From Bacteroidota bacterium (GTDB lineage Bacteria > Bacteroidota > Bacteroidia > Bacteroidales > Paludibacteraceae): a DNA stretch of 37,954 nucleotides. Below the pieces are notes generated by a model that had not been told where the DNA came from, searched no databases, and saw nothing but the letters and a program-made list of their open reading frames with translations. The translations under genes were made by a program, and so were the position numbers. Location of the stretch: NCBI GenBank assembly GCA_017860295.1, contig JAFNAS010000022.1, forward strand, positions 1 through 37,954, read 5' to 3'. Below, in pieces: positions 1 to 37,954 of the stretch. How positions within the stretch are numbered: the first letter of the stretch is position 1; the number at the start of each line of letters is the position of its first letter.

Positions 1-231
1 AAAGCAGAGGGATGTCTGTCGAAAAGCGTGGAAACTCTGTCGAAACGAGTGGTAGGTCTATCGAAAGGCGAGGGTAAACTGTCGAAAAGCGTGGTACGAT
101 CTTCGAAAGCAGAGGAATGTCTGTCGAAAAGCGGGAAGTATCATTCGAAACGATAAAAGTATCCTTCTAAAAGGTGTAAGTATCGTTCGAAAAGGAAAAA
201 GTATTTGTCGAAACGATGAAAATGTCGTTCG
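1..231. repeat. Eleven 21-bp degenerate tandem repeats
   Basis: Eleven consecutive units of exactly 21 bp start at 1, 22, 43 and so on to 211. Most units end in TCG and begin with AAA, so TCGAAA recurs at every junction. As 21 bp is seven codons, the plus frame starting at base 1 reads as a heptad repeat with Ser-Lys at a fixed place (for example LSKSVETLSKRVVGLSK) up to a TAA at 154-156. The period continues past this stop in a diverged form, with TGA in unit 11 and TAG at 235-237. The array may be the C-terminal coding tail of a gene lying off the left edge, decayed beyond the stop, or a non-coding repeat. There are no spacers, so it is not a CRISPR. Confidence 0.85.
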
Positions 232-266
232 AAGTAGTTACGCAAAAATAAGTATTGATAAATAAG

Positions 267-2033
267 ATGTCAGAAACAACAAAGAAATCTCCCTGGACCT
301 GGATTCCAACGCTCTATTTTGCCGAAGGGATTCCGTATGTGGTGGCCATGTCACTGGTGGTAGTGATGTATAAACGGTTGGGTATTTCCAATGCCGATAT
401 TGCTTTGTACACCAGTTGGCTCTATTTGCCCTGGGTAATAAAACCGTTTTGGAGTCCCTTTGTGGATATGATGAAGACCAAACGCTGGTGGATCGTGACC
501 ATGCAGCTGTTTATAGGTGCCGGTTTGGCCGGCGTGGCTTTTCTTATTCCGGCTCCCTTCTTTTTTCAGGCAACGCTGGCCGTGCTGTGGTTGATGGCGT
601 TCAGTTCGGCTACGCATGATATTGCGGCCGATGGCTTTTATATGTTGGCGCTCGATAGTTCGCAGCAGTCGTTCTTTGTGGGGATCCGCAGTACGTTTTA
701 TCGACTGGCGATGATTACCGGACAGGGACTGCTGATTATTCTGGCCGGAAGCTTGGAGAGTTTTACTGGCTTGCAACCGCTAAATTTTTCGGTTGAATCG
801 TCAACTACGGCTAAGTCGACAATAGTATTGCCCGCACAAACTAGCAATGTGCCCAAGACGGACGAAATGACTTTTGTGGCATTTCCATCCGATTTGGTGC
901 TGAATACAAATCAGATTTTGAAAGATTCGCTGGAAAAAGTAAAATCATTTGCCTTCGAACAAAACAAACAAAATGGTTTTGTGGGCAGCGAGAAAGCAGG
1001 TGTTGCAGTGACTTCATCAAAAGAAATGACCGGTAATGCCGGCATTGTGGCCATTCGCCTGACGAAACAGCCTGAGGCCGGTAAATCGGTGGTGTTGAAC
1101 ACCAACTTTTCGAAAGGAGATAAAAGTATTTCGGTGATTTCGGGCGAGCGGATTACCTTCACTGCCGAAAACTGGAATAAACCGGCTTATGTGGTGGTTC
1201 AACTCGATAAAAAGCTGAATGGTAATGTGAGAAGCGAATTTAAAGGAGTCTCCGGCAATTTGAAATTGGCATGGAGTATTACCTTCTTTATTCTGGCAGG
1301 TTTCTTTGTCCTCTTGTTTGTCTACCATCGTTTTGTGTTGCCGTATCCGGCTTCCGATCATTCGACGGTGGCAAATAGTGTAAGTGGTATATTCAAGGAG
1401 TTCGGGCGCACGTTTGCCACTTTTTTCCAGAAGCCAGGCATTGTGCTGGCAATCTTTTTTATGCTGACTTACCGCTTGGGTGAGGCCATGCTGGTGAAGA
1501 TCGTGTCGCCCTTCCTGCTCGACGGACGTGAAGTGGGCGGACTTGGACTGACAACCGGACAGGTTGGATTGGTTTACGGCACCGTTGGGGTGTTGGCTCT
1601 AACTTTGGGTGGCATCACCGGTGGCATTGCGGCATCACGCAAAGGGCTCAAATACTGGATTTGGCCTATGGCAATGTCGATAACCTTGCCGCAGTGTGCC
1701 TACATCTTCTTGTCGACATTCCTGCCAGATAATTTTTTCTTTATCAATCTGGCAGTTGCCGTTGAACAATTCGGATATGGATTCGGCTTTACAGCCTATA
1801 TGTTGTATATGATCTATTTTTCCGATGGCGAGCATAAAACGGCGCATTATGCTATCTGTACCGCCTTTATGGCATTGGGAATGATGTTGCCCGGGATGAT
1901 GGCCGGATGGTTGCAAGAACAACTCGGATATCAGCACTACTTTTTCACAGTGATGTTGGCTATTATACCCTGTTATCTGGTAGTTTCGATGTTGAAAATA
2001 GATCCCGAATTCGGGAAGAAAAAGAAAGCTTAA
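267..2033 (+). CDS. AmpG-like MFS muropeptide permease with extracytoplasmic insert
   Basis: This is a major facilitator superfamily inner-membrane transporter of 588 residues. The N-terminus (WTWIPTLYFAEGIPYVVAMS, then KPFWSPFVD) resembles AmpG-type permeases, which import GlcNAc-anhydroMurNAc(-peptides) by proton symport. A TTG twelve bases upstream also fits the frame, but the ATG at 267 is preferred. Hydrophobic helices occupy about residues 15-165 and 335-580. Between them lies a soluble insert of about 165 residues (169-333), unusual for this family, which includes FTAENWN at 298-304, a signature seen in Calx-beta-like extracellular repeats. The gene is followed closely by a NamZ-family gene and the acetyltransferase, apparently as one operon. 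The AmpG assignment rests on N-terminal motifs and murein context; another sugar or peptide substrate is possible. Confidence 0.8.
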   Translation: MSETTKKSPWTWIPTLYFAEGIPYVVAMSLVVVMYKRLGISNADIALYTSWLYLPWVIKPFWSPFVDMMKTKRWWIVTMQLFIGAGLAGVAFLIPAPFFFQATLAVLWLMAFSSATHDIAADGFYMLALDSSQQSFFVGIRSTFYRLAMITGQGLLIILAGSLESFTGLQPLNFSVESSTTAKSTIVLPAQTSNVPKTDEMTFVAFPSDLVLNTNQILKDSLEKVKSFAFEQNKQNGFVGSEKAGVAVTSSKEMTGNAGIVAIRLTKQPEAGKSVVLNTNFSKGDKSISVISGERITFTAENWNKPAYVVVQLDKKLNGNVRSEFKGVSGNLKLAWSITFFILAGFFVLLFVYHRFVLPYPASDHSTVANSVSGIFKEFGRTFATFFQKPGIVLAIFFMLTYRLGEAMLVKIVSPFLLDGREVGGLGLTTGQVGLVYGTVGVLALTLGGITGGIAASRKGLKYWIWPMAMSITLPQCAYIFLSTFLPDNFFFINLAVAVEQFGYGFGFTAYMLYMIYFSDGEHKTAHYAICTAFMALGMMLPGMMAGWLQEQLGYQHYFFTVMLAIIPCYLVVSMLKIDPEFGKKKKA

Positions 2034-2056
2034 CCGTTTTTACCTAGGTCAATGTG

Positions 2057-3295
2057 ATGATGATGAAATTGAATGTGATTTGGTTGATGACCGCTTTGCT
2101 GTGTCTGTCCCAGAACGGAATGGGTGCGCAAAGGGTAAAAACGGGTATTGAAGTACTTCGCGAGAGTGGATTTAAGTTGCTTCAGGGAAAACGCGTGGGA
2201 TTGATAACCAATCCTACCGGAGTCGATTCGCAGTTGAAATCGACGGTGGATATTATGAACGAAGCTCCCGGAGTAAAACTGGTTGCGTTGTATGGTCCCG
2301 AGCATGGTGTTCGTGGAGATGTGTATGCAGGCGATCATGTGGATAATGCTGCGGATCGGACAGGAGTGCCTGTCTATTCGCTTTATGGAAAAACAAGGAA
2401 ACCGACACCCGATATGCTGAGAGATGTTGATGTGATTGTGTATGATATTCAGGACATCGGGTGTCGTTCCTATACGTTTATCAGTACCATGGGATTGGCC
2501 ATGCAGGCGGCTGCCGAAAACGGCAAAGAGTTTGTGGTGCTCGATCGTCCGAATCCTATTGGTGGATTGAAAATAGAGGGAAACCTGACGGAAGATAAGT
2601 TTATCTCGTTTGTCAGTCAGTTCAAAATACCGTATCTCTACGGGCTTACCTGCGGTGAACTGGCCAAATTGCTGAACAACGAAAATATGTTGGGTAAAAA
2701 GTGCAAGTTGACGGTTGTCCCGATGAAAGGGTGGAAGCGCAAGATGAATTTTTCGCAAACCGGGTTGCCCTGGGTACTGACGTCTCCGCATATCCCCTAT
2801 GCCGAATCGGCAGCTTATTATGCGGCATCGGGAATTCTCGGCGAATTCGATTTCATGTCGATTGGCGTAGGGTATACGTTGCCATTCCAACTGTTTGCTA
2901 AAGATTCGATCGATGCAACTTTGTTGTCTGAAAAAATGAATGCTTTGCAATTGCCCGGTGTGTTATTTCGACCAATTAACCTGAAGCCGTTTTATTCGGT
3001 GGGTAAGGGATTAAACTATTCGGGCGTTCAATATTTTATTACCGATGACAAAAAAGCGAGGCTTACGGAGATTCAGTTTTATGTGATGCAGGAGATGGCA
3101 AAACTTTATCCGCAAAAGCGATGTTTCGGAGAGACAACGCAGTCTCGATATAAAATGTTTGATAATGTGTGCGGTAGTGATCAGATACGACTGCGTTTTT
3201 CTCAGAGTATGAGGGTTGATGATATTCTTCCTTATTGGAGAAAAGATGAGGATGCCTTCCGAAAATTGTCAAAGAAATATTATCTCTATAAATAA
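2057..3295 (+). CDS. NamZ-family (DUF1343) exo-beta-N-acetylmuramidase, divergent copy
   Basis: This is a DUF1343 protein of the family containing B. subtilis NamZ (YbbC), which removes MurNAc from the non-reducing end of murein glycan. Supporting motifs are GLITNPTGVD, LYGPEHGVRGD (Glu82 from the ATG at 2057 is the putative catalytic acid by analogy), DVDVIVYDIQDIGCRSYTF and VVLDRPNPIGG. ATG codons at 2057, 2060 and 2063 and a GTG at 2054 are all possible starts. A signal peptide ends near NGMGA/Q, so the enzyme is exported. Unlike the second copy at 27276, it lacks the GRGTDxPFE segment and has GVGYTLPFQ there, so its sugar subsite may differ. It lies about 20 nt after the permease and 8 nt before the next gene. 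Confidence 0.85.
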   Translation: MMMKLNVIWLMTALLCLSQNGMGAQRVKTGIEVLRESGFKLLQGKRVGLITNPTGVDSQLKSTVDIMNEAPGVKLVALYGPEHGVRGDVYAGDHVDNAADRTGVPVYSLYGKTRKPTPDMLRDVDVIVYDIQDIGCRSYTFISTMGLAMQAAAENGKEFVVLDRPNPIGGLKIEGNLTEDKFISFVSQFKIPYLYGLTCGELAKLLNNENMLGKKCKLTVVPMKGWKRKMNFSQTGLPWVLTSPHIPYAESAAYYAASGILGEFDFMSIGVGYTLPFQLFAKDSIDATLLSEKMNALQLPGVLFRPINLKPFYSVGKGLNYSGVQYFITDDKKARLTEIQFYVMQEMAKLYPQKRCFGETTQSRYKMFDNVCGSDQIRLRFSQSMRVDDILPYWRKDEDAFRKLSKKYYLYK

Positions 3296-3303
3296 CGCTT
3301 CCT

Positions 3304-4482
3304 ATGCAGGTAACAAACCGACTTTTGGCACTCGACGTGATGAGAGGCATCACTATTGCTGGGATGATTCTAGTGAATAACCCCGGTTCATGGGGGCACA
3401 TCTTTACTCCTCTGGAACATGCTTCGTGGAACGGTTTGACTCCGACCGATCTGGTATTCCCATTCTTTATGTTTATTATGGGAGTGTCGACCTATTTCTC
3501 ATTGCGAAAATACGATTTCAGATTTTCGTCCGATGCTGTCTGGAAAATATTGCGGCGCACCCTAGTGATTTTCGGGATCGGATTGGCTATCGGTTGGTTC
3601 GGCTTGCTTTGTCGGACTACGTTGAATTTCGGAAACACGGAGATGACCTTTTCTGAAAGGTTGATGCACGGACTGATGCCGTTTGATAAAATCAGGGCGC
3701 TTGGCGTGATGCAGCGTCTGGCTTTGAGTTATTGCGGAGCATCGTTGTTGATATTGCTGATCGATCAGAAGAAAGTGTTGTATGTGGCCGGCGGAATTTT
3801 AATTGCTTATCTGGTAGTTTTACTGGTAGGAAACGGATTCGATTTGTCTGAAAATAATGTGATTAATGTCGTCGACCGGGCATTATTCGGTGTCAACCAT
3901 ATATATAAAGATGTATTACCCGATGGCTCATCCATCGCTTTCGATCCGGAAGGATTGTTAAGCACGCTTCCCTGTCTGGCGCATGTCTTGCTTGGATTTT
4001 ATGTGGGAAAAATTATCAATTCGGTGCAGGACAATGGACAACGCATACAACAGATCTTTATTTTCGGCACCATTCTTTTGTTTGCTGGATTCCTGTTGAG
4101 CTATGGCTGTCCGATCAACAAGAAAGTGTGGAGCCCTTCGTTTGTGATGGTCACTTGTGGATTGGGTTCGTTGCTACTTTCATTACTGATTTGGTTGATC
4201 GATATTAAGGGGTATGCCCGTTGGTCGCATTTCTTCGAATCGTTCGGCATTAATCCGCTCTTTATGTATGTACTGGGAGCTTTCCTGTCTATTTTGTTGA
4301 GTACCATACCCGTATCGCTAAGCCCGGAAGTGCTAACCATAAAGGGATTTGTTTATAACGATTTACTCTTGTCCTGGCTTCCTGACTTATGGGCTTCGCT
4401 GGTATACGCTATTCTCTTTGTTTTGCTTAATTGGTCTATTGGACACATTCTTTATAGAAAGCAGCTTTATATTAAAATCTGA
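3304..4482 (+). CDS. HGSNAT/NagX-like transmembrane glucosamine N-acetyltransferase
   Basis: This is a multi-pass membrane protein of 392 residues. Its N-terminus has the hallmarks of the heparan-alpha-glucosaminide N-acetyltransferase family (DUF5009/YeiB-related): LDVMRGITIAGMILVN, then EHASWNGLTPTDLVFPFF. The His in HASWNG (His39) matches a motif also present in human HGSNAT, which moves acetyl groups from cytosolic acetyl-CoA to a terminal glucosamine on the far side of the membrane. About ten hydrophobic segments follow. The gene starts 8 nt after the NamZ-family gene, so they are probably translated from one message. Inferred role: N-acetylation of glucosamine residues from murein in the periplasm, making them substrates for enzymes that need the acetamido group. 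Acetylation of another sugar cannot be excluded. Confidence 0.8.
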   Translation: MQVTNRLLALDVMRGITIAGMILVNNPGSWGHIFTPLEHASWNGLTPTDLVFPFFMFIMGVSTYFSLRKYDFRFSSDAVWKILRRTLVIFGIGLAIGWFGLLCRTTLNFGNTEMTFSERLMHGLMPFDKIRALGVMQRLALSYCGASLLILLIDQKKVLYVAGGILIAYLVVLLVGNGFDLSENNVINVVDRALFGVNHIYKDVLPDGSSIAFDPEGLLSTLPCLAHVLLGFYVGKIINSVQDNGQRIQQIFIFGTILLFAGFLLSYGCPINKKVWSPSFVMVTCGLGSLLLSLLIWLIDIKGYARWSHFFESFGINPLFMYVLGAFLSILLSTIPVSLSPEVLTIKGFVYNDLLLSWLPDLWASLVYAILFVLLNWSIGHILYRKQLYIKI

Positions 4483-4930
4483 TATGTGAGACAATTGATG
4501 CACCTCTTATACTTTAAAAGTATTTACGCTCAAAAATGTAGATAAAAAAATGTATGTAAATCATAAAAACAAGTTTTGGTGTTGTATCTCTGTAAAATTA
4601 GTGTATATTTGTAATTGATATGTGTCCAAGTTTGTGTATTACTTGTTTTTGTATTATTGATGTCGCTAAATGATTCTTTATTATTGCAGTAATTAATTGA
4701 AAATTGATTTTTGATGTCTTTTTGTCAGAATTATTTGTTGCGATAGATTCAAATTCCACTTTGTTTAGGTGCGAAAAGCGAGGTTCAAAGAGAGATTAAA
4801 ATCTATAAACTACCAGCTTAATTATATTCTCTTGAAATTTAGATGTTAAATTTTTAATAATAAGGAGTGGTTTTATATCGCTCAGTCTCATCTTTAAAAA
4901 TAGTTGTTAATATTCAAAACCCCAAAAATT
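4483..4930 (+). promoter_or_regulatory. Intergenic region with likely promoter of the susCD block
   Basis: These 448 bases hold no convincing gene. TATATTTG at 4604-4611 exactly fits the Bacteroidota -7 consensus TAnnTTTG. TTG at 4582-4584 lies 19 nt upstream, where the -33 element belongs. Transcription would start near 4617, giving a leader of about 310 nt before the SusC start. The region is very A+T-rich. No ECF sigma, anti-sigma or hybrid two-component gene lies nearby to explain regulation. Confidence 0.6.
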
Positions 4931-7900
4931 ATGACTAAGATGTTTAAGCAAAGATGGTTTTATTTGGGTTGTTGTTTGCTGATCGCATTGTTCACTGTAG
5001 TGGGCGCTTATGCACAGACAAAAACAATCAAGGGAAAGGTGGTTGATGAAAAAAGTCAACCTATGATTGGCGTTTCTGTTGTTATTAAGGGAACTAAAAC
5101 AGGAACAATTACGGATGAAGAAGGAAGTTATTCTATTTCGGCATCTCCGAAAGATGTGTTGTCGTTTTCATTTATTGGATACAAAGCTAGCGAAGAGAAG
5201 ATAGGTTCTCGTACAACAGTAAATGTAGCTCTTAATGAAGATTCTCAAATGTTGCAAGAAGCAGTTATTACAGCAGAATTCGGAGTGAAAAGAGCAGCAC
5301 GTTCGGTTGGAGCGGCTATTCAAAATGTCAAAGGTTCGGATATTGCCGAGTCTGGGCGTGAAAATTTTATCGATGCTCTTCAGGGACGTGTCGCAGGTGT
5401 AAATGTTACTTCATCATCCGGATCTCCGGGAGCTTCTTCAACAGTCGTATTCAGAGCTCCTACATCTATTTCGGGGAAAAATAGTCCATTATACGTAATA
5501 GATGGTATTCCGATGAGTAATACTACATTTGATGCAACTACTCAAGCTGCATCCACAACTTTGAGTGCTACACAGAATGATTATACTAATCGTGGTTCTG
5601 ATATAGATGCTGATAATATTGAAAGTATGACAGTTTTAAAAGGTGCGGCAGCTGCGGCTCTTTACGGATCCGATGCTTCTAATGGAGCTATTATTATTAC
5701 TACAAAAAAAGGACGCTCAGGAAAGGCTAAGATTTCTTATAACACCGATATTAGGTTTGATCAAGTATACCGTTATCCCAAAGAACAGACGACTTATGAT
5801 CAAGGAACTTATGGGACAACCAATTACTACAGCTCAGTACGGTGGGGGGCTCCATACGCTGCTGGGACCAAGTTGTACGATAATGTGAAAGAATTATTAA
5901 AAACAGGTGTTAGTCAAAAACACAATGTCGCTCTTGAGGCAGGAAATGAAACAATGACATTACGCGCTTCGGCGGGATTGTTAGATCAGACGGGTGTTAT
6001 ACCGGTGGCGTCTTATAAGCGTAAAAATCTTGCTTTGTCAGGATCAATGAAGGCTAATAACTGGCTGAGTTTTGATGGATCTCTACAATATGTAAACAGT
6101 GAGAACCATAAAGTCGCTAAAGGTGTTGGTGGTGTTTTGGATTTGGCATTGAAATGGCCTTCAACTGATAATATGAAAAACTATTTGGCTGCAGACGGTA
6201 GTTCAATAAAATATCCTGATAAATATGGTGATACTGATATTTTGAACCCTTATTATGACCTTTATAAAGATAAAAGATATGATACGAGTGACCGGTTTAT
6301 CTCAGCATTAAACATGATTATTACACCGTTGAAAGATTTGCAGGTTAGAGCGCAATTTGGATGGGATGTTTCTGCAAGTACCTATATTACGTGTATCAAT
6401 CCTCAGTTTACAACATCAACAACCAAAGCCGGAAGTTATGACCAATCTAACGTTGCGGAATCGGATCCCACACTCAATCTATTGGCGTCGTATAAAAAAA
6501 GTATTAAGAAATTTGATTTCAATGCCCAAGTAGGATACCACCAATTAGAAGTAGGATCAAAGACGCTTGCTGTATATGGTTCGAATTTTTATGTGCAAGA
6601 TTTACAGTCTATTAATAATTGTGCTCAATCAACTATAACCAATACGCAGATAACGAAAAAGCGCAGAGTTCAGGCTGTCTCAGGTTCATTGGAGATGTCT
6701 TATAATAATATGGCATTCTTGACATTAAGAGGTAGGAATGACTGGTCGTCTACTTTGCCAGTAGATAATCAATCTTATTTTTATCCTGCTGCTGATGTGA
6801 GTTTCATGTTGTCTGAATTACCATTTCTTAAAAAGCATTCTGAAACTTGGAGCTATCTAAAATTACGGGGATCTGCGGCTCAAGTAGGTAAAGATGCAGA
6901 TCCGCTCTCTATTAAGCCTGCGTTACAATTGCAGACAACTACTGGAGCCGGATATGCTTATGGGTATACGGGTCCGAACAATCAGTTGAAGCCTGAAATG
7001 AATACGGCATGGGAAGTTGGGGTAGAAGGCCGTATGTTTGATAATCGGTTGAATTTTGATGTGTCTTATTATGATACACATTCGAAGGATCAGATTATTT
7101 CTGGTTTTCGTATGTCCTATGCAACTGGATTTGTCCTGAATACAAGAAATATGGGGTCGTTCAAGACTAATGGTACTGAATTCTTAGTGTCATATGATTT
7201 TATCAGGAATCATGATTGGTCATTGAATGTTGGAGTAAATGGAAGTCGAAATTGGAGTAAAGTGTTGTCATTGCCAAACGGCGTAACGGAATATTATAAT
7301 GCCTATACTTGGGTGTCGGGTAATATTCGAAATGGTATTATGGTTGGAAGTCCTATTACAACTATCACTGGCCTTGATTACCAACGAAATAAAAAGGGGC
7401 AGATTTTGATTGATCCGACCTCTGGACTTCCATTGATTAGTAGTACTTGGTCGGTATTGGGAGATAGAGAACCGAAACTATCTTATGGATTTACCGCTTT
7501 AGTGAAACATAAGAATTTTTCGTTGTCATGCCTGTTTAATGGAAAACTCGGAGCTACGATAGTAAATGGTACAAAACGCCTCATGATGACATATGGTACA
7601 AGCACAGAATCTGTGACGTTGAGAAATCGAGGAGCCGTTGTGTTTAATGGTGTTCTTAAGGATGGAAAGCAAGATAGTTCGACTCCAACGGTTAGTAATA
7701 TAGCAGTGAAATTAGCAGACTTGAACGGTTATACAGGATCGGATATCGAATGGATAGAAAAAGGTGTTAATTACCTTACTCTTTCTGAGGTACGGTTGTC
7801 TTATAATTTGGATGCAAAATTAATTGCAAAACTCACTAAAAATCTTGTATCTAAATGCTCAGTGTTTGTCGCAGGATCAGATATGTTTTTGTGGACAAAC

Positions 7901-8029
7901 TACTCTGGAATTGATCCTACGGGCAATGCTAATTCCGCTGCATTGGGAGGAACAGGCGGTGTCGGGTATGATATGTTAAGTATTGGGACTCCTAGAGGAT
8001 ATTCTTTCGGATTTAATATAACATTCTAA
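4931..8029 (+). CDS. SusC/RagA-family TonB-dependent outer-membrane transporter
   Basis: This is a SusC-type importer of 1032 residues. The ATG at 4931 is chosen over an upstream TTG at 4904 because it gives a clean signal peptide ending AYA/Q. A carboxypeptidase-regulatory-like domain follows (KTIKGKVVDEKSQPMIGVSV to about residue 105), then a plug domain (AARSVGAAIQNVKGSDI, GRVAGVNVTSSSGSPG, LYVIDGIPMS, MTVLKGAAAAALYGSDASNG) and a long beta-barrel ending in FGFNITF with terminal Phe. With SusD it forms the active uptake complex, energised by TonB. Context suggests murein fragments, either muropeptides or glycan strands, as cargo; the sequence alone does not show the ligand. The coding sequence is visibly A+T-rich compared with the enzyme genes downstream. 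Confidence 0.95.
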   Translation: MTKMFKQRWFYLGCCLLIALFTVVGAYAQTKTIKGKVVDEKSQPMIGVSVVIKGTKTGTITDEEGSYSISASPKDVLSFSFIGYKASEEKIGSRTTVNVALNEDSQMLQEAVITAEFGVKRAARSVGAAIQNVKGSDIAESGRENFIDALQGRVAGVNVTSSSGSPGASSTVVFRAPTSISGKNSPLYVIDGIPMSNTTFDATTQAASTTLSATQNDYTNRGSDIDADNIESMTVLKGAAAAALYGSDASNGAIIITTKKGRSGKAKISYNTDIRFDQVYRYPKEQTTYDQGTYGTTNYYSSVRWGAPYAAGTKLYDNVKELLKTGVSQKHNVALEAGNETMTLRASAGLLDQTGVIPVASYKRKNLALSGSMKANNWLSFDGSLQYVNSENHKVAKGVGGVLDLALKWPSTDNMKNYLAADGSSIKYPDKYGDTDILNPYYDLYKDKRYDTSDRFISALNMIITPLKDLQVRAQFGWDVSASTYITCINPQFTTSTTKAGSYDQSNVAESDPTLNLLASYKKSIKKFDFNAQVGYHQLEVGSKTLAVYGSNFYVQDLQSINNCAQSTITNTQITKKRRVQAVSGSLEMSYNNMAFLTLRGRNDWSSTLPVDNQSYFYPAADVSFMLSELPFLKKHSETWSYLKLRGSAAQVGKDADPLSIKPALQLQTTTGAGYAYGYTGPNNQLKPEMNTAWEVGVEGRMFDNRLNFDVSYYDTHSKDQIISGFRMSYATGFVLNTRNMGSFKTNGTEFLVSYDFIRNHDWSLNVGVNGSRNWSKVLSLPNGVTEYYNAYTWVSGNIRNGIMVGSPITTITGLDYQRNKKGQILIDPTSGLPLISSTWSVLGDREPKLSYGFTALVKHKNFSLSCLFNGKLGATIVNGTKRLMMTYGTSTESVTLRNRGAVVFNGVLKDGKQDSSTPTVSNIAVKLADLNGYTGSDIEWIEKGVNYLTLSEVRLSYNLDAKLIAKLTKNLVSKCSVFVAGSDMFLWTNYSGIDPTGNANSAALGGTGGVGYDMLSIGTPRGYSFGFNITF

Positions 8030-8041
8030 TTACGAGAAAAT

Positions 8042-9847
8042 ATGAAAAAGATATTAATGATATTACTAGCTGTTTATACGTTGTTTGCAGCTCAGTCTTG
8101 TAAAAATTATTTGGATGTTAATAATAATGTTGACTCTCCAAGTTCGGTAGAACCATATTTACGATTATCTCCCATTTTGTGCGGCTTTGCATCCAATTAT
8201 TACGATATGAGAATGATCGGTTCTATGTGCCAGTATTTTAGTGGGAGCGGAACTGTTCCTTCTACGTATGGAGCATCTATGTATTATGCTCCTACGAGTG
8301 ACTATGCTGAAGTCTGGAAAATGGTTTATTATGAATGGGGCGCTAATCTAGAAGCTATGATTAGTGATGGGAAATCGACCAATAAACCTTTTTATGCCGG
8401 TATTGGCTTAGCTCTGAAATCGTACGGATGGTATGAATTGACTTCGTTGCATGGAGAAGCTCCCTGTAAAGAGTTTATGGAAGATGGTAGAACTGTTTTT
8501 GATTACGATTCCCAGGAGTATATTATAAACCAGTCGATTGGTTGGGCGAAGCAGGCTATTGCATATTTAACCCAAACAGATGCAACTACCTATCCTGCAG
8601 CATTGTCAACTTATGATATCATGTATAAAGGGGATAAATCAAAATGGTTGAAATTTACTTATGGAACACTTGCCAAAATTTATATGACTCTTTCGAGTAA
8701 AAATACAGCTTATCTTGACTCTGCAATTACTGCTGTTAATAATTCTATGAAAAGTTATTCTGATGATGCCACTGTGACATGTACTGGGGTAACATCTGCT
8801 AATTCAAATTTCTTTGGAGTTTTAAGAGGCAATATATCTAATACATATACGCAATCTGATTATATGGTTGATGTGATGACTGGTAAAGTAAAATATTATG
8901 ACCCGAATACTGGTAGTACAAGTTCAAGTAACGGAGTTACACAATTGATGGCAAAACAATATGTTACTGATACGTTAACTCTTGATCCGAGAGCAATCTG
9001 TTATTTCGGAACGAAGTCTATCATGCCAACTGACTTAACAACAATTAATAAAGGCACGTATTCTTTTGTTGGTACCTTGCCAGGAGCTGCTCCTTCAGTG
9101 ACTATTTTTGGGACATCCACGGCTCCCACTTCAACCACTTCGGGCACAGGACGATGGTTATTTAGAGATGATGCTCCATATATTGTCATGACATATGCTG
9201 AACTTCAATTTATTAAGGCAGAGGCTCAATATAGAAAAGGTTTGAAATCGGATGCATTAACTACATTTAAAGGAGCTGTGGCGGCTAGCATGCAAACAAC
9301 AGCCGCTTACATTAAACAAGGTACAGCTGTGATTTCTGGCACAACACAAACATCCGTGAGTGGAGATAAAATAAGTGCGTCTGTGTTTAATTCGTTGGCA
9401 ACGACTTATCTGAATAGCCAATATGTTAATGGTCTTGCTTTAAGTGATTTTGAACTGGCTCATATTATGATGCAGAAATATGTGGCTCTTTATCCGTGGG
9501 GACTAGATACTTGGAATGACATGCGGCGCTATCATTATGATTTGAAATTGAACTCTAGTGGAATCCCAGAATCGGGTACTTCATGGACTACGTCAACTGT
9601 TTATCATAAGCTAGATACCGATCCAAGTCGTGTTTATAAAGGATTTTATTTATATTCAGCAAATGTTTCTGGTAGAAAAGGAACTTTTACTTCTACTAAT
9701 TTAGGTTCTCCGTCATACCGATTACGTCCGAGATACAATTCTGAATACGTATGGAATCAATCGGCTTTATCAGCTTTGACCCCGATATCCGGGTTAGCAG
9801 CGAATTATAATACTTCGATGGTGTGGTTTTGTATTCCTAATAATTGA
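8042..9847 (+). CDS. SusD/RagB-family substrate-binding outer-membrane lipoprotein
   Basis: This lipoprotein of 601 residues starts 12 nt after SusC, the usual SusC-SusD arrangement. The signal peptide ends in a lipobox (FAAQSC, Cys20) followed by KNYLDVNN, so it is lipidated and probably surface-exposed as the lid of SusC. The internal helical region and the motif YAELQFIKAEAQYRKG are typical of SusD TPR-like helices, and the late segment WGLDTWNDMRRYHYD fits the SusD-like/RagB group that binds nutrients other than starch. Ligand specificity cannot be read from the sequence; murein glycan or muropeptide is inferred from neighbours. Composition is very low in G+C: the line starting at 8701 has 17 G/C of 60. 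Confidence 0.93.
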   Translation: MKKILMILLAVYTLFAAQSCKNYLDVNNNVDSPSSVEPYLRLSPILCGFASNYYDMRMIGSMCQYFSGSGTVPSTYGASMYYAPTSDYAEVWKMVYYEWGANLEAMISDGKSTNKPFYAGIGLALKSYGWYELTSLHGEAPCKEFMEDGRTVFDYDSQEYIINQSIGWAKQAIAYLTQTDATTYPAALSTYDIMYKGDKSKWLKFTYGTLAKIYMTLSSKNTAYLDSAITAVNNSMKSYSDDATVTCTGVTSANSNFFGVLRGNISNTYTQSDYMVDVMTGKVKYYDPNTGSTSSSNGVTQLMAKQYVTDTLTLDPRAICYFGTKSIMPTDLTTINKGTYSFVGTLPGAAPSVTIFGTSTAPTSTTSGTGRWLFRDDAPYIVMTYAELQFIKAEAQYRKGLKSDALTTFKGAVAASMQTTAAYIKQGTAVISGTTQTSVSGDKISASVFNSLATTYLNSQYVNGLALSDFELAHIMMQKYVALYPWGLDTWNDMRRYHYDLKLNSSGIPESGTSWTTSTVYHKLDTDPSRVYKGFYLYSANVSGRKGTFTSTNLGSPSYRLRPRYNSEYVWNQSALSALTPISGLAANYNTSMVWFCIPNN

Positions 9848-9862
9848 TAAAAGAATTGCAAT

Positions 9863-10714
9863 ATGAAAAAAATACATATTATATTATTGGCAATGTTTGG
9901 ACTGGTATTTGCATCCTGTCAAAAAAATGAACTTTCGTATCCTTGTTCTGATTTGGATACCAATACAAATTCCGAACTTAGAGTATTGAATGTGATACCC
10001 GTGACAGGAACCTGTGATACCTTATTAATCAATGGGCAAAACTATTCGTCGGTATCAACGACCTTGGGTGGTTATATCCCTTTTTCTACAACTAAATATT
10101 TGGCTGTACCTATTGGGATTGCTAGTATTTCGTTGAAATATAATGCAAAGACCACCACGCCAGCAGTATCCGCATTTACTTACACGAATAGTGTGACGCT
10201 GACTTCAGGTAAATGGTCTGCGTATATTTATAATGCAAGTAAAGCGCCTGCTTTGCTGCAAGATGCAGATGATGTTCCAACAACTGATGCGTGGGCAGAT
10301 ACGGTGTGCTTTATTCGAGTAGCTAATTTCTTTTTCCAGTCAGATGGTGTTACTCCTTTCGGAAACATTACGCTGAAGGCTAAAAAGAATATTACAGGAG
10401 CCACATGGGAAACGGTTGCTTCCGATATCGCTTTCGGGACGCAAACGGCAGCCTACTATAAGTATTCGTTGAAGAATACGGCTGCATCTTCTCCTTGGTC
10501 GGGTACTGAAACAAATATCACTTTTGCTGTTTTTGATGGTTCTGGAAATCAGTTGCAATACTATGCTTCTACTTCTTCAACTGCACAATCGGCTTATTCA
10601 AGTACTGGTTGGAGTTTAGGTAAAGGTCGAGCTTATGTTATTTATCTTAACGGAAAGCAGGGAACCTCTAATGCAACTCAGTTTATCAGGTTGGGATCAT
10701 ATACAGCTAAATAA
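9863..10714 (+). CDS. DUF4397-like surface lipoprotein
   Basis: This lipoprotein of 283 residues has lipobox VFASC (Cys19). The mature part begins with a short Cys-containing segment, then ELRVLNVIPVTGTCDTLLINGQNY, which resembles the beta-sandwich start of DUF4397-type domains, and has a second similar half after about residue 150. No catalytic motif is visible. It occupies the SusE/SusF position directly after SusD (15 nt gap), where accessory surface glycan-binding proteins are usually found, so a binding role for the SusCD substrate is a reasonable inference. A strong hairpin terminator follows, so susC, susD and this gene form one unit. The family call is tentative because similarity is judged by eye. 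Confidence 0.7.
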   Translation: MKKIHIILLAMFGLVFASCQKNELSYPCSDLDTNTNSELRVLNVIPVTGTCDTLLINGQNYSSVSTTLGGYIPFSTTKYLAVPIGIASISLKYNAKTTTPAVSAFTYTNSVTLTSGKWSAYIYNASKAPALLQDADDVPTTDAWADTVCFIRVANFFFQSDGVTPFGNITLKAKKNITGATWETVASDIAFGTQTAAYYKYSLKNTAASSPWSGTETNITFAVFDGSGNQLQYYASTSSTAQSAYSSTGWSLGKGRAYVIYLNGKQGTSNATQFIRLGSYTAK

Positions 10715-10740
10715 TTAGTTGGTTTAGGGACTAACTTTTT

Positions 10741-10794
10741 TTCGGGCGGAATAAATTATCTTAGATGGATGGTTATTCCGCTCGAATATTTTTG
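10741..10794 (+). terminator. Rho-independent terminator after susCD block
   Basis: TTCGGGCGGAATAA (10741-10754) pairs with TTATTCCGCTCGAA (10773-10786), a 14-bp stem with one G-U pair and an 18-nt loop. It is followed by TATTTTTG, which supplies the U tract. It lies 26 nt after the DUF4397-like stop codon. Confidence 0.85.
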
Positions 10795-10822
10795 AGCATT
10801 TAATTAATAATTGTTTGGTAAA

Positions 10823-12679
10823 ATGAAGAAAACAACTGTATTTCTCTTGATCTTAATGTTGTGTTTTGCAGTTAACGCGACACAACCATCTTTGTTTGAT
10901 TTGAAAAAAGCCGAACAGAATGTGGTTTTATTACAAAACCCGCATCAACTTGTACCTTTGCAAGGATTAGATACTTTAAAGGTAACTGCGGTGTCTGTGG
11001 GTCAGTCTGCCGATAATGATTTCTCGGAGATGTTGGCGAAGTATATGGCGATTAAGTCGGTGGCATTGTCGGAGAAGAATGTTGATTCGACCCGAAACTG
11101 TCTGTCGGTTTCGAACCTGAAAATAGTTGCTGTGTTCAAAAGTGCTTTGTCGGAAAATGAACTTGCCTTTCTGATTCGGCTGCAGAAGCAAAGCGGAGTC
11201 GTAGTATGTTCTTTTGCCAATCCTTCTCAATGGTTGGGCATGGTTGGCAAGAGTACGACGTTTGTGCTTGCTCCCAATGCAGAAGTGGCTTCGCAGCAGA
11301 TGGCAGCACAATTGATTTTCGGTGGCATTGCAGCCCAGGGGAAGCTCACGGCCAAGCTGGGGAGTTTTAAGAAAGGAACAGGACTGACTACTCAGGCAAT
11401 TCGCTTCAAATATACCTTGCCCGAAGATGCCGGTATCGACGGGAAGAAATTGGCAGCAAAGATTGATTCGCTGGTGAATGATGCCATTGCGCAACAAACC
11501 TTTCCGGGTTGTGTGGTGCTGGTGGCCAAAGACCGCAAAATTGTCTTTACCAAGGCGTACGGCTATCATACCTACCTGAAAGTCGAAGGTGACAATTATA
11601 AAAATGATGTACTGAACCGTAAAACCGAGGTTGACGATCTGTTCGATCTGGCTTCGGTTACCAAAGTAACTGCAGGATGTCCGGCTTATTTGAAATTGGT
11701 GGATGAGGGGAAAATCAATCTGGATGAGAAGTTCAGTACCTACTTCCCGGTTTTGAAGGGAAGCAACAAAGAAAATATCACGGTAAAGGAATTTTTGTGC
11801 CATGTGGGAGGTTTGCAGGCCTATTCTCCGTTCTACAAATGGGCGGTGAATGCCGACGGTTCCCTGAATCCGAATTATGTTCGTTCGGTACCTTCGGAGG
11901 AGTTTCCGATACGCATCAGTGCGGCGTTGTATGCCCGCAAAGACATTGGCGATTCTATTTATAAAGCCATTGCGAAATCGCCGTTGTTGTCCTCTTATCC
12001 GAAACATAAATATGTCTACTCCGACTGGCCTTTTGTGATGACGCCACCGGTGGTAGAAGCTATCGAACACAAACCGTTTGAGGAGTTTCTGCAATCGACT
12101 TTCTATCGCTCGCTGGGGGCTTCGGAAATGATGTACAACCCCTGGAGAACGATTCCTTTGTCGCGGATTGTGCCGACAGAACTGGATAATTTTTTCCGCC
12201 AAACACAGTTGTTGGGTTATGTGCATGATGAGGCTTCGGGTATCATGGGAGGCCATTCTGCCAATGCCGGTTTGTTTTCCAATGCCAATGATCTGGCAAA
12301 ATTATTACAACTTTATCTGCAAAAGGGGACTTACGGTGGCAAACGCTATTTCAGCGAAAAAACATTCGATACGTTTAACTCTTGTCCCTTTGAAAAAGAA
12401 GGCGTTCGTCGCGGGATTTGCTTCGATAAACCCGACATGAAGGATGGAAAAGTGGTAGGGCATTCTTATTGCTCATCGCTGGCCAGCCCCGAAGCTTTCG
12501 GCCACTCAGGATACACCGGTACGGCAATTTGGGTGGATCCGACTTGTAATTTGGTCTATATTTTCTTGTCGAATCGGGTTTATCCGACACGCAACAACTC
12601 TAAAATTGTGACGACAAAGATTCGTGCAAAAGTTCAAACAGCTATATACGAGTCTTTTATAAATTCAAAAAATAAATAA
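10823..12679 (+). CDS. Class C beta-lactamase-fold serine hydrolase with GH3 C-terminal domain; AmiE-like
   Basis: The ATG at 10823 gives 618 residues and a signal peptide ending near VNA/T. Residues about 20-190 (AEQNVVLLQNPHQLVPL onward, ending in GKLTAKLGSF) look like the C-terminal domain of a GH3 N-acetylglucosaminidase, without its catalytic barrel. Residues about 205-610 are a class C beta-lactamase/esterase domain with Ser278-Val-Thr-Lys281, Tyr399-Ser-Asp401 and His561-Ser-Gly563. Bacteroidota often encode GH3-NagZ barrel, this domain and a serine hydrolase as a single protein of about 1000 residues; here the barrel is absent. The closest functional analogue by context is B. subtilis AmiE (YbbE), a MurNAc-L-Ala amidase next to nagZ and namZ. 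Alternatives are a D-amino-acid peptidase or an esterase. It overlaps the next gene by one base (TAATG). Confidence 0.8.
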   Translation: MKKTTVFLLILMLCFAVNATQPSLFDLKKAEQNVVLLQNPHQLVPLQGLDTLKVTAVSVGQSADNDFSEMLAKYMAIKSVALSEKNVDSTRNCLSVSNLKIVAVFKSALSENELAFLIRLQKQSGVVVCSFANPSQWLGMVGKSTTFVLAPNAEVASQQMAAQLIFGGIAAQGKLTAKLGSFKKGTGLTTQAIRFKYTLPEDAGIDGKKLAAKIDSLVNDAIAQQTFPGCVVLVAKDRKIVFTKAYGYHTYLKVEGDNYKNDVLNRKTEVDDLFDLASVTKVTAGCPAYLKLVDEGKINLDEKFSTYFPVLKGSNKENITVKEFLCHVGGLQAYSPFYKWAVNADGSLNPNYVRSVPSEEFPIRISAALYARKDIGDSIYKAIAKSPLLSSYPKHKYVYSDWPFVMTPPVVEAIEHKPFEEFLQSTFYRSLGASEMMYNPWRTIPLSRIVPTELDNFFRQTQLLGYVHDEASGIMGGHSANAGLFSNANDLAKLLQLYLQKGTYGGKRYFSEKTFDTFNSCPFEKEGVRRGICFDKPDMKDGKVVGHSYCSSLASPEAFGHSGYTGTAIWVDPTCNLVYIFLSNRVYPTRNNSKIVTTKIRAKVQTAIYESFINSKNK

Positions 12680-15060
12680 TGAATCTGTGTTCATTTATAA
12701 AGCGAAGATTAGTGATGATGTTGAATAGTAGTATGAAAGGAATTATTGCTTCCTTCCTGTTTATTGGAACGTTGTACGCTCAACAACCGAACGGCAACAG
12801 CGGTTTTAAGGATAAACCATTTGTGTTGGTAGAGAATAAAAAAGGCCCGACTTTAGGTTATAGTCCGGCATCAGGTGTAAAAATCATCACCGAGAATGGT
12901 CTGAAATTTAAGGATCTGAACAGGAATGGGAAGCTGGATAAATACGAGGATTGGCGATTGAGTACGGAGGAACGAGCCAAAGATATCGCTTCCAAAATGT
13001 CGTTAGAACAGATTGCCGGCTTGATGCTTTATAGCAGTCATCAGGCGGTTCCTGCTCTTGAATCAGGCACGGGAAGTGGAATTTATAGAGGTAAGACATT
13101 CGCTCAGAGCGGAGCTAAACTGGATGATTTGACCGATGAACAGATTAAATTCTTAAAACAGGATAACTTGCGTCATATTTTGGTGACCAAGGTAAGGAAT
13201 GCTACAATTGCTGCTCAATGGAGTAATAATGTACAAGCTTTTGTTGAAGGAATCGGATTGGGAATACCGGCCAATAACAGTTCGGATCCCCGAAACAAGG
13301 CAACAGCCAATGCTGAATTTGATGCAGGTGCAGGTGGTGATATTTCGATATGGCCGGACGGACTGGCAATGGCGGCAACATTTGATCCGAGTATAGTGAA
13401 GCAGTTTGCCGAAATTGCATCCAGAGAATACCGGGCATTGGGCATCACAACGGCTCTTTCTCCTCAGGCCGACTTGGGTACGGAGCCAAGATGGTATCGT
13501 ATTTACATGACTCTGGGTGAAAATGCGCAGCTGGATGCCGATATGATTAAAGCCTATATCGACGGTTTCCAGACTTCTACCGGCAAAGATGAAATCGGAG
13601 GCGGTTGGGGATACAAGAGCGTAAATGCGATGGTGAAACATTGGCCGGGAGGCGGATCGGGTGAAGGTGGTCGCGATGCACATTGGGCTTATGGCAAATA
13701 TGCCGTTTATCCGGGTCATAACTTCGATATGCATCTTTATCCGTTTACCGAAGGAGCTTTCAAACTGGATGGAAAAACCAAGATGGCTTCTGCCGTGATG
13801 CCTTATTACACCATTTCATACGGGCAGGATCCTTCGGGTCAAAACGTGGGCAACAGTTATAGCAAATATATTATTACCGATTTGTTGCGTAAGAAATATA
13901 AATATGATGGCGTGGTTTGCACCGATTGGATCATCACTCATAATGAAGGCTCCCGTCCTGATATTGTGCAAGGCAAGCCCTGGGGTGTTGAAAAGTTGTC
14001 GGAGGCCGAAAGACACTACAAAGCTTTGATGGCCGGTGTCGATCAGTTTGGCGGAAATGATGAAGTGCAGCCCGTGATTGAAGCTTATAAAATTGGAGTG
14101 AAAGAGCATGGCGAAAGGTTTATGCGGGCTCGGTTTGAAGCATCTGCTGTCAGGCTTTTGAAGAATATTCTTCAGGTTGGGTTGTTTGAGAATCCGTATC
14201 TTGATCCGGCTGAAAGCCAAAAAATTGTTGGTAATCCCGAATATATGAAGGCCGGTTATGACGCGCAGGTAAAATCGGTGGTTCTGTTGAAAAACAGGGC
14301 TGATGTGATGCCGGTTTCTGGTAAAAAGACGGTTTTTGTTCCGAAGATTTACTATCCGGCGGTGAAGGATGTCTGGAGTAGCAAACTTTCTACACCGCAC
14401 TTCGACTATCCGGTGGATACGACTTTGTTGAAAAAATATTATGCGTTGACTACCGACCCGGCAAAAGCCGATTTTGCCATTGTGTTTGTTACCAGTCCTT
14501 ATAGTGCCGACGGCGGTTATACCTCAAAAGATCGTAAAGCCGGAGGAAACGGATATTTACCCATTACTCTTCAATATGGAACCTACGTGGCCAATGATGC
14601 ACGTGAACACAGCCTCGCAGCGGGTGATCCGGTTATAGACCCATCGATCACCGATAGGTCTTATAAAGGCAAAGTGGTAACTGCTACCAACACGATGGAT
14701 CTTCGGACTATTCTCGATACAAAGACGATGATGGGCAACAAACCTGTTATTGTGGTGGTGAATGCCTCGAAACCAATGGTAATGGGTGAGTTTGAAAAAG
14801 AGGTGGATGGCATACTTATTCATTTCGGCGTGATGGCGCAGGCTGCTCTCGATATTATTTCCGGCAGAAAGGAGCCGTCAGGATTACTACCGGTTCAAAT
14901 GCCGGCCAACATGTCTACTGTCGAAAAACAGAAGGAGGATGTGCCTTTCGATATGGAGTGTTATAAAGATACCGAAGGTCACCTTTACAATTTTGGTTAT
15001 GGATTGAACTGGAAGGGTGTAATTCAGGATTGGAGAACTGAAAAATATTCAATTCGATAA
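12679..15060 (+). CDS. Glycoside hydrolase family 3, not of NagZ type
   Basis: This is an exported two-domain GH3 enzyme of up to 793 residues. Possible starts are the ATG at 12679 (overlapping the previous stop), GTG 12715 and ATG 12733; the last gives the neatest signal peptide (MKGIIASFLFIGTLYAQ). An EF-hand-like stretch DLNRNGKLDKYEDWR precedes the barrel. The nucleophile Asp lies in GVVCTDWI (residue 416 from 12679) and substrate-binding Lys-His in MVKHWPGGGSGEGGRDAH. The NagZ signature KHFPGHGDT is absent, and a full C-terminal domain is present, as in beta-glucosidase-like GH3 enzymes. The link is therefore exo-beta-linked sugar, unknown which; removal of GlcNAc from murein is only inferred from the locus. 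Confidence 0.88.
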   Translation: MNLCSFIKRRLVMMLNSSMKGIIASFLFIGTLYAQQPNGNSGFKDKPFVLVENKKGPTLGYSPASGVKIITENGLKFKDLNRNGKLDKYEDWRLSTEERAKDIASKMSLEQIAGLMLYSSHQAVPALESGTGSGIYRGKTFAQSGAKLDDLTDEQIKFLKQDNLRHILVTKVRNATIAAQWSNNVQAFVEGIGLGIPANNSSDPRNKATANAEFDAGAGGDISIWPDGLAMAATFDPSIVKQFAEIASREYRALGITTALSPQADLGTEPRWYRIYMTLGENAQLDADMIKAYIDGFQTSTGKDEIGGGWGYKSVNAMVKHWPGGGSGEGGRDAHWAYGKYAVYPGHNFDMHLYPFTEGAFKLDGKTKMASAVMPYYTISYGQDPSGQNVGNSYSKYIITDLLRKKYKYDGVVCTDWIITHNEGSRPDIVQGKPWGVEKLSEAERHYKALMAGVDQFGGNDEVQPVIEAYKIGVKEHGERFMRARFEASAVRLLKNILQVGLFENPYLDPAESQKIVGNPEYMKAGYDAQVKSVVLLKNRADVMPVSGKKTVFVPKIYYPAVKDVWSSKLSTPHFDYPVDTTLLKKYYALTTDPAKADFAIVFVTSPYSADGGYTSKDRKAGGNGYLPITLQYGTYVANDAREHSLAAGDPVIDPSITDRSYKGKVVTATNTMDLRTILDTKTMMGNKPVIVVVNASKPMVMGEFEKEVDGILIHFGVMAQAALDIISGRKEPSGLLPVQMPANMSTVEKQKEDVPFDMECYKDTEGHLYNFGYGLNWKGVIQDWRTEKYSIR

Positions 15061-15182
15061 AGAATTGAAACTCTGTTAATGTTTGAATATCTTCGAGGTG
15101 AGTAATATATAAATTCCTATTTTTGCTTTGTCAAGGGAAACGTATTGGTTCCGGTCATTTATTTGTAAATTGCTGTATTCTT

Positions 15183-16670
15183 ATGTCTTTAACTCTTATT
15201 CTTAGCGTTTTTGTTGTTTATACGGTGTTGCTTTTTGCGATCTCGTGGTATACTTCGCGGAAAGCCGACAACAGTTCCTATTTTCAGGGAAATAAAAAAT
15301 CTCCGTGGTTCGTGGTGGCTTACGGTATGGTTGGAACTTCCATTTCGGGAGTGACCATGATTTCCGTGCCGGGTAATGTGACCAATCAGGCGTTTTACTA
15401 TATGCCTATGGTTCTTGGCTTTGTGGTGGGATATGCCATTATTGCACTGGTGTTGCTGCCGCTTTACTACCGGATGAATCTGACTTCCATCTATACCTAT
15501 CTCGAATCGCGTTTCGGGTTCTATACCTACAAAGCGGGGGCATCGTTTTTTGTTTTGTCAAGAGTATTGGGTGCTGCCGTTCGTATCTATCTGGTTGTTT
15601 TTGTATTGCACGGATTTCTGCCACATGGTACGGTGCCGTTTTGGGTAGTGGCTTTCGTCTTTATGCTGCTCATTTTCCTCTACACGTTGAAGGGTGGGGT
15701 AAAAACCATTATCTGGACCGATATGTTGCAGACGACCTTTATGATTCTGGCCGTTATTGTGGCGGTTATTGTTATTGCACAACAAATGGGTTGGAACTTC
15801 GGCGAAATGGTGTCGGCAGTGACGGCAAGCAACTATTCGTCGTGGTTTGACATGAACTGGGATAACAACACGCATTTTGTCAAACAGTTTGTGAGCGGAA
15901 TTTTCGTTACCATTGTAATGACGGGTCTCGATCAGGAGATGATGCAGAAAAATCTGAGCTGTAAGACTCTGAAAGATTCGCAGAAAAATATTTTTACTAC
16001 CAGCATTACCATCGTTATTGTCAATCTGTTGTTTCTGACGCTGGGAGCTGTACTGGCGCTGTATGTACAGAAGCACGGTGGAATGGCGGCTATGGGTATT
16101 CCGGCGGTCGATAAAATATTCCCGACCATTGCCGAAAACTACCTCGGACTGGTGTGTGGGGTGATTTTCCTCATCGGGTTGGTATCGGCTTCTTATCCGA
16201 GTGCCGGGGGTGCGTTGACTTCACTCACTACTTCGTTCTGTGTCGATTTTATCGGATTCAACCGTCGTACCGACCTGAGCGACGAAAAGAAATTGAAAAT
16301 CCGCTATACGACTCATGCAGTTTACACCTTTATTTTTTTCTTGTTGATTTTGTTGTTTTACGTGATTAACAACAAGGCGGTAATCGACCTGGTATATCAG
16401 TTGGCAGCCTATACTTACGGTCCGTTGCTGGGTTTTTTCTTCTTTGGAATCCTTACCAAATATCAGGTACGTGACCGCTGGATGCCGATTGTAGCGGTAG
16501 CTTCACCGCTGTTTTGCCTTGTGCTCGATTGGGTGGCAAAAAGCATCTTTCATTTTGGATTCGGATTTACATTGTTGATATTTAATGGATTGTTTACCTT
16601 TGTGGCTATGTGGCTGCTACGGAAAGCCTCCCCCAGCCCCTCCCAAGGAGGGGAGCGGAATCTGAATTAA
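15183..16670 (+). CDS. Sodium:solute symporter family transporter, candidate MurNAc/GlcNAc importer
   Basis: This is an inner-membrane symporter of 495 residues with about 13 hydrophobic segments. The ATG at 15183 starts directly at the first helix (LTLILSVFVVYTVLLFAISW); a longer reading from TTG 15123 adds an unlikely polar tail. SSS motifs include GMVGTSISGVTMISVPGNV, MTGLDQEMMQKNLSCKT and SASYPSAGGALTSLTTSFCVDF. It would use sodium to import a small solute. Tannerella forsythia has a dedicated inner-membrane MurNAc transporter, MurT; whether this is its orthologue needs comparison. The last residues, RKASPSPSQGGERNLN, are encoded by an intergenic-type G+C-rich repeat that has extended the C-terminus. 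Confidence 0.87.
   Translation: MSLTLILSVFVVYTVLLFAISWYTSRKADNSSYFQGNKKSPWFVVAYGMVGTSISGVTMISVPGNVTNQAFYYMPMVLGFVVGYAIIALVLLPLYYRMNLTSIYTYLESRFGFYTYKAGASFFVLSRVLGAAVRIYLVVFVLHGFLPHGTVPFWVVAFVFMLLIFLYTLKGGVKTIIWTDMLQTTFMILAVIVAVIVIAQQMGWNFGEMVSAVTASNYSSWFDMNWDNNTHFVKQFVSGIFVTIVMTGLDQEMMQKNLSCKTLKDSQKNIFTTSITIVIVNLLFLTLGAVLALYVQKHGGMAAMGIPAVDKIFPTIAENYLGLVCGVIFLIGLVSASYPSAGGALTSLTTSFCVDFIGFNRRTDLSDEKKLKIRYTTHAVYTFIFFLLILLFYVINNKAVIDLVYQLAAYTYGPLLGFFFFGILTKYQVRDRWMPIVAVASPLFCLVLDWVAKSIFHFGFGFTLLIFNGLFTFVAMWLLRKASPSPSQGGERNLN
16623..16665 (+). repeat. G+C-rich hairpin repeat, copy A, inside the symporter 3' end
   Basis: The core CCCCTCCCAAGGAGGGG forms a 7-bp stem with a CAA loop, preceded by AAAGCCTCCCCCAG and followed by GGAATCTGA. 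It is in frame with the symporter and encodes its last residues. Copy B at 20249 is nearly identical, including the GAATCTGA flank, and copy C at 16739 is an inverted relative. Confidence 0.8.
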
Positions 16671-16702
16671 TGATTTGATTATTTTAGGCGATATTATTGA
16701 CA

Positions 16703-19237
16703 ATGAAAGAAAACATAAAAAAACGAATTTGCCGATTAGCTCCCTCCCTTGTGGGGAGGGCGGGGGGAGAGGTTCGTAGGGGAAGGCTTCTATGTTTGCT
16801 CTTATTGTGCTTTCCTGTCGGTATTTCCGCTCAACAATGGATACGTGTCAACCAGTTGGGTTACCTTTCCGGCGACCGGAAAGTTGCCGTGTGGTTGAGT
16901 AAGCAAAAGACCCCGGTTAGTGAATTCAAGGTGGTCAACGAACTGACCGGCGAGGTAGCTTTTCGGGGGCGGACGATCGAAAATAAAGAGGCCAACAGTG
17001 CTTTTGGTGCGGCTTGCCGACTCAATTTCTCCGCGTTTGCCAAAGCCGGATCGTATCGCGTAGAAGCAGGTAATGCGGCTTCACCGGTTTTCCGCATCGG
17101 CGACGATGTTTACCGTGGAGCTGCCGATGTGCCGTTGAATTATATGCGCCAGCAACGTTGTGGCTACAATCCTTTTCTGAAAGACTCCTGTCACCGTTAC
17201 GACGGACGGATCATCTTTCTACCGGGACATGAAAACGAAAAAATTACGGCCTGGGGTGGCTGGCACGATGCTTCCGACTATCTGAAATATGTAACTACTT
17301 CGGCCAACGCAACCTTCCAGATGTTGTTCGCCTACCAGCAAAATCCGGCTGCGTTCGGCGATCAGTACGATGCTAACGGACTTCTGGGTAGCAATGGCAT
17401 TCCCGATGTGTTGGATGAGGCCAAATGGGGCTTGGACTGGTTGGTGCGGCTGAATCCCGATAAGGATACCTTTTTCAATCAAATTGCCGACGACCGCGAC
17501 CACGCTTCGTTCCGCTTACCGACGACCGATCCGGTGGATTACGGCTGGGGATCGGGCAAGGAGCGCCCGGTATATGCCTGCATGGGCGAACCGCAGGGTT
17601 TGCGAAAATATAAAAACCGTTCCACCGGCTTGGCCTCGACGGTAGGAAAATATGCCTCTTCGTTTGCTCTGGCTTCGGAGGTGCTGGCAAAATTCTATCC
17701 CGATTTTGCTGAAAAGCTGAAACAAAAGGCTGCCGATGCCTACCAAAAAGGGGTGGAGCATCCGGGGGCTTGCCAAACGGCTTCCTGCGTGTCACCCTAT
17801 TTTTACGAAGAAGATAACTGGGTGGACGATATGGAACTGGCGGCGACACAGCTTTACCGGATGACAGGGAAAGAGGATTACCTCAAAAGTGCCGTGAATT
17901 ACGGTCGTATGGAGCCGGTGACCCCGTGGCTGGGTGCCGATTCGGCTCGTCATTACCAGTGGTATCCGTTCATCAATCTGGGGCACTATTTCCTGGGCGA
18001 ACAAAACAACAAACGCATCAGTGCTGAGTTTATACGCAATATGCGGAGCGGACTCGAACGCCTGCGCGACCGTGCCGGTGACGATCCGTTCATCAATGGC
18101 ATTCCGTTTATCTGGTGCTCCAACAATTTGGTCGTGGCAGCTGCTACGCAAGCCCGTCTGTACCGGATACTCACCGGCGATACTACCTTTCTTGACATGG
18201 AAACGGCGTTACGCGATTGGCTCTTCGGCTGCAATCCCTGGGGCAAATGTATGATTGTGGGTTTACCGGGTTACGGCGACTATCCGCATCATCCTCATTC
18301 GGCATTGGCGCAGCTCTATCACTATCCGATTACGGGTGGTTTGGTTGACGGGCCGATCTACACTCCGATTTTTGCCAGCCTGAAAGGGGTACACCTGACG
18401 AGCGACGACCTCTATGCCGATTTTCAGTCCGACAGGGTGGTGTATCACGACGATTATGCCGACTATTCGAGCAACGAGCCGACCATGGATGGTACGGCTT
18501 CCCTTTGTTACTACCTCTCGTCGCTGGCCGGAAAGCTTACCGATAGCCGGTTGAAATTAGATGAAGGTGGTATTGTCCGGAGAAATGGAGAGAAAAAGGA
18601 GATAACGCTGGTTTTTACCGGCCATGAATTTGCCGATGGTGCCGAGATCATTGCCAAAGTGTTGAAGAAACATGACGCCAGCGGAGCCTTTTTCCTGACG
18701 GGTGATTTCTACCGGAAGTATCCGAAGATCGTTCGCACGTTGCAGCAAAACGGAAACTATCTTGGCCCGCATTCCGACAAGCACCTGCTGTATGCCGACT
18801 GGAGCAAACGTGACTCCACGCTGGTAAGCCGTGAACAATTCGATAAGGATTTGAAAGATAATTATGCTGCCATGCGTCAGGCAGGGTTGAAAGTGCCGGA
18901 GCAACTCTTATTCCTTCCGGCTTTTGAATATTACAACAAAGAGATTGCCGGATGGACGGCGCAACTGGGTGTTACGTTGGTCAATTATACCCCCGGAAGT
19001 ACGTCGAATGCCGATTATACGACTCCCGATATGAAGAGCTACCGCTCGTCGGATGAGATTTTGAACAATATTTTGAAATATGAATCGTCTAAAGGATTGA
19101 ATGGATTCCTGTTGCTGACGCACATCGGCACCGATCCCCGGCGGACGGATAAATTTTATAATAAATTGGACGAATTGATGACCACCCTCGAAAAGCGGGG
19201 ATATCGTTTCGTTTCGATTACGGAATTGTTGAAATAA
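16703..19237 (+). CDS. GH9 glycosidase fused to a polysaccharide deacetylase (NodB) domain
   Basis: This exported bifunctional protein has 844 residues from ATG 16703. After the signal peptide comes an Ig-like GH9 N-domain (WIRVNQLGYLSGDRKVAVW), then a GH9 barrel with the catalytic Asp pair in WHDASDYLKY (Asp189, Asp192), NPWGKCMIVGLPGYGDYPHHPHS, and the acid Glu592 in YSSNEPTMDG. Residues about 625-844 are a NodB-like deacetylase with metal-binding His690-Ser-Asp-Lys-His694. Its first motif is FTGHEFADG rather than the canonical TFDDG, so catalysis may differ. Some GH9 enzymes are exo-beta-glucosaminidases, so deacetylation of GlcNAc followed by release of glucosamine is plausible. The signal peptide has a long n-region because repeat copy C lies inside it, in frame. 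G+C is high: 39 of 60 in the line at 17521. Confidence 0.88.
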   Translation: MKENIKKRICRLAPSLVGRAGGEVRRGRLLCLLLLCFPVGISAQQWIRVNQLGYLSGDRKVAVWLSKQKTPVSEFKVVNELTGEVAFRGRTIENKEANSAFGAACRLNFSAFAKAGSYRVEAGNAASPVFRIGDDVYRGAADVPLNYMRQQRCGYNPFLKDSCHRYDGRIIFLPGHENEKITAWGGWHDASDYLKYVTTSANATFQMLFAYQQNPAAFGDQYDANGLLGSNGIPDVLDEAKWGLDWLVRLNPDKDTFFNQIADDRDHASFRLPTTDPVDYGWGSGKERPVYACMGEPQGLRKYKNRSTGLASTVGKYASSFALASEVLAKFYPDFAEKLKQKAADAYQKGVEHPGACQTASCVSPYFYEEDNWVDDMELAATQLYRMTGKEDYLKSAVNYGRMEPVTPWLGADSARHYQWYPFINLGHYFLGEQNNKRISAEFIRNMRSGLERLRDRAGDDPFINGIPFIWCSNNLVVAAATQARLYRILTGDTTFLDMETALRDWLFGCNPWGKCMIVGLPGYGDYPHHPHSALAQLYHYPITGGLVDGPIYTPIFASLKGVHLTSDDLYADFQSDRVVYHDDYADYSSNEPTMDGTASLCYYLSSLAGKLTDSRLKLDEGGIVRRNGEKKEITLVFTGHEFADGAEIIAKVLKKHDASGAFFLTGDFYRKYPKIVRTLQQNGNYLGPHSDKHLLYADWSKRDSTLVSREQFDKDLKDNYAAMRQAGLKVPEQLLFLPAFEYYNKEIAGWTAQLGVTLVNYTPGSTSNADYTTPDMKSYRSSDEILNNILKYESSKGLNGFLLLTHIGTDPRRTDKFYNKLDELMTTLEKRGYRFVSITELLK
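16739..16776 (-). repeat. G+C-rich hairpin repeat, copy C, inside the GH9 signal peptide
   Basis: Its reverse complement (CCTCTCCCCCCGCCC then TCCCCACAAGGGAGGGAGC) resembles copies A and B, in the opposite orientation. It encodes LAPSLVGRAGGEV within the GH9 signal peptide n-region. Copies A and C therefore face each other across the 32-nt gap between the symporter and GH9 genes. Confidence 0.7.
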
Positions 19238-19242
19238 TCGTT

Positions 19243-19270
19243 GTAGAGATGCGGCATGCTACGTCTCTAC
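19243..19270. repeat. 28-nt near-palindrome between GH9 and NlpC/P60 genes
   Basis: GTAGAGATGCGG and TACGTCTCTAC form the arms of a hairpin centred on GCATGC, with mismatches that are G-U compatible. It begins 5 nt after the GH9 stop. An ATG inside it (19249) is in frame with the next gene but is unlikely to be a real start. There is no following U tract, so it is a dispersed palindromic repeat or a processing site rather than a standard terminator. Confidence 0.65.
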
Positions 19271-19290
19271 CGAAAAATATAAAAAACGCG

Positions 19291-20247
19291 ATGATGAAAA
19301 AGAATTTAATTTCTGGTTTAGTGTGTGGATTGATGTTGTGCCTTGCGGTGGTACAACCAGTGAGAGGTGCGGAACCCGGATATGGCATTGCCATTCAGTC
19401 GTTGATCGATTTGCGGTTGGCGCCTTCGTTTGCAGGCGAGATGGGAACCCAGGCGTTGATGGGAACCCCGTTGCATGTTCTTGAAAAAGGGCATGGCTGG
19501 GTGAAGGTAACGACCCCCGAAGGATATGCTTCGTGGACAACCACTTCGGAGATAAAATTGGTGGACGAAAAGGAGATGAAGGCCTGGAATAAAGCACCGA
19601 AAGTGATCGTGACGGAATATTTTACCCTGTTGCGCAAAGAGCCATCGGCCAATTCGGGCGTAGTGTCCGACGTGGTGTGGGGCGATTTGGTAAAAAATAT
19701 GGGAGAACAAAACGGCTATTACAAAGTGCAGTTGCCCGACGGACGCATGGCCTTCCTGAAACAGGAGTCGGCTATGCCTTTCGATCAGTGGCTGGCAAGT
19801 CGCCGACCGACTGCCGAAAACATCATTGCTACGGCAAAAATGTTCCTTGGCTTTCCGTATGTATGGGGTGGGGCATCCACCAAGGGGGTCGATTGCAGCG
19901 GCTTTACCAAAACCAGTTTCTTCCTCAATGGTGTTGTGCTGCTACGGGATGCTTCACAACAGGCAACCACGGGCGATCCGGTAGATATTTCCAAAGGGTA
20001 CGACAACCTGAAACCCGGCGATCTGCTCTTTTTCGGAGCTAAAAAAGTGACTCACGTGGGCATGTATATCGGCAACGGAGAGTTTATTCATTCTGCCGGA
20101 ATGGTGCATATCAGTAGTTTGCGCCCTGAAGCATCCAACTACGATGCATGGAATACTAAACGTTTGTTGAGTGCCCGTCGCATCCTTACACAAATCGATA
20201 AAGATCCGAACATCGTTTCGTTGAAGAATCATCCGTACTACAAATAA
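19291..20247 (+). CDS. NlpC/P60 gamma-D-glutamyl-L-diamino acid endopeptidase, YkfC-like
   Basis: The start is set at ATG 19291 (or 19294), because the upstream ATG at 19249 lies in a palindromic repeat and the later start opens a signal peptide (MMKKNLISGLVCGLMLCLAV). The 318-residue protein has two SH3b-like stretches (about 35-90 and 105-160) and a C-terminal NlpC/P60 domain with the Cys-His-His triad Cys202 (DCSGF), His255 (THVGMYIG) and His267 (FIHSAG). Enzymes of this layout, such as YkfC, cut stem peptides between D-Glu and the diamino acid, releasing L-Ala-D-Glu and needing a free N-terminal L-Ala. That order fits the two amidases in the locus and the epimerase immediately downstream, which uses the dipeptide. 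Confidence 0.9.
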   Translation: MMKKNLISGLVCGLMLCLAVVQPVRGAEPGYGIAIQSLIDLRLAPSFAGEMGTQALMGTPLHVLEKGHGWVKVTTPEGYASWTTTSEIKLVDEKEMKAWNKAPKVIVTEYFTLLRKEPSANSGVVSDVVWGDLVKNMGEQNGYYKVQLPDGRMAFLKQESAMPFDQWLASRRPTAENIIATAKMFLGFPYVWGGASTKGVDCSGFTKTSFFLNGVVLLRDASQQATTGDPVDISKGYDNLKPGDLLFFGAKKVTHVGMYIGNGEFIHSAGMVHISSLRPEASNYDAWNTKRLLSARRILTQIDKDPNIVSLKNHPYYK

Positions 20248-20248
20248 A

Positions 20249-20297
20249 AAAAGCCTCCCCCGGCCCCTCCACGGGGAGGGGAGAACGAATCTGAGAA
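20249..20297 (+). repeat. G+C-rich hairpin repeat, copy B
   Basis: It begins one base after the endopeptidase stop. CCCCTCC-ACG-GGGAGGGG gives a strong hairpin, preceded by AAAGCCTCCCCCGG and followed by CGAATCTGAG. It is nearly the same as copy A at 16623. It could slow or end transcription or protect the upstream mRNA 3' end, although no U tract follows. Confidence 0.8.
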
Positions 20298-20345
20298 ATA
20301 GGCTTTACTCTGCAATATCAATCGTAAACATTCAATCTGAACGAT

Positions 20346-21485
20346 ATGACAACACGACGCAACTTTCTGAAAACATCCGCGTTGGTAACAGCCGGTTCGC
20401 TGATTACCCCAGCTTCGATATTTTCACAATCAAACAAGTCCTCCCGCTTGGGTGGCAGCAAAACCATGCAATTGACGTTCAAACCCTACGAAGCCAAGCT
20501 GGTACATCCATTTACCGTGTCGGGCTATACCCGCACCACCACGCCTATCGTACTCACCGAAATCACCTACGATGGGGTGACCGGTTATGGTGAGGCTGCC
20601 ATGCCTCCTTATCTCGGCGAGACCATCGCATCGGTGACTTCTTTCCTTGAAAAGGTCAACCTCAAGCAATTCAGCAATCCGTTTGAGCTCGACGATATTC
20701 TCGCCTATGTCGATGCAATTGCCATTAACAATACTGCCGCAAAAGCTTCGGTAGATATTGCCCTGCACGATTTGGTGGGTAAACTGATCGGCCGTCCCTG
20801 GCATCAGATTTGGGGTTATACCGCTTCCAAAGCTCCGGTTACCACCTTCACCATCGGCATCGATACTGAGGAGATGGTGAAACAAAAAACCCGCGAAACG
20901 GAACAGTTCAAGGTGATCAAAGTGAAACTGGGTGTCGATGAGGCATCCGACAAGATGATTATCAATGCCGTTCGCTCTGTGACCGATAAACCACTTCGCG
21001 TGGATGCCAATCAGGGCTGGAAAGACAAACACTACGCCCTGAAAATGATCGAGTGGCTGGCTGCCAAAAATGTGGAATTCGTGGAACAACCGCTTCCAAA
21101 GCACAACCTCGACGATATGGCCTGGCTCACCGAACACAGTCCGTTGCCTACCATTGCCGACGAATCGTGCCAGCGGCTTGAAGATATTCCCCGCTTGAAA
21201 GGTGTTTTCGATGGCATCAACATCAAACTGATGAAGTGTACCGGTATGCGCGAAGCCAACAAAATGATCAGCATGGCCGAATCGTTCGGCATGAAACTGA
21301 TGATCGGTTGTATGACTGAGACTTCATGTGCCATCTCAGCGGCTGCACAGCTGGCTCCGAAGATGAATTTTGCCGATCTGGATGGAAATATACTGATTGC
21401 CAATGACTGTTTCACCGGTATGAAGCTGGTTGACGGGAAAATTACTCTGAGTAATGAGCCGGGAATCGGCGTGAAAAAGATTTGA
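20346..21485 (+). CDS. Tat-exported L-Ala-D/L-Glu (dipeptide) epimerase, YkfB-like
   Basis: This is an enolase-superfamily enzyme of 379 residues that converts L-Ala-D-Glu from murein to L-Ala-L-Glu, which ordinary peptidases can use. Catalytic and metal residues are visible: Lys-Val-Lys at 192-194 (Lys194 base), Asp220 in VDANQGW, Glu247 in EFVEQP, Asp272-Glu273 in IADESC and Lys294 in NIKLMKC. The N-terminus TTRRNFLKTSALVTAG is a twin-arginine signal, so the folded enzyme should be periplasmic, whereas YkfB and YcjG are cytoplasmic. It follows the NlpC/P60 gene that makes its substrate. Other dipeptides are possible, since this family has varied specificity. Confidence 0.92.
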   Translation: MTTRRNFLKTSALVTAGSLITPASIFSQSNKSSRLGGSKTMQLTFKPYEAKLVHPFTVSGYTRTTTPIVLTEITYDGVTGYGEAAMPPYLGETIASVTSFLEKVNLKQFSNPFELDDILAYVDAIAINNTAAKASVDIALHDLVGKLIGRPWHQIWGYTASKAPVTTFTIGIDTEEMVKQKTRETEQFKVIKVKLGVDEASDKMIINAVRSVTDKPLRVDANQGWKDKHYALKMIEWLAAKNVEFVEQPLPKHNLDDMAWLTEHSPLPTIADESCQRLEDIPRLKGVFDGINIKLMKCTGMREANKMISMAESFGMKLMIGCMTETSCAISAAAQLAPKMNFADLDGNILIANDCFTGMKLVDGKITLSNEPGIGVKKI

Positions 21486-21523
21486 AGCCTCTCCCTAAAT
21501 CCCTCTCCACAAGAGAGGGACTT
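21485..21523 (+). repeat. G+C-rich repeat, diverged copy D
   Basis: AAGCCTCTCCCTAAATCCC followed by TCTCCACAAGAGAGGGA starts at the epimerase stop codon. It has the same plan as copies A and B, with CCCTCTC pairing to GAGAGGG. Confidence 0.6.
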
Positions 21524-21585
21524 GTAATTGTGTTGAGAAATTTTACAAGCAAATAGTGAATTTTGCAAGACTTCTGATTATTATC

Positions 21586-21615
21586 CCCTTTCTCTTGGAG
21601 AGGTGTTGGAGAAGT
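21586..21615 (-). repeat. G+C-rich repeat, diverged copy E (inverted relative to D)
   Basis: Read on the minus strand it gives CTTCTCCAACACCTCTCC then AAGAGAAAGGGGA, matching copy D. D and E therefore flank the short gap between the epimerase and amidase genes as an inverted pair, as A and C do around the symporter-GH9 border. Confidence 0.55.
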
Positions 21616-21634
21616 GGTCAAAACTATAAAAATA

Positions 21635-24600
21635 ATGAAATCAATACTCTGGAAAGCAGCATGTGTCTGCTTGTTGATGCTGGCAACGTCTGTTTTGTCG
21701 GCGCAGGAAATTACAGATGCCGGTCTGAAACAGGTAATATCCGATTCGTTGACGGCATACTGCAAGAAACAAATTGCAACAACTACAAATGTAAAAACGA
21801 TTGTAGCCGATCGCAAAGCCAAAAGCGTGGTCGTTACCATGGATGAGAGGTTGGCGTATATCACCATTAATGAGCAAAATGCCGCTGCTATGCAGGCATG
21901 TGTGCATCGTTTATTGCCCGATTCGTTGCAGAAATATGAACTGACAATTTTTTCCGACGGTCAGAAATTGAGCGAACTCATTCCGAATGTTTACCGTACG
22001 GGTCCGAAAGATAAAGGCCGTATTTTCAATAACAAAGGAAACAGAGTGCCGCTCGTGGAACGAATTTCGCAACCCTATCAAATCAAAAGCGGGTTGCAGG
22101 AGAGACATATTGCCCTGTGGCAGAGTCACGGCTGGTACTACGAACAAAAACTGGCACGTTGGGAGTGGCAGCGGGCGCGGATGTTCCAGTCGGTAGAAGA
22201 CCTGTTTCCGCAAAGTTTTGTGTTGCCCTATCTGGTGCCGATGCTCGAAAATGCGGGAGCCAATGTGTTGTTGCCCCGTGAACGCGACTATCACAGCGTG
22301 GAGGTGATTGTGGATAACGATGCTTCGCGTTACGGTTCGCTCTACAAGGAACAGAATGGTGCCGAAAGCTGGCAAAACGGTGAAGGAGCCGGTTTTGCTG
22401 AGAAACGGAAAGAGTATACCGATGGTCAGAACCCGTTTGTCGAAGGAACCTTCCGTCAGGCAACCACACTGAAGAAAGGCAAAGAGAGTATTGCCGAATG
22501 GCTGCCCGATATGCCCGAACGGGGGAGTTATGCGCTCTATGTTTCGTACAAATCGTTGCCCAATAGTGCTACCGATGCTCGCTATACGGTTTATCATCTT
22601 GGCGGCAAAACCGAATTCAAAGTCAATCAAACAATGGGTGGAGGAACCTGGATCTATCTCGGAACTTTCACATTCGATAAAGGTAAGAACGACGCTTGCC
22701 GCATCACACTATCTAACATATCAGGCAAAAAAGGTTGTATAGTGACCGCCGATGCGGTAAAGATCGGCGGGGGAACGGGTAATATTGCCCGATCCCCCAA
22801 TGCCGATGGTTTTATGTCAGGCACCTCCAAACATCTCAACGGTGGCGCGAAGGAATCGATTGTGCCCAATTTGCCCATTCAATTTACTCCCGAAACAAGT
22901 GGCGCTCCCCGCTATATTGAGGGCGCTCGTTACTGGTTGCAGTGGGCGGGTATGCCCGATTCGGTTTATAGCCGTACCCATTTCAACAACGACTATTCCG
23001 ACGATTTTCAGAGTCGTGGTTACTGGGTGAATTATCTGTCCGGTGGTTCGAAAGTGCGGCCCGGGAAAGAGGGTCTTCATATTCCGGTCGATCTGGCGCT
23101 GGCGTTTCATACCGATGCCGGTTATACGTCGAACGACTCTATTATCGGAACGTTGGGTATTTACATGACGCATCACAACAATGAAGCGTTCGAAAACGGA
23201 CAATCGCGTTGGGCTTCGCGCGACCTGACTTCGTTGGTAATGGATCAGATTGTGAGTGACATTCGTGCCGGTTTCGAGCCTAAATGGACACGCCGGGCAA
23301 TGTGGAATAAGTCGTACAGCGAAGCGCGTGTGCCGAATGTGCCTACCATGCTGCTCGAACTGCTCTCGCACGAGAATTTTGCCGATATGCGCTACGGCCT
23401 CGATCCCCGCTTCCGCTTTATCGTTAGTCGTGCCATTTACAAAGGGATGCTCCGCTTTCTTGCCGGTCAATATGGTTTCAAATATGTGGTGCAACCGCTT
23501 CCGGTGGAGGCATTCAGCAGCCGTTTTGCCGGTGAAAGCAGCGTAGAGCTGAAATGGAAAGCCGTCAACGATTCACTCGAACCGACTGCCGTACCGACGC
23601 AATATGTGGTCTATACCCGTGTGAGCAACGGCGATTTCGACAACGGCAAAATAGTGAAAGGAACTTCGTGCACCGTTGACATCGATAAAGACAAGATATA
23701 TAGTTTCAAAGTGGCTGCTGTGAACGACGGAGGGGTCAGCTTCCCTTCCGAAATCCTTTCCGTTTGTCGTAAAAGCAACGAAAAAGGGGTGGCGATGATT
23801 GTCAACGGATTTACCCGCATCAGCGCTCCAGCCAGTTGGGCAACACAGGATTCCATTACCGGATTTACCGATTTTATCGATCATGGAGTGCCCGACAAGG
23901 TGCAGTTTAATTACGTGGGAAGTCAGTACGAGTTCCGCCGCAGTAAGCCTTGGACCGACGACGACTCTCCCGGTTTCGGCGGCAGTAATGGCGACCGCGA
24001 GCGGCAGGTCATTGCCGGAAATAGTTTCGACTATCCGGCGCTGCACGGAGTGGCTCTTGCCGAAAACGGCTATTCTTTTGTTTCGACAAGCAAACAAGCT
24101 GTTGTCAATGGCGATGTAGCGGTTGAACGATATGCCGTTCTCGATCTTATTTTGGGAAAAGAGAAAGAGTGGGTAACGGCTCACGGAGCCAAACCGCCGC
24201 AGTTCAAAGCTTTTCCGGCAGAGCTTCAGTCGGCAATCACCGATTATTGTCTCAAAGGCGGCAATCTTTTGGTGACCGGCGCTTACGTGGGAACCGATCT
24301 GTGGGACAATCCCCGTGCGACCAAAGCCGATCGTACCTGGGCAACGAATATTCTGAAATTCAAGTGGCGGAACGACGCCGGAGCTGTCACCGGACGTTTC
24401 AAAGCGGTGGCTTCGCCATTCCCGTCGTTTGCCGGAAACTATAATTATTACAACGAACTGAACGGTGAATCGTACGTGGTAGAACGCCCTGATGCCATTG
24501 AACCGGCGGATAAGAATGCCTATACCATTTTCCGTTACTCGGAGAATAACCTGAGCGCCGGAGTGGCTTACAAGGGCGATTATTCGAGTTGTGTGCTCGG

Positions 24601-24685
24601 CATCCCGTTCGAAGCCGTGAAGCCTGAAATGCGAAGCGGATTGATGAAAAGCATTCTGACCTTTTTTGAACAGAAAGTAAAGTAA
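21635..24685 (+). CDS. Zinc N-acetylmuramoyl-L-alanine amidase (Amidase_3) with golvesin-like insert and FN3 domain
   Basis: This exported protein has 1016 residues from ATG 21635 (a GTG at 21614 is less likely), with a signal peptide ending LSA/Q. The amidase fold is split: His165 (WQSHGWYYE) and Glu188 (VEDLF) come before, and His492 (LAFHTDAGYT) and Glu575 (PTMLLELLSHENFADM) after, a golvesin C-terminal-like beta-sandwich at about 290-380 (GGGTWIYLGTF, ADAVKIGGG). A fibronectin type III-like domain spans about 630-710, and about 300 unassigned residues follow. The enzyme would cut the MurNAc-L-Ala amide bond and free stem peptides for the NlpC/P60 and epimerase steps. Proteins with this insert are often labelled xanthan lyase; the zinc ligands argue for amidase. 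It is flanked by repeats D/E upstream and 23-bp repeats downstream. Confidence 0.87.
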   Translation: MKSILWKAACVCLLMLATSVLSAQEITDAGLKQVISDSLTAYCKKQIATTTNVKTIVADRKAKSVVVTMDERLAYITINEQNAAAMQACVHRLLPDSLQKYELTIFSDGQKLSELIPNVYRTGPKDKGRIFNNKGNRVPLVERISQPYQIKSGLQERHIALWQSHGWYYEQKLARWEWQRARMFQSVEDLFPQSFVLPYLVPMLENAGANVLLPRERDYHSVEVIVDNDASRYGSLYKEQNGAESWQNGEGAGFAEKRKEYTDGQNPFVEGTFRQATTLKKGKESIAEWLPDMPERGSYALYVSYKSLPNSATDARYTVYHLGGKTEFKVNQTMGGGTWIYLGTFTFDKGKNDACRITLSNISGKKGCIVTADAVKIGGGTGNIARSPNADGFMSGTSKHLNGGAKESIVPNLPIQFTPETSGAPRYIEGARYWLQWAGMPDSVYSRTHFNNDYSDDFQSRGYWVNYLSGGSKVRPGKEGLHIPVDLALAFHTDAGYTSNDSIIGTLGIYMTHHNNEAFENGQSRWASRDLTSLVMDQIVSDIRAGFEPKWTRRAMWNKSYSEARVPNVPTMLLELLSHENFADMRYGLDPRFRFIVSRAIYKGMLRFLAGQYGFKYVVQPLPVEAFSSRFAGESSVELKWKAVNDSLEPTAVPTQYVVYTRVSNGDFDNGKIVKGTSCTVDIDKDKIYSFKVAAVNDGGVSFPSEILSVCRKSNEKGVAMIVNGFTRISAPASWATQDSITGFTDFIDHGVPDKVQFNYVGSQYEFRRSKPWTDDDSPGFGGSNGDRERQVIAGNSFDYPALHGVALAENGYSFVSTSKQAVVNGDVAVERYAVLDLILGKEKEWVTAHGAKPPQFKAFPAELQSAITDYCLKGGNLLVTGAYVGTDLWDNPRATKADRTWATNILKFKWRNDAGAVTGRFKAVASPFPSFAGNYNYYNELNGESYVVERPDAIEPADKNAYTIFRYSENNLSAGVAYKGDYSSCVLGIPFEAVKPEMRSGLMKSILTFFEQKVK

Positions 24686-24752
24686 AAGGGATGCTTACTG
24701 GTTTTGCTTTTCGTACGCATGAAACTTGGAATGCAGACGCATCCGTGTTTTG

Positions 24753-24844
24753 TAATATATAAGTCAAAGCACTACTTAGATATAAGTCTAAAGTATATTT
24801 AGATATAAGTCTAGATTGTGTTTAGATGTACATCAAAATGGAAA
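24753..24844. repeat. Four 23-bp direct repeats in the intergenic region
   Basis: Units start at 24753, 24776, 24799 and 24822. The two central units share TTAGATATAAGTCTA exactly, and the outer two are diverged (TAATATATAAGTCAA and TTAGATGTACATCAA). Each core is nearly palindromic (TAGA...TCTA), and 23 bp is close to two helical turns, so the copies would face the same side of the DNA. They lie 68 nt after the amidase and 290 nt before the next gene. A binding site for a dimeric regulator is possible; a decayed repeat is the alternative. The rest of 24686-25133 (448 bases) shows no gene and no clear promoter. Confidence 0.75.
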
Positions 24845-25133
24845 TAGTTGCTTATCGGTTGAAACATACTACTGTATGTAATTGGAATTATATGCGGATA
24901 AAGTAAAAGCCGGATATGGTAGCTTTTGCTTTCCGGTGAGGTTGTAGCAATGCTGTTATCGGTTTGGCATTTATTGAGAGGGAAGCGTTATTTCTTGTTA
25001 TATTATGGCGTAAATAGTTAGCGAGCGTTAGAATTTTCGGAAGGAGATTATTTCTTATCTATCTTTACCCGACGTTATTACCATCTGTTATGGTTACTTG
25101 TTGAATTGGATATTTGGATAAAAATTGAAACCA

Positions 25134-27257
25134 ATGAAAATGAAAATGTTTGTTTTCCAGACTATTGCTTTCTTTGTCTCGGTAAGCGCATTCGCTCAGT
25201 TTGGGCATGCAACGTATTTTGACAAAGTGATATTGCAGACCGAAAATGCGGGCTTTTCTACTGAAAAAGATACGGTTAATGTACAGGGACGAAATTCTCT
25301 CTATTTTCAGTATACAAAGGATAACGAAATCTGTAATGTAAAGGTCTTTCCTTCGGTTGGGTACAAGTTAAAGCGATTGGCGCTTGCCGAATCGGCAGAT
25401 TATAATTTGTTGGATTCGGTGGTCGATTACAATGGCCAGTATTACACGTTTACGGTGCAGTTTCGGCACTTGTCGGCCAGCTCTTTTGTGCGTTTTCGCT
25501 TTATCCTCAGTTCGGACTCCGGCAGGGTGATTCAGGACGTTCCCCTATTGCCGGTTACAACTACTACTTTGGTGCCGGATGTTCCGGAACCGGAGCTGAC
25601 CGTCGGCGAAGAGAAGGTTTGCGAGTTGATCTCCAATCATCCTGAGAATATCCGATTTGATCCCAATTGGCAGAAAGAGCAGGATGTAGAATACCGTATT
25701 GCCGAGCTGAACGGAAAATTGTTTCTTCACTTGCTGGCTCATGCGGTTGGGTCGAAAACGCTTGCCATTCAACTCGGAACCTTTGTTCCTCAATTTGTGA
25801 ATGGAAAGTTGTCGTATACTCTACCGGTCATAAGTCAGACACTTACAGTGAAGAAAGCTCCGCTGGCCGTGCTGAAGCCCGATAAAAACGATTTTATTCT
25901 GGACGATGACCTGAAGAATAAAGGAACCGAAATTTATCTCGACAATGCGAAAAACCTGCAATTGAACAATACGTATCTGGTCGAATCAAAAGAGGCGGTT
26001 GGGTCGCCCCTGATTGCGCAAATCTTTACGAAAGAGCGTTTGTCGAATAACCGAATCTTGTGTTTGTTGAGAGCTTATAACTATCATACGACGTCGCAGG
26101 GATACCTTTATGTTAAGGATAACGATGTGGCACGATTTGTGACCAATTTCAACATTATTCCCCAAATCGCCATTGAGCACATCCGTGTGATGCGTAACGG
26201 CAAGGATTGGCAGGACGAAGCAACAATCTATCCGGGAGAAACCGTTGATGTTAAGCTGGAAGGAAAAAGCCTTGACAAAGGGCGGTTTCGTTTCGACGGA
26301 GTGGCAAATCTGAGCGTCGATTCGGTAACCCATAGCGATCATTCGCTGGAGTATAAACTGAAAGTGCCTCTCGATATCTCGAAGAAAACGGTGGAGATAT
26401 ACAATGGAGGAACTAAAACCGGCAGCGTACTGAATGTGAAGGAGTATGCGAAGGCGCATCCGTTCGACTATATTTCCATCAATTATGGCGCCGGGAATAA
26501 ACGTTTGTCGGACATACATGGGCCTGAGTTGTACGATAAACTGATAAAGGATGTCGTTATCTCCTTCCAACCCGATAAGATCGATTCGGTCGGTAGCCTC
26601 TTCGGAAAGCAATATCTGACGGTGGAAGTAAAGATACTGGGGAAAAAGGACGAGATTGTCGATCAGGTTACGATAGATGACATTGCCATCTGTCCCGGTG
26701 CAAAATCGCCGCGATATACATTTTATGATAAGGCGGATTGCAAAAATTCGGAAATAAGTGTCAATTCGAAGATCTCGAATACAACCTATAACTTGAGTGA
26801 CTGGTCGAAAATAAAACTGACATTTAAAAACCAGAAAGACAAATATTCGCAAGAGACACAGGAAAAAACGGTAGAGATTGTTCTTCAAAGGCATACTGAT
26901 TTTGATATCAATGTCTCCTTTCCAACCGGCTTGCTGGTAAAGAAAATGAATACCAAAGGACTGGGAAATTTCGGAGGCGTCAGCATGTCTGTTCTCGGTG
27001 AATTCAGTTTCTACAAACAGGGTAAAATCAATAAATTGCAGCCGTTTAAGATCGGAGCCGGCTTTTTGGCACTGAATACATTCGATTTCAGTAGCGATAA
27101 CTCCTCGAGAGATCTGGGTGCTGTGGTGTTAGGAACTTTGAGCCCGATCAATACGGATCGGAAATTTACGTTTTCAATTTACTTGGGCGGAGGGTATCTA
27201 TTCTCAGCAAAAACAATGTTTTGGTTGATTGGACCGGGTATCTCCGTTCAATTTTAG
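25134..27257 (+). CDS. Unrecognised exported protein, probable outer-membrane beta-barrel at the C-terminus
   Basis: I do not recognise a family. ATG codons at 25134, 25140 and 25146 are possible starts (707, 705 or 703 residues). A signal peptide ends SAFA/Q. Residues about 25-590 are rich in beta-type sequence with several Ig-like stretches, few cysteines and no catalytic motif. The final 110 residues alternate polar and hydrophobic positions and end in GPGISVQF, with a C-terminal Phe typical of outer-membrane barrels; phrases such as FKIGAGFLALNTFDF and FSIYLGGGYLF look like transmembrane strands. It sits between the amidase and the second NamZ-family gene and ends 18 nt before the latter, so it probably belongs to the murein operon, perhaps as a binding or anchoring protein. 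Confidence 0.7.
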   Translation: MKMKMFVFQTIAFFVSVSAFAQFGHATYFDKVILQTENAGFSTEKDTVNVQGRNSLYFQYTKDNEICNVKVFPSVGYKLKRLALAESADYNLLDSVVDYNGQYYTFTVQFRHLSASSFVRFRFILSSDSGRVIQDVPLLPVTTTTLVPDVPEPELTVGEEKVCELISNHPENIRFDPNWQKEQDVEYRIAELNGKLFLHLLAHAVGSKTLAIQLGTFVPQFVNGKLSYTLPVISQTLTVKKAPLAVLKPDKNDFILDDDLKNKGTEIYLDNAKNLQLNNTYLVESKEAVGSPLIAQIFTKERLSNNRILCLLRAYNYHTTSQGYLYVKDNDVARFVTNFNIIPQIAIEHIRVMRNGKDWQDEATIYPGETVDVKLEGKSLDKGRFRFDGVANLSVDSVTHSDHSLEYKLKVPLDISKKTVEIYNGGTKTGSVLNVKEYAKAHPFDYISINYGAGNKRLSDIHGPELYDKLIKDVVISFQPDKIDSVGSLFGKQYLTVEVKILGKKDEIVDQVTIDDIAICPGAKSPRYTFYDKADCKNSEISVNSKISNTTYNLSDWSKIKLTFKNQKDKYSQETQEKTVEIVLQRHTDFDINVSFPTGLLVKKMNTKGLGNFGGVSMSVLGEFSFYKQGKINKLQPFKIGAGFLALNTFDFSSDNSSRDLGAVVLGTLSPINTDRKFTFSIYLGGGYLFSAKTMFWLIGPGISVQF

Positions 27258-27275
27258 ACGAAAGATTATTTACAA

Positions 27276-28454
27276 ATGAAAAAAATTAGTATTGTATTGT
27301 TGCTGATTTGCAGTTGCTTGTCGATTGCTGTCGCAGAAAACAAGGCAAAGGTTCAGCCTGGTGCCGAAAGTGTGGATGAATATTTACCCTTGCTCAAAGG
27401 AAAACGGGTGGGGGTGCTCTCCAACCAGACCGGTGTCATCGGTAAAGAGCATATTGTCGATTTTCTCCACCGTCAGGGAGTAAATGTCGTTTGCATCTTT
27501 TCGCCGGAGCATGGTTTTCGGGGAATGGCCGATGCAGGCGAACATGTCTCCAGTTCGGTGGATCAGAAGACGGGCATTCCCATTAAATCGCTCTATGACG
27601 GCAATACCGGCAAGCCGAGCGATGCGGTGATGCAGTCGATCGATGTGTTGGTGTTCGACTTGCAGGATGTGGGCTTGCGGTTCTATACTTATCTTACAAC
27701 AATGGTGCGTATGATGGATGCCTGTGCCGCCAATCACGTCAAAATGGTTGTGCTCGACCGGCCCAATCCGAACGGACATTATGTCGACGGTCCAATTCTC
27801 GATCTGAAATACCGGTCGTCTGTGGGCTGGGTTCCGGTTCCGGTGGTGCACGGCATGACGCTGGGCGAACTGGCCGGAATGGTCAATGGAGAAAAATGGC
27901 TGACGAACGGTGCGCAATGCGATTTGAAAGTGGTTAAATGTAAAAACTATACACACGCAACGCTTTACAAACTACCCATCGCTCCATCACCCAATCTGAA
28001 GGATATGCGAGCCGTATATCTTTATCCGTCGCTGTGTTACTTTGAGGCAACCCCGGTCAGTCTGGGCCGTGGCACCGATGCTCCTTTCGAACAATACGGG
28101 CATCCCGATATGAAAGGCTACGCTTATAGTTTTACGCCACGGAGCATGTCCGGAGCCAAAACGCCACCACAGCTCGATAAATTGTGTTACGGTGTCGACC
28201 TGCGGACAAAACCTTCCAATGCGGAAGTGTTCAAAAGCGGAGTCAATCTGAGTTATCTGATTGATGCTTATTCGAATTTAAAAATGGGAGATGCCTTTTT
28301 TACCAAATCGTTTGAGAGACTGATTGGAGTCGATTACGTACGCAAGATGATAGAAGAGGGCAAGTCGGCTGCACAGATCAAAGCCTGCTGGAAAAATGAT
28401 GTGGAGAAGTTCAAGCAGCAACGCAAGTCCTATTTGCTCTATCCTGAAAAATAA
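27276..28454 (+). CDS. namZ: NamZ-family exo-beta-N-acetylmuramidase, canonical copy
   Basis: This second DUF1343 protein has 392 residues and a signal peptide ending AVA/E. It carries the full family signature: GVLSNQTGVIG, FSPEHGFRG (Glu78 the putative catalytic residue), GIPIKSLYDG, DVLVFDLQDVGLRFYTY, VVLDRPNPNGHYVDGP and FEATPVSLGRGTDAPFEQYG. It would release MurNAc from the non-reducing ends of glycan chains or from MurNAc-GlcNAc, in the periplasm or outside the cell. It is adjacent to the GH20 gene, which would remove GlcNAc from the same chain ends, so the two could work alternately. It shares only the core motifs with the copy at 2057, so the two are not a recent duplication. Confidence 0.9.
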   Translation: MKKISIVLLLICSCLSIAVAENKAKVQPGAESVDEYLPLLKGKRVGVLSNQTGVIGKEHIVDFLHRQGVNVVCIFSPEHGFRGMADAGEHVSSSVDQKTGIPIKSLYDGNTGKPSDAVMQSIDVLVFDLQDVGLRFYTYLTTMVRMMDACAANHVKMVVLDRPNPNGHYVDGPILDLKYRSSVGWVPVPVVHGMTLGELAGMVNGEKWLTNGAQCDLKVVKCKNYTHATLYKLPIAPSPNLKDMRAVYLYPSLCYFEATPVSLGRGTDAPFEQYGHPDMKGYAYSFTPRSMSGAKTPPQLDKLCYGVDLRTKPSNAEVFKSGVNLSYLIDAYSNLKMGDAFFTKSFERLIGVDYVRKMIEEGKSAAQIKACWKNDVEKFKQQRKSYLLYPEK

Positions 28455-28494
28455 TCAGACTCTTTGTGTTAATTCAAAACTACGTTACTAGCTG

Positions 28495-31005
28495 ATGAAA
28501 AAGATTTTGTCAACCATTGTTGTCGCTTCCCTTTGTGGAATTATGTCCGCTCAATCGTATAATCTGATTCCCCGTCCTGTTGAAGTGACTCCGTCGCAGG
28601 GATCTTTTTCGCTGACTTCGGTTACACCGATTGTTGTCGGAAGAGAGGGTAAACAGGTAGCGCTTTACTTGCAACAAAAACTGAGTCGTCCGATGGGAGT
28701 ATCTCTAAAGATAGTCTCATCTCCGGTTACATCTCCTGCTGTCGAACTGAGCGTGAATGCCTCTCTCGATTTGCCTGCCGAAGGCTATCTGTTGTCGGTT
28801 GGTGATAAAGGTGTGAAAATTGAAGGAAAAGATTCCGACGGGTTGTTTTATGGAGTACAAACGTTGTTGCAACTTCTGCCTTCGCAGGTGTATGCTTCAC
28901 AACTTCAGAATGGCGTTCAATGGACTGTGCCTGCTGTGACGATCAAAGATTATCCCCGTTTTCATTACCGGGGCATGATGCTTGATGTGGTACGTCAATT
29001 CTTTGATGAACAAACGGTGAAGAGCTACATCGACTGGCTGGCGATGCACAAAATCAATAAATTTCACTGGCACCTGACCGATGATCAGGGTTGGCGCATC
29101 GAGATAAAGAAATATCCGAAATTGACCTCCGTTGCCGCTTGGCGTGGGCCGAACGAAGCGATTGCTCCTACCCTCGGTTCGGGCGATAAGCGTTACGGTG
29201 GCTTCTATACGCAGAAACAGATTAAAGAGATCGTCCGCTATGCTGCCGAGCGTCACATTGAGGTGATTCCCGAAATCGATCTGCCGGGGCATAGCTATGC
29301 TGCGGGGGCTGCTTATCCCGGAATTTTGTGTCCTACCAGTCGTGTGGAAGAATCGAAGCGTCCTGCCGGCGATAAAGCCGATGTCTGGTGTGTGGGCAAC
29401 GAGGCTAATTTTACTATGCTTACCAACATCCTGAAGGAGGTTGCAGTATTGTTCCCTTCGAAAATGATTCATATTGGTGGTGATGAGGTGAACATGGCAA
29501 TCTGGCCCCGTTGCCCCATCTGTTCGGCTTTTATGAAGAAAGAACATATGCAGAAGCCCGAAGAGCTGCAGAACTATTTTGTTCACCGACTGGGCACTAT
29601 TGTGCATCATTTGGGTAAGCGGATGGCCGGTTGGGACGAAATCCTGGAAGGTGGTGATTTGGATGCCTCCACGCAGGTATATGCCTGGCGTTCGTTGAAA
29701 CGGGCGGAGGAATCGACCGAAAAAGGGGTTCCTACGGTCATCATGGTGGGCCAAAATTACTATTTTGATATGGCGCAGTCGAAATATGAACGTGGGCATA
29801 ACTGGGCAGGATTGGTTTCTCTTGAAAAAGTTTATGCGCTCGATCCGACCGATCGGTCGATTTTTACTTCGAAACAATCAAAATTGGTGGTGGGCGTGCA
29901 GGGAGCAATTTGGTCCGAATTATTTAATGAACCGGCTCGTTTTCTCGATTATCAATCCTATCCACGTATTTGTGCTTTGGCCGAAGCCGGTTGGACCCCC
30001 CAATCGCAGCGCAACTGGAGTGATTTTTATCAACGCCTGACCGCTTCTCACTTTGATAGAATGTATAACATGGATATTGCATTTCGGGTACCACCTCCTG
30101 TTGTAACTTATAAAAGTAACGTGGTTACTGCAACGGCGCCTTATTCTGGGGCAGAAGTGCGCTACACCAATGATGGAAGCGAACCCAATGCGTCATCTCT
30201 GATTTATATGGCTCCGGTGCGGGAGTTTTATTATGAAAAGCTGAAGTTCAAAACGATTTATAAGACTCTTTCCAGCGTGGCGCTGTCGCCCGAATGCGTG
30301 AATGTTGGTGTCTGGAAAGCGGATACGGCAGTAAAACCAAAGGTGCAATCCTGGGATCTGACCGGGATTGTCGATCGACCGGGCATCTGGTATGCTACTT
30401 TTATCCCCGATCAGACGGCGAAAGGATCTGCATCAGTATCGCAGGTGAGGGTTTACGAGAATGATCTTGCAGTCTCTTCCGATGATAAGAATAGCTCCAC
30501 CGAGCGCACTCAGCGGTATCGTTTGCCTCTTTTTGCTTTCGATAAAGCGAAAAAGTACTTGTTGAAAGCCATTTTACAGGGAAAAGATTCGGTTACGGGT
30601 GTAGTGAAAATCGAATGTTCGCGCTACCTGGAGCCCGCTGTCGGGGTTTCTGTAAATGCCAACCTGAATTCGGAATATGCCCGTTATCTGACCGATTATG
30701 ACTTTGAAACTGTTGCTCGTACTATCGACCGGGGTGCTACCGGACAATCGATCACGTATGTTTTTGCTCAACCTCTTACTTGTTCAAAAATAACCTTTAA
30801 CACCGGGACATTGACTGCATTTTATCTGTTGAAAAACGGGCATGTGGAGTATTCCCCTGATGGAGCAAGGTGGATGCGTGGTGATAAGTTTGAAAAAGGA
30901 ACGGCTGTCCTTCGTCCGTCACAGCCTCTCAAGGCAGTAAAAATTGTGATTGATGGTCCGAATGATGAGGGAATTATTTCTTTTCAGGATTTACGAATCG
31001 AATAA
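28495..31005 (+). CDS. GH20 beta-N-acetylhexosaminidase
   Basis: This exported enzyme has 836 residues and a signal peptide ending MSA/Q. A GH20b domain at about 20-150 is followed by the catalytic barrel (FHYRGMMLDVVRQFF, FHWHLTDDQGWRIEIKKYP, and HIGGDEVN with the catalytic pair Asp330-Glu331). A chitobiase C-terminal-like segment (GAEVRYTNDGSEPNASS) and a beta-rich tail resembling a carbohydrate-binding F5/8-type domain complete it. The mechanism uses the substrate's own acetamido group, so it needs N-acetylated sugars. In this locus it would remove terminal GlcNAc from murein fragments after NamZ exposes it. Chitin or host glycan use is an alternative. It starts 40 nt after the NamZ gene and ends 12 nt before the next gene. 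Confidence 0.95.
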   Translation: MKKILSTIVVASLCGIMSAQSYNLIPRPVEVTPSQGSFSLTSVTPIVVGREGKQVALYLQQKLSRPMGVSLKIVSSPVTSPAVELSVNASLDLPAEGYLLSVGDKGVKIEGKDSDGLFYGVQTLLQLLPSQVYASQLQNGVQWTVPAVTIKDYPRFHYRGMMLDVVRQFFDEQTVKSYIDWLAMHKINKFHWHLTDDQGWRIEIKKYPKLTSVAAWRGPNEAIAPTLGSGDKRYGGFYTQKQIKEIVRYAAERHIEVIPEIDLPGHSYAAGAAYPGILCPTSRVEESKRPAGDKADVWCVGNEANFTMLTNILKEVAVLFPSKMIHIGGDEVNMAIWPRCPICSAFMKKEHMQKPEELQNYFVHRLGTIVHHLGKRMAGWDEILEGGDLDASTQVYAWRSLKRAEESTEKGVPTVIMVGQNYYFDMAQSKYERGHNWAGLVSLEKVYALDPTDRSIFTSKQSKLVVGVQGAIWSELFNEPARFLDYQSYPRICALAEAGWTPQSQRNWSDFYQRLTASHFDRMYNMDIAFRVPPPVVTYKSNVVTATAPYSGAEVRYTNDGSEPNASSLIYMAPVREFYYEKLKFKTIYKTLSSVALSPECVNVGVWKADTAVKPKVQSWDLTGIVDRPGIWYATFIPDQTAKGSASVSQVRVYENDLAVSSDDKNSSTERTQRYRLPLFAFDKAKKYLLKAILQGKDSVTGVVKIECSRYLEPAVGVSVNANLNSEYARYLTDYDFETVARTIDRGATGQSITYVFAQPLTCSKITFNTGTLTAFYLLKNGHVEYSPDGARWMRGDKFEKGTAVLRPSQPLKAVKIVIDGPNDEGIISFQDLRIE

Positions 31006-31011
31006 AAGGAG
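31005..31011 (+). promoter_or_regulatory. Strong Shine-Dalgarno before the phosphoesterase
   Basis: AAAGGAG lies 6 nt before ATG 31018. Such a clear SD is uncommon in this window, where most starts have only A-rich leaders, and it fixes this start codon. Confidence 0.7.
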
Positions 31012-31017
31012 CTGACG

Positions 31018-32844
31018 ATGAGGTGGCTATTGATGAGTTGTGTGTTGATGCTAAGTTTGTTTCTGCCGGCTCAAACAAAGTTTGCATTGCTTACCGACTT
31101 GCATGTTTCTCCCGGTAATGCCAATGAACGGGCATTATCCGGAATTATCGATGAGATCAATGCATCCGATCTGCCTTTTGTAATTATTACCGGTGATATC
31201 ACCAATCAGGGGAGTAATGCCGAATTGTCCAATGTGAAAAGGCAGTTCGGTCGTTTTCGTAAACCTTATTATCTGATTCCCGGCAATCACGAAACCACTT
31301 GGTCGCAGAGTGCGGTCCGCGAATATTATCGCCTTTTCGGTTCCGACAGGTTCTTCTTTAAACAAGATAATCTTCTTTTTGTTGGCTATAATACCGGTCC
31401 CTATATGAAGATGGGTGACGGACATGTGAAGCACGAAGATTTGCTTTGGCTCGATTCCATTCTTACCAAAGAGTCGATAAAAGGTACCCGCTTGTTGGCG
31501 TTTGCGCATTATCCGTTGGTTGAAAACGATATGGGTAATGCACAGGAAGTGGTTGCCATGCTGAAAAAACACGATGCGATCGTTTCGTTTTGCGGTCACG
31601 GTCACGCTTACAAAGAGATGGCGTTTGGCAGTCTTAAGGGCATCATGGCTCGTTCCACTTTCTTCGGTCAGGATACCTTGTCTGCCGGATATACGGTTGT
31701 CCAATTGACCCCGGATTCTGTCTTTGTCAACGAGAAGAAACTGGGCGATGGTCTGAATCGTCGTTTTGCATTCTCGATAGATGCAAGTAGTAAAATGAAG
31801 GAACCGCAATATCCGATTGTGAAGCTGCGATTTCCGGAGCCGATGTCCGTCTCTCTAATTTATCAGGATAAAGCCTCTGTTTTTACCGGCATTTCCATCG
31901 ATGATAATGCGCTTTATTTTGGTAATTCTCTGGGAGATATTGAGGCAATATCGAAGAAAGGGGCAGGCTTGTTGTGGAGTTTTCCTACCGGTTATTCTCT
32001 CTATTCTTCTCCTGTTTGTTCCGGTGGTAAAGTGATTTTTCCGGCAACCGATGGCGTGGTTTATGCTTTGGCGGCTCAAAACGGAAAACAGTTGTGGAGT
32101 GTGAAAACCGATAATCCTTTTGTGGCGGATGGTCGAGTGTCTGGAGGAAAACTATATCAGGGAGGTTACAAAGCTTTCTACTGCATCGATGTTGTTTCGG
32201 GCAAAGTCGATTGGAAGTTTACGGATATCGACAACTACTGTCAGGCACGACCTGCAATTGCCGACGGTAAAGTATTGTTCGGTGCCTGGGATACCAACCT
32301 CTATTGCCTTGATCAGCAAACCGGCACTTTGATCTGGAAATGGAATAACGGGAAGGCTCAGAATCTTTATTCTCCGGCCAATTGTGTACCTGCTGTGCAC
32401 GACGGTAAGGTAATCGTTGTGGCTCCCGATCGTTGCATGACCGCTCTCGATCTCTCTACAGGCAGGCTGTTGTGGCGGAGCAATCAGTATCAGGTGCGTG
32501 AGTCGCAGGGCATTTCGGACGACGGGAAAGCGGTTTATGCCAAATTGATGGATGGGCAGTTGCTGGCTGTTTCAGCCGAAAGCCCGGAATACAAACCTCT
32601 CTGGACGGTAGATGTCGGTCTGGGCTACGAACATGCACCTTGTCCGATACTCGAACAAAACGGGACAGTTTATCTCGGTTCCCGCAACGGCGTTGTGGTG
32701 GCTGTCGATGCAGTGTCACACAAGGTTTTATGGTCGTTTAAAGGGGGTAATTCCGAAGTCAATCAGTTTAGTGCCGATACTCAAGGAAATGTTTATTTCT
32801 CGTTGATTGAGGGCAAAATATATAAGATAGGGGCAAAAAAATAA
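31018..32844 (+). CDS. Metallophosphoesterase fused to a PQQ-type beta-propeller
   Basis: This exported protein has 608 residues and a signal peptide ending PAQ. Residues about 20-270 form a calcineurin-like phosphoesterase with the metal motifs DLH, ITGDIT, IPGNHE, FAHYP and CGHGH. Residues about 280-608 form a PQQ/BamB-like propeller (repeats such as GKVIFPATDGVVYALAAQNGKQLW and GKVLFGAWDTNLYCLDQQTGTLIW). The phosphoesterase could remove phosphate from a cell-wall component, and the propeller may be a binding platform; neither substrate is known from sequence. It is tightly coupled to the GH20 gene and is the last gene of the plus-strand cluster, closed by the hairpin at 32841. Confidence 0.85.
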   Translation: MRWLLMSCVLMLSLFLPAQTKFALLTDLHVSPGNANERALSGIIDEINASDLPFVIITGDITNQGSNAELSNVKRQFGRFRKPYYLIPGNHETTWSQSAVREYYRLFGSDRFFFKQDNLLFVGYNTGPYMKMGDGHVKHEDLLWLDSILTKESIKGTRLLAFAHYPLVENDMGNAQEVVAMLKKHDAIVSFCGHGHAYKEMAFGSLKGIMARSTFFGQDTLSAGYTVVQLTPDSVFVNEKKLGDGLNRRFAFSIDASSKMKEPQYPIVKLRFPEPMSVSLIYQDKASVFTGISIDDNALYFGNSLGDIEAISKKGAGLLWSFPTGYSLYSSPVCSGGKVIFPATDGVVYALAAQNGKQLWSVKTDNPFVADGRVSGGKLYQGGYKAFYCIDVVSGKVDWKFTDIDNYCQARPAIADGKVLFGAWDTNLYCLDQQTGTLIWKWNNGKAQNLYSPANCVPAVHDGKVIVVAPDRCMTALDLSTGRLLWRSNQYQVRESQGISDDGKAVYAKLMDGQLLAVSAESPEYKPLWTVDVGLGYEHAPCPILEQNGTVYLGSRNGVVVAVDAVSHKVLWSFKGGNSEVNQFSADTQGNVYFSLIEGKIYKIGAKK

Positions 32845-32862
32845 GGCTTTGAAAAGCCTTAT
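32841..32862 (-). terminator. Terminator of tRNA-Leu, overlapping the phosphoesterase stop codon
   Basis: ATAAGGCTTT and AAAGCCTTAT form a perfect inverted repeat around GA. On the minus strand it is followed by a run of seven T, as expected for a terminator of the tRNA transcript. It may also act on the convergent plus-strand operon, although no U tract follows in that direction. Confidence 0.85.
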
Positions 32863-32876
32863 GAAGAATAAACTGT

Positions 32877-32956
32877 GCGGATGAAGGGACTCGAACCCCC
32901 ACGCCTCTCGGCACCAGATCCTAAGTCTGGCGCGGCTACCATTACGCCACATCCGC
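32877..32956 (-). tRNA. tRNA-Leu (anticodon UAG)
   Basis: The minus strand folds as a tRNA: acceptor GCGGATG/CATCCGC, anticodon stem CCAGA/TCTGG with loop CTTAGGA (anticodon TAG, reading CUA), a longer variable arm as in leucine tRNAs, and a T-arm with GGTTCGAGTCC. CCA is not encoded. TACCTTTG, a fitting -7 box, lies upstream at 32976-32969. Confidence 0.93.
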
Positions 32957-32968
32957 TTTTTGAGAGTA

Positions 32969-32976
32969 CAAAGGTA
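32969..32976 (-). promoter_or_regulatory. -7 box of tRNA-Leu
   Basis: On the minus strand this reads TACCTTTG, matching TAnnTTTG, and lies 13 nt upstream of the tRNA 5' end. A clear -33 element is not seen. Confidence 0.5.
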
Positions 32977-33015
32977 TTGACTTTTTGTCATATCCGAAAA
33001 TTTCGGATGATAAAA

Positions 33016-33028
33016 GTCCGCTTTGGAC
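33016..33028 (-). terminator. Hairpin after the small RNA
   Basis: On the minus strand, GTCC-AAAGC-GGAC is followed by TTTTATC, 4 nt after the closing helix of the small RNA. The stem is short (4 bp), so it is a weak terminator at best. Confidence 0.45.
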
Positions 33029-33032
33029 AGAA

Positions 33033-33209
33033 TAAAGCCACTTCGGAAGTTGTGAGAAAACTCCTAATAAATAGGGTTTGAGTGTCGGAATTCGTTGTAA
33101 TCTGCCGTGTCTCTCGACAACCCGAAGGTGCAGCCCGCCATTGAACTCCTAAACTTATCTCAGTACGATTTTTCTGTTGAGTTTTCCAGCTTATCCGAAG
33201 CGGCTTTAC
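33033..33209 (-). ncRNA. Structured small RNA of about 176 nt with its own promoter, family not identified
   Basis: On the minus strand the 5' arm TAAAGCCGCTTCGGA (33208-33194) pairs with the 3' arm TCCGAAGTGGCTTTA (33047-33033), a 15-bp closing helix with one G-U pair. Inside, GAAAACTC (33186-33179) pairs with GAGTTTTC (33063-33056). Two small tetraloop hairpins lie within: ACC-TTCG-GGT and TGTC-GAGA-GACA. A promoter lies at the right distance upstream and a GTCC/GGAC hairpin with TTTT follows. No open reading frame of note is present. The long closing helix and size recall 6S RNA or the Bacteroidales-1 motif, but I cannot assign it. It lies between the M6 protease gene and tRNA-Leu. Confidence 0.7.
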
Positions 33210-33214
33210 ATATA

Positions 33215-33245
33215 CAAAGATAATTGAAATTGGCTATTTGTGCAA
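33215..33245 (-). promoter_or_regulatory. Promoter of the small RNA
   Basis: On the minus strand, TTG (33245-33243), 20 nt of spacer and TATCTTTG (33222-33215) match the Bacteroidota promoter consensus. The -7 box ends 6 nt before the first paired base of the small RNA. Confidence 0.7.
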
Positions 33246-33334
33246 CTCCTTCCTCCTAAAATTCGCATGTTAACATATCCGATCGGGACAAGTTGATTGT
33301 AAAAGAAACAAAGTCAGTCTGTTTGAATGAAGAG

Positions 33335-35935
33335 CTAAAAAATTACCTTGAAACTACGTCCATTGATAACCACAATGTAGAGGGCGTGAGGTTGTAATGC
33401 TCCTACCTTGTATATTCCTTGCGGTATATCTCTGTCTATAATCTTCTGACCGGTTGTAGTATAAATTTGTAGTGTGTTGTTATTGATATTGTGGGATTCG
33501 ACAATAAGATTTCCATCGTTGACATATGCATTTGCCAGTACGCTATTTCGACCCTGAATAGGAATAACCTGTATGATATTGGAGTTTGGAGAGATAAAAA
33601 CCGGGCTCTGGGCTCTTACCAGATAATAATATGTTTGGCTCTTCGAAACGGGATGGACTAATGTGTAAAGGAATGTACCCATGCTTTTGTTCTGATAACC
33701 GGATACATAGGCATTCCCGTAGTACGATGCCTCCATGTCGTCAATATAGATATTGCCTGCAGATCCGGTAAAGATAAACCGGATGCTTAAGGTGCTGTCC
33801 GGCAGGGAGGTTGTAGTGGTCGAACCGAAGGTGTAGGTGGTTGATGTTGATGAAAGAGCTAAACTAGAGGCGACTGTTTTCCAGAAGTGTCCATTAAAAG
33901 CCTCTATTTTCAGAGTGGTACCGGATGAGCCGTCGCTCACTCCCCAGAATGAAAACGATTGGATAGGACCGCTAAATAGAATTGAGTTCAGCGTGTCATT
34001 TGCTGCATTCAGCATAATGGCACAGGGAGAACTGTTGTAGGTCACGGTTGAGGTGGCGTAGTTTCCACTCCATTCATGGGCATTCTTTTCGGTCAGAAAT
34101 GCGGTGAAATCTTCAGTGTAACTTACGTATTTTTTGCAATAGACATCGAGAAGATATTCTATGTTATTGCCGCTGATCGAATTCCAATTCGCAACAAAGC
34201 AGGTATCGGTTATCTGAGTCGCTTTGGTTGCTTCGGGGGCTTGTAATCCACCATTGGGTCCTCCGCAATAATTGAAAGTGATATTCGTATTTTCTGTAAT
34301 GTCAGTGATGGGCTTCCTCATTTTTGTCGTGCTGTACCATGACCCCATGGCCGGATAAGATGCATCCGATAGTTCGGTTTTTTTTGTAGTTCCCGGATAT
34401 GGATCTCCGGCTATGCCATTACTGGAGTAGGTCTCGTTGCCATCAGCTTCCATCAGATCGGCATATTGATGTGCGGGTTCTGTATTTACTATATTGTCGT
34501 TCCAGGGTGTTTTTGTGGTCATGTCGATGTGCGTTACAAGCATGCCGTGCCCATTCAATGAACTGTCCCAGGAAGTCTGCTGTCTGTTTTCCAGCAAGAG
34601 GAATTCGTTATCGGTTGGAAGATTGATTCGGAACACCTGGTTGGAACTGCCGATCGGAGCAAGCGTGTTGATTTGTGCAGAAGACGGAGTTTGAGTCTCG
34701 CACCATCCCAATAACCATCGATCAATGGCGCAGAGAAACGGAGGTGTACGTCCGCTGTTGTTGTAATTGCCGGTCGACATTAAATCCCAGTTGGCCAGTC
34801 CTCCAGCTTCGGTTCCGACTCCGTTGTAATCGGTGTCATAAAGGTCTACCAACCCCAGGGTATGTCCGAATTCGTGGCAAAATGTACCGATAGGAGCTAT
34901 TGTTTTACTTGTTACGGTTCCTGTCAATTCGGAGGTGCAGGCATAATTGTTGATTTTGACCCCATTGTAAGTGGGATTGCTGAGCCCGGCACTGGTTAAT
35001 GTCCATTGATGTGGCCATACAGCACTTGCGGGTCCTCCTTCGGCTTCGTTATGTCCGGCATAAACGATAAATACGTTATCGGCATACCCGTCTCCGTCGT
35101 TATCGAATTGTGAAAAATCGACTGATGAACTAATAATTTGACAAGCATCGGTCACCATGTTTGCCGGTCGTAGGTCGTTGCCATTGCTATCGTTGGCTCC
35201 GTAATAGGCCATCGGATGAAGCAACGTAACGGGACCGATCACCGTGAAGTCAAATGACAAAAGACCCATCGAATTGTCTTTGTAAAAGTCGTGGACGCTT
35301 CCCGATGATCCGTTAACGTTATATCCGGTTTGGTTGAACAGGTTATTAAAAGACGTTTGTGGCGAGGTGATGGTGAATACGGTGTCAGAGAAATTGACCA
35401 GAATGACCAACGCTTTTACCGTTTTGACACTTTGAACCCGGCTCGTTTTGGTTGTGCTACTGCCGGCGTTTTGCCCTTTTGCAAGGGTGATAAGTCGGGC
35501 TCCCAGCGGCACGGTCTGTTGCGCACTGACAAGTGATGCTGTTTTTTGTCGTCCGGAATTTACCTGTATTCGGACTAATTTCTTTTGGTCAATTTTCTTG
35601 ATAAAATTGATTTCGTCCGTGCTTCTCTTCTCTGGATCTTTGGCCTGATAACCGGTTGTTTGTATGCCGTTCGATTCAGGTGTGGCATAACAATAAGAAC
35701 CGTCTGTAGCTTGCAGAAGCATCAGATTGTCGCTGGTGGTCATATAATGCGAACGTTCGTCTCCATGCAGGCGAACGGACAATGATGTTCCATCCGGTTG
35801 CCGAATTGTGATGATTCCGGGAATAGCACGGACAGCGGATAGCTGAAACACAATTGCGATGCATATTGAGAATAGAACAATCCTTCGTGTCTGGATTTGC
35901 ATTCGGATAGCAGGTGTCTTTAAATGTCCGGACAT
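33335..35935 (-). CDS. Secreted M6-family metalloprotease with T9SS-like C-terminal tail
   Basis: This is an exported zinc protease of 866 residues, of the immune-inhibitor-A (M6) type. A start at ATG 35902 (MQIQTRRIVLFSICIAIVF) gives a tidier signal peptide than the ATG at 35935. The catalytic motif is CHEFGHTLGLVDLYD (His354 and His358 from 35935). A fibronectin-III-like stretch (ITDTCFVANWNSISG) and a beta-sandwich follow, then about 70 residues ending LQIYTTTGQKIIDRDIPQGIYKVGALQPHALYIVVINGRSFKVIF-like sequence (here summarised: IYTTTGQKI, GIYKV, LYIVVINGRSFKVIF), which resembles a type IX secretion sorting tail. It probably degrades extracellular protein. It lies downstream of recJ on the same strand, unrelated in function to the murein genes. 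Confidence 0.88.
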   Translation of the reverse strand: MSGHLKTPAIRMQIQTRRIVLFSICIAIVFQLSAVRAIPGIITIRQPDGTSLSVRLHGDERSHYMTTSDNLMLLQATDGSYCYATPESNGIQTTGYQAKDPEKRSTDEINFIKKIDQKKLVRIQVNSGRQKTASLVSAQQTVPLGARLITLAKGQNAGSSTTKTSRVQSVKTVKALVILVNFSDTVFTITSPQTSFNNLFNQTGYNVNGSSGSVHDFYKDNSMGLLSFDFTVIGPVTLLHPMAYYGANDSNGNDLRPANMVTDACQIISSSVDFSQFDNDGDGYADNVFIVYAGHNEAEGGPASAVWPHQWTLTSAGLSNPTYNGVKINNYACTSELTGTVTSKTIAPIGTFCHEFGHTLGLVDLYDTDYNGVGTEAGGLANWDLMSTGNYNNSGRTPPFLCAIDRWLLGWCETQTPSSAQINTLAPIGSSNQVFRINLPTDNEFLLLENRQQTSWDSSLNGHGMLVTHIDMTTKTPWNDNIVNTEPAHQYADLMEADGNETYSSNGIAGDPYPGTTKKTELSDASYPAMGSWYSTTKMRKPITDITENTNITFNYCGGPNGGLQAPEATKATQITDTCFVANWNSISGNNIEYLLDVYCKKYVSYTEDFTAFLTEKNAHEWSGNYATSTVTYNSSPCAIMLNAANDTLNSILFSGPIQSFSFWGVSDGSSGTTLKIEAFNGHFWKTVASSLALSSTSTTYTFGSTTTTSLPDSTLSIRFIFTGSAGNIYIDDMEASYYGNAYVSGYQNKSMGTFLYTLVHPVSKSQTYYYLVRAQSPVFISPNSNIIQVIPIQGRNSVLANAYVNDGNLIVESHNINNNTLQIYTTTGQKIIDRDIPQGIYKVGALQPHALYIVVINGRSFKVIF

Positions 35936-36033
35936 TGCGTGCCCGGTATCGGTTTTCAGTTCTTGTAGTCGGGTTTAGCTTTTGTCACAGGTCTGTATAG
36001 CTTTATGGTTTGTAAAACGGTCTTATCAATGAT

Positions 36034-37761
36034 TTATTGCTCTGTTTTGATGTCTTTAATCATCAACTGAACCGTTGTGTTCCCGTTAAATGTGTTCTCT
36101 TCCAACGTATAACAGATATCCAGCGGATTGAGTGCTTTCAGGTAATCATTGAATTCCCACATACGGAACGCAATGCCGTTCATTACATTTTCAGAACTGG
36201 AGTCAATCAGTTCCATTTTCAAATGTTCCTGTTCTTTTCCTACCAGCCGGCTGGTGCCGTAATCAAACACATGTTTGGTGCAGAAAATAGGTTTCATGTT
36301 TTCAGGTCCGAACGGGCTGAACTGTTTCAATACTCTGAAAAATTTCGGCGTAATATCTCTGAATTCTATAGTGGCATCAATGTCTATTTGAGGGTGCTGT
36401 TGCTCGGGCAAAATATTCTCTGCCACGTATTTTTCGAATCGTTTGGTGAACGGTTCCACATTTTCTTCTTTTAACGACAAGCCAGCGGCATAAGTGTGTC
36501 CGCCGAAATTTTCCAATAAATCGCGGCAGGTTTCTATTGCCTTATAAATATCGAACCCCGGTACCGACCGAGCCGAACCGGTAGCCAAGCCATTCGATTT
36601 TGTGAGTACAATAGCAGGGCGGTAATACAACTCGGTAAGCCGTGAGGCTACAATCCCAATTACTCCTTTATGCCATTCGCTGTTGTAGACAACAATCGAT
36701 TTCTGGTGGCTGAGTCCTTCCAGCTTGTCCAAAATGGCGGCAGCTTCGTCGGTAATGGTTTTGTCGAGATCTTTGCGTGTCTGGTTATACTGGTTGATGC
36801 AATCACTTTTTTCGCGCGCAAATATTTCATCGCGTGCAACCAGTAAATCGACGGCCTCACGGGCTTTTTGTATGCGGCCCGATGCATTGATTCGCGGCCC
36901 GATCTTGAAAACGATATCGCTGATGGTAATCTCTTTGTCATTCAATCCGCAAATGTCGATAATGCTTTTCAATCCCAATGACGGGGATGAGTTGAGTTTT
37001 TTCAATCCGAAATAGGCCAACACCCTGTTTTCTCCCGTGATCGGCACGATATCAGAGGCAATACTTACCACGACAAGGTCAAGCATTTGATAGAGAAGTG
37101 CGAGGTCGATGCCGTTGTTGATGGCAAATGCCTGCATTAGTTTGAATCCGACGCCACACCCGGAAAGGTGTTCGTACGGGTAGTGCGAATCGGGACGTTT
37201 GGCATCAAGTACAGCCACTGCATCCGGCACTTTTTCGTCGGGCATGTGGTGATCACAAATGATAAAATCGATGCCAAGCGTTTTGGCATATTCTATTTTC
37301 TCAACCGCTTTAATGCCACAATCGAGTGCAATTACGAGACTGAAATTGTTGGCGGCTGCGTAGTCTATGCCGATGTGAGAAATTCCGTATCCTTCGGTAT
37401 ATCTATCAGGAAGATAGTAGTCTATATTGGATGTAAACTGGAGTAAAAATTTATAAACCAGTGATACTGCAGTTGTTCCGTCTACGTCGTAATCTCCATA
37501 AACCAATATTTTTTCTTTTCTTCCTAAAGCAATGTTCAATCTTTCGATGGCTTTGTCCATATCGGGCATCAGGAACGGATCGTGCAAGTGCGATAGATCC
37601 GGACGAAAGAATCTCTTTGCCTCCTCGAAGCTGGTAATGTCCCGCTGTGCCAATAATTGGGTCAATATAGGGCTGATTCCCAGCTCCTCGGCCAATTGAT
37701 TGCGCGTTTGTTGTTGGTCATCTGTAAGTTTTAGAAAATTCCAACGGATGTTGATTGACAT
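36034..37761 (-). CDS. recJ: Single-stranded-DNA-specific exonuclease RecJ
   Basis: This is a 5'-3' single-strand exonuclease of DNA repair and recombination, cytoplasmic, 575 residues, the usual length for RecJ. DHH phosphoesterase motifs are clear: GDYDVDGTT (Asp90, Asp92, Asp94), ALDCG, and ICDHHMPDE (Asp170-His171-His172). SGCGVGFKL and GPRINASGR follow, with the DHHA1 motif FGGHTYAAGLSL and a C-terminal OB-like region. The ATG at 37761 begins MSINIRWNFLKL, a normal start for Bacteroidota RecJ. It is a housekeeping gene and marks the chromosomal core flank of the accessory cluster. Confidence 0.96.
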   Translation of the reverse strand: MSINIRWNFLKLTDDQQQTRNQLAEELGISPILTQLLAQRDITSFEEAKRFFRPDLSHLHDPFLMPDMDKAIERLNIALGRKEKILVYGDYDVDGTTAVSLVYKFLLQFTSNIDYYLPDRYTEGYGISHIGIDYAAANNFSLVIALDCGIKAVEKIEYAKTLGIDFIICDHHMPDEKVPDAVAVLDAKRPDSHYPYEHLSGCGVGFKLMQAFAINNGIDLALLYQMLDLVVVSIASDIVPITGENRVLAYFGLKKLNSSPSLGLKSIIDICGLNDKEITISDIVFKIGPRINASGRIQKAREAVDLLVARDEIFAREKSDCINQYNQTRKDLDKTITDEAAAILDKLEGLSHQKSIVVYNSEWHKGVIGIVASRLTELYYRPAIVLTKSNGLATGSARSVPGFDIYKAIETCRDLLENFGGHTYAAGLSLKEENVEPFTKRFEKYVAENILPEQQHPQIDIDATIEFRDITPKFFRVLKQFSPFGPENMKPIFCTKHVFDYGTSRLVGKEQEHLKMELIDSSSENVMNGIAFRMWEFNDYLKALNPLDICYTLEENTFNGNTTVQLMIKDIKTEQ

Positions 37762-37864
37762 ATATAATGCGTATTTATTTGCGATTTATCAGGCTCTTTT
37801 TTAAGTATTTAGGCATTGTTTGCAAATGAGTCAATTAGCCTTCAATTAAGAGTTTTAATCATGA

Positions 37865-37886
37865 GTGTCCACTAAAAAAGGACACG
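37865..37886. repeat. Short inverted repeat next to possible transposase end
   Basis: GTGTCC and GGACAC flank an A-rich loop (ACTAAAAAA). It lies just outside the stop codon of the partial reading frame at the right edge, where an insertion sequence's terminal inverted repeat would be; a transcription terminator is the alternative. Confidence 0.4.
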
Positions 37887-37887
37887 A

Positions 37888-37954
37888 TTAGAAATTAAAC
37901 AAATTCGGTTCACGAGAACCATAGAGATCATTGACATCATTGATATTCTTTTTG
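37888..37954 (-). CDS. Partial reading frame, C-terminus of a possible transposase
   Basis: On the minus strand the right edge reads in one open frame KNINDVNDLYGSREPNLFNF and stops at 37888-37890. The upstream part is outside the window. The ending and the adjacent inverted repeat suggest an insertion-sequence transposase, but 22 codons are too few to name the family. Bases 37762-37887 hold no gene and presumably include the recJ promoter. Confidence 0.35.
   Translation of the reverse strand, partial: KKNINDVNDLYGSREPNLFNF

Follow-up and report, generated by a model that had tools for sequence, protein, structure and literature searches.

A SusCD-led locus in a Paludibacteraceae bacterium as a candidate for peptidoglycan uptake and utilization

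What does a SusC-SusD pair import when it stands among enzymes for the breakdown of bacterial cell walls? In anaerobic sediments and guts, the peptidoglycan of dead cells is a large pool of carbon and nitrogen. Anaerobic enrichments on peptidoglycan counted novel Bacteroidetes among their dominant bacteria, in a report whose accessible part names no Paludibacter (PMC7511781), and we found no tested outer-membrane peptidoglycan importer in the literature. We analyzed a stretch of 37,954 nucleotides (the window) from a marsh-type, anaerobic member of the Bacteroidota, in which ORF calls place 17 plus-strand genes at positions 267-32844; the first, encoding an AmpG-like permease, has a TTG at 255 and a Met at 267. 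From gene content, conservation, linkage, and predicted folds, we infer activities, localisation, and substrate, and we conclude that the locus probably serves peptidoglycan utilization, importing fragments of other bacteria’s walls and dismantling them completely as food.

With good confidence, we divide the locus into two joined blocks, a salvage operon lying partly outside the window (block A) and a SusCD-led block (block B). Block A comprises two kinase candidates, MurQ, GT2, DUF4922, and the following three genes:

255-2033, plus strand: AmpG-like muropeptide permease (TIGR00901, E 7.6e-48, below the curated cutoff)
2054-3295, plus strand: NamZ1, exo-beta-N-acetylmuramidase family GH171, predicted exported (PF07075 4.5e-84, PF20732 1.7e-34)
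3304-4482, plus strand: MurT/NagX/HGSNAT-family membrane protein (NF046061 NagX, E 6.2e-35, below cutoff)

The window holds part of the locus. The end of contig C9 and the start of contig C17 share an exact 95-bp overlap, and upstream on C9 lie the kinase candidates, MurQ, GT2, and DUF4922, likewise found in G001, G003, and G006. MurQ (C9:118490) scores above the TIGR00274 cutoff. The kinase candidates were placed by position, one having a weak BadF match below cutoff and the other no Pfam match, and a gene for a divergent FAD/Fe-S oxidase adjoins them. Given these upstream genes, AmpG-NamZ1-HGSNAT/MurT belongs to an operon of the type known from Tannerella forsythia, ampG-ybbC(namZ)-murT-murK-murQ (PMC5388701, PMC7670621), and is not a new addition. 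As far as those sources are accessible, the two share the AmpG-NamZ-MurT order, MurQ, GT genes, and, going by position, a kinase. The ampG-namZ-murT order (255-4482, with MurT assigned by position) also occurs in other families. The full order GT2-DUF4922-x-AmpG-NamZ1-HGSNAT-kinase-MurQ was present in 5 of 60 NamZ neighbourhoods (L190, L191, L198, L212, and L213), and variants of the GT2-to-MurQ order in five more (L189, L194, L197, L201, and L202) and in T. forsythia. The two also differ: the nine genes named for the Tannerella operon in the accessible text include no SusCD, GH20, NlpC/P60, or epimerase, all of which are present here, and T. forsythia is reported there to be without MurA/MurB (PMC5388701, PMC7670621), whereas the host here has murA, which scored above cutoff in all eight genomes of the genus.

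The third gene of the run bears on the function of MurT. Its product matches HGSNAT structures (E 1.1e-20), and in relatives the gene of this family stands between NamZ1 and kinase-MurQ. The acetyl-transfer His (His39) is kept in 17 of 17 rows of the MurT/HGSNAT-family alignment, among them the gene from the window itself and a second, truncated copy from G006. This suggests that MurT-family proteins keep the residue, which would reopen the role of MurT as transporter or acetyltransferase.

The rest of the run, headed by the SusCD importer of block B, is as follows:

4904-8029, plus strand: SusC, type I (Pfam TonB barrel, plug, and carboxypeptidase-regulatory domains; tree)
8042-9847, plus strand: SusD-like_2 surface lipoprotein (PF12771 2.4e-36)
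9863-10714, plus strand: lipoprotein LP283, which accompanies type I SusCD (no Pfam match)
10811-12679, plus strand: serine beta-lactamase-fold enzyme, AmiE-like amidase candidate (PF00144 6.8e-41; motifs SVTK, YSD)
12679-15060, plus strand: GH3 with beta-glucosidase-type motif (Pfam; motif KHWPGGGSGEGGRDAHW)
15123-16670, plus strand: SSF sodium:solute symporter (PF00474 6.5e-17)
16697-19237, plus strand: GH9 with C-terminal NodB-like domain, first motif altered to TGHE (Pfam GH9 and Polysacc_deac_1, motif reading)
19249-20247, plus strand: NlpC/P60 endopeptidase, YkfC/dipeptidyl-peptidase VI type, predicted exported (PF00877 4.2e-24; 3npf E 6e-74)
20346-21485, plus strand: YkfB-type L-Ala-D/L-Glu epimerase with Tat-type signal (3iji E 1.1e-147)
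21614-24685, plus strand: zinc N-acetylmuramoyl-L-alanine amidase fold split by a Golvesin_C insert, plus fn3 and C-terminal domain (predicted structure)
25125-27257, plus strand: U710, predicted exported, family not matched (no Pfam match at 0.001, no NCBIfam match at 0.01)
27276-28454, plus strand: NamZ2, predicted exported (PF07075 3.1e-76, PF20732 6.9e-32; 4jja 565 bits)
28495-31005, plus strand: GH20 beta-N-acetylhexosaminidase, predicted exported (PF00728 2.1e-109)
31018-32844, plus strand: calcineurin-like phosphoesterase with PQQ beta-propeller (Pfam)

Every gene named in the preliminary description is present and runs in one direction between 255/267 and 32844; that description had left out the HGSNAT/MurT-like gene, the lipoprotein, U710, the phosphoesterase/PQQ gene, and the continuation on C9. 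Its “uninterrupted run” holds for direction, but there may be separate transcription units, as intergenic gaps measure 421 bp ahead of SusC and 439 bp ahead of U710. Promoter-like sites numbered seven in the first gap (3.7 in shuffles) and one in the second (2.1 in shuffles), a scan of both gaps returned no terminators, and a Bacteroidales-type promoter pattern matched once against 1.08 expected.

Like SusCD polysaccharide utilization loci, this one combines an adjacent SusC-SusD pair with co-directional exported hydrolases, among them carbohydrate-active enzymes of families GH171 (twice), GH3, GH9, and GH20 (Pfam). It differs from them in its proposed substrate, a peptide-bearing wall polymer, in having peptidase, amidase, and epimerase among its enzymes, and in the lack of a regulator among the 19 window proteins searched with Pfam, although some SusCD loci have none. 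The murein-specific families gathered in one run (Pfam, NCBIfam, and structure-sequence matches) count toward the peptidoglycan reading. Against it, no obvious surface endo-glycosidase is encoded within the window, so cleavage of the polymer must come from elsewhere.

Two amidase candidates of different folds, as previously described, are present, one with the serine beta-lactamase fold (PF00144) and one with a zinc amidase fold in the model. The latter had been called xanthan-lyase-like. Its predicted structure instead contains an amidase fold with an invariant zinc site, including the Amidase_3 H-E-H site and the catalytic Glu. The Golvesin_C insert interrupts this domain, and Pfam gave no Amidase_3 match at E 0.001. 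Foldseek alone put xanthan lyase, Eph ectodomain, and fn3 domains first, and a second structure aligner recovered the amidase domain. By position, this protein matches the “xanthan lyase” of the Tannerella operon, as far as that operon is described in the accessible text, which suggests that the Tannerella gene, too, encodes a wall amidase. A remnant of a NagZ-AmiE fusion at the N-terminus of the AmiE-like enzyme was considered and rejected, as its 933-aa relative L245 has no GH3 domain by Pfam.

The epimerase belongs to the mandelate-racemase family (Pfam), with NCBIfam epimerase models matching below their cutoffs. It has KVK at 192, D220, and E247, which we take to be the catalytic KxK and the metal ligands. 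Its TAT_signal match falls below the Pfam cutoff (20.8 of 22.7 bits) and above that of NCBIfam (18.1 of 16.7), and the twin-Arg is present in 76 of 79 homologues examined. Together with the N-termini of the other soluble enzymes, read by eye, this agrees with the export signals noted before. In Bacillus subtilis, NamZ-NagZ-AmiE and YkfB/YkfC act in murein breakdown, and YkfB is cytoplasmic. The same reactions are expected here, but B. subtilis has no outer membrane, and here the epimerase carries a Tat-type signal and no NagZ-like GH3 is found. The NagZ reading of the GH3 enzyme does not stand: its motif KHWPGGGSGEGGRDAHW is of beta-glucosidase type and differs from that of NagZ, and the gene is unmatched in the stretches of congener sequence compared (congeners being the host’s genus-mates, deposited as “Paludibacter sp.” or unclassified Bacteroidota).

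The proposed GH9-deacetylase fared unevenly. Both the GH9 and the NodB-like domain are present, but deacetylase activity is doubtful, since the latter reads TGHE at motif 1 instead of TFDD, presumably the first motif of NodB-type deacetylases. A search pattern fitted to the window’s own motif found TGHE in 12 gene copies, representing 8 genes, some of which carry two locus ids; it missed four further full-length homologues, whose motif is SAD plus V, M, or S.

The glycosidases raise the possibility of a different target for the SusCD block, namely chitin, chitosan, or some other amino-sugar glycan, with the salvage operon a mere neighbour. GH3, GH9, and GH20 do fit chitin or chitosan as well, and relatives add GH18 (G006 and G007) and a GH2 exo-beta-glucosaminidase-type protein adjoining the G007 locus. 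GH20, GH9, the NodB-like domain, and a NagX-like acetyltransferase would then form a GlcNAc/GlcN pathway, NagX being known from glucosamine use in the accessible part of its report (PMC9007349). Yet the SusCD block itself contains NlpC/P60, the epimerase, both amidase candidates, and a second NamZ, the GH3 lacks a congener match as noted, and two loci outside the genus pair SusCD with murein enzymes in stretches where GH18, GH20, and GH9 are absent. We therefore consider a chitin-type substrate improbable.

These two loci are L102 and L258. In L102, AmpG, SusC (69%), SusD (71%), LP (66%), NlpC/P60, YkfB, and GHL10 follow one another on one strand, with no further panel gene in the 21-kb stretch; in L258, from another family and found by SusD alone, the order is NlpC/P60-YkfB-SusC (53%)-SusD (43%)-LP. 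The type I SusCD-lipoprotein set beside murein enzymes supports the earlier proposal of a peptidoglycan substrate processed outside the cytoplasm. Outside the genus, type I gave four hits: two with such neighbours, one on a contig (5.7 kb) too short to show any, and one in G399 that is not independent, its 3.9-kb contig being identical to G003 over 2990 bp. Further support comes from type III SusD, from a congener’s orthologous locus, which we searched in 393 genomes. NamZ, GHL10, or YkfB lay within 15 kb in 14 of 18 places, three of which (G183, G232, and G302) were known before the search, and the other four had no marker within that distance. NamZ alone was near 10 of 18 type III SusD places and near 0 of the 26 places with an unrelated SusD (Fisher 1.8e-5). 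This SusD tracks NamZ, GHL10, and YkfB across Bacteroidales. A check of SusCD orthologues for enzymes of an unrelated polysaccharide, run in part on the four type I hits, did not contradict the peptidoglycan reading.

Against the peptidoglycan reading, SusCD is uncommon at NamZ and YkfB loci. Of 60 NamZ neighbourhoods (up to 20 kb), 7 contain SusC, as do 4 of the 20 among them that hold AmpG; when six neighbourhoods were lengthened, SusCD appeared next to a further two (G183 and G232), and a gene like the window’s SusD was present in 7 of 80 named YkfB loci. These counts bear on whether the locus merely recycles the cell’s own wall, with SusCD recapturing leaked fragments. Block A is common among Bacteroidales as a salvage operon, NamZ is found in 275 of 295 genomes, and AmpG is the single match in its own genome at E 1e-10, all in keeping with housekeeping. 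However, 16 of 20 AmpG-NamZ neighbourhoods (up to 20 kb) are without SusC, so a nearby SusC is dispensable to this operon, and two NamZ, GH20, GH9, and SSF seem beyond recycling needs. Moreover, the importer lineages vary while the enzymes stay constant, and we regard own-wall recycling as highly improbable.

This variation was seen within the genus. The SusCD block is present in seven of eight genomes, the contig of the eighth being too short to tell, and in one congener it stands apart from the salvage operon; in G004 it occupies its own contig, ending in SSF. The enzymes are kept, as is SSF (80-97% in six congeners), and three SusC lineages, distinguished by tree, occupy the same place between them, which implies that the importer is exchangeable within the genus. 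Receptor swapping, rather than enzyme change, may thus tune the substrate range.

The closest solved relative of SusC is BT_2264 (5fq6_B, 327 bits; next 167), presumably part of a peptide-binding complex, and one may ask whether SusCD is a general-peptide importer of the BT_2261-2264 kind (5fq6-5fq8) that hitchhiked into the locus. The relation is distant in sequence, and BT_2263 was absent among the matches listed for SusD, even with a six-sequence profile, although the two may still be related. At 0.28-0.31, the GC3 of the SusC, SusD, and LP genes falls below the 0.44-0.58 of the rest of the window, which gives the cassette a foreign look; receptors of this kind may, however, have low GC3 in general, as the values for the genus’s other SusC genes at this locus are low too (0.27-0.38). 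Recurrence next to NlpC/P60-YkfB in a different family, and in L102 next to AmpG, sets the cassette apart from an accidental insertion, and we judge this origin unlikely, although the two readings overlap, muropeptides being partly peptides. LP283 is present in G003, L102, and L256-L259 (L257 duplicating G003); its sequence search gave chance-like matches only, and its predicted fold resembles the extracellular domain of PepT1/PepT2.

On the peptidoglycan reading, SusCD and LP283 would move soluble fragments over the outer membrane into the periplasm, where the zinc amidase and AmiE-like enzyme would strip stem peptides. NamZ1 and NamZ2, both with NamZ_N and NamZ_C domains (Pfam) and hence putative exo-muramidases, would with GH20 release MurNAc and GlcNAc from chain ends. 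NlpC/P60 would free L-Ala-gamma-D-Glu, which the Tat-exported epimerase would convert to L-Ala-L-Glu. AmpG, the SSF symporter, and the MurT-family protein would act at the inner membrane, the kinase and MurQ would turn MurNAc into GlcNAc-6-P and D-lactate, and the divergent FAD/Fe-S oxidase may oxidize lactate. The locus thereby names a candidate peptidoglycan importer, with L102 as a smaller version. More tentatively, several Bacteroidales SusCD families may be dedicated to peptidoglycan import, present here as exchangeable cassettes at one locus, with the PepT-like LP as the type I stem-peptide binder. If so, a cell could change the wall fragments it takes (crosslink type, amidation, O-acetylation) with its enzymes untouched, and importer exchange may alter which phage or bacteriocin uses the receptor.

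Such a locus was thought to be new, but SusCD with murein genes is already in print for a Urechidicola mussel symbiont (~27 kb; PMC10199937). By its description in the accessible text, that locus shares SusCD, MurQ, AmpG, L-Ala-D/L-Glu epimerase, amidase, sodium co-transporter, GH3, and GH171 with ours, and also names GH10 and GH18; it differs in the bacterium, in two SusCD pairs, and in nagB, dacA, and ampD, and its authors there leave the substrate open and describe no import test. In our own comparison with congener stretches, U710 went unmatched, and the phosphoesterase/PQQ gene recurs beside salvage operons elsewhere.

The host genome comprises 3.39 Mb in 25 contigs, one of which (C17) is the window, and 17 genes form the plus-strand run of the window, which begins at 255 (Met at 267) and ends at 32844. 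Using Pfam and NCBIfam, we recovered the gene families listed in the preliminary description, and N-terminal signals of periplasmic type, read by eye, agree with the export signals that it noted on almost every soluble enzyme; lipobox-like cysteines were read in SusD and LP283. The latter, a 283-aa lipoprotein, is absent from that list, as are a MurT/NagX/HGSNAT-type membrane protein, a phosphoesterase with PQQ repeats, and U710, a 710-aa exported protein without family. A 23-bp tandem repeat (3.1 copies, 24757-24827) lies in the gap before U710. On the minus strand, 3' of the run, are tRNA-Leu, a 6S-type RNA, an M6 peptidase and RecJ.

33030-33205, minus strand: 6S-Bacteroidales RNA (RF01693, 104 bits), adjoining tRNA-Leu

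The window is a cut part of the locus: it opens with the same 95 bases that close contig C9, inside a 21-bp tandem-repeat array. Upstream on C9 lie two kinase candidates, MurQ, GT2 and a DUF4922 protein, a set also present in the congeners G001, G003 and G006. MurQ scores above its family cutoff in an open frame of 292 aa, one kinase candidate has a weak BadF match below cutoff, and the other has no Pfam match. The repeats (window 15-233; 18076-18165 of the C9 stretch, L179) precede AmpG where the two contigs break; the same three congeners have short gaps there. FAD/Fe-S oxidase genes of the D-lactate-dehydrogenase kind stand at two places.

L179 9043-11928 (contig C9): divergent, beside the kinase candidates
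L258 (G344) 7-3039: beside the murein locus

Relatives of the C9 gene (45-65% identity) adjoin SusCD or YkfB in G302, G232, G271 and G344, which makes sense since MurQ frees D-lactate.

NamZ occurs in 275 of the 295 genomes of our Bacteroidales sample. From roughly 150 listed places there we picked 60 neighbourhoods of 12-20 kb, favouring different families and multi-copy genomes, so that the sample is not random. HGSNAT and MurQ occur jointly in 10 of the 60, with the order GT2-DUF4922-x-AmpG-NamZ1-HGSNAT-kinase-MurQ complete in five (L190, L191, L198, L212, L213) and varied in L189, L194, L197, L201 and L202. As far as the available text of PMC5388701 and PMC7670621 goes, the Tannerella forsythia operon has a matching order, and the window shares its AmpG-NamZ1-HGSNAT order. 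Because this order recurs in both settings, we identify AmpG-NamZ1-HGSNAT of the window as the salvage operon and, by gene position, its HGSNAT-like protein as MurT. In the congener G007, the AmpG-NamZ1 salvage block and the SusCD block are on different contigs, and HGSNAT had no match in the stretches compared. The HGSNAT histidine is kept in 17/17 aligned rows of MurT-family proteins of salvage operons (window 3304-4482 and a truncated second copy from G006 included), which hints that these proteins may perform acetyl transfer instead of, or besides, transport. The phosphoesterase with a PQQ propeller (window 31018-32844) recurs in 8/60 NamZ neighbourhoods. G183, from another family (L249, L202, L250), carries a single run SusC-SusD-GHL10-NamZ2-SSF-GT2-DUF4922-AmpG-NamZ1-MurT-kinase-MurQ-PQQ protein-GH9.

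The SusCD block is present in seven of the eight genomes of the genus, on a separate contig in G004; the G002 contig is too short to tell. Identity to the window is 79-99% for the enzymes and transporters that G001, G003 and G006 have in common with it, with the exceptions of AmpG in G001 (76%) and the split amidase in G006 (73%). The corresponding identities are 36%, 72% and 35% for SusC and 24%, 66% and 24% for SusD. GH3 and U710 have no match in the compared stretches, some fragmentary, of six congeners. GC3 is 0.28-0.31 in the window SusC, SusD and LP283, 0.44-0.58 in the remainder of the window, 0.54 in another SusC of the host, and low (0.27-0.38) in all locus SusCs of the genus. In a tree of 42 SusC proteins, the locus SusCs form three well-supported lineages.

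Lineage I: window, G003, L102, L258, L259
Lineage II: G001, G006, G004, G005, L142, L144, L128
Lineage III: G001, G006, G007 (twice), G183, G302, G232

The two SusCs of G271, counted as locus rows, fall outside these lineages, one next to II at the end of a long branch and one among other SusCs. Since locus rows were chosen for closeness to murein genes, their clustering is little proof by itself.

In 393 Bacteroidales genomes, the SusD of the window had four matches at E 1e-25 outside the genus (G399, G384, G344, G287). The 3.9-kb contig of G399 (L257) is identical across 2990 bp to G003 (L022), a genome assigned to another family, and G399 carries 8% listed contamination; the identity reflects contamination or the same population, probably a misbinned contig. 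It rules out G399 as an independent type I locus, and we dropped it from the type I count. The 5.7-kb contig of G384 holds only SusC, SusD, the lipoprotein (LP) and two unmatched genes. The remaining two matches lie in NlpC/P60-YkfB-SusC-SusD-LP in G344 (L258), where NamZ1 is divergent, and phosphoesterase/PQQ-SusC-SusD-LP-beta-lactamase fold in G287 (L259). The smaller locus L102 is one run, AmpG-SusC-SusD-LP-NlpC/P60-YkfB-GHL10. GHL10 is the family of E. coli DigH, and its Pfam model has a match in E. coli. DigH breaks down denuded wall glycans, according to the available part of PMC12288456, which gives no family for it. Counting against linkage, SusC occurs in just 7/60 NamZ stretches (12-20 kb) and in 4/20 of those with AmpG; when six stretches were extended, SusCD was also found in G183 and G232. 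Among the best 80 of 248 YkfB loci, 70 have NlpC/P60 and seven a gene like the window SusD, one of them on the opposite strand.

For type III, we used the SusD of G006 against the 393 genomes, scoring in most genomes only the best three first-look candidates. It was found at 18 places in 15 genomes, 14 of them within 15 kb, and nine within 10 kb, of NamZ, GHL10 or YkfB; G264, G404, G323 and G260 have none of these inside 15 kb. G183, G232 and G302 were known beforehand, and without them the count within 15 kb is 11/15. NamZ alone is near type III SusD at 10/18 places (7/15 without these three), versus 0/26 places of unrelated SusD (Fisher 1.8e-5), a control with a different query, distances taken from start to start (17 kb), and exclusion of places inside the locus itself and of genomes with incomplete NamZ lists.

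A SusCD murein locus, which the preliminary description did not know of, is already in print for a Urechidicola symbiont, with no substrate stated in the available part of PMC10199937. Our literature search, mostly of records short of full text, returned among the matches listed no test of a SusCD murein importer, nor any account of the two-block layout, the exchange of importers, the small L102 version, the SusD linkage test or the unmasked split amidase.

In the proposed pathway, peptidoglycan fragments would enter via SusCD, periplasmic amidases, NamZ, GH20, NlpC/P60 and the epimerase would cut them to MurNAc, GlcNAc and L-Ala-L-Glu, and inner-membrane carriers with the kinase-MurQ branch would complete the breakdown. 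All eight genomes of the genus have murA; therefore, the locus serves food or recycling, not auxotrophy. The suggested GH9-deacetylase (16697-19237) does join GH9 to a NodB-like domain, but de-N-acetylation is doubtful because the first NodB motif is altered: the genus and L172 have TGHE in place of TFDD, and four more homologues have SAD and then V, M or S. Shorter dipeptide epimerases without a twin-arginine signal also exist. Since 76 of the 79 closest epimerases (window 20346-21485, loci L097-L176) carry this signal, many Bacteroidota and their relatives may epimerise L-Ala-D-Glu outside the cytoplasm.
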